From Cupriavidus taiwanensis (GTDB lineage Bacteria > Pseudomonadota > Gammaproteobacteria > Burkholderiales > Burkholderiaceae), in the NCBI RefSeq assembly GCF_900249755.1, contig NZ_LT976854.1:1321322-1385321 (forward strand): a stretch of 64,000 bases of DNA, given 5' to 3'. The notes under the pieces were generated by a model. That model searched no databases, had not been told where the DNA came from, and was given only the letters and a program-made list of their open reading frames with translations. Both the position numbers and the translations under genes were made by a program. Position 1 is the first letter of the stretch, and each line of letters starts with the position of its first letter. This document shows, one piece after another, positions 1-64,000 of the stretch.

Positions 1-686
1 TGATCACGCTGGACGCGGACCTGCAGAATCCCCCCGAGGAAATCCCGCGCCTGGTCGAGACCATGCGCGCCGGCCACGACTACGTCGGCACCATCCGCCG
101 CCAGCGCAACGACACCGCGTTCCGCCGCTACGCCTCGCGCGCGATGAACCGGCTGCGCGAGCGCATCACCAAGATCCGCATGACCGACCAGGGCTGCATG
201 CTGCGCGCCTATGACCGCAGCGTGATCGACACCATCAACGCGTGCCGCGAGGTCAACACCTTCATCCCCGCGCTGGCGTATACCTTTGCCTCGAACCCGG
301 TCGAGATCGAGGTCGGCCACGAGCAGCGCCACGCGGGCGAATCGAAGTACTCGCTGTACCAGCTGATCCGCCTGAATTTCGACCTGGTCACCGGCTTCTC
401 GATCGTGCCGCTGCAGTGGTTCTCGGCCATCGGCACCATGCTGTCGCTGCTGTCCGGCGTGCTGTTCGTGGTGCTGCTGGTGCGGCGTTTCCTGCTGGGA
501 TCCGAAGTGCAGGGCGTGTTCACGCTGTTCGCCATGAACTTCTTCCTGATCGGCATCCTGCTGTTCGGGGTGGGCCTGCTGGGCGAATACGTCGGCCGCA
601 TCTACCAGGAGGTGCGCGATCGCCCGCGCTACCGCATCAAGGCCGTGCTCGAGGCCGCCCCGGTCCGCACCGGCGTGGAGCCATGA
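1..686 (+). CDS. arnC: ArnC, undecaprenyl-phosphate 4-deoxy-4-formamido-L-arabinose transferase (5' truncated)
   Basis: Family 2 glycosyltransferase that moves formylated aminoarabinose from UDP to undecaprenyl phosphate at the inner membrane, for lipid A modification. The reading frame is open from base 3, so the gene begins before the window; the first visible residues, ITLDADLQNPPEEIP, carry the DADLQ metal/nucleotide motif of this family. Two hydrophobic C-terminal segments follow (about bases 400-480 and 520-600), the second ending in LLGEYVGRIYQEV, typical of ArnC/DPM-like enzymes. The stop overlaps the start of the next gene (GGAGCC-ATGATG), which indicates translational coupling. The downstream arn genes make the assignment strong. 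Confidence 0.9.
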   Translation, partial: ITLDADLQNPPEEIPRLVETMRAGHDYVGTIRRQRNDTAFRRYASRAMNRLRERITKIRMTDQGCMLRAYDRSVIDTINACREVNTFIPALAYTFASNPVEIEVGHEQRHAGESKYSLYQLIRLNFDLVTGFSIVPLQWFSAIGTMLSLLSGVLFVVLLVRRFLLGSEVQGVFTLFAMNFFLIGILLFGVGLLGEYVGRIYQEVRDRPRYRIKAVLEAAPVRTGVEP

Positions 687-1627
687 TGCGCGCGGTTGTC
701 TTTGCCTACCACAATGTCGGCGACCGCTGCCTGCGCGTGCTGCATGCGCGCGGCGTGGACGTGGCGCTGGTGATCACCCACCGCGACCGGCCCGACGAGA
801 ACATCTGGTTCCGCCGCGTCGCGGACACCGCCACCGAGCTGGGCATTCCCTTCGTCTACGGCGAGGACCCGGCCGATCCCGCCATCGAACAGGCCGTGCG
901 CGACGCACAGCCGGATGTCATCTTCTCGTTCTACTATCGCGCCATGATCCCCGCCGGCGTGCTGGCGCTGGCACCGGCGGGCGCGTTCAACATGCACGGC
1001 TCGCTGCTGCCGAAGTACCGCGGCCGCGTGCCGGTCAACTGGGCAGTGCTGCACGGCGAGACCGAGACCGGCGCCACGCTGCACGTGATGGAAGCCAAGC
1101 CGGACGCCGGCGATATCGTCGGCCAGACCGCCGTGCCGATCCTGCCCGACGATACCGCCGGCCAGGTGTTCGACAAGGTCACCGTGGCGGCGGAGCAGAC
1201 GCTGTGGCGCGCGCTGCCGGCGATGATGGCGGGACAAACGCCCCGCAGCCCGAACCGGCTGGCCGAAGGCAGCTACTACGCGGGGCGCAGGCCCGAGGAC
1301 GGCCGCATCGACTGGAACCGCCCCGCCGCCGAGGTCTACAACCTGATCCGCGCGGTCGCGCCGCCCTACCCCGGCGCGTTCACCGAGATCAACGGGCAGC
1401 GCTTCATCGTGGCGCAGGCGCGCCGGCCGTTGCCGGGCGCCGCACCGCTGGTGCCCGCCGGCGCGGCCACCGGCCTGCAGGTGCGCGACGGCGATGTGGT
1501 CGGCCTGTGCGGCGACGGCGGCCTGGTGCTCGTCACGCAGCTGCTGGCACAGGACGGCTCGGCCGTCACGCCGCAGGCGCTTGCCAGGCATCTCCAACCC
1601 GAACAGTCCAACGAGGGAAACCGATGA
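683..1627 (+). CDS. ArnA-type UDP-4-amino-4-deoxy-L-arabinose formyltransferase (stand-alone)
   Basis: 314 residues matching the N-terminal formyltransferase half of E. coli ArnA, which formylates UDP-aminoarabinose with 10-formyl-tetrahydrofolate. The catalytic triad is visible: N103 and H105 in FNMHGSLLPKYRGR, and D141 in KPDAGDI; the C-terminal subdomain contains the substrate loop around PPYPGAF. The start at 683 overlaps the arnC stop, and the stop overlaps the next start (ATGA). In enterobacteria this domain is fused to the decarboxylase; here the two halves are separate overlapping genes, so the first enzyme of this pair is only the formyltransferase. A longer upstream in-frame extension exists but lies inside arnC and is a shadow. 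Confidence 0.9.
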   Translation: MMRAVVFAYHNVGDRCLRVLHARGVDVALVITHRDRPDENIWFRRVADTATELGIPFVYGEDPADPAIEQAVRDAQPDVIFSFYYRAMIPAGVLALAPAGAFNMHGSLLPKYRGRVPVNWAVLHGETETGATLHVMEAKPDAGDIVGQTAVPILPDDTAGQVFDKVTVAAEQTLWRALPAMMAGQTPRSPNRLAEGSYYAGRRPEDGRIDWNRPAAEVYNLIRAVAPPYPGAFTEINGQRFIVAQARRPLPGAAPLVPAGAATGLQVRDGDVVGLCGDGGLVLVTQLLAQDGSAVTPQALARHLQPEQSNEGNR

Positions 1628-2676
1628 AAAAGGTCCTGATTCTCGGCGTCAACGGCTTCATCGGCCACCACCTGACGCGCCGTATCCTGGAAACCACGCC
1701 GTGGGAGGTCTACGGCATGGACATGAACACGGACCGCCTGGGCGACCTCGTCGACCACCCGCGCATGCACTTCTTTGAGGGCGACATCACCATCAACAAG
1801 GAGTGGATCGAGTACAACATCCGCAAGTGCGACGCGGTGCTGCCGCTGGTCGCCATCGCAACCCCGGCCACCTACGTGCGCCAGCCGCTGCGCGTGTTCG
1901 AGCTGGACTTCGAGGCCAACCTGCCGATCGTGCGCGCCGCGGTCAAGTACCGCAAGCACCTGGTGTTCCCGTCGACCTCCGAGGTCTACGGCATGTGCAG
2001 CGATGAAGAATTCGACCCCGAGGCCTCGCCGCTGGTCTACGGCCCGATCAACAAGCCGCGCTGGATCTACGCCTGCTCCAAGCAGCTGATGGACCGCGTG
2101 ATCCACGCCTACGGCATGGAGCAAGGGTTGAACTACACGCTGTTCCGCCCGTTCAACTGGATCGGCGCGGGGCTGGACTCGATCTTCGAATCGAAGGAAG
2201 GCTCGTCGCGGGTGGTGACGCAGTTCCTCGGCCATATCGTGCGCGGCGAACCGATCCGGCTGGTCGACGGCGGCGCGCAGCAGCGGGCCTTCGCCGACAT
2301 CGCCGACGGCATCAACGCGCTGATGCGAATCATCGAGAATCCGGGCGGCGTGGCCAGCGGCAAGATCTACAACATCGGCAACCCGGGCAATATCCACTCG
2401 GTGCGCGAGCTCGCCGAGATGATGCTGACGATGGCCGCCGACTACCCGGAATACGCGCAGCAAGCGCGCAAGACGCAGATCGTCGAGACCTCGTCGGGCG
2501 AGTTCTACGGCAAGGGCTACCAGGACGTGCAGCACCGCGTGCCGAAGATCGACAACACCATCGAGGAACTGGGCTGGAAGCCCGAGATCACGATGGAAGC
2601 GGCGCTGCGCCGCATCTTCGAGGCGTACCGGGGCAAGGTGGTCGAGGCCCGCACGCTGGTCGATTCCGGCAACTGA
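1624..2676 (+). CDS. ArnA-type UDP-glucuronate decarboxylase (stand-alone)
   Basis: 350-residue extended SDR/epimerase-like protein corresponding to the C-terminal half of ArnA. It oxidatively decarboxylates UDP-glucuronate to the UDP-4-keto-pentose used by ArnB. Visible motifs are the N-terminal NAD-binding LGVNGFIGHH, the STSEVYG segment carrying the catalytic Ser/Glu pair, and the YACSK Tyr-Lys pair, with later Arg-rich substrate residues (RAFADI). The start is the ATG of an ATGA overlap with the formyltransferase stop, so the two halves of the bifunctional enzyme are made in a coupled way from adjacent genes. Length fits a single decarboxylase domain. Alternative: a general UDP-xylose synthase; the arn context argues against it. 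Confidence 0.88.
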   Translation: MKKVLILGVNGFIGHHLTRRILETTPWEVYGMDMNTDRLGDLVDHPRMHFFEGDITINKEWIEYNIRKCDAVLPLVAIATPATYVRQPLRVFELDFEANLPIVRAAVKYRKHLVFPSTSEVYGMCSDEEFDPEASPLVYGPINKPRWIYACSKQLMDRVIHAYGMEQGLNYTLFRPFNWIGAGLDSIFESKEGSSRVVTQFLGHIVRGEPIRLVDGGAQQRAFADIADGINALMRIIENPGGVASGKIYNIGNPGNIHSVRELAEMMLTMAADYPEYAQQARKTQIVETSSGEFYGKGYQDVQHRVPKIDNTIEELGWKPEITMEAALRRIFEAYRGKVVEARTLVDSGN

Positions 2677-2689
2677 GCGCATATCGCAC

Positions 2690-3589
2690 ATGGCACGCAT
2701 TGCCCTGAAGGTTGACGTCGACACGCTGCGCGGCACGCGCCAGGGCGTGCCCCGGCTGCTGTCGATGCTGGCGGCCGCGCAGGCGCAGGCCACCTTCCTG
2801 TTCAGCCTGGGTCCGGACCATACCGGCTGGGCGCTGCGGCGGGTGTTCCGCCGCGGCTTCCTGCAGAAGGTATCGCGCACCTCGGTGGTGTCGAACTACG
2901 GCCTGCGCACGCTGATGTACGGCGTGCTGCTGCCCGGCCCGGACATCGGCCGCAAGGGCGCCGCCGAGATGCGCGCGGCGCGCGCCGCCGGGCACGAATG
3001 CGGCATCCATACCTGGGACCACGTCTACTGGCAGGACAACGTGCGCGCGCGCGATACCGCGTGGACCCGCGACCAGATGCAGCGCGCCTTCGCGCGCTTT
3101 CGCGAGATCTTCGGCGAGCCCCCGGCCACGCACGGCGCGGCCGGCTGGCAGATGAACGAGGCCGCCTTCCGCCAGATCGATATCTGGGGCATGGCCTACG
3201 CGTCAGACGGCCGCGGCAGCGCGCCCTATATCCCCACCATCGGCGGCGTGCCCTGCCGGCATGTGCAGATGCCGACCACGCTGCCGACGCTGGACGAGCT
3301 GATCGGCACCGACGGCCTGACCGAGGACAACGTCCACACGGCCCTGCTGAAGCTGACCGAAGGCACGCGCGACCATGTGTTCACGCTGCATGCCGAGCTG
3401 GAAGGCGGCAAGCTGGCACCGGTGTTCGAACGGCTGCTGGCGGGATGGCGTGCGCAGGGGCACGAGCTGGTGTCGATGGGGGCGTGGTATCGCGGGCTGG
3501 ATTGCGCGGCGCTGCCGCGGCTGCCGGTGACGTGGGGGGAGATTCCGGGGCGGAGCGGGGAGTTGATTGTGCAGCCGCAGTTGGGCTGA
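2690..3589 (+). CDS. arnD: ArnD, 4-deoxy-4-formamido-arabinose-phosphoundecaprenol deformylase
   Basis: 299 residues with a NodB-type polysaccharide deacetylase fold. ArnD removes the formyl group from the undecaprenyl-linked sugar before ArnT transfers it to lipid A. The metal-binding Asp is in the KVDVD start segment and the two His ligands in HTWDHVYWQD, a version typical of ArnD and not of chitin deacetylases. It lies 13 bp behind the decarboxylase gene, the last gene of the operon visible here; arnB and arnT are not in the window and would be expected upstream or elsewhere. A pair of REP-like hairpins follows the stop. Confidence 0.9.
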   Translation: MARIALKVDVDTLRGTRQGVPRLLSMLAAAQAQATFLFSLGPDHTGWALRRVFRRGFLQKVSRTSVVSNYGLRTLMYGVLLPGPDIGRKGAAEMRAARAAGHECGIHTWDHVYWQDNVRARDTAWTRDQMQRAFARFREIFGEPPATHGAAGWQMNEAAFRQIDIWGMAYASDGRGSAPYIPTIGGVPCRHVQMPTTLPTLDELIGTDGLTEDNVHTALLKLTEGTRDHVFTLHAELEGGKLAPVFERLLAGWRAQGHELVSMGAWYRGLDCAALPRLPVTWGEIPGRSGELIVQPQLG

Positions 3590-3614
3590 CGCATCGACCC
3601 GAATACCGATTGCG

Positions 3615-3741
3615 TGCTCCCTCTCCCGCTTGCGGGAGAGGGTTGGGGTGAGGGCCGGGCGTATCCACGAAGTTGAGACCTGTGGTATGCCAGCGCCTGC
3701 CCTCACCCCCTGCCCCTCTCCCGCAAGCGGGAGAGGGGAGC
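3615..3741. repeat. Inverted pair of REP-like palindromic elements
   Basis: Two copies of a roughly 40-bp element, at about 3615-3655 and 3699-3741, lie in opposite orientation between arnD and the convergent P-type ATPase gene. Each contains a hairpin (CTCTCCCGC-TTGCGGGAGAG) followed by a GGTGAGGGC-type tail. This arrangement resembles bacterial BIME/REP pairs. A related single hairpin lies at 29951-29973. It may act as a transcription barrier between the two convergent genes; a short T run follows at 3754-3758. Confidence 0.75.
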
Positions 3742-3771
3742 AAACCGAGCGGGTTTTTATGACTCGGTAGC

Positions 3772-6135
3772 CTACCCCCCGCGCCGCGCCCCCACCCGCA
3801 ACCCATTGAACACCACCAGCAAGCTCGCCCCCATATCGGCGAACACCGCCATCCACATCGTCCCCATCCCCAGCACCGTCAGCACCAGGAACACGGCCTT
3901 GATGCCCAGCGCCAGCGCGATGTTCTGCCTGAGGATGCTCGCGGTGCGGCGCGACAGCCGGACGAAGGCCGGGATCTTGCGCAGGTCGTCGTCCATCAGC
4001 GCCACGTCGGCGGTTTCGATGGCGGTGTCGGTGCCGGCGGCGCCCATGGCGAAGCCGACATCGGCGCGCGCCAGCGCCGGGGCGTCGTTGATGCCGTCGC
4101 CGACCATGCCGATGCGGCCGCCGCGGGCATGGGCCGCGTCGGCCAGCGCGGCGATGGCATCGGCCTTGTCCTGCGGCAACTGGTTGCCGCGCGCTTCGTC
4201 GATGCCGACCTGCGCCGCGATCGCCTGTGCCGTGTGCGGGTTATCGCCGGACAGCATCAGCGTCTTGACGCCCAGCGCATGCAGCTCGGCAATCGCCTGC
4301 CGGCTGGTGTCGCGCACGGTATCGGCCACCGCGAACAGCGCCAGCGCCGTGGCCGCGCCCTGGCCATCCACCCGCGCCAGCAGCACCACGGTCTTGCCGG
4401 CGCGCTCCAGCGCTTCCAGCCGCGCTTCCAGCGCCGGCGAGCACGCGCCCAGTTCGTGCACCAGCCGGTGGTTGCCGAGCTGGTATTCGACGCCCTGCAC
4501 CGTGCCGCGCGTACCGCGCCCCGGCAGCGCCTCGAACGCCTCCACCGGCAGCGTGGCGATGCCGTCTGCCTGCGCCGCCGTGGCCACCGCGCGCGACACC
4601 GGATGGTCCGAGCGCGCCGCCAGGCTGACGGCAATGGCGCGCGCCTGCGGGACATCGTCGGCCAGCAGCGCATGGTCGGTCTGCGCGGGCTTGCCGTGCG
4701 TGATGGTGCCGGTCTTGTCCAGCGCCACCCAGGCCAGCTCGCGGCCCTGCTCCAGGTAGACCCCGCCCTTGACCAGGATGCCGCGCCGCGCGGCCGCGGC
4801 CAGCCCGCTGACGATGGTGACGGGGGTAGAGATCACCAGCGCGCACGGGCAGGCAATCACCAGCAGCACCAGCGCCTTGTAGATCCAGTCCACCCAGCCG
4901 CCGCCGGCCACCAGCGGCGGCACCACCGCGACCGCCAGCGCGATCGCGAACACCGTGGGCGTGTAGATGCGCGCGAACTGGTCGACAAAGCGCTGCGTGG
5001 GCGCACGGCTGCCCTGCGCGGCCTCGACGGCGTGGATGATGCGCGCCAGCGTCGAGTCGCTGGCGGGCGCGGTCACGGTGTACTCGAGCTCGCCGGACTG
5101 GTTGATCGAGCCCGCGTAGAGCGCATCGCCCTCGGCCTTGTCGACCGGCACGCTTTCGCCGGTGATGGGCGCCTGGTCCAGCGCCGACTGGCCGCGCACG
5201 ACCTTGCCGTCGAGCGCCACGCGCTCGCCCGGGCGCAGGCGCACCAGCGTGCCGACGGCGACGCCGGCGGCCGGCACGGTCTGCCAGCTGCCATCGGCGC
5301 GGCGCACAGTGGCCTGCTCGGGCGCCATCGCCATCAGGCCGCGGATGGCATTGCGCGCCCGGTCCAGCGACGCCGCCTCGATGCGCTCGGCCAGCGCGAA
5401 CAGCACCATCACCATCGCCGCTTCGGGCCACTGGCGCAGCAGCAGCGCGCCGGTCACGGCGATGCTCATCAGCGCGTTGATGTTCAGGTTGCCGTTGCGC
5501 AGCGCGATCCAGCCCTTGCGGTAGGTGGTCAGCCCGCCCAGCGCCACCGCGGCCAGTGCCAGCAGCGCCGGCAGCCACGGCAGCCCCAGGCCCAGCCATT
5601 CCGTCGCCTCGGCCCCCAGCGCGGCCACGCCGGCCAGCGCCAGCGGCCACCACGGCTTGCGCGCGGTCGTTTCGGGCAAGACTTGCTGCGCGGCTTCGGC
5701 GCTGAGCGGAACCGGCCGCATGCCCAGGCTTTCGATGGCCTTTGCCACCGGCTCGGCCGACGGCAGCGTATGGTGCACCGTCAGCACGCGCTGGATCAGG
5801 TTGAATTCCAGCGCGGCGATGCCGGCCATGCCGCCCAGCTTGTTGCGGATCAGCGTTTCTTCGGTGGGGCAATCCATGGCGTCGATGCGCCACGCCGCGG
5901 TGCTGGCGCCGGCCGGGACCTCGACCGGTGCCGCCGGCGTCAGCGCGACGGTGGACGCGCACCCGCCGCCGCAACATGCGGCCGGCGCCGGTTCCGGGGC
6001 GTGGGCGTGGTGATGATCGTGACCGTGGTGATCGTGACCGTGATGCGCGTGGTCGTGCGCATGGCTGTCGCCATGCGCCCCGTGCTTTGCGGCGTGATCG
6101 TGTGGAAGAGCGTCTTCAGATGACGTGCGAGCCAT
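3772..6135 (-). CDS. zntA: Zn/Cd/Pb-translocating P1B-type ATPase
   Basis: 787-residue heavy-metal export ATPase of the inner membrane. The N-terminus is extremely His-rich (residues 11-45) followed by a Cys cluster CCGGGC (54-59), then a heavy-metal-associated domain in which the usual CxxC is replaced by MDCPTEE (87-93), the form seen in ZntA/CadA/PbrA. The core has ITGES (324-328), the membrane CPC metal site (429-431), phosphorylation motif DKTGTIT (D473) and the hinge GDGINDAPAL. CPC with DCPTEE supports divalent Zn/Cd/Pb export and not Cu. The promoter upstream has the long-spacer dyad recognised by MerR-family regulators, but no merR-type gene is nearby. Which metal is preferred cannot be read from sequence. 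Confidence 0.92.
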   Translation of the reverse strand: MARTSSEDALPHDHAAKHGAHGDSHAHDHAHHGHDHHGHDHHHAHAPEPAPAACCGGGCASTVALTPAAPVEVPAGASTAAWRIDAMDCPTEETLIRNKLGGMAGIAALEFNLIQRVLTVHHTLPSAEPVAKAIESLGMRPVPLSAEAAQQVLPETTARKPWWPLALAGVAALGAEATEWLGLGLPWLPALLALAAVALGGLTTYRKGWIALRNGNLNINALMSIAVTGALLLRQWPEAAMVMVLFALAERIEAASLDRARNAIRGLMAMAPEQATVRRADGSWQTVPAAGVAVGTLVRLRPGERVALDGKVVRGQSALDQAPITGESVPVDKAEGDALYAGSINQSGELEYTVTAPASDSTLARIIHAVEAAQGSRAPTQRFVDQFARIYTPTVFAIALAVAVVPPLVAGGGWVDWIYKALVLLVIACPCALVISTPVTIVSGLAAAARRGILVKGGVYLEQGRELAWVALDKTGTITHGKPAQTDHALLADDVPQARAIAVSLAARSDHPVSRAVATAAQADGIATLPVEAFEALPGRGTRGTVQGVEYQLGNHRLVHELGACSPALEARLEALERAGKTVVLLARVDGQGAATALALFAVADTVRDTSRQAIAELHALGVKTLMLSGDNPHTAQAIAAQVGIDEARGNQLPQDKADAIAALADAAHARGGRIGMVGDGINDAPALARADVGFAMGAAGTDTAIETADVALMDDDLRKIPAFVRLSRRTASILRQNIALALGIKAVFLVLTVLGMGTMWMAVFADMGASLLVVFNGLRVGARRGG

Positions 6136-6168
6136 GTCTTGTTGTTCCCGCTGGTTTGACCTGATGAC

Positions 6169-6199
6169 ATTGAAGACCCTGTAGTGGCTACAGAGTCAA
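6169..6199 (-). promoter_or_regulatory. MerR-family (ZntR/CadR/PbrR-like) promoter-operator of the P-type ATPase gene
   Basis: Read on the minus strand there is a -35 TTGACT (6194-6199), a 19-bp spacer and a -10 TTCAAT (6169-6174), about 33 bp before the ATPase start codon. The spacer holds a dyad: arms ACCCTGTAG and CTACAGAGT around TGG on the plus strand (6176-6196). A 19-20 bp spacer filled by a dyad is the hallmark of promoters that MerR proteins untwist on metal binding, and the sequence closely resembles the known pbr/zntA/cad type. The cognate regulator must be encoded outside this window. Confidence 0.85.
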
Positions 6200-6248
6200 G
6201 CGGCCCGGGGCTTGATGCCGCAGAGGCCGCCTGGGCCACCGCGGGCCG

Positions 6249-6659
6249 CTAGTGCTCGCAGTTGACCATCCACGACATGCCGAAGCGGTCCACCAGCATG
6301 CCGAAGCCTTCGGCCCAGAAGGTCTTCTGGTACGGCACCACCACCTGGCCGCCCTCGCTCAGGCCTTCGAAGATGCGCCGGCCCTCGTCGCGGCTGACCC
6401 CGCCGACCGACAGGCTGAAGCCGCTGAAGGCCGGGCGCTCTCCGGGACGGCCATCGGAGGCCATCACCTGGTTCTCGCCAATCTGGAGGTTGGCGTGCAT
6501 CACCTTGTCTTTCCAGTCATCGGGCACCGCCATGCCCTGGTCCGGCGGCGCTTCCTTGTAGCGCATCGCAAACGTGACCTGCGCACCCAGCACCTTGCCG
6601 TAAAAGGCCACCGCCTCGTCGAAGCGGCCGCCGAAATCCAGATAGGGTTGCACCTGCAT
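6249..6659 (-). CDS. PhnB-like VOC (glyoxalase-fold) family protein
   Basis: 136 residues in the vicinal-oxygen-chelate superfamily, PhnB/demethylubiquinone-methyltransferase-like subgroup: N-terminal YLDFGGRFDEAVAFYGKVLG, central WKDKVMHANLQIG and C-terminal FGMLVDRFGMSWMVN are the characteristic strands. The substrate of this subgroup is usually unknown. I chose the ATG at 6659, because GGAGAG lies 5 bases before it; an ATG 21 bases further upstream has no ribosome binding site. It lies between the ATPase and the two-component genes on the same strand, but nothing links it to metal handling. Confidence 0.8.
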   Translation of the reverse strand: MQVQPYLDFGGRFDEAVAFYGKVLGAQVTFAMRYKEAPPDQGMAVPDDWKDKVMHANLQIGENQVMASDGRPGERPAFSGFSLSVGGVSRDEGRRIFEGLSEGGQVVVPYQKTFWAEGFGMLVDRFGMSWMVNCEH

Positions 6660-6723
6660 GTTGCTCTCCTGGTTGTCCATCGGGTTGCATGACCTCGAAC
6701 CGCCGGGCGCTCCGGCGCCGGAC

Positions 6724-6756
6724 GCGCCCGGTACGCGCCCGGTACGCGCCCGGTAC
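6724..6756. repeat. Three tandem 11-bp repeats
   Basis: The unit GCGCCCGGTAC is repeated exactly three times upstream of the VOC gene, followed by GCGCGCC. Each junction contains GGTAC. The tract lies between the VOC gene and the histidine kinase stop; it could be slippage-derived or a protein-binding site. Nothing else supports a function. Confidence 0.7.
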
Positions 6757-6799
6757 GCGCGCCATTATGCGCGCGCGCGGGGCCAGTGCAAGGACGGCT

Positions 6800-8263
6800 T
6801 CAGGACACGGCGGCGGGGGTGGCGGCCGCCGGCACCGGCATCGGCTCGGCCGGGAACTGCAGCGTGAACACGGTCAGTCCGTCAGCGCTGCGCACCGTCA
6901 CGCTGCCGCCATGCAGCCGCATGATGGTGTCGACGATGGCCAGCCCCAGCCCGGTCGATGCCGCAGAGTTGCGCCGCGACGGATCGGCACGGTAGAAGCG
7001 GCCGAAGATGTGCGGCAGCGTCTCCGGCGGAATCGCCGGGCCCGCGTTGCTGACGCGGATGCCGGTGCCGGCGCCGGTGCCGGTGCCGGACGCGGCGGCC
7101 ACGCGCGCCACGTCGACCCGCACCGTGCTGCCCGCCGGCGCATGGCGCAACGCGTTGTCGAGCAGGTTGGTCACCGCGCGCCGCAGCAGCGTCTGGTCGG
7201 CCTGCACCGGGGCGGAGCCGGAGACCGTCAGCGCGACGTCGCGGTCCGCCGCCACCGCTTCGAAGTACTCGGCCATCTTGTCGAGTTCTTCACGCGCGTC
7301 GAGCGTGCGCACGTCCAGCGCCACCTGCGCGTGGTCGGCACGCGCCAGGAACAGCATGTTCTCGATCATGCGGGCCAGGCGCTCGTATTCCTCCAGGTTG
7401 GACTCGAGCAGCGCCTCATACTCGGCGGTATTGCGGCTTTGCGCCAGCGTGACCTGGGTCTGGCCGATCAGGTTGCTGATCGGCGTGCGGAAGTCGTGGG
7501 CCAGGTCGGCCGAGAACTCGGACAGCCTTGAAAAGCTGTCCTGCAGCCGCGCCAGCATGTCGTTGAGCGCGGCCGCCAGCTCGCGCAGCTCCGCCGGCGC
7601 GCTGCCGACATCGAGCCGCGTGGCCAGGCGGCTGGTGGTCACCGCGGCGGCGTCGGCGGCCATGCGCCGCAGCGGCCGCAGCGCGCGCCGCGCCAGCGCA
7701 AAGCCCAGCCCGGCCGCCACCGCGGCCCCGCACAGCGTGGCCCACAGCAGCTGGTGGCGATAGTCGCGGATCAGCGCGACGCGATAGCCGGCATCGCGCA
7801 GCACCACGATTTCCACGGCCTTGTCCGAGTCGCCCAGCTGGCCGAGCGCGGCAATGCCGCGCGAGGGCACGCCGTTCCTGGGGCGCCAGGTCTGCAGCAT
7901 GCTTTTCTCGGGCTGCGTGGTGGCCGGCAGCACGCGCAGCGGCGGCACGGTCTCGTTGCGCGGGTTCAGCGTGACCAGCGGCTCGCCCTGGCGCGTGCGC
8001 ACCACCAGGATCAGGCCCTCGTGGCCCATCGCGATATCGGCAAAGCGGTGGGTATCGGCACGGATCTCGGCTTCGCTGCGCACCTCGCGCAGCAGGTGGC
8101 GCACCAGCAGCACCTCGCCCACCAGCTCGCTTTCATCGCGTCCTTCGAGCTGGGCCGACAGCGCGCTCGACAGGTACGCCGCCACGCTGGCCAGGATCGC
8201 CGCGGTGGCCAGCCCGTACGCCAGCGCCAGCCGCGTGGTGAGCGAAGACGGCAGCCGCATCAT
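6800..8263 (-). CDS. Heavy-metal-type sensor histidine kinase (CusS/CopS/IrlS-like)
   Basis: 487-residue inner-membrane sensor kinase. A first membrane segment lies at about residues 10-33, a periplasmic sensor region to about 170, a second membrane segment at about 172-192, then HAMP and HisKA. The phosphorylated His is H256 in [13 protein letters not shown]; the ATPase domain shows the N box [10 protein letters not shown] and the GLGLAIVD G box. The order and the short periplasmic loop fit the heavy-metal sensor kinase family. The start codon overlaps the stop of the response regulator gene by 4 bp, so the pair is cotranslated. The inducing metal cannot be told from sequence. Confidence 0.9.
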
Positions 8264-8949
8264 GCGTCGTGCACCCGCTCATCGCCGTCGTCCAGCACAT
8301 AGCCCATGCCGCGGCGCGTATGAATCAGCTTGCGCGGGAACGGGTCGTCGACCTTGGCGCGCAGGCGCCGGATCGACACGTCGACCACATTGGTGTTGCT
8401 GTCGAAATTGACGTCCCACACCTGCGAGGCGATCAGCGAGCGCGACAGCACTTCACCGCGCCGGCGCGCCAGCAGGTACAGCAGCGCGAACTCCTTCGAG
8501 GTCAGGTCGATCTTCTGGCCGGCGCGCACCACGCGGCGGCGGATGGCATCGATCTGCAGGTCGGCCACTTCGATGAACTCGCTCTCGCGCAGCGGCCCGC
8601 GGCGCAGGATGGTGCGGATGCGCAGCACCAGCTCGGCAAAGGCGAAGGGCTTGACCATGTAGTCGTCGGCGCCGAGCTCCAGGCCCTTGAGGCGGTCCGA
8701 CAATTCATCGCGCGCGGTCAGGAACAGCACCGGCGTGTCGCGCTCGCGGCGCAGTTCGCGCAGCACCTCCCAGCCATCCAGGCCAGGCAGCATCACGTCC
8801 AGCACGATCAGGTCATAGGGATGCTCGCGCGCGTGGGCCAGGCCGTCCGCGCCGTCGCGCGCCAGGTCCACCACGAAGCCGGATTCGGTCAGCCCCTTGT
8901 GCAGGTAGTCGCCCGCCTTGGGTTCGTCCTCGACAATCAGGATACGCAT
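8260..8949 (-). CDS. Heavy-metal-type response regulator (CusR/CopR/IrlR-like)
   Basis: 229-residue OmpR/PhoB-type regulator. The receiver domain has acidic residues E7/D8/E9, phosphoacceptor D51 in VLDVMLPG, T78 and K100; the winged-helix domain ends with [11 protein letters not shown] and the recognition-wing motif [11 protein letters not shown]. It is transcribed first, the kinase second, with a 4-bp overlap. A secreted protein gene is divergent, 208 bp away, and could be a target. Closest family is the copper/silver/Czc response regulator group. Confidence 0.9.
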
Positions 8950-9157
8950 GATTCAGTCACTTTCCGGCGGCCCAGTGCCGCCATGGCGTAACGCTAGCCG
9001 AGGATGGCGGCAAATGGGTAAAGATTGCAGAAATGTCATCGCCATGCCAGCGCGTTGCCACGGCATGGCCAGGCAAAACACCGGTAGAATGCGCGCTCAC
9101 CTCCCCTGCGCGCGACTACTCGCGCGCATCGTCTTCCATTCTGCCGGTTTCGCTGCG

Positions 9158-9589
9158 ATGAAACGCCTGTCTAGCTCCTTGTTGCTGTCTCTTGCCCTGC
9201 TTGCGCTGCCCGCTGCGGGCACTGCCGCGGCGGCAACCCCGCTGTGCGGCGCGGTGCAGGCGGCTGGCCTGTCGCTGCCGGACCGGCATGTCGCGGCCAA
9301 GCTGGCGGCGGAAGCGTCGCTGGACGGCGACGCAGGTTGCGGCAGCGCCGTGCGCGTGATGGCCGAGCCGGCCGGCGACGGCGCGCCATTGCAGCTGGGC
9401 GAGCCGGATGCGCCCCAGGACAGCACCGCTGACACCGCCTTGCCGCCCGCCGCTTCGAACGTGCTGCGCGAGCTTCCCGCCGAGGTGTTCGTGCACCGCG
9501 CGCATGTGGCGCCGATGGCCACGCCGGCGGCATTCACCGGCATCCTGCCGATGCTGCCCGTCTTGCGGCTGCTGCCCACGCACTGCTGA
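9158..9589 (+). CDS. Putative exported protein of unknown function
   Basis: 143 residues beginning with a Sec-type signal peptide (basic MKRLSSS, hydrophobic LLLSLALLALPAAG, AAA-AT cleavage region), so the mature protein is probably periplasmic. Three Cys (two in the mature N-terminal half, one at the penultimate-type C-terminal position THC) and two His near the middle. I do not recognise a family. It is divergent from the metal two-component genes, a common place for periplasmic metal-binding proteins, but the mature sequence is not His-rich. No good ribosome binding site precedes 9158; an in-frame ATG at 9089 overlaps a TAGAAT -10-like hexamer (9085-9090), which favours the later start. 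Confidence 0.55.
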   Translation: MKRLSSSLLLSLALLALPAAGTAAAATPLCGAVQAAGLSLPDRHVAAKLAAEASLDGDAGCGSAVRVMAEPAGDGAPLQLGEPDAPQDSTADTALPPAASNVLRELPAEVFVHRAHVAPMATPAAFTGILPMLPVLRLLPTHC

Positions 9590-9609
9590 GCGCGCGGCTC
9601 AGGCGGGAC

Positions 9610-9915
9610 TTAATCGACGCGGAAGAATTCGATCGACTGCCCGGCGTTGACCGCCCGCTGCAGCCAGTCAGGATACTCGCCCTGCCCGTCCCAGCTCTGC
9701 CCCAGGGCATTGCGGTACAGCGGACGCGCGCCCGCGGCCTTCGGCGCCGCGGCGGGGACCGCCGCTGGGGCAGGTTCGTCGGCGCCCGCGGACGAAACCG
9801 GAACGTAGTCGAAGCATCCGGCCTCGACGAGGTCGTCGAGGGTCAGGGCATGACGGTCCATTTGCTCGCGGATCCACGCCACCGCAGCGAGTTTGGCTGA
9901 ATCAGACTCGGACAT
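9610..9915 (-). CDS. H-NS-family nucleoid-associated protein
   Basis: 101 residues. The C-terminal part (about residues 65-100) contains YRNALGQSWDGQGEYPDWL, the H-NS-type DNA-binding loop region (the family form is GQTWSGRGRxPxWL), followed by INxGxS-like AVNAGQSIEFFRV. The N-terminal part has a short helical stretch IREQMDRHALTLDDLVEAG typical of Burkholderiales H-NS paralogues, then an Ala/Pro linker. It is shorter in the oligomerisation region than the main housekeeping copy, so it is probably an accessory paralogue that could silence or modulate nearby AT-rich genes. Confidence 0.78.
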   Translation of the reverse strand: MSESDSAKLAAVAWIREQMDRHALTLDDLVEAGCFDYVPVSSAGADEPAPAAVPAAAPKAAGARPLYRNALGQSWDGQGEYPDWLQRAVNAGQSIEFFRVD

Positions 9916-10166
9916 GACTCTTGTGAGAGGCCCGCTGCATTTCCGCGGGCAATGAAAAACCGGCGATGGAACCGCAGGCCGGTCGGACAGCCATGATTCT
10001 ACAGCCTTTGCCCGGCGGCAGCGTCTGCGGCGTGCATGCAGTGCCGGCTACGGCGCGCCGGATGACGCCAATGTCATGTTGCGGTCATGCTCGTGTGGGT
10101 GGGCGCCTCCTAGACTAGCCACACCGCCGCCCATCCCGGGCCGGCAACCTTACGGAGAAGCGATCC

Positions 10167-10442
10167 ATGCATGCACTCAGGCAAGTCTTTGTCGCCACCG
10201 CCCTTATTGCCGGCGTTGCCGGCGCCGCGCAAGCCGCGCCACGCAGCGTCGATCCGTTCAGCGATGGCGCGCACAGCGTGACCAGCTCGCGCAGCCCGTT
10301 CACCGACGGTGCCAACGCCGCCACCGGCACGCGCAGCAGCTTTACCGACGGCGCGCACACCGCAACCGGCGCGCGCAATCCGTTCGCCGATGGTGCCCAC
10401 AATCCCAACGGCCCGCGCGACAGCTTCAGCGACGGCGCCTGA
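10167..10442 (+). CDS. Small secreted protein built of a 14-residue FTDGA repeat
   Basis: 91 residues: a signal peptide (MHALRQVFVATALIAG, cleavage near AQA-AP) and then almost only repeats. The unit is about 14 residues, of the form [SND]-P/S-F-[ST]-D-G-A-[HN]-x3-[GS]-x-R, seen four and a half times (PFSDGAH, PFTDGAN, SFTDGAH, PFADGAH, SFSDGA). The gene has an AGGAG-like site (TACGGAGAAG) 8-9 bases before ATG. Each unit combines an aromatic residue, Asp-Gly and a basic residue. I do not recognise a characterised family; a periplasmic or surface role is inferred only from the signal peptide. Confidence 0.75.
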   Translation: MHALRQVFVATALIAGVAGAAQAAPRSVDPFSDGAHSVTSSRSPFTDGANAATGTRSSFTDGAHTATGARNPFADGAHNPNGPRDSFSDGA

Positions 10443-10508
10443 TGGTGCCGCGCCAGCGCGCCTGACTCAGCGCACCTGACTCAACGCGGCTGACCCGGCC
10501 CGCCTGAC

Positions 10509-11381
10509 TCAGCGCACCTCGCCGTAGATGCGGCGCGCATCGGCCGCATCCGCGATCGGCCGCCCCAGCGTCAGCCCGCCCTGCACCGCCTGCGCCACCA
10601 GCGCATGGTTGCCGGGCGCACGGCTGCCGTCGCGCAACAGCAGGTTGTTCTCGAAGCCCACCCGCACATGGCCGCCAAACGCGGCCGCCGCGGTGACGCA
10701 GGCATTTTCCTCGCGCCCGAACGCGCAGATGGCCCACGGCAGCGCATCGCCGCCCTCGGCCGCCTGCAGGAACGGCAGCAGGTCGTGCGGCGACGACACC
10801 TGTCCCGCCGAATAGCGTCCCAGCACATACAGCACCGACCACGCGCCCGGCGGCACCATGCCGCGCTCGCGCATGCGCTGCCAGCGCCGTACGTCGGCCG
10901 CGTCGTACAGGATCACCTGCGTCAGCACGCGTTCGCGCGCCAGCCAGGCGAAGAACGCCGCCAGCTCGCTGTCCGCGATCTCGGGAACCGCCACCTCGCG
11001 CAGGCCGACCGAGACCGCCTCGGGGCGCAGCGCGCGCACCATCGCCATCTGCTCGGCGGCCTGGTACACGCCGGCGGCCTCGCTGGTCACCTGCACCAGC
11101 AGCGCGTCGCCCACCGCCTGCCTGACCGCCGCCAGGGCGTCGCGGTAGGTCTGCACATCAAGCGAATGGCGGCCCTCGGCGTCGCGCACGTGCATGTGCA
11201 TCATGGCGGCGCCGGCATCGAGGCAGGCACGCGCTTCCGCCGCCAGCGCCGCGGCGGTCAGCGGCACCGCGGGATGGTCGCTGGCGCGCTTGTAGGCGCC
11301 GTTGGGCGCCACGGTGACGATCAGCGGCGAATCGGCCAGCGCCGCGCGCTGCGGGCCAGCCTGGGATGGGGTGGGGTTCAT
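10509..11381 (-). CDS. BKACE-family beta-keto acid cleavage enzyme (DUF849)
   Basis: 290 residues of the TIM-barrel, Zn-dependent beta-keto acid cleavage family, which condenses a beta-keto acid with acetyl-CoA to give acetoacetate plus a CoA-thioester. The Zn-binding HMHVRD motif is present (about residues 62-67), and GFENN near the C-terminus supplies the catalytic-site Glu. The start overlaps the stop of the upstream dehydrogenase gene by 4 bp. A beta-hydroxy acid dehydrogenase followed by a BKACE is the arrangement of carnitine degradation (CdhA/CdhC in Pseudomonas), so a 3-hydroxy acid such as carnitine is a plausible substrate, but other hydroxy acids are equally possible. Confidence 0.85.
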   Translation of the reverse strand: MNPTPSQAGPQRAALADSPLIVTVAPNGAYKRASDHPAVPLTAAALAAEARACLDAGAAMMHMHVRDAEGRHSLDVQTYRDALAAVRQAVGDALLVQVTSEAAGVYQAAEQMAMVRALRPEAVSVGLREVAVPEIADSELAAFFAWLARERVLTQVILYDAADVRRWQRMRERGMVPPGAWSVLYVLGRYSAGQVSSPHDLLPFLQAAEGGDALPWAICAFGREENACVTAAAAFGGHVRVGFENNLLLRDGSRAPGNHALVAQAVQGGLTLGRPIADAADARRIYGEVR

Positions 11382-12361
11382 GGTTCGATCTCGGGTAGTT
11401 CGGGGGCAATCAGCGCCAGGCCGGCGCGCAGCAGGTGGTCATAGCGCGCGCGCTCGGCGGCGATCGTGTCAGGCGTCCACGCATAGAAGCCTTCGCCGCG
11501 TTTCATGCCGTGGCGGCCGTCGGCGGCGCGCTCGGACAGGCAGCGCGCGGGATGGTCGTCGTTGCAGAAGGTCGGGTACATGGTGGCGCCGGCCGCGGCA
11601 TGCACGTCGATGCCGGCGTGGTCGCGCTGCAGCACCGGCCCCGCCGCCAGGAAGCGGAAGCCGAAGCCGAAGCGCACCGCCGCATCGACGTCCTCGGGCG
11701 AGGCAATGCCGCGGTCGATCAGGCTGAAGGCCTCGCGCGACAGCGCATGCTGGAGCCGGTTGGCGAGGAAGCCCGGCAGGTCCTTGCGCACCTTCACGGC
11801 CACCATGCCGCAGCGGCGCATGAAGGCAGCCAGCGCGTCGGCGCAGCTTTCTTCGCTGGCATCGCCCATCACCACCTCCACCAGCGGCACCAGGTGCGCC
11901 GGCATGAAGAAATGCAGGCCGAGCATGCGCGCACGCGTGGCGAGTCCTGCGCCGATCGCGCTGATCGGGAAGCTGGAGCTGTTGCTGGCCAGCACCGTGT
12001 CCGGGCGCGCGCGCGTCACCAGTTCGGCAAAGAGCGCCTGCTTCAGCGCCAGTTGCTCGGGAATGCATTCGATCACCAGGTCGACCGATGACCAGTCCAC
12101 GGCGTCGAGCGTCGCGGCCACTGTGAGCCGCTCCGCGCCGGCTTCGCGGCCGATCGCTGCGAGGTTGGCGCGCACGCGTGCTGGCAATCCGCCGGCGCGC
12201 CCGGCATCGGGTTCGACGACGGTGGTGCGGCACAGCGCACGGGTCAGCACCACGGCGACATCGGCGCCCATGGTGCCGCCGCCCACCACCACGGCATGGG
12301 CGGCGCCCGGCCGGCTCAGGATGGCGGGCGTGGAGGCTGGGCTGGGGCTGGCGTTCGGCAT
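11378..12361 (-). CDS. 3-hydroxyacyl-CoA dehydrogenase family protein, carnitine-dehydrogenase-like
   Basis: 327 residues; Rossmann motif VVVGGGTMGADVA near the N-terminus, then the SNSSS and HFFMPAHLVPLVEV segments of the 3-hydroxyacyl-CoA dehydrogenase / L-carnitine dehydrogenase family, and a C-terminal all-helical domain. It probably oxidises a 3-hydroxy acid to the keto acid cleaved by the BKACE encoded immediately downstream. I chose the ATG at 12361 because AGGAG lies 5-6 bases before it; upstream in-frame ATGs (for example 15 bases further) lack one. The operon is divergent from a LysR gene. Confidence 0.82.
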   Translation of the reverse strand: MPNASPSPASTPAILSRPGAAHAVVVGGGTMGADVAVVLTRALCRTTVVEPDAGRAGGLPARVRANLAAIGREAGAERLTVAATLDAVDWSSVDLVIECIPEQLALKQALFAELVTRARPDTVLASNSSSFPISAIGAGLATRARMLGLHFFMPAHLVPLVEVVMGDASEESCADALAAFMRRCGMVAVKVRKDLPGFLANRLQHALSREAFSLIDRGIASPEDVDAAVRFGFGFRFLAAGPVLQRDHAGIDVHAAAGATMYPTFCNDDHPARCLSERAADGRHGMKRGEGFYAWTPDTIAAERARYDHLLRAGLALIAPELPEIEP

Positions 12362-12495
12362 GGTTTCTCCTGGCATCGCGCCAGTGTAGAGAATCCGCTT
12401 TGATTGAAGAAGTCGAATCTCTGGATAAAATGATCGCCAAACCAGATCAATCGCCTTGACAGTCCGGCCACGCATGCGGCCGGACCGCTTCTGCC
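12362..12495. promoter_or_regulatory. Divergent promoter region between the dehydrogenase-BKACE operon and lysR
   Basis: 134 bp holding the only AT-rich stretch of the area (about 12393-12445). It includes a partial dyad, TTGAAGAAGTCGAA (12404-12417), of T-N11-A size, the usual LysR recognition form. This placement is standard for a LysR regulator acting on the divergent operon and itself. No confident -35/-10 pair was found. Confidence 0.45.
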
Positions 12496-13443
12496 ATGCA
12501 CATCAACCTGTCGATGCGCGACATCGAAACCACGCTGGTGCTGGGCCGCACGCTGAACTTCCGCCAGGCCGCCGGCCAGCTGCACCTGTCGCAATCCGCG
12601 CTGTCCACGCAGATCCTGCGCATCGAGGAAGCGCTGGGCGTGCGCCTGTTCGACCGCACCACCCGCACCGTGCGCCTGACCGCGGCGGGCCAGGTCTTCA
12701 TGCAGCAGGCCGCGCTGCTGCAGGCGGCGTTCCGCGGCGCCATCGACGCCGTGACCGGCATCGCCAGCGCCGAGCGCGGCCAGGTGGCGGTGGCCGCGCT
12801 GCCGTCGCTGGCGGCGCGGGTGCTGCCGCGCGTGCTGATGGCCTACCACCAGGCACGGCCCGAGGTGGCGCTGAAGGTGTTCGATACCCTGTCCGGGCCG
12901 GCTTTCGACCTGGTCCGCGCCGGCGATGTGGATTTCGCGCTGACCGCCGCCAACCCGCAGCAGGCCGACCTGCACTACGAGCCGTTGCTGTCGGACCGCT
13001 TCGTGCTGCTGATCCCGTCTGCGCACCCGCTGGCGCGCAGCCCCGGCCCGCTGCGCTGGGCCGATACCGCCGACGCGCCGCATGTGTCGATGACCCATCC
13101 CAGCAGCGTGCGCCAGTACGCGGAGTGGGCCTTCCTGCAGAACCGCATCCGCTTCCAGCCGGTGTTCGAGGCCGAACGCCTGGCCACCATCGCCGCCATG
13201 GTCGAATGCGGCTTCGGCGTGGCCGCGCTGCCGGAAATCGCGGCGGGCACCGTGCGCCAGCCCGGCATCGTCGAACGGCTGCTGACCGCGCCGGTCACCG
13301 AGCGCTCGATCGGCCTGGTCACCGCGCGCAACCGCAGCCTGTCGCCGGCGGCGGCCGAACTGGCCGCGGCCGTGCGCGCGCGGCTGGCGAGCCCGCCGCT
13401 GGTAACGCCGACGGCGGCGGCGGCACCGGAGGCCGGCGCATGA
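12496..13443 (+). CDS. LysR-family transcriptional regulator
   Basis: 315 residues: N-terminal winged helix-turn-helix (about residues 7-65, with NFRQAAGQLHLSQSALSTQI), then the periplasmic-binding-like effector domain (about 93-300). It is divergent from the hydroxy-acid dehydrogenase/BKACE operon and probably controls it in response to the substrate. The stop overlaps the ATG of the antiporter gene (ATGA), so the antiporter is cotranslated with this regulator. Its C-terminus is Ala/Pro-rich and likely disordered. Confidence 0.88.
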   Translation: MHINLSMRDIETTLVLGRTLNFRQAAGQLHLSQSALSTQILRIEEALGVRLFDRTTRTVRLTAAGQVFMQQAALLQAAFRGAIDAVTGIASAERGQVAVAALPSLAARVLPRVLMAYHQARPEVALKVFDTLSGPAFDLVRAGDVDFALTAANPQQADLHYEPLLSDRFVLLIPSAHPLARSPGPLRWADTADAPHVSMTHPSSVRQYAEWAFLQNRIRFQPVFEAERLATIAAMVECGFGVAALPEIAAGTVRQPGIVERLLTAPVTERSIGLVTARNRSLSPAAAELAAAVRARLASPPLVTPTAAAAPEAGA

Positions 13444-15734
13444 GCATCATCGTCGATATCCTGGTGCTGGCCGGCGCGCTGCTGGCCATCGTCGCCGTGG
13501 TGCAGGTGGCCGCGGCACGGCTGGTGCTGCCGGAATCCACGCTGCTGTCGGCCATCGGCATTGCCATCGGCGCGGGCTATGTCGCCATCGACGCGGCCCA
13601 CCCCGACTTTGCCTACCACTTCCTGCATCCGCTGATCGACCCGGCCCTGCCGCCCGAGGCCTACCTGTGGATCTTCCTGCCGCCGCTGCTGTTCCACGCC
13701 GCGCTGACCGCCGACGTGCGCAGCATGCTGCCGGACGCGGCGCCGATCCTGCTGCTGGCGGTGGTGGCCGTGGTGGTCGCCACCGGTGTGATCGGCGTGG
13801 CCACGGCGGCGGCCAGCGGCATGCCGCTGGCGGTGTGCCTGCTGCTGGGCGCGGTGGTCGCCACCACCGACCCGGCCGCGGTGATCGCGATCTTCCGCGA
13901 CGTGGGCGCGCCGGCGCGGCTGATCCGGCTGGTGGAGGGCGAAAGCCTGCTCAACGACGCCGCCGCGATCGCCATCGTCGGCGTGCTGGTGGCGATGCTG
14001 ACCGGCCATGGCGCGCAGGCGACGCTGGCGGCGGGCCTGCGCGAACTGGCGTGGGCCTTTGTCGGCGGGGTGCTGTGCGGCGCGCTGGCCGGCCGGCTGG
14101 TGTCGGACCTGCTGCCACGGCTGGCCGGCCTGGCCATGGCGGAAAGCGCGCTGACGCTGGCGCTGCCCTACCCGCTCTACCTGCTGGCCGAGCAGTTGCT
14201 GGGCGTGTCGGGCGTGGTCGCCGTGGTGTGCGCGGGCCTGATGGTCAGCGCGCTGGGGCCCACGCGGCTGGCGCCGGCCAACTGGCGCCACCTGCGCATG
14301 ATGTGGGAGCAGTTCGCCGGGATTGCCGGCGCGGTGGTGTTCCTGCTGGCCGCCGTGCGCGTGCCGTCGATGCTGGCAGGCGTGACCGGCCATCATGGCT
14401 GGCTGCTGCTGGCACTGGTGGTAGCGGCGCTGGCGGCGCGGCTGGCGACGCTGTTCGGGCTGCTGCCGCTGCTGTCGTGGCTGCGGCTGAGCGCGCCCAT
14501 CGACGGCGCCTTCAAGCTGGCCATCGCCTGGGGCGGGCTGCGCGGCGCGGTGACGCTGGTGCTGGCGCTGGGCATCGCCGAGAACAGCGACCTGCCCTAC
14601 GAAACGCGGCATTTTGTCGCCATCCTGGCGACCGGCTTCGTGCTGGTAAGCCTGCTGCTCAACGGCACCACGCTGCGCGCGCTGATCCACCGGCTCGGCC
14701 TGGACCAGCTTTCGCCGCAGGAGCGGGCGCTGCAGCTGCAGGCAATCCGCCTGTCCACCGAAGAAGTCGAGGCGATGCTGGCGCGCGTGGCCGATTCGTT
14801 CGACCTGCCCCCTGCCATCGCGCGCGACGCGGCGCAGCAATACCGGCGCGGCATCGAGCTGGGTTCGGCGGAATTCGATTTCGACACCGCGCTGTCCGAA
14901 CGCGACCGGCTCAGCATCGGCCTGGTCACGCTGGCCACGCGCGAGCGCGAGCTGATTCCCGAGTACGGCGACGGCGTGATCTCGGTGGCCAACCTCGACG
15001 CGATGATGCGCAACACCGCGCAGATGATCGACGCGGCGCGCGAGCAGGGGCGCATCGGCTACAACCGCGCGGCGCGGCATATCCTGGACTATCACCTGGG
15101 CTTCAAGGTGGCGCTGTTCCTGCACCGCCGGCTCGGCATCGACCGCCCGCTGGCGCGCGCGCTGGCCGACCGCTTCGAGCTGCTGATCTGCCGCCAGACC
15201 GTGCTGGACCGGCTGCGCCGCTACAACCGCTCGATGCTGACGCCGGTGTTCGGCGCGCGCATGGCGACGGTGCTCGACGGGGTGCTGGAAGACCGCTCGC
15301 AGGCGGCCGCGGCAGGCCTGGCCGACATGCGCGCGAGATTCGGCGACTATACCGAGGCGCTGGAGCGGCGCCTGCTGATGCTGTTCGCGCTGCGGCGGGG
15401 CAAGTTGTCGCTGGAAACGATGCGCGAAGAGGCGGTGATTTCGAAGGAAGCGTTCAACCAGATCGCCCAGGTGATCCAGCAGGCGTGGAACGCCAGCCTG
15501 GTACGCCCGCCCCTGCGCGGCGTGACGGAACAGGCGGGCGGGCCCGGCGCCGTGCCGGACCCGCAAGGAAAGGCGTCAGGAGGGGTCCTTGGTGCGGGTA
15601 CGCGAGACGGCCGCCATGATGCCGATACCGAGCACGATCAGGCAGGCAATGCCGATATAGACCGGCGCCAGCCCGGCCGTCGACAGGCCCCAGGCAATGC
15701 CGCCCACCAGGACCAGCAGGCCGATGAGATATAG
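13440..15734 (+). CDS. CPA1-family Na+/H+ antiporter
   Basis: 764 residues. About twelve membrane segments occupy residues 1-420, including the TDPAAVIAIFRD ion-binding segment (Asp-Pro followed by Ala-Ala) and ESLLNDAAAIAIV typical of NhaP/CPA1 antiporters, and GGLRGAVTLVLAL. A cytoplasmic helical tail of about 300 residues follows, as in NhaP/YjcE-like proteins. The start (ATGA) overlaps the lysR stop. The last ~53 codons, from about 15576, are antisense to a small membrane protein gene and are low-complexity (many Gln, Asp, His), so the tail may be an accident of stop loss; the ancestral stop was probably nearer 15575. Confidence 0.85.
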   Translation: MSIIVDILVLAGALLAIVAVVQVAAARLVLPESTLLSAIGIAIGAGYVAIDAAHPDFAYHFLHPLIDPALPPEAYLWIFLPPLLFHAALTADVRSMLPDAAPILLLAVVAVVVATGVIGVATAAASGMPLAVCLLLGAVVATTDPAAVIAIFRDVGAPARLIRLVEGESLLNDAAAIAIVGVLVAMLTGHGAQATLAAGLRELAWAFVGGVLCGALAGRLVSDLLPRLAGLAMAESALTLALPYPLYLLAEQLLGVSGVVAVVCAGLMVSALGPTRLAPANWRHLRMMWEQFAGIAGAVVFLLAAVRVPSMLAGVTGHHGWLLLALVVAALAARLATLFGLLPLLSWLRLSAPIDGAFKLAIAWGGLRGAVTLVLALGIAENSDLPYETRHFVAILATGFVLVSLLLNGTTLRALIHRLGLDQLSPQERALQLQAIRLSTEEVEAMLARVADSFDLPPAIARDAAQQYRRGIELGSAEFDFDTALSERDRLSIGLVTLATRERELIPEYGDGVISVANLDAMMRNTAQMIDAAREQGRIGYNRAARHILDYHLGFKVALFLHRRLGIDRPLARALADRFELLICRQTVLDRLRRYNRSMLTPVFGARMATVLDGVLEDRSQAAAAGLADMRARFGDYTEALERRLLMLFALRRGKLSLETMREEAVISKEAFNQIAQVIQQAWNASLVRPPLRGVTEQAGGPGAVPDPQGKASGGVLGAGTRDGRHDADTEHDQAGNADIDRRQPGRRQAPGNAAHQDQQADEI

Positions 15735-15746
15735 CGCGAATGACAT
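15576..15746 (-). CDS. Small two-segment membrane protein
   Basis: 56 residues, two hydrophobic segments (MSFALYLIGLLVLVGGIAWG and a later PVYIGIACLIVLGIGIMAAV) with a short basic cytoplasmic tail SRTRTKDPS. I take the ATG at 15746 because AAGGAG lies 8 bases before it; an ATG 24 bases upstream has no such site. The gene is antisense to the last ~53 codons of the convergent antiporter gene. Similar short proteins are common and uncharacterised in Cupriavidus-type genomes; no function is known. Confidence 0.75.
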   Translation of the reverse strand: MSFALYLIGLLVLVGGIAWGLSTAGLAPVYIGIACLIVLGIGIMAAVSRTRTKDPS

Positions 15747-15832
15747 GAGTCGGCTCCTTCGGAGGTGCAACCTGAGTTCAATGTAGGCAGCGTGCGCGCC
15801 CCGAGGGATAGGACAAGGGCGGATGCTGGCGT

Positions 15833-15852
15833 AGGCGGGTTCTGACCCGCCT
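15833..15852. other. Perfect hairpin (8-bp stem, 4-base loop)
   Basis: AGGCGGGT-TCTG-ACCCGCCT lies in the gap between the small membrane gene (minus) and the dehydrogenase (plus), so it sits in both leader regions. There is no T tract after either arm, so a terminator role is doubtful. It could instead be a regulator site. Confidence 0.5.
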
Positions 15853-16020
15853 GTGACTTGTCAGGACCTCCACACGCCGCGCTGGCTGTCATGCCCCGCC
15901 GCCGGCGGCTCTGTATCTGTCCGGGGCGCCACCCGGGCCGTATACTCCCCGGACCAGCGTCGCGGGACCCGCGCGGCGCTTCACCGATCCCGAACATCAA
16001 ACAAGCAACGGAGCAGCAGC

Positions 16021-16899
16021 ATGCGTGTCGCATTCCTCGGACTGGGCGTCATGGGTTTTCATATGGCCGGCCACCTCGCCGCCAAAGGCCACGAGGTCAC
16101 GGTCTATAACCGCACCGCCGCCAAGGCCCAGGCCTGGGTGGAACGGTTCGGCGGCAAGGCCGCCGCCACCCCCGCGCAGGCCGTGCGCGAGGCGCAGGTG
16201 GTCTGCTCCTGCGTCGGCAACGACGACGACCTGCGCGCGGTGCTGACCGGCCGCGACGGCGCCTTCTTCGGCGCGCCCAGCGGTTGCATCTTTGTCGACC
16301 ACACCACCGCCAGCGCCAACGTCGCGCGCGAGCTCTACGCCGCGGCCGGCGAACGCGGCCTGCACTTTGTCGACGCCCCGGTCTCCGGCGGCGAAGTGGG
16401 CGCGGAAAAAGGCATCCTGACCATCATGTGCGGCGGCGACGCCGAGGCCTTTGCGCGGGCCGAGCCGGTCATCGCGGCCTATGCGCGCGCCGTAACCCGC
16501 ATCGGCGAATCCGGCGCGGGGCAGCTGGCCAAGATGGTCAACCAGATCAGCATCGCCGGCCTGATCCAGGGCCTGTCCGAAGCGATCGCCTTCGGCGAGC
16601 GCGCGGGCCTGGACATGCCGCTGGTGCTCGACGTCATCAGCAAGGGCGCGGCCGGTTCCTGGCAGCTCGAGAACCGCGGCCCCACCATGCTCGACAACAA
16701 GTTCGACTTCGGCTTCGCGGTGGACTGGATGCGCAAGGACCTTGGCCTGTGCCTGGACGAAGCCCGCCGCAACGGCGCGGGCCTGCCGGTCACGGCGCTG
16801 GTGGACCAGTTCTATGCCGACCTGCAGCAGATGGGATGTGGCCGCGCGGACACCTCGTCGCTGATCAAGCGGCTGCGCCAGCACGGCGGCAAGGGCTGA
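16021..16899 (+). CDS. NAD(P)-dependent 3-hydroxyisobutyrate dehydrogenase family oxidoreductase
   Basis: 292 residues of the beta-hydroxyacid dehydrogenase family. N-terminal Rossmann GLGVMGFHMA, substrate-binding DAPVSGGEVGAEKG (118-131), and the catalytic Lys K171 in KMVNQ, the residue conserved in tartronate semialdehyde reductase and 3-hydroxyisobutyrate dehydrogenase. A GGAG site precedes the ATG by about 8 bases. It is monocistronic, with a small lipoprotein gene 150 bp downstream. Substrate is not settled; glyoxylate/succinate-semialdehyde reductases and hydroxyisobutyrate dehydrogenases share these motifs. Confidence 0.85.
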   Translation: MRVAFLGLGVMGFHMAGHLAAKGHEVTVYNRTAAKAQAWVERFGGKAAATPAQAVREAQVVCSCVGNDDDLRAVLTGRDGAFFGAPSGCIFVDHTTASANVARELYAAAGERGLHFVDAPVSGGEVGAEKGILTIMCGGDAEAFARAEPVIAAYARAVTRIGESGAGQLAKMVNQISIAGLIQGLSEAIAFGERAGLDMPLVLDVISKGAAGSWQLENRGPTMLDNKFDFGFAVDWMRKDLGLCLDEARRNGAGLPVTALVDQFYADLQQMGCGRADTSSLIKRLRQHGGKG

Positions 16900-17049
16900 G
16901 GCCACGGCCGCGCCACCCGGGCCGTCGTCCTATTCCTACAGGGCAATCGGCGCCGCACGGAAGGGCCGCGTCGCGTCACACGCCTACAGTGGACGCATGA
17001 GGGCCCTGCCCGCTGCTGTTGGCGCGCAGGCCCGGCACAGGAGAACATC

Positions 17050-17226
17050 ATGTGGAAACTCGCAGGCGCGCTTCTGATAGGCGCAAGCATGGCGCTGGCC
17101 GGCTGTACCGCGGCGGGCGCGGTGGCCGGCGGTGTCGCCGGGCATGAACTGACCGACGGCAGTGCCGCGGGCACCATCGGCGGCGCCGTGGTGGGTGGTG
17201 TGATCGGCCACGAGCTGGGCGACTGA
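17050..17226 (+). CDS. Small glycine-zipper lipoprotein
   Basis: 58 residues, too short for many gene finders. A lipoprotein signal (MWKLAGALLIGASMALAGC) with a clear lipobox LAGC and Thr/Ala after the Cys predicts an outer-membrane-facing lipoprotein. The mature part is a double glycine zipper: GAVAGGVAGHE and GTIGGAVVGGVIGHELGD, like the OsmB/SlyB zipper proteins. AGGAG lies 6 bases before ATG, and an intrinsic terminator follows 21 bases after the stop, which together make this a convincing independent gene, probably envelope-stress related by analogy. Confidence 0.85.
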   Translation: MWKLAGALLIGASMALAGCTAAGAVAGGVAGHELTDGSAAGTIGGAVVGGVIGHELGD

Positions 17227-17246
17227 CCGCCGAACCGCTGACGGGC

Positions 17247-17280
17247 AACCAGGCCGCTGCGTGCGGCCTGGTTCGTTTTC
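17247..17280 (+). terminator. Intrinsic terminator of the lipoprotein gene
   Basis: Perfect 11-bp stem AACCAGGCCGC / GCGGCCTGGTT (17247-17257 and 17263-17273), 5-base loop TGCGT, then CGTTTTC. It lies 21 bp after the lipoprotein stop and just before the convergent glycosyltransferase end, so it can serve both strands. Confidence 0.8.
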
Positions 17281-17288
17281 GCCTGGGT

Positions 17289-18107
17289 CTACGGGGTGTG
17301 ACGGGCCGGCCGGCGCAAGCGGCGCCACAGCAGCAGCGGCAGGCGCACCACCAGGCCGGCCAGCAGCCGCAGGTGCATGCCGGTCAGCAGCAGGTTGTCG
17401 CGCAGGTAGCGGAAGTGAGAGACCCCGCCCTGCTGCCGATCGAAGTAGCGTACCGGGGCGTCGACGTTGACGGGGCGCACGCCGCGCCAGCACAGCCGCA
17501 CCGCCACCTCCGGATCGAAATCGAAGCGCCGCATCCAGCGGCTATGCTGCATCACGGCCCGCAATGGGGCGATCGGGTAGACGCGGAAGCCGAACAGCGA
17601 ATCGCCGATCCCGGCCCACAGCGTCTCCACGTCGACCCAGAAATTCGACATGCGGCGCCAGTACACCCGCTCGCGCGGGGCACTGGCGTCGAAGCGCGGG
17701 CGGCCCAGCACCATCGCGCCGGGGTCGCGCTGCGATACCGACATGAATTCCGGGATCAGGTGCGCCGGATGCTGGCCGTCGGAGTCCATCACCAGCACAT
17801 GGGTGTAGCCGGCCGCCGCGGCCCGCTCGATGCCGTGCAGCACCGCGGCGCCCTTGCCCTGGTTGGCAGGCAGCACCAGCACCTGCAGCCCGGGGTCGGT
17901 GGCGGCCTGCGCCTGCAGCCACTGCGCGCTGCCGTCGGTGCTGCCGTCGACCACCACCCACACCGGGGTCCAGGCCGCGCGCGCGCCGCGCAGCACCTCA
18001 TGCAGCCGTACGCCGGGGTTATAGCTGGGGATCAGCACCAGGTGGGTCGCCGAAGGCTCGGCGCCGCCTGCCACCAGCGCCGGCGCGGGCGTGGCTTGCT
18101 GCGGCAT
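17289..18107 (-). CDS. Family 2 glycosyltransferase (APE-cluster type)
   Basis: 272 residues, dolichol-phosphate-mannose-synthase-like GT-A fold. The nucleotide-binding motifs are seen: IPSYNPG at the N-terminus, VVDGSTDGS, MDSDGQHPA (DxD-type), and GIGDSLFGFRVYP, with basic hydrophobic C-terminal end LLLWRRLRRPAR that could touch the membrane. In known aryl polyene clusters this activity is fused to an acyltransferase (ApeJ); here the acyltransferase is a separate gene on the other strand at 21156. It lies 39 bp behind the acyl carrier gene and is cotranscribed with it. Confidence 0.8.
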   Translation of the reverse strand: MPQQATPAPALVAGGAEPSATHLVLIPSYNPGVRLHEVLRGARAAWTPVWVVVDGSTDGSAQWLQAQAATDPGLQVLVLPANQGKGAAVLHGIERAAAAGYTHVLVMDSDGQHPAHLIPEFMSVSQRDPGAMVLGRPRFDASAPRERVYWRRMSNFWVDVETLWAGIGDSLFGFRVYPIAPLRAVMQHSRWMRRFDFDPEVAVRLCWRGVRPVNVDAPVRYFDRQQGGVSHFRYLRDNLLLTGMHLRLLAGLVVRLPLLLWRRLRRPARHTP

Positions 18108-18146
18108 GTCGTGATCCTGTCCGGGCTGAAGGGAATGGTGGCTGGG

Positions 18147-18407
18147 CTAGCGCGTGCGGTGTTGCGCCAGGTAGGCGGCCAGGCTGCCCAGTGAGGTGAA
18201 GATGGTCTTGTTGTCGGGATTGTCCGAGCGCAGCTCGACGCCGTACTTGCGCGATACCAGCAGGGCGATCTCGAGAATGTCGATGGAATCCAGCCCGAAG
18301 CCCTCGCCATAGAGCGGCGTGGCGGCGTTGATGTCCTCCAGCCGCAGTTCGGCGATGTCGAGTTCGTCGAGGATCAGGCGGGCAAGTTCGGTTTCGAGTT
18401 CGGTCAT
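18147..18407 (-). CDS. Acyl carrier protein (APE-cluster type)
   Basis: 86 residues with the phosphopantetheine-attachment motif GFGLDSIDILE (Ser in the LDSID stretch) and surrounding helices typical of acyl carrier proteins. The start at 18407 is the family-consistent Met; there is no good ribosome binding site, and 32 upstream in-frame codons are non-homologous. It is the only ACP in this cluster, whereas typical aryl polyene clusters have two. Downstream on the same transcript is the glycosyltransferase; upstream the strand changes to the biosynthetic operon. Confidence 0.85.
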   Translation of the reverse strand: MTELETELARLILDELDIAELRLEDINAATPLYGEGFGLDSIDILEIALLVSRKYGVELRSDNPDNKTIFTSLGSLAAYLAQHRTR

Positions 18408-18672
18408 GTTGCTAGATGGCTGGAACGCCGCTGCGCCGCCCGTGCCGGGGCGGGTCAATCCCGGTGTGGGCGTCGGGCACCCGAATGCTATCAAACGGGG
18501 CATTCCCGGACCAGTCGAGAGAAGTTTAGTAACAACATCAACAACCTATTGGGGAATCATGATCGCGTCCGGAGGGTCTTTTGGGGTATAAAGCGTTCGC
18601 CTCGCTTGCCGCCTGCGCCATTCCGGCGCGCCGCAGGCCAAGCGCCTTACGCAACACACCAAGCTCCACAAG

Positions 18673-19407
18673 ATGCCTTCGAGCCAGCCCGTTGACCGCT
18701 TCCCTCCTGCCGCCGCCGGTGTCCTGCCCGCGCCGGACGCCGCCGCCCCGTCGTGGCGGCGCCATGCCTGGATCGGCGCGGTGGCGGGCTTCGTGGCCTA
18801 CGAATCGGCGCTGCATCGCGCGGCCCACCAGCCGGGCGCCGAAGTGGCCGCGCTGTGGCTCGGCGCGGCGCCGTTCCTGCTGATCGGCTTTCTTGGCTGC
18901 CGCCGGCTGGCCGGGCGTATCCCCGCCCTGCTGGCGCTGCTGGCCGCGTGCGCCGCCCTGTGGCTGTGGCGCGCGCCGCTGGCCGGCCATTTCGGCTGGA
19001 CCTACTACCTGCAGCACGCGGGCGCCAATGCCGCGCTGGGCGCGATGTTCGCGCTCAGCCTGCGCCGCGGCCACACCCCGCTGTGCACGCAGATCGCCAC
19101 GGCCATCCATGGCACGCTGTCTGCCGCGCATGCGCGCTACACGGTGCGCGTGACCCAGGCCTGGACGCTGTTCTTCGCGGCCATGGTCGGCGTCTCGACG
19201 TTGCTGTTCGTGCTGGCGCCGGTGGCGGCCTGGTCCAGCTTCGCCAACCTGGCCACGCCGCTGCTGATCGCGCTGATGTTCGCGGGCGAGGCGGTGTACC
19301 GCCGCATCGCGTTTCCGGACATGCGCCACGGCGGCCTGCTCGACGCGGTGCATGGCTATCGCGCGCTCATGGCGGCCCGTGCAGCTCACGCCGGGTTGCC
19401 GCGCTAA
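18673..19407 (+). CDS. COG4648-type inner-membrane protein (APE cluster)
   Basis: 244 residues with about six hydrophobic segments, for example GAVAGFVAYESALH, APFLLIGFLGCRRL, LLALLAACAALWLW and LFFAAMVGVSTLLFVLAP. It belongs to the COG4648 predicted membrane protein family that is a fixed member of aryl polyene clusters (ApeG position). Its biochemical role is unknown. First gene of the plus-strand operon; its stop is 51 bp before the ligase start. A TATAAA hexamer (18586-18591) is a candidate -10 element 80 bp upstream. Confidence 0.82.
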   Translation: MPSSQPVDRFPPAAAGVLPAPDAAAPSWRRHAWIGAVAGFVAYESALHRAAHQPGAEVAALWLGAAPFLLIGFLGCRRLAGRIPALLALLAACAALWLWRAPLAGHFGWTYYLQHAGANAALGAMFALSLRRGHTPLCTQIATAIHGTLSAAHARYTVRVTQAWTLFFAAMVGVSTLLFVLAPVAAWSSFANLATPLLIALMFAGEAVYRRIAFPDMRHGGLLDAVHGYRALMAARAAHAGLPR

Positions 19408-19458
19408 GGCGCCGCCATCCGGCCCCGGCATCGCGCAAGACCAGCACAGGCTCCGTCC

Positions 19459-21162
19459 ATGACCACGCTCCCCCTCGTTGCCCACGCCGCGCCCGACGAC
19501 ATCGTTGCGTGGGTGCACGGACGGCCGGTCACCGTGAGGCAGTTCCTGGCCGACGCCGCCCGCCTGGCAGCCGCGCTGCCCGCCGGCGGCCATGTGTTCA
19601 ACGCCTGCAGCGACCGCTACCGCTTTACCGTCGGCCTGTGCGCGGCGCTGCTGGCGGGCAAGGCCACGCTGCTGCCGCCGTCGCACACGCCCGAGACGGT
19701 GCGCCAGCTGCTGGCGTTCGCGCCCGATGCGTTCTGCCTGCACGACCAGCCCGATGCCGTGTCCGGGATGCCGGCGCTGCACTACCACGACGGCCTGGCG
19801 GCCACTGGCGCAGACGGCCCCATCAAGATCCCGCAGATCCCGGCGGCGCAGGTCATGGCCTACGTGTTCACCTCCGGATCGACCGGCACGCCGGTGCCGC
19901 ATCGCAAGACCTGGGGCGCCATGGCGCGCTGCGCGCGCGCCGCGGCGCAACGGCTCGGCCTGCTCGACGGGCGCGCCTGGACGCTGGCCGGCACGGTGCC
20001 GCCGCAGCATATGTTCGGCCTGGAAGCCACCGTGATGCTGGTGCTGCAGGGCGGCGCGGCGCTGGTGGCCGCGCCGGCGTTCTACCCGGCCGATGTCAGC
20101 GCGGCGCTGGCCGCGGTGCCGGCGCCGCGCGCGCTGGTCAGCTCGCCGGTGCACCTGCGCACGCTGGTGCAATCCGGGCTGGCCATGCCCGCGGCGGACC
20201 TGGTGCTGTGCGCCACCGCTCCGCTCGGCCGCCAGCTGGCCGCCGAGACCGAGGCGCTGTTCGCCGCGCCGCTGTGCGAAATCTACGGCAGCACCGAGAC
20301 CGGCCAGCTGGCCACCCGCCGCACCGCACAGGAAGAGACGTGGACACTGGTGCCAGGGGTGCGCCTGCAAGCGCGCGCCAGCGCCACCGATGGCGATACC
20401 GAAACCTGGGCCGAGGGCGGCCATATCGAGCAGCCGGTGCCGCTGGGCGACGCGATCGTCCCGCTCGACGCGCAGCGCTTCCTGCTCCATGGGCGCAAGG
20501 CCGACCTGCTCAATATCGCCGGCAAGCGGACTTCGCTGGCTTACCTGAATCACCAGCTCACCGCCATCGACGGCGTGCGCGACGGCGCCTTCTTCATGCC
20601 CGACGACGCGCATGAAGGCGACACGCAGGGACACGTGGTGCGGCTGGTGGCCGTGGTGGTAGCCCCGGGCCAGACGCCGGCCCGGCTGCAGCAGGCGCTG
20701 CGCGAACGGATCGATCCGGCCTTCATGCCGCGGCCCCTGTACTTTGCCGAGCGCCTGCCGCGCAACGCCGCCGGCAAGCTGCCGCGCGAAGCGCTGGCCG
20801 CGCTGGTGGCAACCCTGTCCGGCGCGCAGGACCGCCCTCCCGCGCCGCCGCCGGGCTTTGTCATCGATGCCGGCCACCCGGCCATGGCCGGCCACTTCCC
20901 GGGCCATCCGATCGTGCCGGGCGTGGTGCTGCTGGACCATGCCGTGCTGGCGCTCGGGACTGCGCTGGGCCGCCCGCTTGCCGTCGCGCAGGCCAGCATG
21001 CTGAAGTTCCTGAGCCCGGTGCGCCCGGGCGAGCGCGTGGAGGTGCTGCACCAGGCCGAGCCGGCAGCCGATGGCGACCACACCATCCGCTTCACGCTGC
21101 GCAGCGCCGGGCGCGATGTCGCCAGCGGCACGCTGCAGGTACGCGGAGCCGCGCCATGCTGA
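19459..21162 (+). CDS. Fused AMP-dependent acyl-ACP ligase and hot-dog dehydratase (ApeH-ApeI-like)
   Basis: 567 residues in two domains. Residues about 1-445 are a small adenylate-forming ligase with ATP-loop YVFTSGSTGTPVPH, the EIYGSTETG motif and GRKADLLNIAGKR near its C-terminus; it would load an aryl acid onto the ACP. Residues about 460-565 are a FabZ/ApeI-like dehydratase fold (HPAMAGHFPGHPIVPGVVL, with the catalytic His in GHFPGHP). In the described Ape clusters these are two separate proteins (ApeH and ApeI), so this is a natural fusion. The stop overlaps the next start by 7 bp. No gene for the expected ketoreductase partner follows. Confidence 0.85.
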   Translation: MTTLPLVAHAAPDDIVAWVHGRPVTVRQFLADAARLAAALPAGGHVFNACSDRYRFTVGLCAALLAGKATLLPPSHTPETVRQLLAFAPDAFCLHDQPDAVSGMPALHYHDGLAATGADGPIKIPQIPAAQVMAYVFTSGSTGTPVPHRKTWGAMARCARAAAQRLGLLDGRAWTLAGTVPPQHMFGLEATVMLVLQGGAALVAAPAFYPADVSAALAAVPAPRALVSSPVHLRTLVQSGLAMPAADLVLCATAPLGRQLAAETEALFAAPLCEIYGSTETGQLATRRTAQEETWTLVPGVRLQARASATDGDTETWAEGGHIEQPVPLGDAIVPLDAQRFLLHGRKADLLNIAGKRTSLAYLNHQLTAIDGVRDGAFFMPDDAHEGDTQGHVVRLVAVVVAPGQTPARLQQALRERIDPAFMPRPLYFAERLPRNAAGKLPREALAALVATLSGAQDRPPAPPPGFVIDAGHPAMAGHFPGHPIVPGVVLLDHAVLALGTALGRPLAVAQASMLKFLSPVRPGERVEVLHQAEPAADGDHTIRFTLRSAGRDVASGTLQVRGAAPC

Positions 21163-22130
21163 GCTGGCTGTGGCGGCGCCAGGCGCCGCTGGACGCGGAA
21201 TGGTCCAGCCGCGAAGAGCGCGGCAGCATCACGCTGCTGCGCGTCATGACGTGGATCTCGCTGGCGCTGGGCCGGCCCGCCGGGCGCGTGGTGCTGCGAG
21301 GCATTGCCGCCTACTTCATGCTGTTCGCGCCGGCGGCCCGCCATGCCTCGCGTGCATACCTGGACCGCGTGCTCGGACGCCCGGCCAGCTGGAGCGACGG
21401 CTACCGCCACGTGTTCACCTTCGCCTCGACCATCCACGACCGCATCTACCTGCTCAACGGCCGCTTCGACCTGTTCGACATCCGCCTGCATGGCGAGCAC
21501 CTGCTCGAAGCCGCGATGGCGCGCGGGCGCGGCGCCATCCTGCTGGGCGCGCACCTGGGCAGCTTCGAGGTGGTGCGCGCGCTGGGACGGCGCCACCCGG
21601 ACATGGAGGTCGCGATCACCATGTACGAAGAGAACGCGCACAAGCTCAACGACGTGCTGCAGTCGATCAACCCGGCGATGCGCCAGGACGTGATCGCGCT
21701 GGGCCGCTTCGACACCATGCTGCGCGTGCGCGACTACCTGGACCGGGGCTATATGATCGGCATGCTGGCCGACCGCACGCTGTCGCAGCGCGCCACCGAC
21801 CCGGTGCAGCAATGCAGCTTCCTGGGCGCGCCGACCGGCTTCCCCACCGGCCCGCTGCGCATGGCGGCGATGCTGCGGCGGCCGGTGTTCTTCATCACCG
21901 GCCTGTACCGCGGCGGCAACCGCTACGACGTCCACTTCGTGCCGCTGGCGGACTTCACCGAGACCGCGCGCGGCCAGCGCGAAAGCGCGGTGCAGGCGGC
22001 GCTGGCTGACTACGTGCAGCTGCTGGAGCGGTTCTGCCGCAGCGCCCCGTACAACTGGTTCAACTTCTATGACTTCTGGCACGCCGGCCCGCCGCTGTCC
22101 GAGCAGCCGCCGCCGGGGAACGAGCCCTGA
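21156..22130 (+). CDS. Lysophospholipid-type acyltransferase (LpxL/HtrB-like, APE cluster)
   Basis: 324 residues of the LPLAT superfamily. The GAHLGSFEVV segment matches the NHxGxxE/HxxxxD-type acyl-acceptor motif (H after GA, with E in SFEVV), and an N-terminal hydrophobic segment (about residues 35-65) anchors it in the membrane. It would transfer the finished acyl chain to a lipid or glycerol acceptor. The start overlaps the ligase stop. In E. coli-type clusters the same activity is carried by ApeD or by the C-terminal part of ApeJ; the separate GT2 at 17289 is the likely partner. Confidence 0.82.
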   Translation: MLSWLWRRQAPLDAEWSSREERGSITLLRVMTWISLALGRPAGRVVLRGIAAYFMLFAPAARHASRAYLDRVLGRPASWSDGYRHVFTFASTIHDRIYLLNGRFDLFDIRLHGEHLLEAAMARGRGAILLGAHLGSFEVVRALGRRHPDMEVAITMYEENAHKLNDVLQSINPAMRQDVIALGRFDTMLRVRDYLDRGYMIGMLADRTLSQRATDPVQQCSFLGAPTGFPTGPLRMAAMLRRPVFFITGLYRGGNRYDVHFVPLADFTETARGQRESAVQAALADYVQLLERFCRSAPYNWFNFYDFWHAGPPLSEQPPPGNEP

Positions 22131-22147
22131 CCCGTGAGCCGCCACTG

Positions 22148-22777
22148 ATGTTTTTCTCCGCGCGTCCCTTCCGCTACCCGTTGTCCGCGCTGCTGGCGAG
22201 CGCGCTGCTTGCGCTGGCACCGCTTGCCGGCGCGGCTACATCGGCCGCCCCTGCACCCACCACCGCCGCGTTCGGCGTCGACCAGCTGATGTCGACGCTG
22301 GCGCAGCGCAAGTCCGGGCGCGTGCTGTTCACCGAGACCAAGTACCTGGCGCTGCTCGACAAGCCGGTGCAGTCCTCGGGCGAACTGCGCTTCACCGCGC
22401 CCGACCACCTGGAAAAGCGCACGCTCTCGCCCAAGCCGGAAAACCTGGTGCTGGACGGCGACATGCTGACCATCGAGCGCGACGGCAAGCGCTACACCAT
22501 GCCGCTGCAGAATTACCCCGAGATCGCCGCCTTTATCGAGAGCATCCGCGCCACGCTGGCCGGCAACCGCGATGCGCTGGAGCGCTACTACAAGCTCGCC
22601 GTCGAGGGCCGTGCCGGCCGCTGGACGCTGACGCTAACCCCGGCGGATTCGCGCATGGCCGCGGCGGTCAGCCAGGTGCGCATCGCGGGCCGTCAGGATG
22701 CGCTGGACCAGATCGAGATCCGGCAGGCCGACGGTGACCGCTCGGTGATGAAGATCCGGCCGGCGCCGAGCCGATGA
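22148..22777 (+). CDS. LolA-like outer-membrane carrier protein (ApeL-like)
   Basis: 209 residues with a signal peptide (MFFSARPFRYPLSALLASAL, AGA-AT cleavage region) and then a LolA-fold mature part: VDQLMSTLAQ, RVLFTETKYLALL, SGELRFTAPDHLEKRT, and LTLTPADSRMA. It probably accepts the lipid from the neighbouring RND-type transporter and carries it across the periplasm. Its stop overlaps the transporter start (ATGA), and it starts 17 bp after the acyltransferase. LolA and MMPL genes side by side are the standard export pair of aryl polyene clusters. Confidence 0.85.
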   Translation: MFFSARPFRYPLSALLASALLALAPLAGAATSAAPAPTTAAFGVDQLMSTLAQRKSGRVLFTETKYLALLDKPVQSSGELRFTAPDHLEKRTLSPKPENLVLDGDMLTIERDGKRYTMPLQNYPEIAAFIESIRATLAGNRDALERYYKLAVEGRAGRWTLTLTPADSRMAAAVSQVRIAGRQDALDQIEIRQADGDRSVMKIRPAPSR

Positions 22778-25188
22778 GCGCGGCACCGCGCCGCCTGGCG
22801 CTGGCGTTGTGGGTGCTGGCCTTGCTGGCCTGCGCCGCCGTGGTCAGCCGCACCACCTTCACCGCCGACCTGTCCGCCTTCCTGCCGCGGCTGCCCAGCG
22901 CCGAGCAGCAGTTGCTGGTGGACCAGCTGCGCGACGGGCTGGTATCGCGCCTGATCCTGGTCGGCATCGAAGGCGGCGACGCCGATGGCCGCGCCCGCGT
23001 CTCGCGCGCGATGGCGGCGCAGCTGCGCGGCGATCCGCGCTTCGCGTCGGTGCAGAACGGCGAGCCGGTCAACCAGGCGGCGGACCGCGAATACGTCTTC
23101 GCGCATCGTTACCTGCTCAGTCCCGCGGTCACGCCGGAGCGTTTCAGCGAACACGGGCTGGCCCAGGCGGTGAATGACTCGTTCGCGCTGCTGGCCTCCT
23201 CGGCGGGCCTCTTTACCAAGTCATTGCTGCCGCGCGACCCCACCGGCGAGGTCGCGGCGATGCTGGCGCAGCTCGATGCCGGCCAGCGCGTGCCGATGCA
23301 CGCCGGCGCATGGGCCTCGCGCGACGGCAAGCGCGCGCTGCTGCTGGCGCAGACCGCCGGCGCGGGCTCGGATACCGATGCGCAGGCAGCGGCGATGGCG
23401 GCCGTGCAGCAAGCCTTTGCCAGCGCCAACGCCGGCGGCCCTTACCAGCTGGTGATGACGGGCCCCGGCGTGTTCTCGGTCAAGGCGCGCGACACCATCC
23501 GGCACGATGTCGAGCGGCTCTCGACCATCGGGCTCGCCATCATCGTCACGCTGCTGCTGGCGGTGTACCGCTCGGTGCCGCTGCTGGTGCTGGGGCTGGT
23601 GCCCGTGCTGAGCGGCGCGCTGGCGGGCATCGCCGCGGTCAGCCTGGGCTTCGGCGGTGCCGTGCATGGCCTGACGCTGGGCTTCGGCACCACGCTGATC
23701 GGCGAGGCGGTCGACTATTCGATCTACCTGTTCGTGCAGTCCGCGCAGTACACGCGCCAGGGCCGGCGCGACGAGCGCGCGTGGCTTGGCGGCTTCTGGC
23801 CGACGGTGCGGCTGGGGGTGCTGACTTCGGTGTGCGGCTTTGCGTCGCTGCTGCTGTCGGGCTTTCCGGGGCTGGCGCAGCTCGGCCTGTATTCGATTGC
23901 CGGACTGGTCACCGCCGCGCTGGTGACGCGCTTCGTGCTGCCGCAACTGGTGCCGGCCACGCTGCAGCTGCGCGACGTCGCCCCGCTGGGCCGCAAGCTG
24001 CAATGGCTGACGGCGCGCGCGCACCGGCTGCGCTGGCTGGTGCTGCTGCTGGTCGTGGGTGCCTGCGTGGTGCTGGCCCTGCACCGCGGCACGCTGTGGG
24101 GCCGGGAACTGCAGGCGCTGAGCCCGGTATCGGCGAGCGACCAGGCCCTGGACACCTCGTTGCGCGAAAACCTGGGCGCGCCGGACGTGCGCTACCTGGT
24201 GGTGGTGTCGGGGCCGGACCAGGAATCCGTGCTGCAGGGCGCGGAGCGCGTGGCGCATGAGCTGGAGCCGCTGGTGGCGCAGAACTTTATCGGCGGCTAC
24301 GAGAGCCCGGCGCGCTACCTGCCCAGCGCCGCCACGCAACGCGAGCGCCAGGCCAGCCTGCCGCCGCCCGATGTGCTGGCGCAGCGCCTGCAGTCCGCCA
24401 TCGCCGCGCAGCCGGTGCGCGCCTCGGTGTTCGCGCCCTTCCTGGCACAGGCCGAAGCGGCCCGCACCGGGCCGCTGCTGCAGCGCGAGAGCCTGCGCGG
24501 CACGTCGATGGCGCTGGCGGTCGACGCGCTGCTGGTGCAGCGCAACGGCCGCTGGAGCGCGACGCTGCCGCTGCGCGCGCCCGTGCATGCGCCAGACCAG
24601 GCCAGCGCCGCCGACGGCGTCGACAGCGCCGCGGTGCGTGCCGCGATCCAGCGCGCCGGCGTGCCCGATACCCTGTTCGTCGATCTGAAGGGCGAATCGG
24701 ACCGGCTCTACGCCGGCTACCTGCGCGAGGCCTTGCTGCTGTCGCTGGCCGGACTGCTGGCGATCATCGCCCTGCTGGCGGTGGCGCTGCGCTCGCCGAG
24801 GCGGGTGCTGGCCACGGTGCTGCCGCTGGCCGCCGCGGCGGTGGTGGTGCTGGGCGGGCTGGCGGCGCTGGGCCAGCCGCTGACGCTGCTGCACCTGGTG
24901 GGCCTGTTGCTGCTGGCCGCGGTCGGCTCCAACTACGCGCTATTCTTTAATGGCCCGGCAGCGGATGGCCAGGCGGCTGGCGCTTCGCCGCACACGCTGG
25001 TGTCGCTGCTGCTGGCCAACCTGACCACGGTCGCCGCGTTCGGCCTGCTGGCGCTGTCGAGCCTGCCGCTGCTGCAGGCCTTCGGGCTGACGGTAGGCCC
25101 CGGCGCCGTGCTGGCGCTGTGGTTTTCGGCCATCCTCGCGCCCGGGGCCTCGTCCCCGGCACCAGGGACGGCCGGGAGTGCAACATGA
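22774..25188 (+). CDS. MMPL/RND-family lipid exporter (ApeM-like)
   Basis: 804 residues. Two repeats, each with a first membrane helix, a large periplasmic loop (about residues 35-240 and 425-630) and five further helices ending in charged stretches; inside membrane segments LGFGTTLIGEAVDYSIYLF is the family's motif with the proton-coupling Asp. The inner-membrane transporter is predicted to move the finished lipid to LolA. Start overlaps lolA-like stop; the stop overlaps the deacetylase start by 4 bp. C-terminus has AVGSNYALFF, the second-half equivalent of the first motif. Confidence 0.85.
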   Translation: MSAAPRRLALALWVLALLACAAVVSRTTFTADLSAFLPRLPSAEQQLLVDQLRDGLVSRLILVGIEGGDADGRARVSRAMAAQLRGDPRFASVQNGEPVNQAADREYVFAHRYLLSPAVTPERFSEHGLAQAVNDSFALLASSAGLFTKSLLPRDPTGEVAAMLAQLDAGQRVPMHAGAWASRDGKRALLLAQTAGAGSDTDAQAAAMAAVQQAFASANAGGPYQLVMTGPGVFSVKARDTIRHDVERLSTIGLAIIVTLLLAVYRSVPLLVLGLVPVLSGALAGIAAVSLGFGGAVHGLTLGFGTTLIGEAVDYSIYLFVQSAQYTRQGRRDERAWLGGFWPTVRLGVLTSVCGFASLLLSGFPGLAQLGLYSIAGLVTAALVTRFVLPQLVPATLQLRDVAPLGRKLQWLTARAHRLRWLVLLLVVGACVVLALHRGTLWGRELQALSPVSASDQALDTSLRENLGAPDVRYLVVVSGPDQESVLQGAERVAHELEPLVAQNFIGGYESPARYLPSAATQRERQASLPPPDVLAQRLQSAIAAQPVRASVFAPFLAQAEAARTGPLLQRESLRGTSMALAVDALLVQRNGRWSATLPLRAPVHAPDQASAADGVDSAAVRAAIQRAGVPDTLFVDLKGESDRLYAGYLREALLLSLAGLLAIIALLAVALRSPRRVLATVLPLAAAAVVVLGGLAALGQPLTLLHLVGLLLLAAVGSNYALFFNGPAADGQAAGASPHTLVSLLLANLTTVAAFGLLALSSLPLLQAFGLTVGPGAVLALWFSAILAPGASSPAPGTAGSAT

Positions 25189-26033
25189 AGCCGCTATCCG
25201 CACCGGGCGCGCCGCTGCCCGCGCACTACCCCAGCCGGCCGTGGCGCCCGAGCCCGCTGCTTTATGGCGCTGCCGCCGTGCATGTGGGCGCGGTCGGGGC
25301 GATGCTCGCTTACCCGCAGGGCCTGGGCTGGGCCGTGGCCGGCATCGGCGCGACCCATGCGGCGATGTGCGCGGCCGGCCTGTGGCCGCGCAGCACCTGG
25401 CTCGGGCCCAACCTGCTGCGCCTGCCGCCGTCGGCCGAAGGCTGCGTGGCGCTGACCTTCGACGATGGCCCCAACCCGGCGGTGACGCCGCGGGTGCTCG
25501 ACCTGCTCGACCAGCACGGCGCCAGCGCGACGTTTTTCTGCATCGGCGAGCGCGCCGCGGCGCATCCCGCACTGGTGCGCGAGATCGTGCGCCGCGGCCA
25601 TGCCGTGGAAAACCACAGCATGTCCCACCGGCTGCATTTCTCGCTGTTCGGGCCCGCGCGCATCCAGCGCGAAATCGCCGCCGCGCAGCAGGTGCTGGCG
25701 CAGATCACCGGCCAGGCGCCGCGCTTCTTCCGTGCCCCGGCGGGACTGCGCAACCCCTTCCTGGAGCCGGTGCTGTGCCGGCTCGGGCTGCAGCTGGCGG
25801 CCTGGACCCGGCGCGGCTTCGATACCCGCAGCGGCAACAACGCCGCGCGCGTGGCGCAGCGCCTGGCCGGCCGGCTGGCCGGGCGCGACATCCTGCTGCT
25901 GCACGACGGCAACCCCGGCCTGGATCCGGCCGGCCGGCCCCACTGCACCACCGTGCTGCCGGGCGTGCTGGACGCCATCGACCTGGCCGGCCTGCGCTGC
26001 GTGACGCTGCGCGCCGTGGTGCCGCCGGGCTGA
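25185..26033 (+). CDS. NodB-domain polysaccharide deacetylase with N-terminal membrane segments
   Basis: 282 residues. Residues 1-75 hold two hydrophobic segments (about 25-45 and 50-68); the NodB domain follows with TFDDGPN (metal Asp), HSMSH (two His ligands), RAPAG and LLLHDGN. It is a canonical carbohydrate esterase 4 catalytic set, so it is probably active on an N- or O-acetylated sugar facing the periplasm. The start overlaps the transporter stop. I do not recall a deacetylase as a fixed member of the classical aryl polyene clusters; here it could trim the sugar added by the GT2 enzyme. Confidence 0.82.
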   Translation: MKPLSAPGAPLPAHYPSRPWRPSPLLYGAAAVHVGAVGAMLAYPQGLGWAVAGIGATHAAMCAAGLWPRSTWLGPNLLRLPPSAEGCVALTFDDGPNPAVTPRVLDLLDQHGASATFFCIGERAAAHPALVREIVRRGHAVENHSMSHRLHFSLFGPARIQREIAAAQQVLAQITGQAPRFFRAPAGLRNPFLEPVLCRLGLQLAAWTRRGFDTRSGNNAARVAQRLAGRLAGRDILLLHDGNPGLDPAGRPHCTTVLPGVLDAIDLAGLRCVTLRAVVPPG

Positions 26034-26048
26034 GGCGCCGCGGCTTGT

Positions 26049-26054
26049 TACAAT
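26049..26054 (+). promoter_or_regulatory. Candidate -10 hexamer TACAAT before the ketosynthase gene
   Basis: TACAAT lies in the 65-bp gap between the deacetylase stop and the ketosynthase start, in an otherwise GC-rich stretch, which suggests an internal promoter for the ketosynthase genes. No clear -35 is visible 17 bp upstream, so confidence is low. Confidence 0.3.
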
Positions 26055-26098
26055 TGGCGCTGCCTTCCGAGAATCCTCCCATTCCCCTCACCGAAGCT

Positions 26099-27301
26099 GT
26101 GTCCCCGCTCCTGTTCTCGCATTTCACGGCCACCAGCTGCCTCGGCGCCGGCATCGATGCCACGCTGGCGGCGCTGCGCGCGCAGCGCGGCGGGCTGGCG
26201 CCGTGCCAGTTCGGCGACGTCGCCCTCGATACCTATGTCGGCGAAGTGGCCGGCGTCGACGCCGTCACGCTGCCGGCCGAATTAGCCGTGTTCGACTGCC
26301 GCAACAACCGGCTGGCGCAGCTGGCCCTGCAGCAGGACGGCTTTGCCGCACGGGTGCGCGAGGCGGCGGCACGCTACGGCGCCCACCGCATTGGTGTCTT
26401 TCTCGGCACCAGCACCGCGGGCGTGCTGCAAACGGAACTGGGCTACCGCCAGCGCGACCCGGCCAGCGGCGCGCTGCCGCCGGACTTCCACTACGGCGGC
26501 ACGCACAATCCCTACTCGCTGCCGGCATTCCTGCGGCAGCAGCTGGGCCTGTCAGGGCCTGCGGCGGCGGTGTCGTCGGCGTGTTCGTCGGGGGCCAAGG
26601 TGTTCAGCTCGGCGCGGCGCATGCTGGAAGCCGGGCTGATCGACGCGGCCGTGGTGGGCGGCGTGGATTCGCTGTGCCACACCACGCTGTATGGCTTCAA
26701 TGCGCTGGAGTTGTTGTCGCGCCAGCCGTGCCGGCCCTACGACGTGGCGCGCAACGGCATCTCGATCGGCGAAGGCGCGGTGTTCGGCCTGCTCGAACGC
26801 GTGAGCGGCGCGGTGGCGGACGATGCCATCCTGCTCGCCGGCATCGGCGAATCGAGCGACGCCCATCATATGTCGACGCCACACCCGCAAGGGCTCGGCG
26901 CGCGCATGGCGATGGCGCAGGCGCTGACCGGCGCGGGCATCGCGCCGGCGCAGGTCGGCTACGTCAACCTGCACGGCACTGCCACGCGCAGCAACGACGC
27001 CGCCGAAGCGCTGGCCATGGCCGCGGTGCTGCCCGGCACGCCGTGCAGCTCGACCAAGGGCGCCACCGGCCATGCGCTCGGCGCGGCCGGCGCGCTCGAG
27101 GCGGTGATCTGCGCGCTGGCGCTGCGTCATGGCCTGGTGCCGGCCGGCATCAACACCACGCACGTAGACCCCGCGCTGCGCGTGAACTACCAGCTCGCCA
27201 ACCAGGACACGCCGTTGCGCTATGCGATGAGCAATGCGTTCGGCTTCGGCGGGTCCAACTGCAGCCTGCTGTTCGCCCGTGCGGACGCGGTGTCTTACTG
27301 A
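26099..27301 (+). CDS. Beta-ketoacyl-ACP synthase (FabF/ApeO-like)
   Basis: 400 residues, thiolase-fold elongating ketosynthase with the full Cys-His-His triad: C162 in SSACSSG, H292 in NLHGTAT and H325 in KGATGHALGAAG. No ATG fits; I chose the GTG at 26099, which puts the first conserved strand (LFSHFTATSCLGAGI) right at the N-terminus. The upstream ORF extension reaches back into the deacetylase gene and is not part of it. It is followed 9 bp later by a ketosynthase-like protein without the triad, matching the reported ApeO/ApeC pairing. Confidence 0.85.
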   Translation: MSPLLFSHFTATSCLGAGIDATLAALRAQRGGLAPCQFGDVALDTYVGEVAGVDAVTLPAELAVFDCRNNRLAQLALQQDGFAARVREAAARYGAHRIGVFLGTSTAGVLQTELGYRQRDPASGALPPDFHYGGTHNPYSLPAFLRQQLGLSGPAAAVSSACSSGAKVFSSARRMLEAGLIDAAVVGGVDSLCHTTLYGFNALELLSRQPCRPYDVARNGISIGEGAVFGLLERVSGAVADDAILLAGIGESSDAHHMSTPHPQGLGARMAMAQALTGAGIAPAQVGYVNLHGTATRSNDAAEALAMAAVLPGTPCSSTKGATGHALGAAGALEAVICALALRHGLVPAGINTTHVDPALRVNYQLANQDTPLRYAMSNAFGFGGSNCSLLFARADAVSY

Positions 27302-27310
27302 GCCAGCGCC

Positions 27311-28123
27311 ATGCCGCAGCCCGTCTATATCGAAAGCATCGGCCTGCTCGGCCCCGGCCTGAGCGGCTGGCAGCAAGCCAGCGCCGTGCTCGCAGGGCGC
27401 GCGCCCTACGCGCACGCGGCCACCGAACTGCCGCTGCCCGCCGGCCTGCCCCCGGCCGAGCGCCGCCGCACCGGACCCACCGTGCGGCTGGCGCTGGGCG
27501 TGGGCCAGCAGGCGGTGGCGGCCAGTGGCTGCGATGCCGCGCAACTGCCGACCATCTTTACCTCGTCCAGCAGCGATGGCCACAACTTCCATGCCATCTG
27601 CGAAGCGCTGGCGCAGCCCGAGCCGCTGATGTCGCCCACGCGCTTCCACAACTCGGTGCACAACGCGACCGCCGGCTACTGGTCAATCGCCGCCGGAGCG
27701 ATGCGTGCCTCGAACGTGCTGTGCGCGATGGACGGCAGCTTCGGCGCGGGGCTGCTGGAAGCCGTGCTGCAGGCCACCGCCGATGCAGAGCCCTGCCTGC
27801 TGATTGCCTATGACACCGGCTACCCGGAGCCGCTGCACAGCTGCAGGCCGATTCCCGACCCGTTCGGCGTGGCCCTGCTGCTCACGCCGCAGCCGGGCGC
27901 GCGCTCGCTGGCGCGCCTCTCTGTGGCGCTGACGCCGGCGCCGGCCAGCGTAATGCCGGACGCCGCGCTGGAAGCGCTGCGCAAGTCGGCCCCGGCCGCG
28001 CGCGTGCTGCCGCTGCTCGCCGCCATCGCGCGCGCGGAGAACGGCACGGTGGTGCTGGATTATCTGGACACGCTGCGCATCGAAGCCGACGTCACCAGCC
28101 TAGGCAGCCAGGCCCATGCCTGA
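27311..28123 (+). CDS. Ketosynthase-like protein lacking the catalytic Cys (ApeC/chain-length-factor-like)
   Basis: 270 residues resembling the short ketoacyl synthase N-terminal family (YIESIGLLGPGL, then TSSSSDGHNFHAIC, RFHNSVHNATAGYW, and LLIAYDTGYPEPL). At the position where ketosynthases carry the Cys, this protein has CAMDGSFGAGLLE, without a nucleophile. In described aryl polyene clusters a KS-like partner of this kind forms a heterodimer with the active ketosynthase and sets chain length. Its stop overlaps the next start by 8 bp. Confidence 0.78.
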   Translation: MPQPVYIESIGLLGPGLSGWQQASAVLAGRAPYAHAATELPLPAGLPPAERRRTGPTVRLALGVGQQAVAASGCDAAQLPTIFTSSSSDGHNFHAICEALAQPEPLMSPTRFHNSVHNATAGYWSIAAGAMRASNVLCAMDGSFGAGLLEAVLQATADAEPCLLIAYDTGYPEPLHSCRPIPDPFGVALLLTPQPGARSLARLSVALTPAPASVMPDAALEALRKSAPAARVLPLLAAIARAENGTVVLDYLDTLRIEADVTSLGSQAHA

Positions 28124-28580
28124 AGCGACCAGGGACCGCGCCTGGATCGCGGCGCGCATTCCGCATCAGGGCAGCATGTGCCTGCTCGATGGTGTCGTCG
28201 AATGGGATGCGGCATCGGTTCGCTGCACGGCCACCAGCCACACGCAGGCGGACAATCCGCTGCGCGCGCAGGGCCGGCTGGCGGCGACGTGCGGCATCGA
28301 ATATGCCGCGCAGGCGATGGCCGTGCATGGTGCGCTGCTGGCAGAGGGCGCGCGGCAGCGCCCCCGCACCGGCTATCTTGCCAGCGTGCGCAAGCTGGTG
28401 CTGCAGGTGGAACGGCTCGACGATATCGCGGCGCCGCTGGAGATCTCGGCAGAACGCATCAGCGGCGAAGGTGCCACCGTGCTCTACGCCTTTGTCGTCA
28501 GCGCCGCGGGACGTACGCTGCTGTCAGGGCGCGCGGCGGTCATCCTGGATGCCGCCGCGGTAGGCGATAGCGCGGGCTGA
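28116..28580 (+). CDS. ApeP-like 3-hydroxyacyl-ACP dehydratase (hot-dog fold)
   Basis: 154 residues; RIPHQGSMCLLDGV and CGIEYAAQAMAVHGALL carry the family's catalytic His and Glu. In E. coli the ApeI and ApeP dehydratases are reported to form a heterocomplex; here the ApeI part is fused to the ligase at 19459. This is the last gene of the plus-strand operon: what follows is the tyrosine-catabolism region on the other strand. No ketoreductase (FabG/ApeQ), second ketosynthase (ApeR), thioesterase or aromatic ammonia-lyase is seen, so those functions would need to come from elsewhere. Confidence 0.82.
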   Translation: MPEATRDRAWIAARIPHQGSMCLLDGVVEWDAASVRCTATSHTQADNPLRAQGRLAATCGIEYAAQAMAVHGALLAEGARQRPRTGYLASVRKLVLQVERLDDIAAPLEISAERISGEGATVLYAFVVSAAGRTLLSGRAAVILDAAAVGDSAG

Positions 28581-28603
28581 AGCGCCCGCGGCGCCTCGGC
28601 GCC

Positions 28604-29866
28604 TCAGCGCGCCGGCAGGATCTTGCCCGACACCGTACCGAAGCCGACGCGATAGCCGTCGCCCTGGCAATAGCCGGTCATGATCACGTCGTCGCCGTCC
28701 TGCAGGAAGCCGCGCTGGCTGCCATCGGCCAGCGTCAGCGGCTCGGCGCCGTTGCGGGTCAGCTCGAGCAGGCTGCCGTAGGAGTCCGGCGTGGTGCCGC
28801 TGATCGTGCCCGAGCCCATCAGGTCGCCCACGCGCACGTTGCAGCCCGACACGGTGTGGTGCGCCAGCTGCTGCGCCATGGTCCAGTACATCGCCTTGAA
28901 GTTGGTGCGGCAGATGGTGCTGGGCGCGGCCGCGCCTTCGGGCTGCAGCGCGACTTCCAGCGCGATGTCGTAGGCGTTCCTGCCCTGTTGCCGCAGGTAA
29001 GGCAGCGGCTCGGGCGATTGCGCGGGATTGTCGCGGCGGAACGGCTCGAGCGCTTCCATGGTGACCACCCACGGCGAGATCGAGGTGCCGAAGGTCTTGC
29101 TGTTGAACGGGCCCAGCGGCACGTATTCCCATTGCTGGATATCGCGCGCGCTCCAGTCGTTGAGCAGCACCATGCCGAACATATGCGCCGGCGCGTCGGC
29201 AGTGCTGACGGGCTCGCCCAGGGCCGACGGCTTGCCGACGATAAAGCCCATCTCCAGCTCGAAATCCAGCTTGCGGCAGGCGCCGAACACCGGGCGGGCC
29301 TCGTTCGGCAGCTTGATCTGGCCGTTGGGCCGGTGCAGCGGCGTGCCGCTCACCACCACCGAGCTGGCGCGGCCGTTGTAGCCGATGGGAATCTCCAGCC
29401 AGTTCGGCAGCAGCGCATTGTCCGGATCGCGGAACATGCGGCCGACGTTGGTCGCGTGCTCCTTCGACGAATAGAAGTCGGTGTAGCCCGGGATCTCGAC
29501 CGGCAGGTGCAGTGCCGCGGCCGGCATCGGCACCAGCGCCCGGTCGCGCAAGGCAGCGTTGTCGCGCAACGCGGCGTCGGCCCCGGACAGCAGTGCGGTC
29601 AGGCGCCGGCGCGTTTCGGTCCAGACCGGCTGGCCCAGCGCGATGAAGCGGTTCAGGCTGGCCGCGGCAAAGCTGCCCCGGGCTGCTTCAGGCAGCAGGC
29701 CTGCCTGGTCCAGTGCGGCGAGGTCCAGCACCTGGTCGCCGATGGCAACGCCGACACGCGGCGCCTGGCCTTTGGTGGAAAACACGCCGTACGGCAGGTT
29801 CTGCAGCGGGAAATGGGTCTTGCCGTCGTTGGCGCTGTCGATCCAGCTGGTCTGGGGGGCGGTCAT
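28604..29866 (-). CDS. fahA: Fumarylacetoacetase
   Basis: 420 residues, last enzyme of tyrosine/homogentisate breakdown, hydrolysing fumarylacetoacetate to fumarate and acetoacetate. N-terminal domain (PYGVFSTKGQAPRVGVAIGD) and the catalytic C-terminal domain with DFYSSKEHATNVGRMFR (His and Glu-type residues), ELEMGFIVG, WSARDIQQWEYVPLGPF and TISGTTPDSYGS are present in order. GGAG 8 bases before ATG. It lies downstream of hmgA on the same strand (134-bp gap with a REP-like hairpin) and is intact, unlike hmgA. Confidence 0.95.
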   Translation of the reverse strand: MTAPQTSWIDSANDGKTHFPLQNLPYGVFSTKGQAPRVGVAIGDQVLDLAALDQAGLLPEAARGSFAAASLNRFIALGQPVWTETRRRLTALLSGADAALRDNAALRDRALVPMPAAALHLPVEIPGYTDFYSSKEHATNVGRMFRDPDNALLPNWLEIPIGYNGRASSVVVSGTPLHRPNGQIKLPNEARPVFGACRKLDFELEMGFIVGKPSALGEPVSTADAPAHMFGMVLLNDWSARDIQQWEYVPLGPFNSKTFGTSISPWVVTMEALEPFRRDNPAQSPEPLPYLRQQGRNAYDIALEVALQPEGAAAPSTICRTNFKAMYWTMAQQLAHHTVSGCNVRVGDLMGSGTISGTTPDSYGSLLELTRNGAEPLTLADGSQRGFLQDGDDVIMTGYCQGDGYRVGFGTVSGKILPAR

Positions 29867-29950
29867 CGGGATACTCCGAAAATTTTGGTGGCACTTGTCA
29901 CATGCGGTGACGCGTCACGCCTGGCGAGCGCCTGCCTTCTCCCTCGGCCC

Positions 29951-29973
29951 CTCTCCCGCAAGCAGGAGAGGAG
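29951..29973. repeat. Single REP-like hairpin
   Basis: CCCCTCTCCCGCAAGCAGGAGAGG is close to one arm pair of the REP elements at 3615-3741 (one mismatch in the loop-side half: CAGG where those have CGGG). It lies in the 134-bp gap between hmgA and fahA. Confidence 0.6.
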
Positions 29974-30000
29974 GAAACCAGGAGGGCCAGGCGCCCGGGA

Positions 30001-31320
30001 TCAGCGGGTGTTCGGGTTGAAATGCTTCTTCAGGCCTTGCCAGCAGGTGTAGTACTCCTGCTGCAGCGAAGCCGATTGCGCGGCGTACGGCGTGGGCCGG
30101 ATCACGCCCGGCGTTTCGAACATGAACGCCATGGTGTTTTCGATGTGGTGCGGCGTCGAGGTGTCGGCGGCGCTGGCCTTCTCGAAGGTCTCCGCATCCG
30201 GGCCGTGGCCGCTCATGCAGTTGTGCAGGCTGGCGCCGCCGGGCGCGAAGCCCTCGGCCTTGGCGTCATAGACGCCGGAGATCAGGCCCATGAATTCGCT
30301 GGCGATATTGCGGTGGAACCAGGGCGGGCGGAACGAGTCCTGCATGGCCAGCCAGCGCGGGCCGAAGATGACGAAGTCGATGGTGTCGACGCCCGGCGTA
30401 TCCGACGGCGACTGCAGCACCAGGAAGATCGACGGATCCGGATGGTCGAAGCTGATCGAGCCGATGGTGTTGAAGCGGCGCAGATCGTATTTGTACGGGG
30501 CGTAGTTGCCATGCCAGGCCACGACGTCGAGCGGCGAATGGCCGATGTCGGCGCGCCACAGGTTGCCCTGGAACTTGGCGACCAGCTCGAACGCGCCTTC
30601 GCGGTCTTCGTAGCCCGCCACCGGCGTCAGGAAGTCGCGCGGGTTGGCCAGCCCGTTCGAGCCGATCACGCCCAGGTCAGGCAGCCGGAACAGCGCGCCG
30701 TAGTTCTCGCAGATATAGCCGCGCGCCTCGCCATCGGGCAGCTCCACGCGGAAGCGCACGCCGCGCGGGATCACCACGATCTCGTGCGGCTCGACTTCGA
30801 GCCGGCCCAGCTCGGTCACCATCAGCAGCCTGCCCTGCTACGGCACGATCAGCATCTCGCCGTCGGCGTTGTAGAAAAAGCGGTCCTGCATCGGGCGGTT
30901 GGCCAGGTACAGGTGGATGCCGCAGCCGGTCATCGCTTCCGGGCCGCCATTGCCGGCCATGGTGACGATGCCGTCGACGAAGTCGGTCGGCACCGACGGC
31001 ATGGCCGGCGGGCTCCAGCGCATCTGGTTCGGCGACGGCGGCACCTGGTCGAAGCGGCTCAGGAAACGCGACTGTTCGATCAGGGTGAACGGCTTGTGCA
31101 TCGCCGCCGGGCGGATGCGGTACAGCCACGCGCGGCGGTTGTGCGCGCGCGGCGCCGTGAACGCCGTGCCCGACAGCTGCTCGGCATACAGGCCATAGGG
31201 CGCGCGCTGCGGCGAGTTCTGGCCCACCGGCAGCGCGCCGGGCAGTGCCTCGGTGGCAAATTCGTTGGCGAAGCCGGACATATAGCCGTGCTCGGCAAGC
31301 TGGGTATGCGTGAGGTCCAT
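30001..31320 (-). pseudogene. hmgA: hmgA, homogentisate 1,2-dioxygenase, interrupted by an in-frame amber codon
   Basis: The 1320-bp frame encodes a full-length homogentisate dioxygenase (440 codons), but codon 161 is TAG (30838-30840 on plus, CTA). The two sides are perfectly collinear, so this is one gene: the first part ends at DGEMLIVP and the next starts [17 protein letters not shown], where the family has Gln (CAG); a single C-to-T change explains it. The Fe ligands (His and Glu in [12 protein letters not shown] and the His in SLHNCMSG) all lie after the stop, so the 160-residue product cannot be active. An ATG at 30822 could restart translation. Sequencing error or a suppressor cannot be excluded. 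Loss of HmgA in other bacteria gives pyomelanin. Confidence 0.88.
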
Positions 31321-31731
31321 GGTGTTCTCTTGCGTCTCCGGGTGGGTCCATCAGCGCAGCGCTGGCCGCACGGCGCATGAATTACGTATTGTGCAATGAA
31401 TTTACCATATCGTAATGATCGGCACTGGACGTGTCAAACCGCAAATGCGAGCGGGCCGCACTTCGGCGCTCTTGCAGTTGTAGGCCGCGAATCGGGAAAT
31501 TGCAGGATGCCGCTGGCGCGTGCGCCAGAACCGGCAAAAGGAAGGAAAGGTGGAAAGCGCCGGCTCAGGCAGTCAGGCCTGCGGCGTCATGGCTGTCCAG
31601 GGGCGAAACGGCTCTCCGGACAACAGTGGCCCGGCGCGCACCCAAGGCACGCGCCGGTTGCTGAGGGTGGCCTGGAGGGCCAACTGCCTGGCCGGCCCGC
31701 AAGGCATGGGGCCGGCCCGGCAGAAGCCCGA
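31321..31731. other. Gene-free region upstream of hmgA
   Basis: 411 bp between hmgA and the XRE gene (both minus strand). Bases 31375-31425 are AT-rich and hold an inverted repeat described separately. The rest, 31430-31731, is GC-rich with short open frames on the plus strand only; they have no ribosome binding sites or recognisable families. I see no other feature. Confidence 0.6.
31381..31416 (-). promoter_or_regulatory. Inverted repeat in the hmgA promoter
   Basis: The arms ATTACGTAT (31381-31389) and ATATCGTAAT (31407-31416) are an imperfect inverted repeat (ATTACG.AT) with a 17-bp spacer, in an AT-rich patch 60-96 bp before hmgA. This is a typical operator layout for a homogentisate-responsive repressor. 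The regulator is not identified; the adjacent XRE gene is a candidate only by position. Confidence 0.6.
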
Positions 31732-32115
31732 TCAGACCGGTTTGTGGCCCTCGCCGGTACCGGGGCCGAAGCCACCGCCGGATGCCGGCGCCGCGGCCGG
31801 TGCCGGCGCGCTGCCGGCGGGCTGGCCGGCCATCGAGGCAGCGGTCACGCCGCCGTTGCGGCTGGCAATGAAAGCGTTGACGTCGGCGGCAAGGTGTTGC
31901 GGCGCCAGCACCACTTCCAGGCCCAGTGCCTCGCAGGCGGCCAGGAAGGTCGACATGCGCGGGTCGGCCTGGCCGGATTCTGCCCGTAGGTAGGCTTCCC
32001 GGGAAATGCCCGCCTTGCGGGCAACGTCCTCCTGCTTGAGCTTGCGCGCGCGGCGCAGCGCCCGCAATTGCCGGAACGGTTCGCTAGCGCCTCTCGGCAC
32101 GGCTGTACTGTTCAT
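31732..32115 (-). CDS. XRE-family helix-turn-helix transcriptional regulator
   Basis: 127 residues. The N-terminal HTH (about residues 15-70) reads RQLRALRRARKLKQEDVARKAG then ISREAYLRAESGQADPRMSTFLAACEALGLEVV, a standard HipB/XRE DNA-binding domain. The C-terminal 45 residues are Ala/Pro/Gly-rich. GGAG lies 7-8 bases before ATG. It is upstream of hmgA on the same strand but separated by 411 bp. No partner toxin gene is seen beside it, so a HipA-type toxin-antitoxin pair is not supported here. Confidence 0.8.
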   Translation of the reverse strand: MNSTAVPRGASEPFRQLRALRRARKLKQEDVARKAGISREAYLRAESGQADPRMSTFLAACEALGLEVVLAPQHLAADVNAFIASRNGGVTAASMAGQPAGSAPAPAAAPASGGGFGPGTGEGHKPV

Positions 32116-32452
32116 GTCGGTCTCCAGTCACCAGTGAAAAAAAGTGCGCGGACGTGCATTCGAGTATAGAGCACGCAAAGCGTTCCGTATGTAACCGCCG
32201 AAACACTTTGTGCAGATTTCTTGCTGGCCCGTCAACTTGCGCCGGCATCAACCGGAAGGCGTCCATCCAAGCGTCGGACAGTGCACAACGCCTTCGTGCC
32301 GCCTTGACAGTAACGGACCCCCTCAGTTTGCGTTGACGTCACATGCATAGCTATATGACGTTATGGCCGCGCGAGCACAACAACGCAAGTCCGGGCAACT
32401 ACCATGCATCCGGTTTCGTTGACAAACCGACCGGTCGTGCTATTCTCGCTGC
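32116..32452. other. Divergent intergenic region between XRE gene and tetR
   Basis: 337 bp with the tetR promoter-operator at its right end. At about 32334-32366 there is AT-rich sequence with two TGACGT hexamers (32334 and 32356) in the same orientation 22 bp apart, a candidate binding repeat. Otherwise nothing recognisable. Confidence 0.5.
32419..32446 (+). promoter_or_regulatory. TetR promoter with operator in the spacer
   Basis: -35 TTGACA (32419-32424), 16-bp spacer, -10 TATTCT (32441-32446), ATG at 32453. The spacer contains ACCGACCGGTCGTGC (32426-32440) with perfect palindrome CGACCGGTCG at its centre, the shape of a TetR-family operator. The same 15 bases, reversed and with one mismatch, occur at 33138-33152 upstream of the hydrolase gene. 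The start is very close to the -10, so the mRNA leader is nearly absent. Confidence 0.85.
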
Positions 32453-33067
32453 ATGCAGAAAGGACACCTCACCCGCAAAGCCATCATCGAGCAGGCGCTG
32501 GACGCCGCCGCCAAGGTCGGCTTCGAGCAGTTGTCGCTGGCCACGCTGGCGGCCGACACCAATATGTCCAAGAGCGGCCTGTATGCGCACTTCAAGTCCA
32601 AGGAGATGCTGCAGCAGGCGGTGCTGGACCTGGCGGTAGAGCGTTTCGGCGACATCGTGATCCGGCCGGCGATGCGCCAGCCGCGCGGCATGCCGCGCCT
32701 GCGGGCGCTGTTCGAAGGCTACCTGGAATGGCTGGGCGGCACGGTGACGCAGGGACGGTGCCTGTTTACCGCGCTGGGGCAGGAATACCGCGACCGGCCC
32801 GGCTCGATTCGCGACCTGGTGGTGCAGTCGCTGAAGGACTGGCACAGCACCATCGCGCGCGTGGTCGGGGACGCCATCGAAGAAGGCCAGTTCGGCGCGC
32901 ACGTCGACCCGCGCCAGTTCGCCTTCGAGCTGTCCGGCATCGGCATGGCGTTCCAGCAGTCGTTCAAGCTGCTGGGGCGGCAGGATGCGGAAGCGATGGC
33001 ACGGCATGCCTTTGCGGCGCTGGTGGCACGCGCCGCTGCCGGCGCACCCCATCCCGTGAGGACATGA
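32453..33067 (+). CDS. TetR-family transcriptional repressor
   Basis: 204 residues. N-terminal HTH about residues 8-55 (AIIEQALDAAAKVGFEQLSL, then TNMSKSGLYAHFKSKEM), and an all-helical ligand domain containing CLFTALGQEYRDRPGSIRDLV of the TetR C-terminal type seen in the AcrR/YcdC-like groups. Its own promoter and the promoter of the downstream alpha/beta hydrolase share an operator, so it very likely represses both. An intrinsic terminator follows. The inducing ligand is unknown; an acyl or aromatic compound would fit a hydrolase-linked regulator. Confidence 0.9.
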   Translation: MQKGHLTRKAIIEQALDAAAKVGFEQLSLATLAADTNMSKSGLYAHFKSKEMLQQAVLDLAVERFGDIVIRPAMRQPRGMPRLRALFEGYLEWLGGTVTQGRCLFTALGQEYRDRPGSIRDLVVQSLKDWHSTIARVVGDAIEEGQFGAHVDPRQFAFELSGIGMAFQQSFKLLGRQDAEAMARHAFAALVARAAAGAPHPVRT

Positions 33068-33085
33068 CATCGGCGCCGGCGCTAT

Positions 33086-33125
33086 CCCGCCGGCGGGCAG
33101 CAAACCGCTCCGGCGGGCTTTTTTT
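33086..33125 (+). terminator. Intrinsic terminator after tetR
   Basis: Stem CCCGCCGG (33086-33093) / CCGGCGGG (33110-33117), 16-base loop, followed by CTTTTTTTG (33118-33126). It separates tetR from the hydrolase promoter. Confidence 0.8.
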
Positions 33126-33137
33126 GTACCGAAAAAA

Positions 33138-33152
33138 GCACGACTGGTCGGT
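33138..33152 (+). promoter_or_regulatory. Second TetR operator, upstream of the hydrolase operon
   Basis: GCACGACTGGTCGGT is the reverse complement of ACCGACCAGTCGTGC, which differs in one of 15 positions from the operator in the tetR promoter at 32426-32440. It lies between the terminator and the hydrolase start codon (82 bp before it), in an AT-richer patch. This is strong internal evidence that the TetR protein also controls the hydrolase genes. Confidence 0.8.
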
Positions 33153-33233
33153 CTTTTAAGAAGCGCGAGACGCCTCCGGCCAGGCCGGTCCCGATGACGC
33201 CGCGCAATCCAGAATCCATTGGAGGTGCAGGTC

Positions 33234-34250
33234 GTGACGCAAGCAGTCTCTTCTCCTTCCCCGGTTTCCCCTTCGCCCGCCCCTGCGGCGAAGGCCTTAC
33301 GCACCATCGATGCGGCGCCGACCGCCAGCGGCGACGGCACCTTGCAGCGCGCCCTGACGGGCCTGCAGCGCCTGCGCTGGCAAGCCGGCAGCGTGCTGAT
33401 GCCGGCGGCGACGGCACGCCGGCTCGAGCGCATCTGGTTCTGCCCGCCGCGGGCCGCCGCCACGTCCGCCGCCCGGCACGTGCTAGACGGTGCGCGGGCC
33501 GACTGGGCGCTGGTGACCGGCCATGGGCCCAGCCGGCGCGTGCGCGTCTACCGCTGGGGCAACGCAGGTCCGGTGGTGCTGCTCGCCCACGGCTGGGGCG
33601 GCCATGCGGGCCAGTGGCATGCGGTGATCGATGGCCTGCTGGCAGCAGGCATGCGGGTGGTCGCCTTCGATGCGCTGTCGCATGGCGCCTCCGATGCCGG
33701 CGCGCGCGGCGCCGCGCAGACTTCCGTGCTCGAGATGTCGCGCTCGTTGCTGGCGGCAGCGTGGCACGCCGGCCCGGTCCACGCCGTGGTGGCGCATTCG
33801 CTGGGCGGCGCGGCGGCCGCGCTGGCGCTGCGCGAAGGCCTGCCGGCAAGCGCCGCGGTGCTGCTGGGCGCGCCCGCCGACATGCGCGCCGCATGCGCCG
33901 CGCTGGCGTGGCAACTGGGCGTGGCGCCCGCAGTGCTGGCCCGCATGCAGCGCCGCAGCGAGCGCTGGCTCGGCATGCCATGGTCGGCGTTCAATGTGCC
34001 GGACCTGGGCCGCACGCGCCCGGTGCCGCCGACGCTGGTGATCCATGACCGCGACGACAAGGAAGTGCGCTGGGAAGACGGCGCGGCCATCGCCGGCGCC
34101 TGGCCGGGCGCCCGGCTGGAGACCACCACGGGCCTCGGCCATCGCCGCCTGCTGCGCGATCCCGCGGTGATCCAGCGCATCGCCGGCTTCGTCCGGCCGC
34201 AAACCCACCACGGGCAGGTGCCGGCACCGGCCGGCCTGGCCGTGGCCTGA
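33234..34250 (+). CDS. Alpha/beta hydrolase
   Basis: 338 residues. Catalytic elements: HGWGGHAGQWH (oxyanion hole region), nucleophile elbow AHSLGG (Ser), Asp in IHDRDDKEV and His in GLGHRRLL. I chose GTG at 33234: GGAGGT lies 6 bases before it; an earlier TTG is less likely. The first 60 residues are Ser/Pro/Ala-rich and probably a disordered or lipophilic N-terminal tail. Under control of TetR by operator homology. Substrate unknown; the family includes esterases, thioesterases and haloperoxidases. Confidence 0.85.
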   Translation: MTQAVSSPSPVSPSPAPAAKALRTIDAAPTASGDGTLQRALTGLQRLRWQAGSVLMPAATARRLERIWFCPPRAAATSAARHVLDGARADWALVTGHGPSRRVRVYRWGNAGPVVLLAHGWGGHAGQWHAVIDGLLAAGMRVVAFDALSHGASDAGARGAAQTSVLEMSRSLLAAAWHAGPVHAVVAHSLGGAAAALALREGLPASAAVLLGAPADMRAACAALAWQLGVAPAVLARMQRRSERWLGMPWSAFNVPDLGRTRPVPPTLVIHDRDDKEVRWEDGAAIAGAWPGARLETTTGLGHRRLLRDPAVIQRIAGFVRPQTHHGQVPAPAGLAVA

Positions 34251-34264
34251 GCCGGGAGACCATC

Positions 34265-34597
34265 ATGTACCTGGTCAGCAACGATATGACCGCCACCCTG
34301 CCCGCCCGCAGCTCGCTGCGCCTTGTCGCCGGCCCCGGCGAACAGGTGGCGGTACGCTGCACCGCGGGTGAGTTGTGGCTGATTCGCGATGGCGATCCGA
34401 AGGACACGGCGCTGACGGCGAGCGAGTGCGTTACCTTGTCCGATACCGGCCACATCGAGCTGTATGCGATCACCGCCGCGTCGCTGCATGTCACGCGCTG
34501 CAAGCCCGCGGCTGGTTCCATACGCGGCGCATGGCGAGAGCGGCTGTGGCGCTGGCTGGCCCCGCGCGGCTACGGCTATCCCGGCCCTGGCCGGTAG
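34265..34597 (+). CDS. DUF2917-family protein
   Basis: 110 residues, cupin-like small protein family DUF2917: GEQVAVRCTAGELWLIRDGDPKDTALTASE is the conserved core. It starts 14 bp after the hydrolase stop with a GGGAG site, so the two are probably one operon under the TetR repressor. The C-terminal 30 residues contain several Arg/Trp. Function of the family is unknown. Confidence 0.8.
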   Translation: MYLVSNDMTATLPARSSLRLVAGPGEQVAVRCTAGELWLIRDGDPKDTALTASECVTLSDTGHIELYAITAASLHVTRCKPAAGSIRGAWRERLWRWLAPRGYGYPGPGR

Positions 34598-35044
34598 CCC
34601 CGGCGCGCGCGGTCGCCCGCGCGCCTTCGCCACCTCGCTTCGCCCACCTCGCTTCGCCCACCTCGCTTCGCCCACCTCGACTTGCCAGCCTGCCGCGCGC
34701 GCAGCGCGTGGGTGGACGGAGGCCGGTCATGGCGGTTAATTGCGCAATTGCAGGACGGCTTGGATCGTCGTTTTCCCGACAACGGCGGCCGTGGTCCGAC
34801 TGAGCACCGGGCCGGCTGTACCAAAGCTGGTACACATCGGACCGCGCCGCGCGGCCCGCCCCGCGCCATCTGCCGCAATGCGGCCCGCCACGCCGTCTGG
34901 CGCGCGATATGCGTCGGTATGGGGTTGCTCAGGAGCCCCTGGTGTCGCACCGGGAGACCCTGAACCACTGCCCCGGCTTGCTGCGATCGGTCGCGTGCGC
35001 GCAGCCGGGACGGCGATCGATCGATCCTTACCGGAGATCCCGCC
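34598..35044. other. Gene-free region with tandem repeats
   Basis: 447 bp between the DUF2917 gene and the GYD gene. It holds a four-copy 14-bp tandem repeat (34631-34686, separate entry). The rest has only short frames; no terminator or clear promoter was seen. A CAGGAGCCCCTGGTG stretch near 34930-34944 forms a weak hairpin. Confidence 0.5.
34631..34686. repeat. Four tandem 14-bp repeats
   Basis: Unit CACCTCGCTTCGCC, repeated exactly at 34631, 34645 and 34659; the fourth (34673) is CACCTCGACTTGCC with two changes. Unit length is not a multiple of three, there is no spacer diversity, and the copies are adjacent, so it is not a CRISPR. Likely slippage-prone, perhaps variable between strains. 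Confidence 0.85.
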
Positions 35045-35338
35045 ATGACCCGCTATATCGTGCTAGCCAGCTTCACCGACCAGGGCATCCGTGCCGTCAA
35101 GGACACCACCAAGCGCGCCGCCGCGGTGCGCGAGATGGGCGCGCGCTTCGGGGTGCAGATGAAAGACATCTACTGGACCCTGGGCAAATACGACATCGTG
35201 CTGACCGTCGAGGCCCAGGATGATGCCAGCATGACCGCGTTCGGCCTGGCGGTCGGCGCGCTGGGCAACGTGCGCACGCAAACGCTGCGCGCCTTCAATG
35301 TCGACGAGATGCAGGCGATTATCGGCAAGCTGAGCTGA
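35045..35338 (+). CDS. GYD-domain protein
   Basis: 97 residues with the GYD/COG4274 fold: RYIVLASFTDQGIRAVKDTTKRA and a GKYDIVLTVEAQDD core with a LGNVRTQTLRAF end, similar to small ferredoxin-like dimeric alpha-beta-barrel proteins. A GGAG-like site precedes the ATG by about 8 bases. Function unknown. A weak hairpin follows. Confidence 0.85.
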   Translation: MTRYIVLASFTDQGIRAVKDTTKRAAAVREMGARFGVQMKDIYWTLGKYDIVLTVEAQDDASMTAFGLAVGALGNVRTQTLRAFNVDEMQAIIGKLS

Positions 35339-35367
35339 GCCGCCTTCGCACTGTCCTTGTCACCAGG

Positions 35368-35396
35368 AACGCCCGCCATGGCGCCCGGCGGGCGTT
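35368..35396 (+). terminator. Hairpin terminator-like element after the GYD gene
   Basis: AACGCCCGCC (35368-35377) pairs with GGCGGGCGTT (35387-35396) around a 9-base loop. The following bases (GTCGCTG) are not a T tract, so termination would be weak or factor-assisted. Confidence 0.5.
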
Positions 35397-35511
35397 GTCG
35401 CTGCAGGACGGCTTTGTTCTTCCGGAAATCCGACGGTTTTGTCAGACGGCGCCCGATATCTGCACGGCGGCACAACACTGACACTCATACTGCCAACTTC
35501 CGGAGAGTGTC

Positions 35512-35760
35512 ATGCCAGGCAAGAATATCCATGTCGTGCCGACTCATAACGGGTGGGCCGTCGAAGCCGAAGGACGCAGCGGCAACCAGCAGCGATTCAC
35601 GTCGATGGCGCATGCGATCGCCACCGGCATGGAGAAGGCCCGGCGTGCCAAGGTAGACTTGCTGATCCATGGCAGGGATCACCAGATCCTGCAGCGCAAC
35701 GCCTTCGGCAACGCTGCCGCAAACACTACCGCAAACGCTACCGCAAACGCCGACGGGTAA
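35512..35760 (+). CDS. DUF2188-family small protein
   Basis: 82 residues: HVVPTHNGWAVEAEGR and an extended DLLIHGRDHQILQRN core match DUF2188. The C-terminal tail encodes AANTTANATANADG from DNA with a tandem ACCGCAAACGCT-like 12-bp repeat at about 35709-35755. GGAG 5 bases before ATG. Function unknown; such proteins often accompany stress or persistence genes. Confidence 0.8.
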   Translation: MPGKNIHVVPTHNGWAVEAEGRSGNQQRFTSMAHAIATGMEKARRAKVDLLIHGRDHQILQRNAFGNAAANTTANATANADG

Positions 35761-35813
35761 TTGCAAGGCTCCATCGGCATCGTTCCTGGGCGGATCTACT
35801 CACGGACAACCCG

Positions 35814-36860
35814 ATGCGCAATCTGAAAGGTTTCTACGTCCTGCTGGTCGCCGTCAGCATTGCGTTCATCTGGATACTGCTGCCCTTCTACAGCGCGATT
35901 CTCTGGGGCACGATCCTGGCCATCCTGTTTCATCCCATGCAGCGCAGGCTGACGGTGCGATTCGGCAACCGGGAAAACCTGGCAGCGCTGACCACGCTGC
36001 TGGTCTGCGTGCTGATGGCGATTGTCCCGGTGTTTCTGATGATTGCCACGCTCGCGCAGGAAGCGGCCTTTGCCTACCAGCAGATCCGGACCGGCAAATG
36101 GGACTTCGGGCAATACTTCCAGACCGCCGTGCAGGCCCTGCCGGCCTCGGTCGAGGCCTGGCTGAATGAAATCGGACTGGCCGACGTGGCGGGGTTGCAG
36201 GCGAAGCTGACCGAAGGTGCCGCCCGCATCAGCCAGTTCATGGCGGCGCAGGCCGTCGCCATCGGCCAGAACACGCTGCAGTTCGCCGTCGGCCTCGGCG
36301 TCATGCTGTACCTGGTGTTTTTCCTGCTGCGCGACGGTGCGGTGATTTCCCACCGCTTGCGCGAGGCCATGCCGCTGAGCGACGCGCACACCCGCCGCCT
36401 GGTCGGCCGGTTCACCACCGTGGTCCGCGCCACGGTCAAGGGCAACGTGGTCGTGGCGGTGGTCCAGGGCGTTCTGGGCGGCCTGGCTTTCCTGCTGCTG
36501 GGCATCAACGGTGCGTTGCTGTGGGGCACGCTGATGGCGTTCCTGTCGCTGCTGCCGGCCGTTGGCGCTGCGCTGGTCTGGGGCCCCGCCGCGATCTATT
36601 TCCTGCTGGCGGGCCCGGTCTGGAAAGGGATTGCGCTCATTGCCATCGGCACCCTGGTCATTGGCGCCGTGGACAACGTGCTCCGGCCCATCCTCGTCGG
36701 CAAGGACACCAAGCTGCCGGACTGGGTGGTGCTGATATCGACGCTGGGCGGCATGTCGGTGTTTGGCATCAACGGCTTTGTGATAGGTCCGCTGATTGCC
36801 GCGCTGTTTATCTCGTGCTGGGATATTTCGGTGATCGAGGATCGCGACGACACCATGTGA
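35814..36860 (+). CDS. AI-2E-family transporter
   Basis: 348 residues of the TqsA/YdiK/PerM-type AI-2E transporter family with about eight membrane segments: VLLVAVSIAFIWILLPFYSAI, LTTLLVCVLMAIVPVFLMIATL, then a cytoplasmic helical region, FAVGLGVMLYLVFFLLRDG, LGGLAFLLLGINGALLWG, IALIAIGTLVIGAVDNVL (the DNxLRP motif). Start at 35814, 53 bp after the DUF2188 gene. The substrate of most members is not known, and the name should not be read as proof of autoinducer-2 export. Confidence 0.85.
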   Translation: MRNLKGFYVLLVAVSIAFIWILLPFYSAILWGTILAILFHPMQRRLTVRFGNRENLAALTTLLVCVLMAIVPVFLMIATLAQEAAFAYQQIRTGKWDFGQYFQTAVQALPASVEAWLNEIGLADVAGLQAKLTEGAARISQFMAAQAVAIGQNTLQFAVGLGVMLYLVFFLLRDGAVISHRLREAMPLSDAHTRRLVGRFTTVVRATVKGNVVVAVVQGVLGGLAFLLLGINGALLWGTLMAFLSLLPAVGAALVWGPAAIYFLLAGPVWKGIALIAIGTLVIGAVDNVLRPILVGKDTKLPDWVVLISTLGGMSVFGINGFVIGPLIAALFISCWDISVIEDRDDTM

Positions 36861-36902
36861 GCGGGTGCCGCCGCCAGGTTCGACATGGTTGACTCTCACC
36901 GA

Positions 36903-36955
36903 GGACACCACCGCCGCTAACGTGACGATGAATTACTGAGGCTGAGGTGGTGTCC
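36903..36955. repeat. Inverted repeat between convergent genes
   Basis: GGACACCACC (36903-36912) and GGTGGTGTCC (36946-36955) are perfect inverted 10-bp arms with a 33-base loop, between the AI-2E gene and the convergent formate dehydrogenase gene. A bidirectional terminator or a regulator site are both possible. Confidence 0.6.
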
Positions 36956-36987
36956 CGCCTGCGCTGCGAAACACCACCGTTCCTTGG

Positions 36988-39810
36988 TTACGCGGAAGCC
37001 GGCTCCAGTATCTGCCCGCCGCCATAGCTGGACTGCACCGGCGCGGCTCCGCCCGCTGTCATCCGGATCGCGCAATACTTGAACTCCGGAATCTTGCCGA
37101 ACGGGTCCAGCGCCGCGTTGGTCAGCTTGTTGATCGCCGCCTCGTAGTAGCAGAACGGCACGAACACGGCGCCGCGCGGCGTGCCGGCATCGGCGCGCGC
37201 ATACAGCGTGACCTCGCCGCGCCGCGACGACAGCGTGACCACGTCCCCTGGCTTGCCGCCGAGTGCATCCAGATCCAGTGGATGCACCAGCGCCACCGGG
37301 TCCGGCTCGATTGCATCGAGCACCCCTGCGCGCCGCGTCATGCTGCCGGTATGCCAGTGTTCCAGCTGGCGCCCGGTGATCAGCACCATCGGGTAATCCG
37401 CATCGGGACGCTCCGCGGCCGGGATGATGTCGGCGGGGACAAAGCGCCCCCGCCCGGTCGCGGTCGGGAAGCTGTCCGTGAAGATCACCGGCTCGCCCGG
37501 GTCGCCCTCTTCCTTGCACGGGTAGGTCACCGCGTGCTCGCGCTCCAGCCGCTCCCAGGTCACGCCGCCGATGCTGGGCATGGCCAGGCGCATCTCGTCG
37601 AACACGTCGGCGACGCCGGTGTAGTGCCAGTCCAGCCCCAGCTGCGCCGCCATCTGCTGGATGATCCACAGGTCCTGGCGCGCCTGTCCCGGCGGGTCCA
37701 GCGCCTGCCGGCCGAGCTGCACGGTGCGGTCGGTGTTGGTGAAGGTGCCGGTCTTTTCCGGGAAGGCCGAGGCCGGCAGCACCACGTCCGCCAGGTATGC
37801 CGTCTCGGTCAGGAAGATATCCTGCACCACCAGGTGGTCGAGCGATGCCAGTGCTTCACGCGCATGCTCGGCGTCGGGATCGGACATCGCCGGGTTCTCG
37901 CCCATGATGTACATGCCGCGCACCTCGCCACGCTCGATCGCCTGCATCACCTCGACCACGGTCAGGCCCGGCTGGCGGTCCAGCGGCATGCCCCACAGCG
38001 CCTCGAAGCTGGCGATCGCCAGCGGGTCGTCGACGCGCCGGTAGTCCGGGTACATCATCGGGATCAGGCCAGCGTCGGAGGCGCCCTGCACGTTGTTCTG
38101 GCCGCGCAGCGGATGCAGGCCGGTGCCGGGCCGGCCGATCTGCCCGGTCATCAGCGCCAGCGCGATCAGGCAGCGCGCGTTGTCGGTGCCATGCACGTGC
38201 TGCGACACGCCCATGCCCCACAGGATCATCGAAGCCTTCGAGGTGGCATAGGCGCGCGCCACCTCGCGGATGGTTTCAGCGTCGATGCCGCAGATCGGCG
38301 CCATCAGCTCGGGGCTGTAGGCGGCCACGTTGCGCTGCAGTTCGTCGAAGCCGATGGTGCGGCTGTCGATGAAGTCGCGATCGACCAGGCCTTCGTTGAC
38401 GATCACATGCATCATCGCGTTGAGCAGCGCGACGTCGGCATCGGGCTTGAACTGCAGGAAGCGCCAGGCAAAGCGCGCCAGGTCCGAGCGGCGCGGGTCG
38501 GCCACGATCAGCCTGGTGCCGTTCTTGACGGCGTTCTTGATCCAGCTGGCCGCGACCGGATGGTTCACGGTCGGGTTGGCGCCGATCACGATCACCACTT
38601 CGGCCTTGTCGACATCCATCACCGGGTTCGACACCGCGCCGGAGCCGATCCCTTCCAGCAGCGCCGCCACCGACGAGGCATGGCACAGCCGCGTGCAGTG
38701 GTCGACGTTGTTGCTGCCGAAGCCGGTGCGCACCAGCTTCTGGAACAGGTAGGCCTCTTCATTGCTGCCCTTGGCCGAGCCAAACCCGGCCAGCGCACGC
38801 TTGCCATGGGTGTCGCGGATCTGCGCGAGCTTGCCGCCGGCCAGCGCCAGCGCCTCTTCCCAGGTGGCTTCGCGGAACACGTCCATCACGTGGTCCGGGT
38901 CCATGACGAAATCGCCGTGCTTCGGCACGCCGTCGCGGCGCACCAGCGGCACCGTCAGCCGCTGCGGATGCTGGACGTAGTCAAAGCCATACCGGCCCTT
39001 CACGCAAAGGCGCTGGTGATTGGCCGGGCCATCGCGCCCTTCCACGAACAGGATGCGGTTGTCCTTGACGTTGTAGGTCAGCTGGCAGCCGACGCCGCAG
39101 TACGGGCACACCGATTCCACCTGCTTGTCGGGCACCGCCAGCGCGGCATCGCGCGCGGGCATCAGCGCGCCGGTCGGGCACGCCTGCACGCATTCGCCGC
39201 AGGCGACGCAGGTGGAGGCGCCCATCGGGTCGTCCATGTCGAACACGATGCGGGCGTCGTCGCCGCGCAGCGCCAGCCCGATCACGTCGTTGACCTGTTC
39301 GTCGCGGCACGCGCGCAGGCAGCGGGTGCACTGGATGCAGGCATCCAGGTTGACCGCGATCGCCGGGTGCGACAGGTCTGCCGCCACGCGTTCGCGCGGC
39401 GCGAAGCGGGGCTTGCCGACCTCCAGCCTGGCCGCCCATTGGTCCAGTTCGTTGTGGCGGGTGTAGTCGGTCTCCGGCATGTCCGACTGCAGCAGTTCCA
39501 GCACGGTGCGCTGGGCGCGGCGGGCGCGCTCGGATTCGGTCTGCACCTGCATGCCGGCGGCCGGATAGCGGCAGCAGGACGGGGCCAGCACGCGCTCGCC
39601 CTGGATCTCGACCATGCAGGCGCGGCAGTTGCCGGCGGGCTCGAGGCCGTCCTTGTAGCACAGGTGCGGCACGTCGAAGCCTTCGCGCTGCGCCACTTTC
39701 AGCAGGCTTTCGCCGGGCTGCGCGCTTACCTCGCGGCCATTGAGGGTGAAGGTGACGGCCGGCTCGGCGGATTCGACTAGCGCGCGTTCGGCGCGGGTCA
39801 GTGCATTCAT
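36988..39810 (-). CDS. fdwA: NAD-dependent formate dehydrogenase, catalytic alpha subunit (FdwA/FdsA-like)
   Basis: 940 residues. N-terminal [2Fe-2S] domain (CYKDGLEPAGNCRACMVE), NuoG-like 4Fe-4S ligands (CIQCTRCLRAC at 158-168 and CVACGECVQACPTG at 201-214), then the molybdopterin enzyme with 4Fe-4S CPYCGVGC (C235, C238, C242, C269) and active site C376-H377 in TRLCHASS. It oxidises formate to CO2. The pterin may bind Mo or W; sequence cannot tell, and fdwA is used because the partner gene is a fused subunit and the operon is only two genes, unlike the fdsGBACD order. No fdsC/fdsD chaperone genes are next to it. It lies beside oxlT, which suits formate made from oxalate. Confidence 0.88.
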   Translation of the reverse strand: MNALTRAERALVESAEPAVTFTLNGREVSAQPGESLLKVAQREGFDVPHLCYKDGLEPAGNCRACMVEIQGERVLAPSCCRYPAAGMQVQTESERARRAQRTVLELLQSDMPETDYTRHNELDQWAARLEVGKPRFAPRERVAADLSHPAIAVNLDACIQCTRCLRACRDEQVNDVIGLALRGDDARIVFDMDDPMGASTCVACGECVQACPTGALMPARDAALAVPDKQVESVCPYCGVGCQLTYNVKDNRILFVEGRDGPANHQRLCVKGRYGFDYVQHPQRLTVPLVRRDGVPKHGDFVMDPDHVMDVFREATWEEALALAGGKLAQIRDTHGKRALAGFGSAKGSNEEAYLFQKLVRTGFGSNNVDHCTRLCHASSVAALLEGIGSGAVSNPVMDVDKAEVVIVIGANPTVNHPVAASWIKNAVKNGTRLIVADPRRSDLARFAWRFLQFKPDADVALLNAMMHVIVNEGLVDRDFIDSRTIGFDELQRNVAAYSPELMAPICGIDAETIREVARAYATSKASMILWGMGVSQHVHGTDNARCLIALALMTGQIGRPGTGLHPLRGQNNVQGASDAGLIPMMYPDYRRVDDPLAIASFEALWGMPLDRQPGLTVVEVMQAIERGEVRGMYIMGENPAMSDPDAEHAREALASLDHLVVQDIFLTETAYLADVVLPASAFPEKTGTFTNTDRTVQLGRQALDPPGQARQDLWIIQQMAAQLGLDWHYTGVADVFDEMRLAMPSIGGVTWERLEREHAVTYPCKEEGDPGEPVIFTDSFPTATGRGRFVPADIIPAAERPDADYPMVLITGRQLEHWHTGSMTRRAGVLDAIEPDPVALVHPLDLDALGGKPGDVVTLSSRRGEVTLYARADAGTPRGAVFVPFCYYEAAINKLTNAALDPFGKIPEFKYCAIRMTAGGAAPVQSSYGGGQILEPASA

Positions 39811-39835
39811 GTCTGTCTCTCAGGCTCGGGCGGCA

Positions 39836-41545
39836 TCAGGCCAGTTCGTGCGGGAAGTACTTGATCACGCAGTCGACCGGGTTCGGCGCGGCTTGTCCCA
39901 GGCCGCAGATCGAGGCGTCGCGCATCACCGCGGACAGGTCGTCCAGCGCGGCCAGGTCCCACTTGGGCTGGCGGATCAGGTCGAGCGTCTTGGCCGTGCC
40001 GCTGCGGCACGGCGTGCATTGCCCGCACGACTCGTGCTTGAAGAAGTGCATCAGGTTGCGCGCCGCCTGCGTGGCGCTGTCGTGGTCGGACAGGATCACG
40101 ATCGCGGCCGAGCCGATAAAGCAGCCATAGGGCTGCAGCGTGTCGAAGTCCAGCGGGATATTGCCCAGCGCCGCCGGCAGGATGCCGCCCGACGCGCCGC
40201 CGGGCAGGTAGCCGTAGAATGCATGGCCGTCGAGCATGCCGCCGCAGTATTCGTCGATCAGCTCGCGCACCGTGATGCCCGCCGGCGCCAGGTGCACGCC
40301 GGGGCGTTTCACGCGGCCCGAGACCGAGAACGAGCGCAGCCCCTTGCGCCCGTTGCGCCCCTGCGCGGCAAACCAGCCGGCGCCCTTCTCGATGATGTCG
40401 CGCACCCAGTACAGGGTTTCGAAGTTGTGCTCCAGCGTGGGCCGGCCGAACAGCCCCACCTGCGCCACATAGGGCGGGCGCAGCCGCGGCATGCCGCGCT
40501 TGCCTTCGATCGATTCGATCATGGCCGATTCTTCGCCGCAGATATACGCGCCCGCGCCGCGGCGCAGCTCGATGCGCGGCAGCCCCGGGACCGGCGGGTC
40601 CTGCTGCAGCTGCTGCAAGGCTTCGGTGAGCAGCGCGCGGCAGCCGGCATATTCGTCGCGCAGGTAGATGTAGATCGCCGCCACGTCGACCACGTGCGCC
40701 GCGACCAGCATGCCTTCGAGGAAGCGGTGCGGATCGCGTTCCAGGTAGACGCGGTCCTTGAAGGTGCCGGGCTCGCCCTCGTCGATATTGATGGCCATCA
40801 GCCGGGGCGCGGCCTCGCCGCGCACGATGCGCCATTTGCGCCCGGTCGGGAAGCCCGCGCCGCCCAGGCCGCGCAGGCCGGAATCCTCCATCGTGGCCAG
40901 CACCGCGGCCGGGTCCAGGGCGCCGCTGGCCAGGGACTTCAGCAGGGCATAGCCACCGTCGCGGCGGTAGGCGTCGTAGTCGATATAGGGTTCGGGCGCA
41001 TGGCGCACCGCCCCGGCCTGCACCGCGGCGCCGATGGCCTCGGCGGTCGCGGCATCGACCGGGTTCTGTCCGACCAGCGCCGCGGGCGCCTTCTCGCAGC
41101 GGCCGATGCAGGGCGCGGCGACCACGCGCACCTCGGTGCCGAGCAGCGCCGGCAGCTTGTCGATCAGGGCCTGCGCGCCGGCCAGCTCGCAGGCAATGCC
41201 TTCGCACACGCGCACGGTCAGCGCGGGCGGCGGCGCGATCTGGCCGTCGGCGTCCTCGCGCACCACGTCGAAGTGGTGGTAGAAGGTGGCGACCTCGTAG
41301 ACCTCGGTCATCGACAGGCGCAGCTCGCTGGCCAGCGCCACCAGGTGCGGCATGGCGAGCTGGCCGTAGCGGTCGTTGATGCAGTGCAGGTGCTCGATCA
41401 GCAGGTCGCGCCGGCGCGGCATCTCGCCCAGCGCCACGCGCACTTCGGCCAGCGCGGCCGCGTCGACCTGCCGGCCCTTGGGCTGGCGGCGCTTGCGCTG
41501 CCGGCCGAGCCCCGTCGCCTCGAGGGGAATGACAACCTGGTTCAT
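39836..41545 (-). CDS. fdwB: Formate dehydrogenase diaphorase subunit, NuoE-NuoF fusion (FdwB-like)
   Basis: 569 residues. The N-terminal part (to about 170) is NuoE/FdsG-like with [2Fe-2S] Cys residues in RVCEGIACELAG and APCIGRCEKAP; the C-terminal part is NuoF/FdsB-like with FMN/NADH motifs (RGLGGAGFPTGRKW, NIDEGEPGTFKDR) and a 4Fe-4S CGQCTPCRSGTAKT plus a later ICGLG. In the Fds enzyme these are separate gamma and beta subunits. It passes electrons to NAD+. It precedes the alpha-subunit gene by 25 bp and is transcribed first. Confidence 0.85.
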   Translation of the reverse strand: MNQVVIPLEATGLGRQRKRRQPKGRQVDAAALAEVRVALGEMPRRRDLLIEHLHCINDRYGQLAMPHLVALASELRLSMTEVYEVATFYHHFDVVREDADGQIAPPPALTVRVCEGIACELAGAQALIDKLPALLGTEVRVVAAPCIGRCEKAPAALVGQNPVDAATAEAIGAAVQAGAVRHAPEPYIDYDAYRRDGGYALLKSLASGALDPAAVLATMEDSGLRGLGGAGFPTGRKWRIVRGEAAPRLMAINIDEGEPGTFKDRVYLERDPHRFLEGMLVAAHVVDVAAIYIYLRDEYAGCRALLTEALQQLQQDPPVPGLPRIELRRGAGAYICGEESAMIESIEGKRGMPRLRPPYVAQVGLFGRPTLEHNFETLYWVRDIIEKGAGWFAAQGRNGRKGLRSFSVSGRVKRPGVHLAPAGITVRELIDEYCGGMLDGHAFYGYLPGGASGGILPAALGNIPLDFDTLQPYGCFIGSAAIVILSDHDSATQAARNLMHFFKHESCGQCTPCRSGTAKTLDLIRQPKWDLAALDDLSAVMRDASICGLGQAAPNPVDCVIKYFPHELA

Positions 41546-41726
41546 GGCGTGCCTGGATGTTGTTTGTGGGGTTGCGGTGGGCGATCAGGAAGGGGCCGGC
41601 GGGCCACCCTCCTGTCGTGCCTTGTTGTTGTCGTATTGTGCTACCGGGCGCGGCGGCTGTGCAGGCATCGCAGCCGCACGCGTCCGGGTACTGCCAGCGC
41701 CGGTGGGCGCCGTGCTGCTTTCTTCA

Positions 41727-43046
41727 TCAGGTCAGGTCTTCAGGCACGGTACGATAGCCCATCGGCGCCGCGGTGTTGGCATGCACGTACTTGCGCACAT
41801 GCGCCTCGCGCATCGGCTTGAGCACGAACAGCGCCATCACCGCGGTCAGTGCCGCCATGCCGGAGGCCACCATGAAGACCGCATGCCAGCTGCCGGTGGC
41901 GGCCGTGATCACGCTGGAGAACGGCACCAGCAAGGCGGCCGTGCCCTTGGCGGTGTACAGCAGGCCCGCGTTGGTGGCGGCAAACTTGGGCCCGAAGGTG
42001 TCGCCGCAGGTGGCCGGGAACAGGCTGTAGATCTCGCCCCAGGCGAAGAACACGACGCCGGTCAGGATCACGAAGGCAACCGGATGGTAGCCGTACTTCG
42101 ACAGCAGCAGGATGCCGACGGCCTCGACGCCGAACGCAAAGAACATGGTGCGCTCGCGCCCGATATGGTCCGAGATCCAGCCGAAGAACGGACGCGTCAG
42201 GCCATTGAGCACGCGGTCGATGGTCAGCGCGAAGGTCAGCGCCGGCAGGGTCAGGCCGAGGATGGAGATGGGCGCTTCGTGCAGGCCGAAGTCCTTGGCG
42301 ATCGGGCCCAGCTGCGCGGTGGCCATCAGGCCGCCGGCGGCCATCATCACGAACATCGCGTACATGACCCAGAAGATCGGCGACTTCAGCACCTCGCGCG
42401 GCGACGCGTTGTAGGTGGCGGCAGCCTTCAGCGTGGTCTTGACCTCGCTGAGGATCCTGGCCGACGGCGGGTACAGGGCCATGCCCAGGATGAACACCAC
42501 CAGCCCCTGGCCCAGCCCGAACCACAGGAACGCCGCCTCATAGCCCGAGGTCTTGATCATGTTGGCGATCGGCACCACGGTCAGCGCCGAGCCGGCACCG
42601 AAGCCGGCCGCGGTGATCCCCGCCGCCAGCCCGCGGCGATTGGGGAACCACTTCAGCGCATTGCCCACGCACGTGCCATACACCGCGCCGGCGCCCAGGC
42701 CGCCGATGGCCGCTGCGAAGTAAAGCATGGGCAGCGACGATGCCACCGAATTCAGCGCCCAGGCCACCGCGCACAGCAGGCCGCCACCCACCACCACCGG
42801 GCGCGGGCCGTACTTGTCGACCAGGTAGCCTTCGATCGGCACCAGCCAGGTTTCGGTAACAACGAAGATGGTGAAGGCTACCTGGATCGCGGTGCGACCC
42901 CAGCCATATTTGTCGTCGATCGGGTTGACGAACAGGGTCCAGCCATATTGCATGTTGGCGATCATCGCCATGCAGATCACGCCGAATACCAGTTGCACCC
43001 ACGGCGACGCAAAGCGCGACGTGGACTCCGTCTGCTGCAATTCCAT
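41727..43046 (-). CDS. oxlT: OxlT, oxalate/formate antiporter
   Basis: 439-residue major facilitator with twelve membrane segments, matching the oxalate:formate exchanger OxlT by its N-terminal CMAMIANMQYGWTLFVNPID segment, the GWGRTAIQVAFTIFVVTETW helix and GRERTMFFAFGVEAVGIL. It brings oxalate in and formate out across the inner membrane, energising cells. It is followed, 181 bp later, by the formate dehydrogenase operon. The start has AAGGAG 6 bases before it. An 18-bp shared operator lies 105 bp upstream (43151-43168). Confidence 0.9.
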   Translation of the reverse strand: MELQQTESTSRFASPWVQLVFGVICMAMIANMQYGWTLFVNPIDDKYGWGRTAIQVAFTIFVVTETWLVPIEGYLVDKYGPRPVVVGGGLLCAVAWALNSVASSLPMLYFAAAIGGLGAGAVYGTCVGNALKWFPNRRGLAAGITAAGFGAGSALTVVPIANMIKTSGYEAAFLWFGLGQGLVVFILGMALYPPSARILSEVKTTLKAAATYNASPREVLKSPIFWVMYAMFVMMAAGGLMATAQLGPIAKDFGLHEAPISILGLTLPALTFALTIDRVLNGLTRPFFGWISDHIGRERTMFFAFGVEAVGILLLSKYGYHPVAFVILTGVVFFAWGEIYSLFPATCGDTFGPKFAATNAGLLYTAKGTAALLVPFSSVITAATGSWHAVFMVASGMAALTAVMALFVLKPMREAHVRKYVHANTAAPMGYRTVPEDLT

Positions 43047-43707
43047 GATGTCTCCTTATAGCGGCGAACCGCCAAGGTGGAAGATGGGCGCCTGAAGACG
43101 CCTCTGCGTGACTCTCGGTCGAAGAACAGCTGAGCCGTTCTAGTGCTATACGGTATGTGATATATCAGGTAAGTCAAGCGTATTCGTCGCGGCTGTGCAG
43201 CATCCGGCCGCGTTACCTGGTGCCGGAATCGCCTCACATCGCCCGCGACTGTTGCGCGGGAAGCATCAAAGGCGGCTCCGCCAGCATCCGGAGTCTTTGG
43301 AAATCAAGCAGTTGGCGTACGTCGGCGGATCAATCGGCCGACGCACGGCAACCGCAAGCATGCCGGGGATCGCGCTATCGAAAAACCGGGAAAACGATCG
43401 GTTGGGGAAAGTCCCTAGATGCAGACATGAATGTCTGGGGGGTCATCTGAACAAGGCTTCGTGGCGCTAGCCAGGGCTTGCGAGGGAGCGCGGGAGCACG
43501 CGTGAGCTGGCGCAGCGGGGATGCGCGCGAAGCGCTGGAGGGATGTCGCTGCGGAACAGCCGGCAAACCAGCCAGCAAACAGCCAGTGAACAGCAGGAGG
43601 GAAGGAGGTGGCGGCCGTGCTTGCCGTGAAGGTCGCAAGGGATGCCGGCCGCTACAGCCCTTGCCAGAGGCGCGCTTCAGCGCGAAAGCGCCGCGCGCCG
43701 GCCGGAA
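43047..43707. other. Gene-free region between oxlT and a small membrane gene
   Basis: 661 bp. From the left it contains the oxlT leader, the shared operator block (43151-43168) and then 540 bp with only short frames. A perfect 16-bp palindrome CAGACATGAATGTCTG-type element (arms CAGACAT/ATGTCTG at 43422-43428 and 43431-43437, 2-base centre) is the only other structure seen; several G follow the second arm. Confidence 0.5.
43151..43168 (-). promoter_or_regulatory. Shared oxalate-locus operator block, copy A (oxlT)
   Basis: CGGTATGTGATATATCAG (plus-strand reading) includes the palindrome TGATATATCA. An identical 18-mer lies upstream of oxc at 59165-59182, with further copies at 43996-44013 (16/18) and 59356-59373 (14/18). 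Read toward oxlT, a TTGACT hexamer (43172-43177) and a TATAGC hexamer (43145-43150) lie on either side with a 21-bp gap, so the block overlaps the likely promoter. The regulator is not identified; the AT-rich palindrome fits a GntR- or LysR-type protein. Confidence 0.8.
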
Positions 43708-43926
43708 TCAGGCATAGGCCAGTTCACCGGCAGCCGGCACGATGCGCGAGGCGCTGGCGCGGCCCGCGCCGTCGCGTTGCTGGTCCGAGCCCAGGCCGGC
43801 GAAGCGGCCATGGTCCTGCGCGGTGACCAGCACATCCATGGGCAGGCGCGTGGCCAGCAGCGTGGTCACGCCCACACCGACAGCGATCAGGGCCAAGCCA
43901 AGGGCGACGAGAAGAGCGACTTCCAT
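43708..43926 (-). CDS. Small membrane protein under the oxalate-type operator
   Basis: 72 residues. One hydrophobic segment (VALLVALGLALIAVGVGVTTLLAT) is followed by a polar tail RFAGLGSDQQRDGAGRASAS. No family is recognised. GGAG lies about 8 bases before the ATG, and copy B of the shared operator (43996-44013) sits 70 bp upstream on its strand, as for oxlT and oxc. This makes it a probable, uncharacterised member of the oxalate regulon, for example a membrane partner of the antiporter or formate dehydrogenase (inference only). Confidence 0.75.
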   Translation of the reverse strand: MEVALLVALGLALIAVGVGVTTLLATRLPMDVLVTAQDHGRFAGLGSDQQRDGAGRASASRIVPAAGELAYA

Positions 43927-43995
43927 TTGAAAACTCCAGTAGCGTTGTGATCAGGAGTTTTCATTATATGCTGCGCCGCACTATGTGTAAATATC

Positions 43996-44013
43996 CTGTA
44001 TGTAATATATCAG
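43996..44013 (-). promoter_or_regulatory. Shared oxalate-locus operator block, copy B (small membrane protein)
   Basis: CTGTATGTAATATATCAG matches 16 of 18 bases of the oxlT/oxc copies; one change alters the core palindrome (TAATATATCA). It lies in the AT-rich 133-bp gap between the small membrane gene and a LysR gene whose 3' end faces it, so it can only serve the minus-strand small gene. Confidence 0.75.
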
Positions 44014-44059
44014 TAGAGGTTTTGCACTAATCCAACATACAGGCTGCAGGCCCCCGGGG

Positions 44060-44983
44060 TCATGCCGCCGTGGGTTCGCGGCGGCGCATCGGCGGCTCCT
44101 GGTACTCCTGCCCGCGCAAGGCGTCCCAGATCGCGGCCGCGTTGGGCTTGAGCGAGCGGCTCTTGCGCCGCACCAGCATCACGGTCGATGTCACCTGTGG
44201 CCGCAGCGGCCGCATCACGGCGGCCGGATGCATGCCGCCGGCCTGCGCCCGCGACGGCACCACGCCGATGCCCAGTCCCAGCGCCACCATGCCGAACACC
44301 GCGGCAAAATGGCCCAGCAACTGCAGCGAGCCCGCGCGCACGTGGTAGCTGCTGAGCGCCCTTTCGACCGCGGGCTGCATGCCGCATTGCTGGTCCAGCG
44401 TCAGCACGCTGGCATCGCACAAATCCCCCCACCCTACGGTATCGTGCTGGGCCAGCGGGTGCCTGGCGGGCAGCACGGCGTGATAGTCATCGACACACAA
44501 TGGCTCGCAGTACAAGTCATCGCCGGCGCGCGGATCGGTGGCGATGCCGAAATCGACCTCGCCGCTGCGCACGCTCTGCAGCACCGATTCCTGCGAACGG
44601 TCCTTCAGGTGGATGTCGATCGCCGGCCACGCCTGGCGGCACCCGGCAAGCCAGGTCGGCAGCGACATCGAACTCAGCACCGGGTCCGACGCGATCTGCA
44701 CCAGGCCCTGGCAGGGCCGGCTGGCGCTCTGGCTGTCGCGCAAGGTCTGCTCCACTTCCTCGATCAGGTGGCAGATGCGCTGCGACAGGTGCTGGCCCGC
44801 GTCGGTCAGCTCCACCTGGCGCGTGGTGCGGTCGAACAGCCGCTGGTCGATCTCTTCTTCCAGTTCGCGCACGCTGCGGCTGACCGCCGACTGCGTCAGG
44901 CCCAGTTCCACCGCGGCGCGGGTAAAGCTCTTGTGCCGCGCCACGGCGGCAAAGGCCTTCAGTTGCGGCAGCGAGATATTCAT
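44060..44983 (-). CDS. LysR-family transcriptional regulator
   Basis: 307 residues: wHTH about residues 5-63 (LKAFAAVARHKSFTRAAVEL, LTQSAVSRSVRELEEEIDQRL), effector domain about 90-295 with EVDFGIATDPRAG and FGMVALGLGIGVVPSR. GGAG about 8 bases before ATG. It is divergent from a second LysR gene at 45304, with 320 bp between. Its 3' end abuts the small membrane protein gene, whose operator copy B is at its terminator side. Whether it regulates the oxalate genes is unknown. Confidence 0.88.
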   Translation of the reverse strand: MNISLPQLKAFAAVARHKSFTRAAVELGLTQSAVSRSVRELEEEIDQRLFDRTTRQVELTDAGQHLSQRICHLIEEVEQTLRDSQSASRPCQGLVQIASDPVLSSMSLPTWLAGCRQAWPAIDIHLKDRSQESVLQSVRSGEVDFGIATDPRAGDDLYCEPLCVDDYHAVLPARHPLAQHDTVGWGDLCDASVLTLDQQCGMQPAVERALSSYHVRAGSLQLLGHFAAVFGMVALGLGIGVVPSRAQAGGMHPAAVMRPLRPQVTSTVMLVRRKSRSLKPNAAAIWDALRGQEYQEPPMRRREPTAA

Positions 44984-45303
44984 GGCCTGCTCCCCTGCCC
45001 CGCAACTGCACGGCTGAGGCGAGGCCTGTCTTCAGGCACGGCATGGCGCCGGGGGGCAGCCACGGCTGCGTTCGGTCCGGTCACGGTAGTCTCCTTGGTA
45101 TGGTCGTGGCTGTGGGCAGCCATCGTTGTTATGGGCCATCGGGATGGCCAGCGGCTGGCTCCTGCGCTGCCGGAGTGCCGGATTCGGGCGGGACATGGAA
45201 ATCTGACGATTGATGCTACTTGAATCTAAGATCAGCACTGCATAAAGTTTTTTATCGTTTGTATAGCGGATCGTTTATAGGTCGAGCAAGGGATGAAGAT
45301 CGG
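44984..45303. other. Gene-free region between divergent LysR genes
   Basis: 320 bp. The right half (45220-45290) is AT-rich and carries half-sites of the palindrome found at 46241 (separate entry). The left half has no evident motif. Confidence 0.5.
45241..45279 (+). promoter_or_regulatory. Candidate LysR binding region upstream of the 45304 gene
   Basis: CATAAA (45241-45246), ATCGTTTG (about 45253-45261) and ATCGTTTAT (45270-45278) resemble the arms of the perfect palindrome CATAAACGATCGTTTATG at 46241-46258. Repetition of these half-sites directly before the LysR start (25 bp) and after its stop suggests binding by the same LysR protein. Confidence 0.65.
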
Positions 45304-46245
45304 ATGAAGAACGCCACGCTGCGGCAGCTGAAGGTCTTCGAGACCGTTGCCCGCCATATGAGCTTTTCCCGCGCCGCCGAGGAACTGCACCTGACCCAGC
45401 CCGCGGTGTCGACCCAGGTGCGGCAACTGGAGCACCACGTGGGGCTGCCGCTGTTCGAGCAGCTCGGCAAGAAGATCTACCTGACGCCGGCGGGCCATGA
45501 AATGCTGCATTACAGCCGCAGCATCATCCAGCAGTTCCGCGAAGCCGAGGACGCCATGTCGCAACTCAAGGGCATCTCGGGCGGCCGCCTCAATGTCGCG
45601 GTGATCAGCGCTGGCGATTACTTCTTCCCGCGGCTGCTGGCCGAGTTCATGGACCGCCACGAGGGCGTGACGCTGAACCTGGCCGTGCACAACCGCGAGG
45701 AACTGCTGCACCAGCTGGCCGGCAACCTGACCGACCTGGCCGTGATGGTGCGCCCGCCCGAGGGCATGGACACCGTCAACGAGGCCTTTGCCCCGCACCC
45801 CTACGTGATCGTCGCCGCGCCCAGCCACCCGCTGGTGGGCGTGCGCGATATCCCGCTTGCCGAGCTGGCCGACGAAGCCTTTGTCTCGCGCGAGAAGGGC
45901 TCGGACACCTGGAACTCGATGCAGGAAGGCTTTGCCGGCCGGCTGTCGAATATGCGCATCGCGATGGAGATCAAGAGCACCGAGACCATCAAGCAGGCCG
46001 TGATCGCGAATATGGGCATCGCCTTCCTGTCGGCCCATACCGTCGGCCTGGAGCTGCAGGCGGGCAAGCTCGCCGTGCTCGATATCGAAGGCTTCCCGGT
46101 GATGCTCAACTGGTACGTGGTGCACCGCAAGAACAAGCGGCTGCCGCCGGTGGCGCTGGCATTCAAGCAGTTCCTGATGGAGGAAGGCGCCGACCTGATC
46201 CAGGCCATCACCGGCGTGGCAGGGCTGATCCGCCACGATGCATAA
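45304..46245 (+). CDS. LysR-family regulator, CbbR-like
   Basis: 313 residues. HTH (LRQLKVFETVARHMSFSRAA, LHLTQPAVSTQVRQLEHHVG) and an effector domain with NRETLL-type NREELLHQLAGNL, ETIKQAVIANMGIAFLSAHT, close to CbbR, the Calvin-cycle regulator, but no cbb genes are in the window. Oxalate- or C1-linked regulation is conceivable. I chose ATG 45304; the upstream frame is open but lacks homology. A perfect 18-bp palindrome overlaps its stop codon, and AT-rich half-sites lie before its start. Confidence 0.85.
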   Translation: MKNATLRQLKVFETVARHMSFSRAAEELHLTQPAVSTQVRQLEHHVGLPLFEQLGKKIYLTPAGHEMLHYSRSIIQQFREAEDAMSQLKGISGGRLNVAVISAGDYFFPRLLAEFMDRHEGVTLNLAVHNREELLHQLAGNLTDLAVMVRPPEGMDTVNEAFAPHPYVIVAAPSHPLVGVRDIPLAELADEAFVSREKGSDTWNSMQEGFAGRLSNMRIAMEIKSTETIKQAVIANMGIAFLSAHTVGLELQAGKLAVLDIEGFPVMLNWYVVHRKNKRLPPVALAFKQFLMEEGADLIQAITGVAGLIRHDA

Positions 46246-46258
46246 ACGATCGTTTATG
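46241..46258. promoter_or_regulatory. Perfect 18-bp palindrome CATAAACGATCGTTTATG
   Basis: It begins in the last codons of the LysR gene (stop TAA at 46243-46245) and reads identically on both strands. It is 92 bp upstream of the ATG of the next gene and AT-rich sequence follows (TTTAATTATCG). With the half-sites before the LysR gene, this is a likely LysR autoregulatory and target site. Confidence 0.8.
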
Positions 46259-46349
46259 GTTTCGCTATCAAACTTTAATTATCGTAAATCATCCGCCGTC
46301 CCTATGCTTGTCTCAACCCAACCGCCACCGTGCACCGGAGGAGACCAGC

Positions 46350-46655
46350 ATGAACCCCGCCCAGCAGGAAAGCCGCCACGCCGCCATCACCGTCGGTGCC
46401 GACAACCAGCCGATCCCGCGCGAGACCCAGCTCGCGGCCTACAACGCGGCGTTTATCGAACTGGGACTGCGCTTTCGCTGGGACGCCGCCATGTATGAAT
46501 GGCTGTGCGGCATCGAATGCGAAAAGGGGCGCGTGGCCCGCTACATCGAGGAACACCACCCTCACCTGCTGGCCGCCTACGACGCCGCCTTCCTCAGCGG
46601 GCTGATCTTCGAGAAAAAGAACGAGTACCTGCGCGCGGTCGGCCACCTCAACTGA
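46350..46655 (+). CDS. Conserved hypothetical protein
   Basis: 101 residues; soluble, charged, no signal peptide. Contains IPRETQLAAYNAAFIELGLRF and HHPHLLAAYDAAFLSGLIFEKK with a His pair. I do not recognise a family. GGAGGAG lies 8-9 bases before ATG, and the gene is a probable target of the LysR protein upstream, since the palindrome at 46241 lies in its promoter. It is followed by a strong bidirectional terminator. Confidence 0.65.
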   Translation: MNPAQQESRHAAITVGADNQPIPRETQLAAYNAAFIELGLRFRWDAAMYEWLCGIECEKGRVARYIEEHHPHLLAAYDAAFLSGLIFEKKNEYLRAVGHLN

Positions 46656-46673
46656 GCGGGCCCGATCGGTTCA

Positions 46674-46708
46674 CGGCGAGGCGCGCTAGCGCGGCCTCGC
46701 CGTTTTTT
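46674..46708. terminator. Bidirectional intrinsic terminator
   Basis: CGGCGAGGC (46674-46682) pairs with GCCTCGCCG (46694-46702) around GCGCTAGCGC, itself a palindrome, then TTTTTTG. It ends the 46350 gene and lies just before the end of the convergent DUF2269 gene. Confidence 0.8.
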
Positions 46709-46710
46709 GT

Positions 46711-47169
46711 TCAACTGACCTTGGCCACCATCAGGTAGAAAATGGCCAGGAACGAGAACAGCGCCGGAAAGCCCAGCCCGAACCACCACCAGAACAGGCG
46801 CCAGTAAGCGCGCGGCAACTGAGGGCCGGTGCACTCCAGCGCCACGTCGCGCATGCGCTTCTGCAGCCAGACCACCGGCAGCCAGCAGGCAATGGCGATG
46901 GCGTAAAGCACCACCGACCACTTCAGCCACGGCACCGACCACGAGAACCCGGCCATCTTCACCAGCGCATAGCCGGTCAGCGGCTGCAGGATGGCGGTGG
47001 AGGCGGTGAAGATCCAGTCGGCGATCACCACCATGCGCGCGGTCGCGGCGACGGTGCGGACATTGCGCGTCAGCGTCGCGCCGACCAGGTAGAAGGCGCT
47101 GCCCACGCCGGTGCCGAACAGGAAGGTGGCCGACATGATGTGCAGCCATTTCAGCGTGACGTAGTCCAT
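46711..47169 (-). CDS. DUF2269-family membrane protein
   Basis: 152 residues, four membrane segments: WLHIMSATFLFGTGVGSAFYL, MVVIADWIFTASTAILQPLTGYAL, WSVVLYAIAIACWLPVVWL and FWWWFGLGFPALFSFLAIFYLMV. It matches the DUF2269 family. The start overlaps the end of the SDR gene by 19 bp, so the two are cotranscribed. Function unknown; members are found with oxidoreductases. Confidence 0.82.
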   Translation of the reverse strand: MDYVTLKWLHIMSATFLFGTGVGSAFYLVGATLTRNVRTVAATARMVVIADWIFTASTAILQPLTGYALVKMAGFSWSVPWLKWSVVLYAIAIACWLPVVWLQKRMRDVALECTGPQLPRAYWRLFWWWFGLGFPALFSFLAIFYLMVAKVS

Positions 47170-48482
47170 GCCCGTTCCTCGGTCAGGTGCAGCCACCACA
47201 GCACGGCCAGCATCGGCACGTTCTTGCTGAGCGGGCCATAGGGATGCAGCCAGAATTCCGGCAGGCGCACGCTGATGATGGCGGTATAGCCCAGGATCAG
47301 CGCGATCTGCGCCAGCCACAGCCAGCGCGGGCGCCGCGGCAGCACGCACAGCACGCCGAACACCAGGTCGAGCAGCGCCGCGCCATAGAGCGCCAGCGGC
47401 TGCAGCGCCGGCGGCACGCCCGCGCGCGCAAGCAGCGCATAGCTGTCGGCCACCGGGTACAGCCCCAGCGACACCGCGGCGGTGACGATCCACACGAACG
47501 CCACGCTCCAGCGCAACAGCGGATGGATCCAGCGCTGCAGCGCCTGCGCGCGCAACGCGCTGCGCAGCCCCGGGGGGATGAATGCGGTGACGGCCAGCGG
47601 CGGCCGCCCGAGCACGCGCGCGAGCCCGGACGGATCGGCCACGTTGCCCTGCTCCAGCATGGTCAGCGCATCGCGCCCTAGCACGCCGCCGCTGGCGCGT
47701 TCGGCCAGCGGCATCACCGCCCGGGCCAGCGCGCGCGGCAGCGGCAACAGCCAGGCCTTGCCGCGCAAACCCAGGCCATGGCGCAGCGCATCCAGGTAGC
47801 CGGCCAGCGGCATCGGCGCCGGCCCCACCAGCGCCAGCCGGCCGCAACGCCATGGCGCTTCGCCGCCCCATTGCGCCAGCAAGGCCACGATGGCCTGCGC
47901 CACATCGTCGACATGGACCGGCTGCACCGGCTGCCTGCCGCCGCCGGGCAGTGCCAGGCAGGGCAGCGTCGCCAGCGCGCAGAACAGCTGCGCGCTGGTG
48001 CCGTCTGCGCCGAAGACCAGCGACGGCTGCAGCACGGCGGCGTCGATGCCAAGCCCGAGCAGGTGCTGGTCGGCGCTGCGCTTGCTGCGATGGAAGTCGG
48101 TCAGCGCGTGTTCGTCGGCACCCAGCGCCGACATCTGCACCACCAGCCGCACCCCCTGCCGCTGGCAGGCATCGAACAGCGCCTGCGGCGCGGCGCGGTG
48201 CAGCACGTCGAAGCGCTGCGTGGCGGTCTCGCGAAAAATGCCGACCAGGTTGACCACCGCGTCGACGTCCGCCAGCAGCGGCGCCCAGTCCGCGGCCGCC
48301 GTCATCCGCGCGAAATCGACGGCACGAAATTCGCTTGCCGTGCTGGCATGGCCGCGCTGCGGCGCTTCGGGTGCATCGTGCGCAGGCACGCGCCGCACAC
48401 CCGCTATCACATGGAATCCTCCAGCCAGCATGGCGGCGCAGGCGTGCCGGCCGATAAAGCCGCTGGCGCCGAGCACGAGCAC
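47151..48482 (-). CDS. NAD(P)-binding SDR-like domain fused to a DoxX-like membrane domain
   Basis: 443 residues. N-terminal Rossmann (LVLGASGFIGRHACA) with an atypical SDR core (VVNLVGIF, VVQMSALGAD) fits the NmrA/YwnB-like group. The C-terminal part (about 330-443) has four membrane segments (FVWIVTAAVSLGLYPVAD, LALYGAALLDLVFGVLCVL) of DoxX/DUF4149 type. No ATG fits the start: GTG at 48482 gives the standard N-terminus but has no ribosome binding site, and it is only 3 bp from the divergent DUF2938 start, so the true start is uncertain. Shares a transcript with the DUF2269 gene. Confidence 0.75.
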   Translation of the reverse strand: MLVLGASGFIGRHACAAMLAGGFHVIAGVRRVPAHDAPEAPQRGHASTASEFRAVDFARMTAAADWAPLLADVDAVVNLVGIFRETATQRFDVLHRAAPQALFDACQRQGVRLVVQMSALGADEHALTDFHRSKRSADQHLLGLGIDAAVLQPSLVFGADGTSAQLFCALATLPCLALPGGGRQPVQPVHVDDVAQAIVALLAQWGGEAPWRCGRLALVGPAPMPLAGYLDALRHGLGLRGKAWLLPLPRALARAVMPLAERASGGVLGRDALTMLEQGNVADPSGLARVLGRPPLAVTAFIPPGLRSALRAQALQRWIHPLLRWSVAFVWIVTAAVSLGLYPVADSYALLARAGVPPALQPLALYGAALLDLVFGVLCVLPRRPRWLWLAQIALILGYTAIISVRLPEFWLHPYGPLSKNVPMLAVLWWLHLTEERAWTTSR

Positions 48483-48485
48483 GCG

Positions 48486-48986
48486 GTGGATGTGGCGGTG
48501 GTGCTGCGCCGCGCCGTGATCTCCGGCACCTGCGCCAGCCTGTTGTCCACCGGCATGCTCGCCTGCGGCGGCAGCGTCGACTGCGGCAGCGCCTTCGCGC
48601 CGGTCAATGCGGTCAGCCACTGGGTCTGGGGCGAACGGGCGGTGCATACCAACCGGCCGTCGGTGCGGCATACCGTGCTGGGCTACGTCATCCATCATGC
48701 GATGTCGGTATTCTGGGCGGCGTTCTACGAAGGCGCCATGGCCTTCGGCAACAGGCATGGCGCCGTCTGTCCCGCCGCGCGCCCCGCCGCCCCGGCGCGC
48801 GTGCTGGGCGGGCTGGCGGTAGCCGGCATTGCGTGCTTCGTCGACCTGAAGTGCACCCCCCATCGCCTTACACCTGGCTTCGAGCGCCGGCTGTCGCCCG
48901 GCATGCTGGCGCTGGTCTACGTGGCCTTCGGGCTGGCGCTGCCGCTGGGAGCGATGCTGTTGCGGCGCGCGGGAAGGCCCACCTGA
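48486..48986 (+). CDS. DUF2938-type small membrane protein
   Basis: 166 residues: ISGTCASLLSTGMLACG, GSAFAPVNAVSHWVWGE and HTVLGYVIHHAMSVFWAAFYE match the DUF2938-type core with four hydrophobic segments. A GTG start at 48486 lies 3 bp from the minus-strand SDR start. An ATG at 48411 in the same frame would give an N-terminal extension of 25 residues overlapping the SDR gene. Function unknown. Confidence 0.7.
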   Translation: MDVAVVLRRAVISGTCASLLSTGMLACGGSVDCGSAFAPVNAVSHWVWGERAVHTNRPSVRHTVLGYVIHHAMSVFWAAFYEGAMAFGNRHGAVCPAARPAAPARVLGGLAVAGIACFVDLKCTPHRLTPGFERRLSPGMLALVYVAFGLALPLGAMLLRRAGRPT

Positions 48987-49270
48987 GTCCGCCCCGCGTC
49001 CTCCGCTCCTGCCCGTCCTGCTGCACGCAGCGCCAGTAATTTTCACACGGCTCTCCCGCTTTTTACCGTATCCGCCGCGCCGGGCGGCCCTTCGCGTTGC
49101 CCCCGGCAACGCGCCACACCAGCCGTGCAAGCTCCACGCCACCGCGCACCCGCAGGCCAGTTCTCGGGCGGGCATGATCGTTGCGGCGGCGAGCGCCCGG
49201 CCCGGGCCGCCGTTCCTCCACCCACCTGAGCATCGGCGCGCCCCCGCCCACCCCAACCGGAGAGACCACC

Positions 49271-50170
49271 ATGTTCATGCACAACAAGCGACTGCAGTAC
49301 ACCGTGCGCGTTTCGCGTCCCGACCCCGGCCTGGCCAATCTGCTGCTGGAGCAGTTTGGCGGCCCGCAGGGCGAACTGGCCGCGGCCTGCCGCTACTTCA
49401 CGCAGGCCCTGGCCGAGGAAGACCCCGGCCGCAAGGACATGCTGCTCGATATCGCCACGGAGGAGCTGAGCCACCTGGAGGTGATCGGCTCGATCATCGC
49501 CATGCTCAACCGCGGCGCCAAGGGTGAACTGGCGGAAGGGCTGGACCAGCAGGCCGAGCTCTACCGCTCGCTGCAAGGCGCCGGCAACGACAGCCACGTG
49601 ACCCAGGTGCTGTTCGGCGGCGGGCCGGCGCTGGTCAACTCGGCCGGCGTGCCGTGGACCGCGGCCTATGTCGACACCATCGGCGAGCCCACCGCCGACC
49701 TGCGCTCCAACATTGCCGCCGAGGCGCGCGCCAAGATCATCTACGAGCGGCTGATGAACGTGACCGACGACCCCAGCGTGCAGGAGGCGCTGGGTTTCCT
49801 GATGACGCGCGAGATCTCGCACCAGAAGTCGTTCGAGAAGGCGCTGTACTCGATCACGCCCAACTTCCCGCCGGGCAAGACGCCGGGCGACCCGCAGTTC
49901 GCCAACGTCTATTTCAAGATGTCGCAGGGCGAGGCCATGCGCGGGCCCTGGAATGCGGACCGCAATTTTGTTTTTGTCGAGACCCCGACGCCCGCGGTCG
50001 ACGGCGGCGACGGCACCGCGCAGGTGGACCTGCCCGCCGAGCAGCAGGGCACGCTGGAAGCCTTTGCCATGCGCGGCGCCTCCGATCCGCAGAGCGATCC
50101 GCTGACCGGCGCCGAGCTGGGTTCAGGCCAAGCCGAGGCGGATGACCCGCAGCAGCGCCCGCAGCGCTGA
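49271..50170 (+). CDS. Manganese catalase
   Basis: 299 residues, non-haem dimanganese catalase. Ligands as in the Lactobacillus enzyme: E35 (GELAAACRYF), E65 and H68 in TEELSHLE, E151 (AEARAKIIYER) and H184 (EISHQKSF). It removes hydrogen peroxide in the cytoplasm. Preceded by GGAGAG 8 bases before ATG. Convergent with mntH 23 bp downstream, so manganese uptake and a Mn-dependent catalase are side by side. The C-terminal 50 residues are acidic and Gln-rich. Confidence 0.92.
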   Translation: MFMHNKRLQYTVRVSRPDPGLANLLLEQFGGPQGELAAACRYFTQALAEEDPGRKDMLLDIATEELSHLEVIGSIIAMLNRGAKGELAEGLDQQAELYRSLQGAGNDSHVTQVLFGGGPALVNSAGVPWTAAYVDTIGEPTADLRSNIAAEARAKIIYERLMNVTDDPSVQEALGFLMTREISHQKSFEKALYSITPNFPPGKTPGDPQFANVYFKMSQGEAMRGPWNADRNFVFVETPTPAVDGGDGTAQVDLPAEQQGTLEAFAMRGASDPQSDPLTGAELGSGQAEADDPQQRPQR

Positions 50171-50193
50171 CTCGCACGCGGGCCAGCCGCCCG

Positions 50194-51474
50194 CTACGGC
50201 CGCCAGGCCGTCAGCGTCATCGTCACCATGGCCACGTTCATGGCGACGATGATGCCGACGGCCAGCGTGGCCAGCACGAACACCGTGCGCGAGTTGGCGT
50301 AGCGGCCCATCAGCCTGCGGTCGCTGGTAAAGCGCAGCAGCGGGATCGCCGCGAACGGCAACTGCAGGCTCAGGATGACCTGGCTGACCAGCAGCAGCTG
50401 CGCCATGCCGCGCTCGGCGAAGAGGATGGCCACCACCAGCGCGGGCACGATCGCCACGCAGCGCGTCAGCAGCCGGCGCGCCCACGGCGGCAGCCGGGTG
50501 CGGATAAAGCCTTCCATCACCACCTGCCCCGCGAGCGTGGCGGTCACGGCCGAGCACTGCCCCGACGCCAGCAGCGCGACGCCGAACACCACGCTGGCCC
50601 AGGTGGCGCCGGTGAGCGGACTGAGCAGGTGATAGGCGTCCTGGATTTCCGCGACATCGGTACGGCCGGCCGCATGGAACACGCCCGCGGCGGTCACCAG
50701 GATCGCACTGTTGATGACAAAGGCCACCGCCAGCGCCGTGATCGTATCGAAGGCGATATAGCGCAGCGCGCGCTCGGTGCCCTGCCGGTCCGCATGCGGC
50801 AGCCGCGTCTTGACCACGGCGGAGTGCAGGTACAGGTTGTGCGGCATCACCGTGGCGCCGATGATGCCGGTGGCGATATACAGCGCCCCGGCATCGCCCA
50901 GCACTGCCATGCGCGGCACCAGGCCCGCCGCCAGGTCGGGCCACGCCGGCTGCGCCAGCGCGATCATCAGCATGAAGCAGCCCAGCACCAGCACCACCAT
51001 GCTGATGACAAAGACCTCCAGCCGCCGGTAGCCGCGCTGCTGCAGCACCAGCACCAGCAGCACGTCGAGCACCGTCAGCGCCACGCCCCAGGGCAGCGGC
51101 AGCCCGAACAGCAGGTTCAGCGCGATCGCGGTGCCGATCACCTCGGCCAGGTCGGCGGCGCAGATCGCCACCTCGCACAGCACCCATTGCGACCACGCCG
51201 ACAGCGGCGACGCGTGCCGGCGGCACGTCTGCGCCAGGTCCAGCCCGCTGACCAGCCCCAGCCGGCTGGCCATGACCTGCAGCAGCATGGCCATGGCGCT
51301 GGCCATCGCCACCACCCACAGCAGGCGATAGCCGTAGGCCGAGCCGCCGGCCAGATCGGTGGCCCAGTTGCCCGGGTCCATGTAGCCGACCGCGACCAGG
51401 TAGCCGGGTCCGGCAAAGCGCGCGAAGTCGCGCCACGCGTAGGCCGGCGGCGCGGCGGCCAGTTCTGGCGGCAT
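50194..51474 (-). CDS. mntH: MntH, Nramp-family Mn2+/H+ symporter
   Basis: 426 residues, about eleven membrane helices. Motifs GYMDPGNWATD (metal-binding Asp-Pro-Gly-Asn) and ATVMPHNLYLHSA, with the MPHN signature, are those of Nramp transporters. It imports Mn2+, and perhaps Fe2+, driven by protons. It follows a 41-residue small protein gene by 19 bp and ends 23 bp from the catalase stop. No Mn-responsive MntR operator was identified. Confidence 0.9.
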   Translation of the reverse strand: MPPELAAAPPAYAWRDFARFAGPGYLVAVGYMDPGNWATDLAGGSAYGYRLLWVVAMASAMAMLLQVMASRLGLVSGLDLAQTCRRHASPLSAWSQWVLCEVAICAADLAEVIGTAIALNLLFGLPLPWGVALTVLDVLLVLVLQQRGYRRLEVFVISMVVLVLGCFMLMIALAQPAWPDLAAGLVPRMAVLGDAGALYIATGIIGATVMPHNLYLHSAVVKTRLPHADRQGTERALRYIAFDTITALAVAFVINSAILVTAAGVFHAAGRTDVAEIQDAYHLLSPLTGATWASVVFGVALLASGQCSAVTATLAGQVVMEGFIRTRLPPWARRLLTRCVAIVPALVVAILFAERGMAQLLLVSQVILSLQLPFAAIPLLRFTSDRRLMGRYANSRTVFVLATLAVGIIVAMNVAMVTMTLTAWRP

Positions 51475-51493
51475 CAGCGCACGCCCCGCACCG

Positions 51494-51619
51494 CTATACC
51501 GCTGGCGGCAGCAGCCGCGCCAGCATGGATGCGGCGCCCGCGGCGACGATAAACAGGCCCAGTGCCATGCGCACGGGATGGCAGCGCCAGCGCCGCCAGA
51601 ACCAGCCGTCTCGCTCCAT
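51494..51619 (-). CDS. Small single-segment membrane protein upstream of mntH
   Basis: 41 residues: basic N-terminus MERDGWFWRRWRC, then hydrophobic VRMALGLFIVAAGAASMLARLL. AGGAG stands 8 bases before the ATG at 51619 (another in-frame ATG 6 bases upstream is too close to it). It lies 19 bp before mntH on the same strand, so the two are probably cotranscribed. Unrecognised; a helper for Mn transport is an inference from position. Confidence 0.6.
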   Translation of the reverse strand: MERDGWFWRRWRCHPVRMALGLFIVAAGAASMLARLLPPAV

Positions 51620-51897
51620 CGCCATTCTCCTGACGGGCCGGACCACCGCGGTGCCGGCAGACTTGCCGCAGCGCAAGGATCGTTCCCGCGCGGCAAAGGC
51701 AGCCGCGCGCTCGCTGCGGCGCACGCGGTGCGCGGCGTGGTAATTCCGGCGCTGCGGCGGGCGTACCGGCTTGCAAGCTTTACGCGCGACCGCGCCGTGC
51801 TGCCGTGTGCGCGGGAATCGTCGTAACATACCGCTCCCAGCCCGTAGCTCGAACCCGCCGGCGGCAGCCGGACGCACACCCGCCCCACGCCCGCTCC

Positions 51898-52485
51898 ATG
51901 GCCACGCGACGCACCGACGAAGACTTTATCCAGGAACTGACACGCCTGCTGTGCAGCGAAGGCGTCTCGTCGCTGACCATCGGCGAGATCGCGCAGCGCC
52001 TGCGCTGCTCGCGGCGGCGCCTGTATGAGATCGCGCCGACCAAGGAGGCGCTGTTCGTCGGCATCTGCCGCGACGTGCTGGCGGCCAACCTGGAGCGCGG
52101 CTTCGCCGCCGCGCGCCGCGAGAGCGATGCCGCGCGCGCCGTGTCGGCCTACCTGCACGCCGCGCTGAATACCTCGGGATTGAGCAAGGCGGCGCTGTCC
52201 GACCTCGATGCCATCGACAGCGGCCGGGCCGTGTTCGACGCGTACCAGCTCGCGCGCGTGCGCGGGCTGGAAAGCCTGCTCGAGGCCGGCATGCGGCAAG
52301 GACTGCTGGCTGCGCACAACCCGCGGCTGGTGTCCGAGGCCATCCTGGGCGCCGCGCACCGCCTGCGCAACCAGCAGTTCCTGAAGGACACCGGGCTGAA
52401 GATGGGGGATGCCTTCAGCGAGTTCTACGAGATCATCCTGAATGGCCTGCTGCGCAGGCCTGGCCCGGCGCCCGGCAAGACCTAG
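51898..52485 (+). CDS. TetR-family transcriptional regulator
   Basis: 195 residues. N-terminal HTH: LTIGEIAQRLRCSRRRLYEIAPTKEALF, a TetR domain in which the recognition helix has RRLYE. C-terminal domain is helical (RVRGLESLLEAGMRQGLL). Divergent from the small-protein/mntH operon with 278 bp between; downstream lies the Bug-protein gene on the other strand. It may control mntH, but no operator was identified. Confidence 0.85.
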   Translation: MATRRTDEDFIQELTRLLCSEGVSSLTIGEIAQRLRCSRRRLYEIAPTKEALFVGICRDVLAANLERGFAAARRESDAARAVSAYLHAALNTSGLSKAALSDLDAIDSGRAVFDAYQLARVRGLESLLEAGMRQGLLAAHNPRLVSEAILGAAHRLRNQQFLKDTGLKMGDAFSEFYEIILNGLLRRPGPAPGKT

Positions 52486-52515
52486 CCGGGCGCCCGGGCG
52501 GCGGCACCCTCCCCG

Positions 52516-53532
52516 CTATTGCGGCGGGATATTGGCAGAGCGGATCACTCGGCCCCACTTGGCATACTCGTCCTGCACGAAGCGGCCGGCGTCGTCGGGC
52601 GTGGCCACCACCGGAATCAGCGCGGCGGCATCCAGCGTGGTACGCAGGTCCGGGTTCTTCTGGGCCTGGTTGATGACCTCGTTGAGCCGCGCCACTACAG
52701 GGGCCTGCGTCCCCTTGGGCACGAACGCGGCCATCCAGCCGACCACCTCGAAACCGGGCACGCCGGATTCGGCGATGGTGGGAACGTCGGCCAACTGCGG
52801 TGCCCGTTTCGCGGTGGTCACGGCCAGCGCGCGCACCTTGCCGGATTTCACCTGCGTGACCGCGGCGCCAATGTTGGCGAACAGGAAGTCCACATGCCCG
52901 CCGATCAATGCAGCCATGGCTTCCGAAGGCCCGCCGTAGGGCACGTGCGTGTATTCAAGCCCCTTCACATCCTGCTTGAGCAGCTCGGCCGCCAGGTGCG
53001 CGGAGCTGCCGACGCTGCCCGACGCGTAGTTCACCTTGCCGGGCCGCGCCTTGACGTATGCCAGGAACTCGGAAAAGGTCTTGGCGGGGAAGCTGTTGCT
53101 GACCAGCAGCACATTGCCGTTCAAGCCGAATACCGCGACAGCCTGGAAGTCCTTCAGCGGGTCATAGGGCGTTGCCGCGATCAGCCGTGGGTTGATCGCA
53201 TGGGTAACGTTGGTGCCGAGCAGCAACGTGTAGCCGTCCGGCGCCGCACGTGCCACCAGGTTCGCGCCGATGGTCGCGCCGGCGCCGGGCTTGTTCTCCG
53301 CCACCAGCGGCTGCCCCAGCGCATCGCCCATGTACTTGGCGAAGGTCCGAGCGGTCAGGTCGGTCACGCCGCCCGGCGCGAACGGCACCACCAGCCGGAT
53401 CGGCCGCGTGGGATACGCGTCGGCGGCGTGCGCGGACGTGCCGACGATGCCAAGGGCCAGCACGCAGGCGCGCACCGCATGGAGCGCGCGCATTGGTCGA
53501 ATGGCCCTGGGTTGCGGCAAGTGGTTTGCCAT
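52516..53532 (-). CDS. Bug/TctC-family periplasmic binding protein
   Basis: 338 residues with signal peptide (basic start then VRACVLALGIVGTSAHA-AD) and the Bug family features: YPTRPIRLVVPFAPGG at the mature N-terminus, GAGATIGANLVARAAPDGYTLL, KPGKV-type FLAYVKARPGKVNYA and VPYGGPSEAMAAL. It is a solute-binding receptor, usually for carboxylates, of unknown ligand here. GGAGGAG lies 6 bases before the chosen ATG at 53532; an earlier ATG overlaps that site. The next gene on the same strand is an acyl-CoA synthetase, so an aromatic or fatty acid ligand is conceivable. Confidence 0.88.
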   Translation of the reverse strand: MANHLPQPRAIRPMRALHAVRACVLALGIVGTSAHAADAYPTRPIRLVVPFAPGGVTDLTARTFAKYMGDALGQPLVAENKPGAGATIGANLVARAAPDGYTLLLGTNVTHAINPRLIAATPYDPLKDFQAVAVFGLNGNVLLVSNSFPAKTFSEFLAYVKARPGKVNYASGSVGSSAHLAAELLKQDVKGLEYTHVPYGGPSEAMAALIGGHVDFLFANIGAAVTQVKSGKVRALAVTTAKRAPQLADVPTIAESGVPGFEVVGWMAAFVPKGTQAPVVARLNEVINQAQKNPDLRTTLDAAALIPVVATPDDAGRFVQDEYAKWGRVIRSANIPPQ

Positions 53533-53608
53533 GGTGGTCTCCTCCAATTGTGGTCGGTCAGGCGGGAATGCCGGCCCTCTTGCGGGACCGTGCGGTAGCT
53601 GTGGCGCT

Positions 53609-55186
53609 TCAGGCCACCTGCCGCTCCTGGCCGCCCCAGTAGCGGCCGCGGATGGCCTTGCGGTCGATCTTGCCCAGCGCCGTCAGCGGCAGCGCATCGG
53701 CGAACACAACCTGCTTGGGGGCGTTGACCACGCCCTTGTGGCGCGTCACGTGCGCGATCACGTCGGCCTCGGTCAGAGCAGTGCCCGGGCGGGCCACCAC
53801 CACGGCGGTCACGGCCTCGCCCCACTTGGGGTCGGGCACGCCGATCACCGCTGACATGGCGATGGCCGGATGCAGCGCCAGGCAATGCTCGACTTCGCTC
53901 GGGTAGACGTTGAAGCCGCCGCTGATGATCATGTCCTTGGCGCGGTCGACCAGGTACAGGAAGCCTTCGCTGTCGCAGCGTGCCATGTCGCCGGTATGGA
54001 GCCAGTCGCCGGCAAAGACTTTGGCGTCTTCTTCCGGCCGGTTCAGGTAGCCCTCCATCACCAGCGGGCCGCGCACGCACAGCTCGCCCACCTCGCCCGG
54101 CGCGACTTCGCGCAGCTGCGCGTCGAGCAGCCGGACCTGGTTGCCCGGGATCACCTTGCCGCACGAGCGCAGGCGCTCGGGGTGGTCCGGGTCGTGGTCG
54201 CGCGGGCTCAGGTAGCTGACGCACATCGGCGCTTCGGCCTGGCCGTAGATCTGCCCGAACACCGGGCCGATGCGGCGCAGCGCTTCGGCCAGGCGCACCG
54301 GTGCGATCGGCGCGGCGCCGTAGAGCACCAGTTCCAGGCTGGACAGGTCGGCCGTGTCCAAACCGTCGCAATCGAGCAGCCCGTAGATCTGCGTGGGTAC
54401 CAGGAAGGTCAGGTTGATGCGGTGCTCGGCGACGCGGCGCAGGAAATCCGCCGGGCTGAACTTGTCGCACAGGTAGATGGTGCCGCCGCGCAGCAGCGTC
54501 GGCAGGAACAGGCTGCCGGACGCGTGCGAGATCGGCGTGGTGACCAGGTAGCGCACCTGTGCCGGCCATTCGTAGGTCGCGAGCATGTACTGCAGCATCG
54601 TGACCGAGGTGCGGTGGGTATGCAGGATGCCTTTCGAGCGCCCGGTGGTGCCGCCGGTGTACGACAGCTTGCTGATCTCGGTCGGATCATCGCCGGGGAC
54701 CACGGGGGCGCCGTCGAAGGCCGCCGCGGCGCGGGCCAGGCCGGGGCCGAACTCGCCGTCGTCCAGCGGCAGCAACTGCAGCGGGGTGCCAGCGGCGAGC
54801 GCGCGGGCCCGCTCGCCGAAGCGCGCGTTGTCGACCACCAGCGCCTGCACGCCCGCGTCTTCCAGCACGAAGGCATGGTCCGCCTGCGCCGCCATCGGGT
54901 GCAGCGACACGGCCTTCAGTCCGGCCAGTTGCGCGGCGATGATGGCCGCGACGGCCTCGGCGCGATTGCCGACCAGGAAGGCCACCACATCCTGGCGCGC
55001 CAGCCCGCGCGCGGCAAACAGCCGTGCGATGCGCGCGCTTTGCTGCGCCAGCGCTTCATAGCTCAGCGTGACGTCGTCGCCCACGACGGCGGGTACGCCA
55101 GGCCGCGCGCGCAGCGCCGCGGTATAGAGCTGGCCGACGGTCGCACCGCCGTGGACGACCGAAGCCGCCGAAGCCTGACGGGCCAT
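53609..55186 (-). CDS. AMP-forming acyl-CoA synthetase
   Basis: 525 residues of the adenylate-forming superfamily: P-loop YTGGTTGRSKG, IYGQAEAPM (A5-like), GDWLHTGDMA, DRAKDMIISGGFNVYPSEVE and the C-terminal catalytic Lys in LTALGKIDRKAI. Activates a carboxylic acid to its CoA thioester. Upstream of the Bug gene on the same strand (77-bp gap), it probably acts on an acid imported with the Bug receptor. An inverted repeat CGGTACC/GGTACCG lies 50-77 bp before its start. Confidence 0.88.
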   Translation of the reverse strand: MARQASAASVVHGGATVGQLYTAALRARPGVPAVVGDDVTLSYEALAQQSARIARLFAARGLARQDVVAFLVGNRAEAVAAIIAAQLAGLKAVSLHPMAAQADHAFVLEDAGVQALVVDNARFGERARALAAGTPLQLLPLDDGEFGPGLARAAAAFDGAPVVPGDDPTEISKLSYTGGTTGRSKGILHTHRTSVTMLQYMLATYEWPAQVRYLVTTPISHASGSLFLPTLLRGGTIYLCDKFSPADFLRRVAEHRINLTFLVPTQIYGLLDCDGLDTADLSSLELVLYGAAPIAPVRLAEALRRIGPVFGQIYGQAEAPMCVSYLSPRDHDPDHPERLRSCGKVIPGNQVRLLDAQLREVAPGEVGELCVRGPLVMEGYLNRPEEDAKVFAGDWLHTGDMARCDSEGFLYLVDRAKDMIISGGFNVYPSEVEHCLALHPAIAMSAVIGVPDPKWGEAVTAVVVARPGTALTEADVIAHVTRHKGVVNAPKQVVFADALPLTALGKIDRKAIRGRYWGGQERQVA

Positions 55187-55235
55187 GTTGTCTCCCTGGA
55201 ATCGTTCTGGTCAGGCTCCCAATGTAGGGGCCGCT

Positions 55236-55263
55236 CGGTACCACGTCAATGCTTTTGGTACCG
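55236..55263 (-). promoter_or_regulatory. Inverted repeat in the acyl-CoA synthetase promoter
   Basis: CGGTACC (55236-55242) and GGTACCG (55257-55263) are perfect inverted arms with a 14-bp AT-rich spacer (CACGTCAATGCTTT-like), a two-half-site operator. TTTTGG precedes the right arm. No regulator is assigned. Confidence 0.6.
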
Positions 55264-55347
55264 AAAAGGCCGGGTTAATGCGGGGCGAAGCAAAGGGCGA
55301 CGCACACACAGCGGAACGGTGCCGGGGTTACTCGCGCAGCAGGCGCT

Positions 55348-55785
55348 TCAGGCTTGCTCCTTGACCTGGCTCTCCAGTTCGACCAGCCGCTTCTTCAGCG
55401 CCCGCTCTTCCTGGAAACGCACGGTCTCGTCGCGGATCACCGCGACGATGCCGGTGATGGCCCCCGCGTCATCCTTGAGCAGCGCCACGGTGAAGGCGAT
55501 CGACATGGCCTTGCCGTCCTTGTCCACCGCCGGCACCTTGAGCAGGTCATGGCCGTAGCGCGTGATGCCGGTCGCCATGGTCTTGTCATAACCTTCCCAG
55601 TGCCGCCCGCGCAGCCGCTCGGGGATGATCAGGTCCAGCGACTGGCCCATGGCCTCGGCCTGGGTGAAGCCGAACATGCGCTCGGCCGCCGGATTCCACA
55701 GCGTGATGGCGCCCTTGGCGTCGGAGATGATGATGGCGTCGCCGATGGCGGACACCAGTTGCGCGTAGTCGATCTGCTCTGTCAT
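55348..55785 (-). CDS. PAS-domain protein
   Basis: 145 residues with one PAS/PAC domain: AIIISDAKGAITLWNPAAERMFGF, SLDLIIPERLRGRHWEGYDK, ALLKDDAGAITGIVAVIRDET. No HisKA, GGDEF or HTH domain follows, so it is a stand-alone sensor, ending in a short coiled helix RFQEERALKKRLVELESQ. It is 155 bp downstream of the frc stop on the same strand, but cotranscription is uncertain. Possible ligands include haem or small aromatic compounds; none can be read. Confidence 0.8.
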   Translation of the reverse strand: MTEQIDYAQLVSAIGDAIIISDAKGAITLWNPAAERMFGFTQAEAMGQSLDLIIPERLRGRHWEGYDKTMATGITRYGHDLLKVPAVDKDGKAMSIAFTVALLKDDAGAITGIVAVIRDETVRFQEERALKKRLVELESQVKEQA

Positions 55786-55940
55786 GGGGATTCCCTCTCG
55801 TCGTCTGCAAACGGCGGCCGGCCGGGGCACGCCGGTGCCATCAAGGTAGCGTGCCACATCGCGGCGCCACAAGCAAAAACGCCGGAGCCCGCTGTGCGCG
55901 CGGCCCCGGCGCTGGCGCCGGCACGGGTGCCGGCACTGCG

Positions 55941-57191
55941 TCAGATCACCTGGGCCTCGCGCAGGCGCTTGATGTCTTCCGCACCGTAGCCCAGGCCGGC
56001 CAGCACCTCTTCGCTATGCTCGCCCAGCAGCGGCGACCCGGTGATCTCCGGCTTCAGGTCGGAGAACTTGATCGGGCTGCCCACCGTCAGGTAGGTGCCG
56101 CGCTCCTTGTGCGGCACCTCGGTGATGCTGCCGCTGGCGCGCAGCGACGGATCGGCGGCGATTTCCTTCATCGACAGCACCGGCGAGCACGGGATATCGA
56201 ACTTGCGCAGGATGTCGACCGCCTCGTACTTGGTCTTGTCGGCCAGCCACTCTTCGATGGTGTTGAAGATATCGAAGATATGCGGCTGGCGTGCCTTGGC
56301 GGTGGCGTAGTTCGGATCGGTAATCCATTCCGGCTTGCCCAGTGCCTTGCAGATCGGCTCCCAGGCATGGCCCTGGATGGTGAAGTAGATATAGGCGTTG
56401 GGATCGGTTTCCCAGCCCTTGCACTTCAGCACCCAGCCCGGCTGGCCGCCGCCGCCGGCGTTGCCGCCGCGCGGCACCACGTCGCTGAAGGTGCCGTGCG
56501 GGTACTGCGGGTACTCTTCCAGGTAGCCCAGGCGGTCCAGGCGCTGCTGGTCGCGCAGCTTGACCCGGCACAGGTTCAGTACCGCATCCTGCATCGACAC
56601 CGCCACCTTCTGGCCCTTGCCGGTCTTGTCGCGGCCGATCAGCGCGGTCAGGATACCGATCGCCAGGTGCATGCCGGTGTTGGAATCGCCCAGCGCCGCG
56701 GCGGACACGGTCGGCGGGCCGTCCCAGAAGCCGGTGGTCGAGGCCGCGCCGCCGGCGCACTGCGCCACGTTCTCGTAGACCTTCAGGTCTTCATAGTGGT
56801 GGCCGTCGCTGAAGCCCTTGACCGAAGCCACGATCATCTTCGGATTCAGCTCGTTGATGCGTTCCCACGAGAAACCCATGCGGTCCAGCGCGCCCGGGCC
56901 GAAGTTCTCGACCAGCACGTCCGATTCGCGGATCAGCTGCTCCAGGATCTTCTTGCCTTCCGGCTTCTTGGTATCCAGCGTCAGGCTGCGCTTGTTGGAG
57001 TTGAGCATGGTGAAGTACAGCGCATCGACATCCGGGATGTCGCGCAGCTGGGTGCGCGTCACGTCGCCGGACCCGGGGCGCTCGACCTTGATCACGTCGG
57101 CGCCGAACCATGCCAGCAGCTGGGTGCAGGCGGGACCCGCCTGGACGTGCGTGAAGTCGATGATCTTGATGCCGTTGAGTGGGAGGTTCAC
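55941..57191 (-). CDS. frc: Formyl-CoA:oxalate CoA-transferase
   Basis: 416 residues, family III CoA-transferase. It swaps CoA from formyl-CoA to oxalate, making oxalyl-CoA and formate, and so recycles CoA in oxalate breakdown. The catalytic D169 is in [12 protein letters not shown]-terminal [20 protein letters not shown], and [21 protein letters not shown] are characteristic of Oxalobacter-type Frc, and most of the length aligns to that family. Start is GTG (57191), with AGGAG 6 bases before it. It lies 40 bp downstream of oxc. Confidence 0.95.
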
Positions 57192-57231
57192 GTTCGTCTC
57201 CTATTGGATTAGGGGGAGAAATTCGGGTGAA

Positions 57232-58971
57232 TTACTTCTTGGCCGAGCTTTGCGGATTCAGGTTGGTCAGGCGGCCGCTTTCGGTGCCGGCGGCGGGGTC
57301 GATCACGGCGTTGACCAGCGTCGGCTTGCCCGAGCGCAGCGCTTCGTTGACCGCCGCTTCCAGTTCCGCCGGCGTGGTGACGTTGGCTCCGACCCCACCG
57401 AACGCTTCCATCATCTTGTCGTAGCGCGCGCCCGGGACGAAGGTCGTGACCGCCGGGTCGGTGCCGCCGGTGGGGTTCTTGTCGATGCCCTTGTAGACGC
57501 CGTTGTTGTTGAAGATGACGATGCAGACCGGCAGGTTGTAGCGGCAGATGGTCTCGACTTCCATGCCCGAAAAACCGAACGCACTGTCGCCGCACAGCGC
57601 CAGCACCGGCTTGCCGGTCTCGACCGCCGCGGCCACCGCATAGCCCATGCCCACGCCCATCACGCCCCAGGTGCCCACGTCCAGGCGCTTGCGCGGTTCA
57701 TACATGTCGATCACGGCGCGGGCGTAGTCGAGCGTGTTGGCGCCTTCGTTGACAAACGAGATGCCCGGGTTGGCCCTGACCACCTCCTTCAGCACGCCCA
57801 GCGCACCGTGGAAGTTCATCGGCGCGGCTTCCCTGGCCCTGGCCAGGGTCTCGGCCATCTTCGCCAGGTTGGTGTCCCTGCGGTCCGCCACCGCGTTCAG
57901 CCATTCGGCGCCCGGTTTGGCGAAGTCATTGCCGACCTTGTCGAGCAGCGCCGCGACGCACGAGCCGATGTCACCGACAACCGGCGCGGCGATGGCGACG
58001 TTGCTGTCCATCTCGGTCGGCGCGATGTCGACCTGGATGAACTGCTTGGGCTTGCCCCAGGTCTTGCCCTTGCCGTGCGACAGCAGCCAGTTCAGGCGGG
58101 CCCCGACCAGCAGCACCACGTCGGCTTCGGCCAGCACGTACGAGCGCGCGGCCGAGGCCGATTGCGGATGGGTATCGGGCAGCAAGCCCTTGGCCATCGA
58201 CATCGGCAGGTACGGAATGCCGGTCTTCTCGACCAGCGCGCGCAGGTCCGCCTCGGCGCGGGCGTAGGCGGCGCCCTTGCCGATCAGGATCAGCGGCCGC
58301 TTCGCGCTCTTCAGCAGCGCGACAGCGCGGTCGACCGAGTCCGGCGCGGGCAGCTGCCGCGGCGCCGGGTCCACCACCTTGATCAGCGACTGCTTGCCCT
58401 TCTCGGCTTCCAGCGACTGGCCCAGCAGCTTGGCCGGCAGGTCCAGGTACACGCCGCCCGGACGGCCCGACACCGCGGCGCGAATCGCACGCGCGACGCC
58501 GACGCCGATGTCTTCCGCATGCAGCACGCGGAACGCGGCCTTGGCGTGCGGGCGGGCGATGGCCAGCTGGTCCATCTCTTCGTAGTCGCCCTGCTGCAGG
58601 TCGACGATCTCGCGCTCGCTCGAGCCGCTGATCAGGATCATCGGGAAGCAGTTGGTGGTGGCATGCGCCAGCGCCGTCAGCCCGTTGAGGAAGCCCGGCG
58701 CGGAGACGGTCAGGCAGACGCCCGGCTTCTGCGTCAGAAAGCCCGCGATCGCCGCGGCGTTGCCCGCGTTCTGCTCGTGGCGGAAGCTGATGACGCGCAT
58801 GCCGTTGGCCTGCGCCAGACGGGCCAGATCGGTGACCGGAATGCCGGGCAGGCCGTAGATGTTTTCGATGCCGTTCAGCTTCAGCGCGTCGATGACCAGA
58901 TGAAACCCATCGGTCTGGGCCTGATGTGCTTCCGCGGCGTGACGCTGCAGCTCGTTTCCGACTTCTGCCAT
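57232..58971 (-). CDS. oxc: Oxalyl-CoA decarboxylase
   Basis: 579 residues, thiamine-diphosphate enzyme that converts oxalyl-CoA to formyl-CoA and CO2. Seen: [22 protein letters not shown] at the N-terminus, the catalytic Glu in [11 protein letters not shown], the ThDP-binding stretch [14 protein letters not shown]...NNNGVYKG, and [10 protein letters not shown] of the ADP-binding type. AAGGAAG precedes the ATG by about 7 bases. With frc 40 bp later it forms the core of oxalate degradation. Its 437-bp upstream region holds two copies of the shared operator. Confidence 0.95.
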
Positions 58972-59164
58972 GGTTGCTTCCTTCTATGCAAATTGACTGG
59001 GGTGGGAATTTTTCTGGTTCAGGCTGCCGCGGGAGTGCTGTGGGCCCGTTTCGCTACGACTTCCGACATGCTTGGTCTCCTGGTTGGACTTCTGTTCGTG
59101 GTGCGCGGGGGCTGTGCCCTGCCTGGGTCTGCGCCGGTTCGGATCGACCGGTCTTGATGACATA

Positions 59165-59182
59165 CGGTATGTGATATATCAG
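59165..59182 (-). promoter_or_regulatory. Shared oxalate-locus operator block, copy C (oxc)
   Basis: CGGTATGTGATATATCAG, identical over 18 bases to copy A before oxlT, and preceded in both by AC/TA followed by an ATAC motif giving CATAC-G-GTATG here, an inverted repeat with one central base. Read toward oxc, a TTGCCG hexamer (59187-59192) lies beyond it, as a possible -35. Confidence 0.8.
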
Positions 59183-59355
59183 AGAACGGCAAGCAATTTT
59201 CCATCTCCGCCACCAACTTTCGTCAGTGCACCGCAGCAAACGTGGCCGTATCTGCGTTCAAATCAGCGCAAATGCTCAATCCCAGCCATTTATGCGCATT
59301 TCGCACGAATGCCGCTCCTAGATCCGAAAGCGACTCAAACGTCGAATTCTGGCTC

Positions 59356-59373
59356 TAGATATATCACATACAT
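59356..59373 (-). promoter_or_regulatory. Shared oxalate-locus operator block, copy D (oxc distal / pntB end)
   Basis: Plus strand TAGATATATCACATACAT; its reverse complement ATGTATGTGATATATCTA matches 14 of 18 bases of copies A and C (all of GTATGTGATATATC). It is between the pntB stop (37 bp away) and copy C, so it likely acts in concert with copy C on oxc. Confidence 0.65.
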
Positions 59374-59409
59374 CGTTTTTACAGGACTGCCATTCGGCCT
59401 CGACACGAT

Positions 59410-60807
59410 TCAGGCCGGTGCTTCCTCCAACTGCCGCAACAGCGCATCGACACTGCCCTTGGCATCGCCAAACCACATGCGCGTGTTGTCCTTGTAGAAC
59501 AACGGGTTGTCCACGCCGGCGTAGCCCGCCGCCATGCTGCGCTTGGACACCACCACGGTCTTGGCCTTCCACACTTCCAGCACCGGCATGCCGGCAATCG
59601 GGCTGGCGGGGTCTTCCAGCGCGCCCGGGTTGACGATGTCGTTGGCGCCGACCACCAGCACCACGTCGGCCTTCTCGAAGTCGTCGTTGATCTCTTCCAT
59701 CTCCAGCACGATGTCGTACGGCACGCGCGCCTCGGCCAGCAGCACGTTCATGTGCCCCGGCAGGCGGCCCGCTACCGGGTGAATGCCGAAGCGCACGTTG
59801 ACGCCCTGCGCCCGCAAGCGCCGCGCGATCTCGCTGATGGTCCCCTGCGCCTGCGCCACCGCCATGCCGTAGCCCGGCACGATGATGACCTCGCTGGCGT
59901 CCTTGAGCAGGCTGCTGACTTCCTCGCTCGATACCGGCAGCACCTCGCCCTGCTCGGTCGCCGCGCCCTGCGCCTGCACCGCGCCGAAGCCGCCGAGGAT
60001 CACCGCCAGGAACTTGCGGTTCATTGCCTTGCACATGATGAAGCTGAGGATGGCGCCGCTCGACCCCACCAGCGCGCCGGTGATGATCAGCAGGTCGTTG
60101 CCGAGCATGAAGCCGGTCGCCGCCGCCGCCCAGCCGGAGTAGCTGTTCAGCATCGACACCACCACCGGCATGTCGGCGCCGCCGATGGCCAGCACCAGGT
60201 GCGCGCCGACCAGCAGCGCGATCACCGTCATCGCCGCCAGCGGCACCAGCCCCTGCTGCGGGTCCGGCGCGGACAGGAAGGCATAGCCCAGCCACACGCA
60301 CACCACCAGCGCGCCGGCGTTGAGCACGTGGCGCCCCGGCAGCAGCATCGGCTTGCCGCCCATGGTGCCCTGCAGCTTGAGGAAGGCGATGATCGACCCG
60401 GTGAAGGTGACCGCGCCGATCAGGATGCCAAGGTACGTTTCGACCTCATGGATCGCCTTCTCGGCGCCGGCCAGCGTGGCCGGCTGCAGGTAGCTGGCGT
60501 AGCCGACCAGCACCGCGGCCAGGCCGACGAAGCTGTGCAGCACCGCCACCAGCTGCGGCATCTGCGTCATCTCGACGCGCCGGGCCAGCACCGCGCCGGC
60601 AATGCCTCCCACCACCATCGCGACGATGATGATGGCGATGCCGTCGGGGCTGCCCGCCAGCACCGTGGTCATGACCGCGATCACCATGCCGGCGATGCCG
60701 AGCATGTTGCCGCGCCGGGCGGTGGCGGGATGGCTCAGCCCGCTCAGGCTGAGGATAAACAGCGCGCTCGCGGCGAGGTAAGCGATATTGCTGATTCCGG
60801 ATGGCAT
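59410..60807 (-). CDS. pntB: NAD(P) transhydrogenase beta subunit
   Basis: 465 residues. Nine-helix membrane domain ([57 protein letters not shown]), then the NADP-binding domain with [12 protein letters not shown] and [15 protein letters not shown]. Together with PntA it couples hydride transfer NADH to NADPH to the proton gradient. GGGAG precedes ATG; 16 bp after PntA stop. Its 3' end is next to the oxc upstream region. Confidence 0.92.
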
Positions 60808-60823
60808 GGTTGTCTCCCTGGCC

Positions 60824-62392
60824 TTAGTCTCGCTGGAACATCTTCAGCATGCGCTGCGTCACCAGGAAGCCGCCGGCGATATTGATGGTGGCCACCAGCA
60901 CCGCGCAGCCCGCGATCACCGCCGTCAGCAGCGACGGCTTGCCCAGCTGCACCAGCGCCCCCACCACGATGATCCCGCTGATGGCATTGGTCACGCTCAT
61001 CAGCGGCGTGTGCAGCGCGGCGGTGACGTTCCACACCACCTGGTAGCCGACGAAGATGGCGAGCACGAACACCGTGAAATGCGCCATGAAGGCCGGCGGC
61101 GCGACCGCGCCCAGCGCCAGCAACGCGGCGGCCGCCAGCGCCAGCGCAACCAGCGCCGTGCCGGTGCGGCTGCGCGGCGGCGCGGCTTCGGCCGGCACCG
61201 GCACCTCCGCCGGCGCCTGCTGCTGCGGCACCGCGACGGTCAGCGGCGGTGGTGGCCAGGTCACCGCGCCCTGGTGCAGCACGGTCGCGCCGCGGATCAT
61301 TTCGTCAGCCATGTCGACCACCAGCTGGCCGTCCTTGCCCGGCGTCAGTTCGCTCAGCAGGTGGCAGATATTGGTGGCATAGAGCTGGCTGGCCTGCGCC
61401 GCCATGCGGCTGGGCAGGTCGGTGTAGCCGATGATGGTGACGCCGTCGCGGCGCACGCTTTCGCCCGGCACGGTCAGCACGCAGTTGCCGCCCTGCTCGG
61501 CGGCCAGGTCGACCACCACGCTGCCGGCGCGCATCAGCCCGACGGTGCCGGCCTCGAGCAGCTTCGGCGCCGGCTTGCCCGGGATCAGCGCGGTGGTGAT
61601 GATGATGTCGACCTCGCGCGCCTGCCCGGCAAACAGCCGCATCTCCGCTTCGATAAAGGCCGGGCTCATTTCCCTGGCGTAGCCGCCGCTGCCGCTGCCG
61701 TCTTCGTCGATCTCGACGGTCAGGAACTCCGCGCCCAGGCTCTCGATCTGCTGGCGCACCACCGGCCGCGTATCGAAGGCGCGCACCACCGCGCCCAGGC
61801 TGCGCGCCGCGCCGATCGCCGCCAGCCCCGCCACGCCCGCGCCGATCACCAGCACGCGCGCCGGCGGAATCTTGCCGGCGGCGGTGATCTGGCCGGCGAA
61901 GGGCCGCCCGAAGGCGTGCGCGGCTTCGATCACCGCTCGGTAGCCGGCCATATTGGCCATCGAGCTGAGCGCGTCCAGCTTCTGCGCGCGCGAGATGCGC
62001 GGCACGCAGTCCATTGCCAGCACCGTGGCGCCGCGCTGCGCCAGGCGCTCCAGCATCGGCATCTGCTGCGCCGGCCAGACGAAGCCGATCAGCGTGGCAT
62101 GCTTCTTCAGCAGCGCCGCTTCTTCCACGCCCAGGCTGGGGTGGACCTGCGGCGGGCGCACCTTGGCCACCACGTCGACCGAGGCCCACAGGCTGGCCGC
62201 GTCGACAATGGCGGCGCCGGCGGCACGGTAATCGTCGTCCGAGAACGAAGCCTCCTGGCCCGCGCCGGTCTCCACCACCACCTGGTAGCCGAGCTTGAGC
62301 AGTTCCCTGACCGATTCCGGGGTGGCGGCAACGCGCCGCTCGCCCGGGTGGACCTCGCGCGGCACACCGATCGTCATTGGCATGGCATTCAC
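60824..62392 (-). CDS. pntA: NAD(P) transhydrogenase alpha subunit
   Basis: 522 residues, with the N-terminal NAD-binding domain ([51 protein letters not shown]) fused to a C-terminal membrane part of about four helices ([29 protein letters not shown]). In some bacteria these are two separate genes (PntAA/PntAB); here they are one with a Pro/Ala/Gln-rich linker at about 385-405. Start chosen as the first of three nearby ATGs (62392). Its upstream neighbour is the FAH-family gene on the same strand. Confidence 0.9.
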
Positions 62393-62420
62393 CGTTTCAG
62401 GAAAAGAGTCGGGCGCCGGC

Positions 62421-63203
62421 TCAGCCGCGCACGTGGTTGACCAGCGAACCGATGCCGGCGATCGACACCTCGACCACCGCGCCGTCCTTCATCGACCCCA
62501 CGCCGAGCGAGGTGCCGACGGCAATCACGTCGCCCGGCATCAGCGTCAGGTCCTGCGAGATCCGGCTGACCTGTTCCTCGGGCGAGAAGATCATGTCCGA
62601 CAGCGGGTAGTTCTGCCGCTCGACGCCGTCCAGCCGCGTGACCACGCTGGCGGTCTTCCAGTTGAAGCCGGTGACGATGGCCGGGCCGATGCAGCCGAAG
62701 GTGTCGAAGCCCTTGGCGCGGGTCCACTGCGGGAAATTGGGATCGGCCGTGATCAGCTCGGCCGCGGTCACGTCGTTGACGATGGTGTAGCCGAAGATAT
62801 GGGCGCCGGCCTGCGCCACCGTCACGTTGCGCGCCTTCTTGCCGATGACGATGCCCAGCTCGCCCTCGTAGACGATCTTGCCGTCGTAGCTCTTGGGGCG
62901 CTGCACGGCGTCGTTGGGACCGGCCAGCGACGACGCCGGCTTGATCAGGAACAGCGGGTGCGTCGGCACCGGCTTTTCCAGCTTGCGCGCGAGCGCATGG
63001 AAGTTGTTCCACAGCGCCACCACCTTGCCCGGCACGCACGGTGCGAGCAGTGTCAGCGCGGCGCGGTCGTGCACGGCGCCGGTGGGGCTGGGATTGTCGA
63101 AGCCGTCGCCGTCATATTCGATGACGCGGTTGTGGTCGGCTTCATCGATGCGGCCATGGCCGATGCTGCCGTCGGCGCGGCGAAAACGGATCCAGGTTTG
63201 CAC
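62421..63203 (-). CDS. FAH-family hydrolase
   Basis: 260 residues of the fumarylacetoacetate-hydrolase-like superfamily. Signature residues are seen: [29 protein letters not shown] (metal Glu), [22 protein letters not shown] and [23 protein letters not shown]. The start is GTG at 63203 with AAGGAG 6-7 bases before it; the longer frame has no site. It lies 28 bp before pntA. Such enzymes hydrolyse or decarboxylate keto acids; an oxaloacetate- or oxalyl-type substrate would suit the oxalate genes but this is inference. Confidence 0.82.
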
Positions 63204-63305
63204 AGCTTGCTCCTTGCGCAGGCAAAGCGAGGCCCGCCTGCGCCGATATCGGTTTGCGGGAATCTTGGAGAAAGGGAAGGCCAGACGGCACGCGCCGTCA
63301 GGGGT

Positions 63306-63327
63306 CATTCCCGCGTGCGCGGGAATG
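63306..63327. repeat. Perfect hairpin between frc-like and FAH genes
   Basis: CATTCCCGC (63306-63314) pairs perfectly with GCGGGAATG (63319-63327), 4-base loop GTGC. A common intergenic palindrome type in proteobacteria; may stabilise mRNA ends between two genes on the same strand. Confidence 0.6.
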
Positions 63328-63341
63328 GCCTCAGCCGGGCC

Positions 63342-64000
63342 TCATACCGCGCCGGCCAGCTTCATCGCGGCGATCTGCGCGGGCGTGCGTCCCAGCCACT
63401 CGAGAATCTCTTCGGTGTGCTCGCCCAGCAGCGGCGAGCGCTCGACCTGCACCGGCGACGCCGACAGCATGATCGGGCACCCCAGCTGCACGTAGTTGCC
63501 GCGCTGCGGGTGCTCCAGCTCGACCAGGTAGCCGCGCTGGTACAGCGACTCGTCCTCGATCAGGTCCTTCATCGACAGGATCGGGCCGCACGGCACGTCG
63601 ACCTCGTTGAGCGCCGCCATCACCTCGAACTTGCTGATGCCGCGCGTCCATTTCTCGATCACGGCGAAGCAGTCGGCCAGGTGCTTCAGCCGCGCTTCGG
63701 GCGTGGCGTAGTCCGGATTGGTGATCAGGTCCTCGCGCCCGCACAGGCGCATCAGCGGCTCCCAGCCCTGCGGCTGGATGATGACGTAGACATAGTCGTT
63801 GGGTCCGCCCGGCGCGCAGCGCAGCGCGGCGCCCGGCTGCCCGCCGCCCGAGGCGTTGCCCGCGCGCGGCACGTGGTCGCCGAATTCCTGGTTGGGATAT
63901 TCGCGCAGCGGGCCGTTGGCCAGGCGCTGCTGGTCGCGCAGCTTGACCCGGCACAGGTTCAGCACCGCGTCCTGCATCGCCACTTCCACGCGCTGGCCGC
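63342..64000 (-). CDS. Second formyl-CoA transferase-like (family III CoA-transferase), N-terminus outside window
   Basis: The 3' 219 codons or so of a second Frc paralogue: [35 protein letters not shown] and [16 protein letters not shown] match Frc positions, and the whole visible part aligns to the frc gene at 55941. The N-terminal part with the catalytic Asp is beyond base 64000, so activity cannot be judged. Its stop lies 138 bp before the FAH gene start. Two Frc paralogues in one locus are seen in several oxalate-using bacteria; another acid acceptor is possible. Confidence 0.9.

Follow-up and report, generated by a model that had tools for sequence, protein, structure and literature searches.

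The oxalyl-CoA pathway of Cupriavidus necator H16 consists of frc-oxc with a nearby PanE2-like, CoA-acylating glyoxylate dehydrogenase; deletion of frc-oxc abolishes growth on oxalate, and deletion of the panE homologue apbA2 impairs it (Claassens et al. 2020, PMC7486775). In Burkholderia (now Paraburkholderia) phytofirmans PsJN, antiporter, decarboxylase and transferase genes are clustered as oxlT-oxc-frc, and an oxc mutant has lost oxalotrophy (Kost et al. 2014, PMC3886118). The main text of the former paper does not contain the word 'GntR', and has 'regulator' once, and its account of the pathway mentions neither a shared operator nor a small membrane protein; likewise, the latter paper's account of the PsJN cluster mentions neither a regulator nor a small gene. 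A literature search, subscription papers and regulon databases aside, found no described regulator of CoA-dependent oxalate degradation.

The window analysed here, i.e. the whole stretch of 64,000 nt from Cupriavidus taiwanensis, resembles both described systems in its pathway genes (Table 1), and the sites of a second frc gene (frc2), that of a panE/apbA2-like gene and the gene for a GntR/FCD regulator all lie just past its end. As in other members of the FCD (FadR) subfamily of the GntR family, this regulator combines GntR and FCD domains with a palindromic, AT-rich putative operator, and its gene stands beside the presumed targets with a site of its own. It differs in that no NCBIfam model matches it above cut-off, and in its link to an unnamed small membrane protein. 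We propose that a short DNA block repeated at this locus is, quite probably, the operator through which the GntR/FCD regulator controls a single oxalate/oxalyl-CoA regulon, one that includes the gene for a 72-residue membrane protein.

Table 1. Positions of the operator copies, genes and other features discussed in the text
Feature	Position	Strand	Basis or remark
Formate dehydrogenase-like molybdopterin subunit	36988..39810	-	Pfam
Formate dehydrogenase-like flavoprotein subunit	39836..41545	-	Pfam; downstream of oxlT1
oxlT1, oxalate/formate antiporter	41727..43046	-	TIGR04259, 625.5 bits (cut-off 335)
Operator copy upstream of oxlT1	43151..43168	+	Exact 18-mer; core 43153-43166
72-aa single-pass membrane protein gene, no known family	43708..43926	-	Predicted helix; dN/dS
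5′ leader hairpin pairing with GGAG ribosome-binding site of 72-aa gene	43929..43962	-	-11.9 kcal/mol, z -2.0
Sigma-70 type promoter of 72-aa gene, TTTACA-17-TATAAT	43963..43991	-	11/12 consensus positions; just downstream of operator
Operator copy upstream of 72-aa gene	43996..44013	+	16/18; core 43998-44011, one G-to-A change in core
LysR-type regulator	44060..44983	-	Pfam; adjoins 72-aa gene
frc1, formyl-CoA transferase	55941..57191	-	After oxc; TIGR03253, 734 bits (cut-off 504)
oxc, oxalyl-CoA decarboxylase	57232..58971	-	TIGR03254, 1041 bits (cut-off 739)
Proximal oxc operator	59165..59182	+	Exact 18-mer
Distal inverted oxc operator	59358..59371	-	Exact 14-bp core; 191 bp from proximal oxc operator
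GntR/FCD regulator gene	G000:C2:1386213-1386932		About 0.9 kb past window end

The block and its distribution

The first-pass annotation had described an 18-bp block shared by the regions upstream of oxlT, oxc and a small membrane gene. The identity of the copies at 43151 and 59165 is indeed exact, with 0 occurrences expected in 100 dinucleotide shuffles, and the copy at 43996 departs from the 18-mer at two positions, as had been reported. The weaker copy placed at 59356 also exists, but its orientation had to be corrected: it is inverted, with the 14-bp core GTATGTGATATATC exact on the minus strand, which explains the 14/18 match. The distances from the operators to the starts of the minus-strand genes are about 105 bp for oxlT, 70 bp for the 72-aa gene, and 194 and 385 bp for oxc.

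Searched for in the 5.95-Mb genome, the core occurs eight times at no more than one mismatch, vs 0 times for a reversed-pattern control (10 vs 3 at no more than two mismatches), and the suspicion that the block might be common upstream of unrelated genes was thus not borne out. Chance origin is ruled out by the shuffles together with the empty reversed-pattern control; the differing flanks of the copies likewise exclude that the region as a whole was recently duplicated. All eight cores precede oxalate genes, namely oxlT1, the 72-aa gene, oxc (two cores), frc2 (two cores), the panE/apbA2-like gene and a second OxlT gene (oxlT2). Seven of them fall inside 24 kb; the eighth is that of oxlT2, which passes the TIGR04259 cut-off of 335 with 580 bits.

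The full operator is probably a 20-bp palindrome, GTATGTGATATATCACATAC, with most copies retaining one half plus TATC; base statistics of the core were taken from sites picked at no more than one mismatch, so that invariance of the core is built into them. At the metabolic genes the operators sit just after a conserved CTTG element, a position that would suit a promoter element, or the binding site of some global factor, rather than a pathway-specific operator. CTTG is conserved there, yet no good -10 is found at about 17 bp for a sigma-70 reading. The small number of genomic copies, all at a single pathway, and the lack of the block in the four genomes of the genus without gntR make such a general role very improbable.

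Conservation in orthologous promoters, on which the earlier proposal depended, was found for the 72-aa gene, oxc, oxlT2 and panE. Among the 30 fetched loci of 72-aa orthologues, drawn from 53 genomes with a match, the operator stands 70-72 bp before the ATG in every one. Of 30 orthologous oxlT1 loci fetched, 29 show it upstream of the gene; the remaining one (L041) ends short of the operator, which is present in a longer stretch (L156). For oxc, 31 of 32 distinct upstream regions have an operator and 19 have two, and in the fetched loci of the genus it precedes oxlT2 in 9/9 and panE in 16/16 cases. Upstream of oxc, frc2, panE, oxlT2 and tpp2 the operators occupy conserved places. In three genomes where oxlT1 is absent from that place (G019, G040 and G042) the operator directly precedes the flavoprotein subunit gene. 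The reversed-pattern control gave one match in each of five of 60 genus genomes.

Candidate regulators

Of 60 sampled Cupriavidus genomes, 56 have the operator and these same 56 have gntR; the four without them also have no oxc match and no 72-aa gene. The encoded regulator has an N-terminal GntR winged helix (PF00392, 46.4 bits, cut-off 27) and a C-terminal FCD domain (PF07729, 95.1 bits, cut-off 24.3). Its 13 listed NCBIfam matches (PhnR, NanR, LldR, GlcC, PdhR and others) all fall below cut-off, the best being TIGR03338 PhnR with 107 bits vs a cut-off of 271.5. A variant operator occurs in the upstream region of gntR itself in 46 of 50 distinct upstreams. Across the wider family the operator pattern also matches genomes without gntR, 18 among the matches listed with GTATGTGATATAGC, and GntR paralogues are inseparable by their recognition helices, which are nearly identical.

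The LysR-type regulator might instead read the block, with gntR only travelling with the cluster; its gene adjoins the 72-aa gene, and its distribution, 55 of the 60 genomes, almost coincides with that of the operator. Against this, one genome (G023) has gntR and two operators and no LysR match at the threshold used, although it is the sole genome in the genus that separates both regulators and therefore a weak test. Furthermore, outside the genus the operator precedes the small gene-gntR pair and stands between gntR and tpp2. We thus regard reading by LysR as improbable, and recognition of the block by GntR as likely on these distributions. GntR would bind the operator and most likely repress oxlT1-fdhBA, oxc-frc1, frc2, panE and oxlT2, and oxalate or a CoA derivative would release it; oxalyl-CoA would be a guess.

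The 72-residue membrane protein

At the level of sequence, the sites, their conservation, the co-occurrence, the operon structure and coding under purifying selection are established. The median dN/dS of the 72-aa gene is 0.21. A helix is predicted over residues 2-27 (pLDDT 93-94 over residues 1-20), and the motif HGRF.GL is invariant in 14/14 aligned sequences from three groups; the conserved A..HGRF.GL stretch is probably cytosolic. No Pfam-A or NCBIfam family matches the protein above cut-off, and two relatives likewise have none in Pfam; the candidates PorA, PgfA and a leader-peptide model were rejected as sub-cut-off matches. Rfam gave no RNA family around the gene and one sub-threshold match. 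The sigma-70 type promoter is also visible in orthologues. At this promoter, in contrast to those of the metabolic genes, the operator lies upstream of the -35, and the 72-aa gene could accordingly be under positive or weak control.

In 74 of 88 gntR genomes from outside Cupriavidus, gntR is immediately preceded by the small gene, which usually overlaps its start. All 27 named loci with gntR at 78% identity or more, which had been fetched through tpp2, have this arrangement. The operator precedes the small gene by 70-73 bp in 18/18 Paraburkholderia-type loci, and in degenerate form in the nine Caballeronia-type loci, with four mismatches, a level matched by 14-31 of 300 shuffles. The pairing fades past the gntR clade: where gntR falls below 78%, only one of 23 named loci gives a small-gene match (L203, a weak match with E 0.04 admitted by hand), and 7 of 10 family loci with gntR at 65-77% have none. 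The ancestral arrangement was probably an overlapping operon of operator, small gene and gntR, from which the small gene would have come to stand beside oxlT1 in Cupriavidus, with operator and spacing unchanged; of 61 gntR loci fetched there that have room for it, 0 have the small gene next to gntR.

Overlapping frames and a leader hairpin could also mean that the small frame is a leader coupling gntR translation, by its overlapping stop and start and a hairpin over the ribosome-binding site, with an inert product. The stem recurs in four other folded leaders of the genus (z -2.7 to -3.4); the leader hairpin of Paraburkholderia is weak vs shuffles (z -0.9 to -1.5). However, the purifying selection in Cupriavidus, where the gene stands away from gntR, and the invariant motif speak for a working protein and leave an inert product with little likelihood.

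Alternatively, the protein might have no role beyond that of an accessory subunit or stabiliser for the transporter OxlT, in which case the link to gntR would reflect co-regulation without contact. Its gene stands 0.66 kb before oxlT1 and encodes a predicted small single-pass membrane protein. Orthologues of oxlT1 at 85% identity or more are listed for 49 of the 60 genomes, and G012 has one more that is cut by a contig end; the 72-aa gene occurs in every one of these 50. Three genomes with gntR lack the small gene (G001, G023 and G042), and none of these has an oxlT1 orthologue; they keep gntR and operators, from which it follows that the 72-aa gene is dispensable. On the other hand, three genomes with the small gene (G006, G019 and G040) have no oxlT1 orthologue, which excludes strict dependence, and in other genera the small gene overlaps gntR, not oxlT. 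A purely accessory role is therefore a serious possibility, if not the expected one.

Small membrane proteins paired with transporters include AcrZ, KdpF and YjiX, the last with BtsT. The 72-aa protein is like them in being short, membrane-located and regulated jointly with genes for transport; it differs in that its conserved partner gene encodes a transcription regulator in overlapping frames. With its conserved operator and its place before gntR in other genera, it belongs, on the genomic evidence, to the oxalate regulon as a conserved member linked to GntR, in keeping with the earlier suggestion of a new oxalate component; its biochemical role in oxalate metabolism is one that we infer. 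During uptake of oxalate it may act at the membrane together with OxlT, GntR or both. Rather unlikely is a reading in which it serves GntR as membrane anchor or as transport sensor, made with GntR from overlapping genes and holding or inactivating the regulator at the membrane while OxlT transports oxalate.

A substitute enzyme and implications

Fifteen Cupriavidus genomes have gntR and no oxc match; in 13 of them a different TPP enzyme stands behind the same operators. One such enzyme (L133:2819-4573) fails the Oxc cut-off (TIGR03254, 217 bits vs 739.4), and its best solved-structure matches are 2-hydroxyacyl-CoA lyases. We consider it a candidate second type of oxalyl-CoA decarboxylase.

For the CoA-dependent degradation of oxalate by Cupriavidus and Paraburkholderia-type bacteria, the analysis names candidates for the regulator, the operator and the list of genes, and the same regulon reveals the candidate second decarboxylase. 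A small membrane protein family is placed in the oxalate pathway by three lines of evidence, i.e. the operator, the overlapping operon with the regulator, and co-occurrence. If the anchor or sensor reading were true, uptake, and not a soluble ligand alone, would set derepression, and an FCD-type GntR regulator would be controlled via a dedicated single-pass membrane partner.

Copies and conservation of the operator

The 18-bp block that the first-pass annotation had described as identical before oxlT1 and oxc is exact at both places (43151 and 59165), and its copy at 43996, before the gene of a 72-aa single-pass membrane protein, differs at two positions as described. The fourth copy, near 59356, exists and holds the central 14-bp core of the block, GTATGTGATATATC (matches to which are hereafter called sites), but is inverted relative to the others. 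The genome-wide search that had been proposed as a check showed that the core is not common at unrelated genes. It has eight copies with at most one mismatch in the 5.95-Mb genome, against none for the reversed control, and ten with at most two, against three. Between 44011 and 59167 in the window no site with at most one mismatch was found. At oxc the two sites lie 191 bp apart and, like those of frc2, in opposite orientation; such pairs could allow looping. The palindrome GTATGTGATATATCACATAC was matched with at most one mismatch by 26 of the 288 distinct 36-mers around sites, all pre-selected for at most one core mismatch. A one-mismatch form of the core, GTATGTGATATAGC, occurs in 18 listed genomes of genus group g11, none of which has a gntR match.

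Operator sites and other features (plain coordinates are window positions, the window being G000:C2:1321322-1385321; L, fetched locus; G000, source genome; C, contig)
Feature	Coordinates	Site or remark	Location
oxlT1	41727..43046 (-)	site ~105 bp before ATG	in window
72-aa gene	43708..43926 (-)	site 70 bp before ATG	in window
Leader hairpin of 72-aa gene	43929-43962 (-)	over ribosome-binding site	in window
TGC.GC..GCAGCA-like stretch	43969-43980	just before -10 of 72-aa gene	in window
LysR gene	44060..44983 (-)	adjoins 72-aa gene	in window
TctC-type binding protein and AMP-dependent CoA ligase genes	52516-55186	between frc1 (formyl-CoA transferase gene after oxc) and transport genes	in window
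oxc	57232..58971 (-)	sites 194 and 385 bp upstream (59165-59182, 59358-59371)	in window
frc2	L009, sites at 1945 and 2105	two sites, 160 bp apart, opposite orientation	beyond window
gntR	G000:C2:1386213-1386932	two-mismatch variant GTATATGGTATATC, 153 bp upstream	between frc2 and panE/apbA2-like gene (L009)
panE/apbA2-like gene		site 34 bp upstream	beyond window (L009)
oxlT2 (second OxlT gene)		eighth core site, before gene	L010
Sole site with at most two mismatches on first chromosome	G000:C1:1750851-1750864	GTATGCGATATATT; overlapped by long open frames on both strands	
Paralogue of 72-aa protein	L134:3671-3919 (-)	between LysR-like and acyl-CoA dehydrogenase-like genes	G000:C2:254670-254918
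tpp2 (example)	L133:2819-4573		G033:C12

Among the products of the site-bearing genes and of frc1, two OxlT, Oxc and two Frc proteins score above NCBIfam cut-offs, as does the panE-like protein for a 2-dehydropantoate 2-reductase subfamily model. According to PMC7486775, growth of C. necator H16 on oxalate is abolished by frc-oxc deletion and impaired by deletion of apbA2, a homologue of PanE2; on those phenotypes, the site-bearing genes correspond to the known oxalyl-CoA pathway and its transporters. Immediately after oxlT1 in the window come formate dehydrogenase-like genes, and in three genomes lacking oxlT1 here (G019, G040 and G042) the site instead precedes the first such gene.

Promoter conservation in related genomes, a further check proposed by the first-pass annotation, was seen before oxc, frc2, panE, oxlT2 and the 72-aa gene. 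Among distinct upstream regions in fetched Cupriavidus loci, a site was present within 450 bp of oxc in 31 of 32 (two sites in 19), frc2 in 38 of 51, panE in 16/16, oxlT2 in 9/9, tpp2 (an Oxc-like TPP enzyme gene) in 14/14 and gntR, scored at up to two mismatches, in 46 of 50. Ten of the 13 frc2 copies without a site are named, and frc2 was downstream of tpp2 in all seven mapped loci among these.

The candidate regulator and its possible mode of action

In 60 Cupriavidus genomes sampled from a larger group, the core with at most one mismatch was found in 56 (the reversed control once each in five), and the product of gntR, which has GntR and FCD domains, was present in the same 56 (E ≤ 1e-60). 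Neither the core nor gntR, an oxc match or the 72-aa gene was found in G015, G038, G049 and G057; an oxc match (E ≤ 1e-200) occurs in 41 of the 60. The rival regulator, encoded by the LysR gene, was found in 55 and is missing from those four and from G023. The latter has gntR and two sites without a LysR match, which, on sequence grounds, would favour GntR over LysR, if only slightly within the genus.

At the level of paper listings, literature searches showed no oxalate GntR regulator, no described match to the operator letters, and no paper on a small membrane protein associated with oxalate and GntR. Among the GntR-mentioning papers listed were a C. metallidurans genome paper (PMC2864759) and a regulon survey (PMC5343134). 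The words GntR and regulator have no occurrences in PMC12927642 and PMC10192776.

The sites of oxlT1, oxc, frc2, oxlT2 and tpp2 stand between a conserved CTTG element, on their upstream side, and the start, a placement that would fit repression by blocking of RNA polymerase, with activation as the alternative because the -10 has no clear match. Transcription of the 72-aa gene presumably starts about 49 bp after the site, which here lies upstream of the -35; this spacing is kept across genera, and control there may be positive or only partial. Our guess is that the effector would be oxalyl-CoA.

A candidate second oxalyl-CoA decarboxylase

Fifteen Cupriavidus genomes have gntR and sites without an oxc match, and 13 of these carry tpp2; of the remaining two, G012 is 54% complete, and in G053 the oxc match is split over two frames. 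Overall, tpp2 is present in 14 of the 60 genomes, including G056, which has both oxc and tpp2, on different contigs that each carry a gntR copy. The tpp2 product is 26-29% identical to Oxc where compared (~26% for the L133 example). In the genus loci that were ordered, frc2 follows tpp2 (L133, L136, L137, L152, L153, L155, L157 and L162), and a formyl-CoA transferase match was found in 75 of the best 80 loci with tpp2 relatives (out of at least 590 stretches), labelled as alpha-, beta- and gammaproteobacteria, with a few from other groups. Four of the five without such a match end within 0.7 kb (L209, L222, L241 and L243), leaving L240 as a true exception. The tpp2 product scores well under the Oxc cut-off, and its nearest matches are 2-hydroxyacyl-CoA lyases. 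The gene may encode a second oxalyl-CoA decarboxylase or, alternatively, a lyase.

The small membrane gene and its association with gntR

The 72-aa gene is present in 53 of the 60 Cupriavidus genomes, many with a second, weaker match elsewhere. The first-pass annotation had linked it to oxalate through its operator, and the site position is kept, 70-72 bp before the ATG, in all 30 orthologue loci (from 30 of the 53 genomes), with a perfect core in seven and the same G-to-A change in 23. The site is followed in the window by a TTTACA-17-TATAAT promoter, with a closely similar stretch in the other loci. By eye, the TGC.GC..GCAGCA-like stretch is shared by the Cupriavidus, Paraburkholderia and Caballeronia leaders, where it may form a second inverted-repeat site, read by another factor. 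The hairpin covering the ribosome-binding site was seen in Cupriavidus (five folded, z -2.0 to -3.4) and likewise in Caballeronia (three folded, z -1.5 to -1.9), with stems of AACUC/GAGUU in one genus versus GGCUC/GAGCC in the other, that is, two-sided changes that keep the stem; in Paraburkholderia a weak hairpin precedes the ribosome-binding site.

The median dN/dS of 0.21 (431 of 435 pairs, four being dropped as too close or saturated) indicates that the 72-aa gene is translated. AlphaFold2 gave a mean pLDDT of 67, with a confident helix at residues 2-27, a weaker one at 30-40, and the tail disordered. The C terminus would be cytosolic, judging by an N terminus that is short and acidic and by the basic residues that follow the helix. 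An oxlT1 orthologue (≥85%) occurs in 49 of the 60 genomes, G012 having another that is cut by a contig end, and all 50 of these also have the small gene. The small gene occurs with no oxlT1 orthologue in three genomes (G006, G019 and G040), and three others (G001, G023 and G042) have gntR and lack both. The source genome also encodes, elsewhere, a remote paralogue of the small protein (44% over 61 residues); no operator with at most two mismatches was found in the 8-kb stretch around it.

Family-wide, among 249 genomes, gntR was found in 117 and the small protein in 102. Outside Cupriavidus the small gene is directly upstream of gntR on the same strand in 74 of the 88 gntR genomes; all 14 exceptions fall in genus group g10, and in the only one fetched (G187, locus L304) a profile search did find the small gene. 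Where gntR was at least 78% identical, the small gene was adjacent in 27/27 titled loci (Paraburkholderia, Caballeronia and strains labelled Burkholderia, all fetched through tpp2) and in 28 of 29 family loci, 15 of which were fetched via the small gene itself. Adjacency fades with more distant gntR, to three of ten family loci at 65-77% (L286, L287 and L304) and, among named loci below 78%, one of 23 (L203, a weak match with E 0.04, admitted by hand). By a first-ATG rule, 41 of the 58 loci with both genes (a few of which cover the same place) have the gntR start 11-26 bp within the small gene; in 11 it falls further upstream and is ambiguous, and in six it comes 10-93 bp after the small gene. 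L192 was read by eye.

All 18 Paraburkholderia-type loci have a site with two or three mismatches 70-73 bp before the small gene (reached by 0-4 of 300 shuffles), and the nine Caballeronia-type loci have only a four-mismatch site, at 68-71 bp in eight (reached by 14-31 of 300 shuffles). In Cupriavidus the small gene adjoins gntR in none of the 61 fetched loci with room for it (some from one genome), yet it has the operator. The simplest history would be an ancestral operon of operator, small gene and gntR that was split in Cupriavidus.
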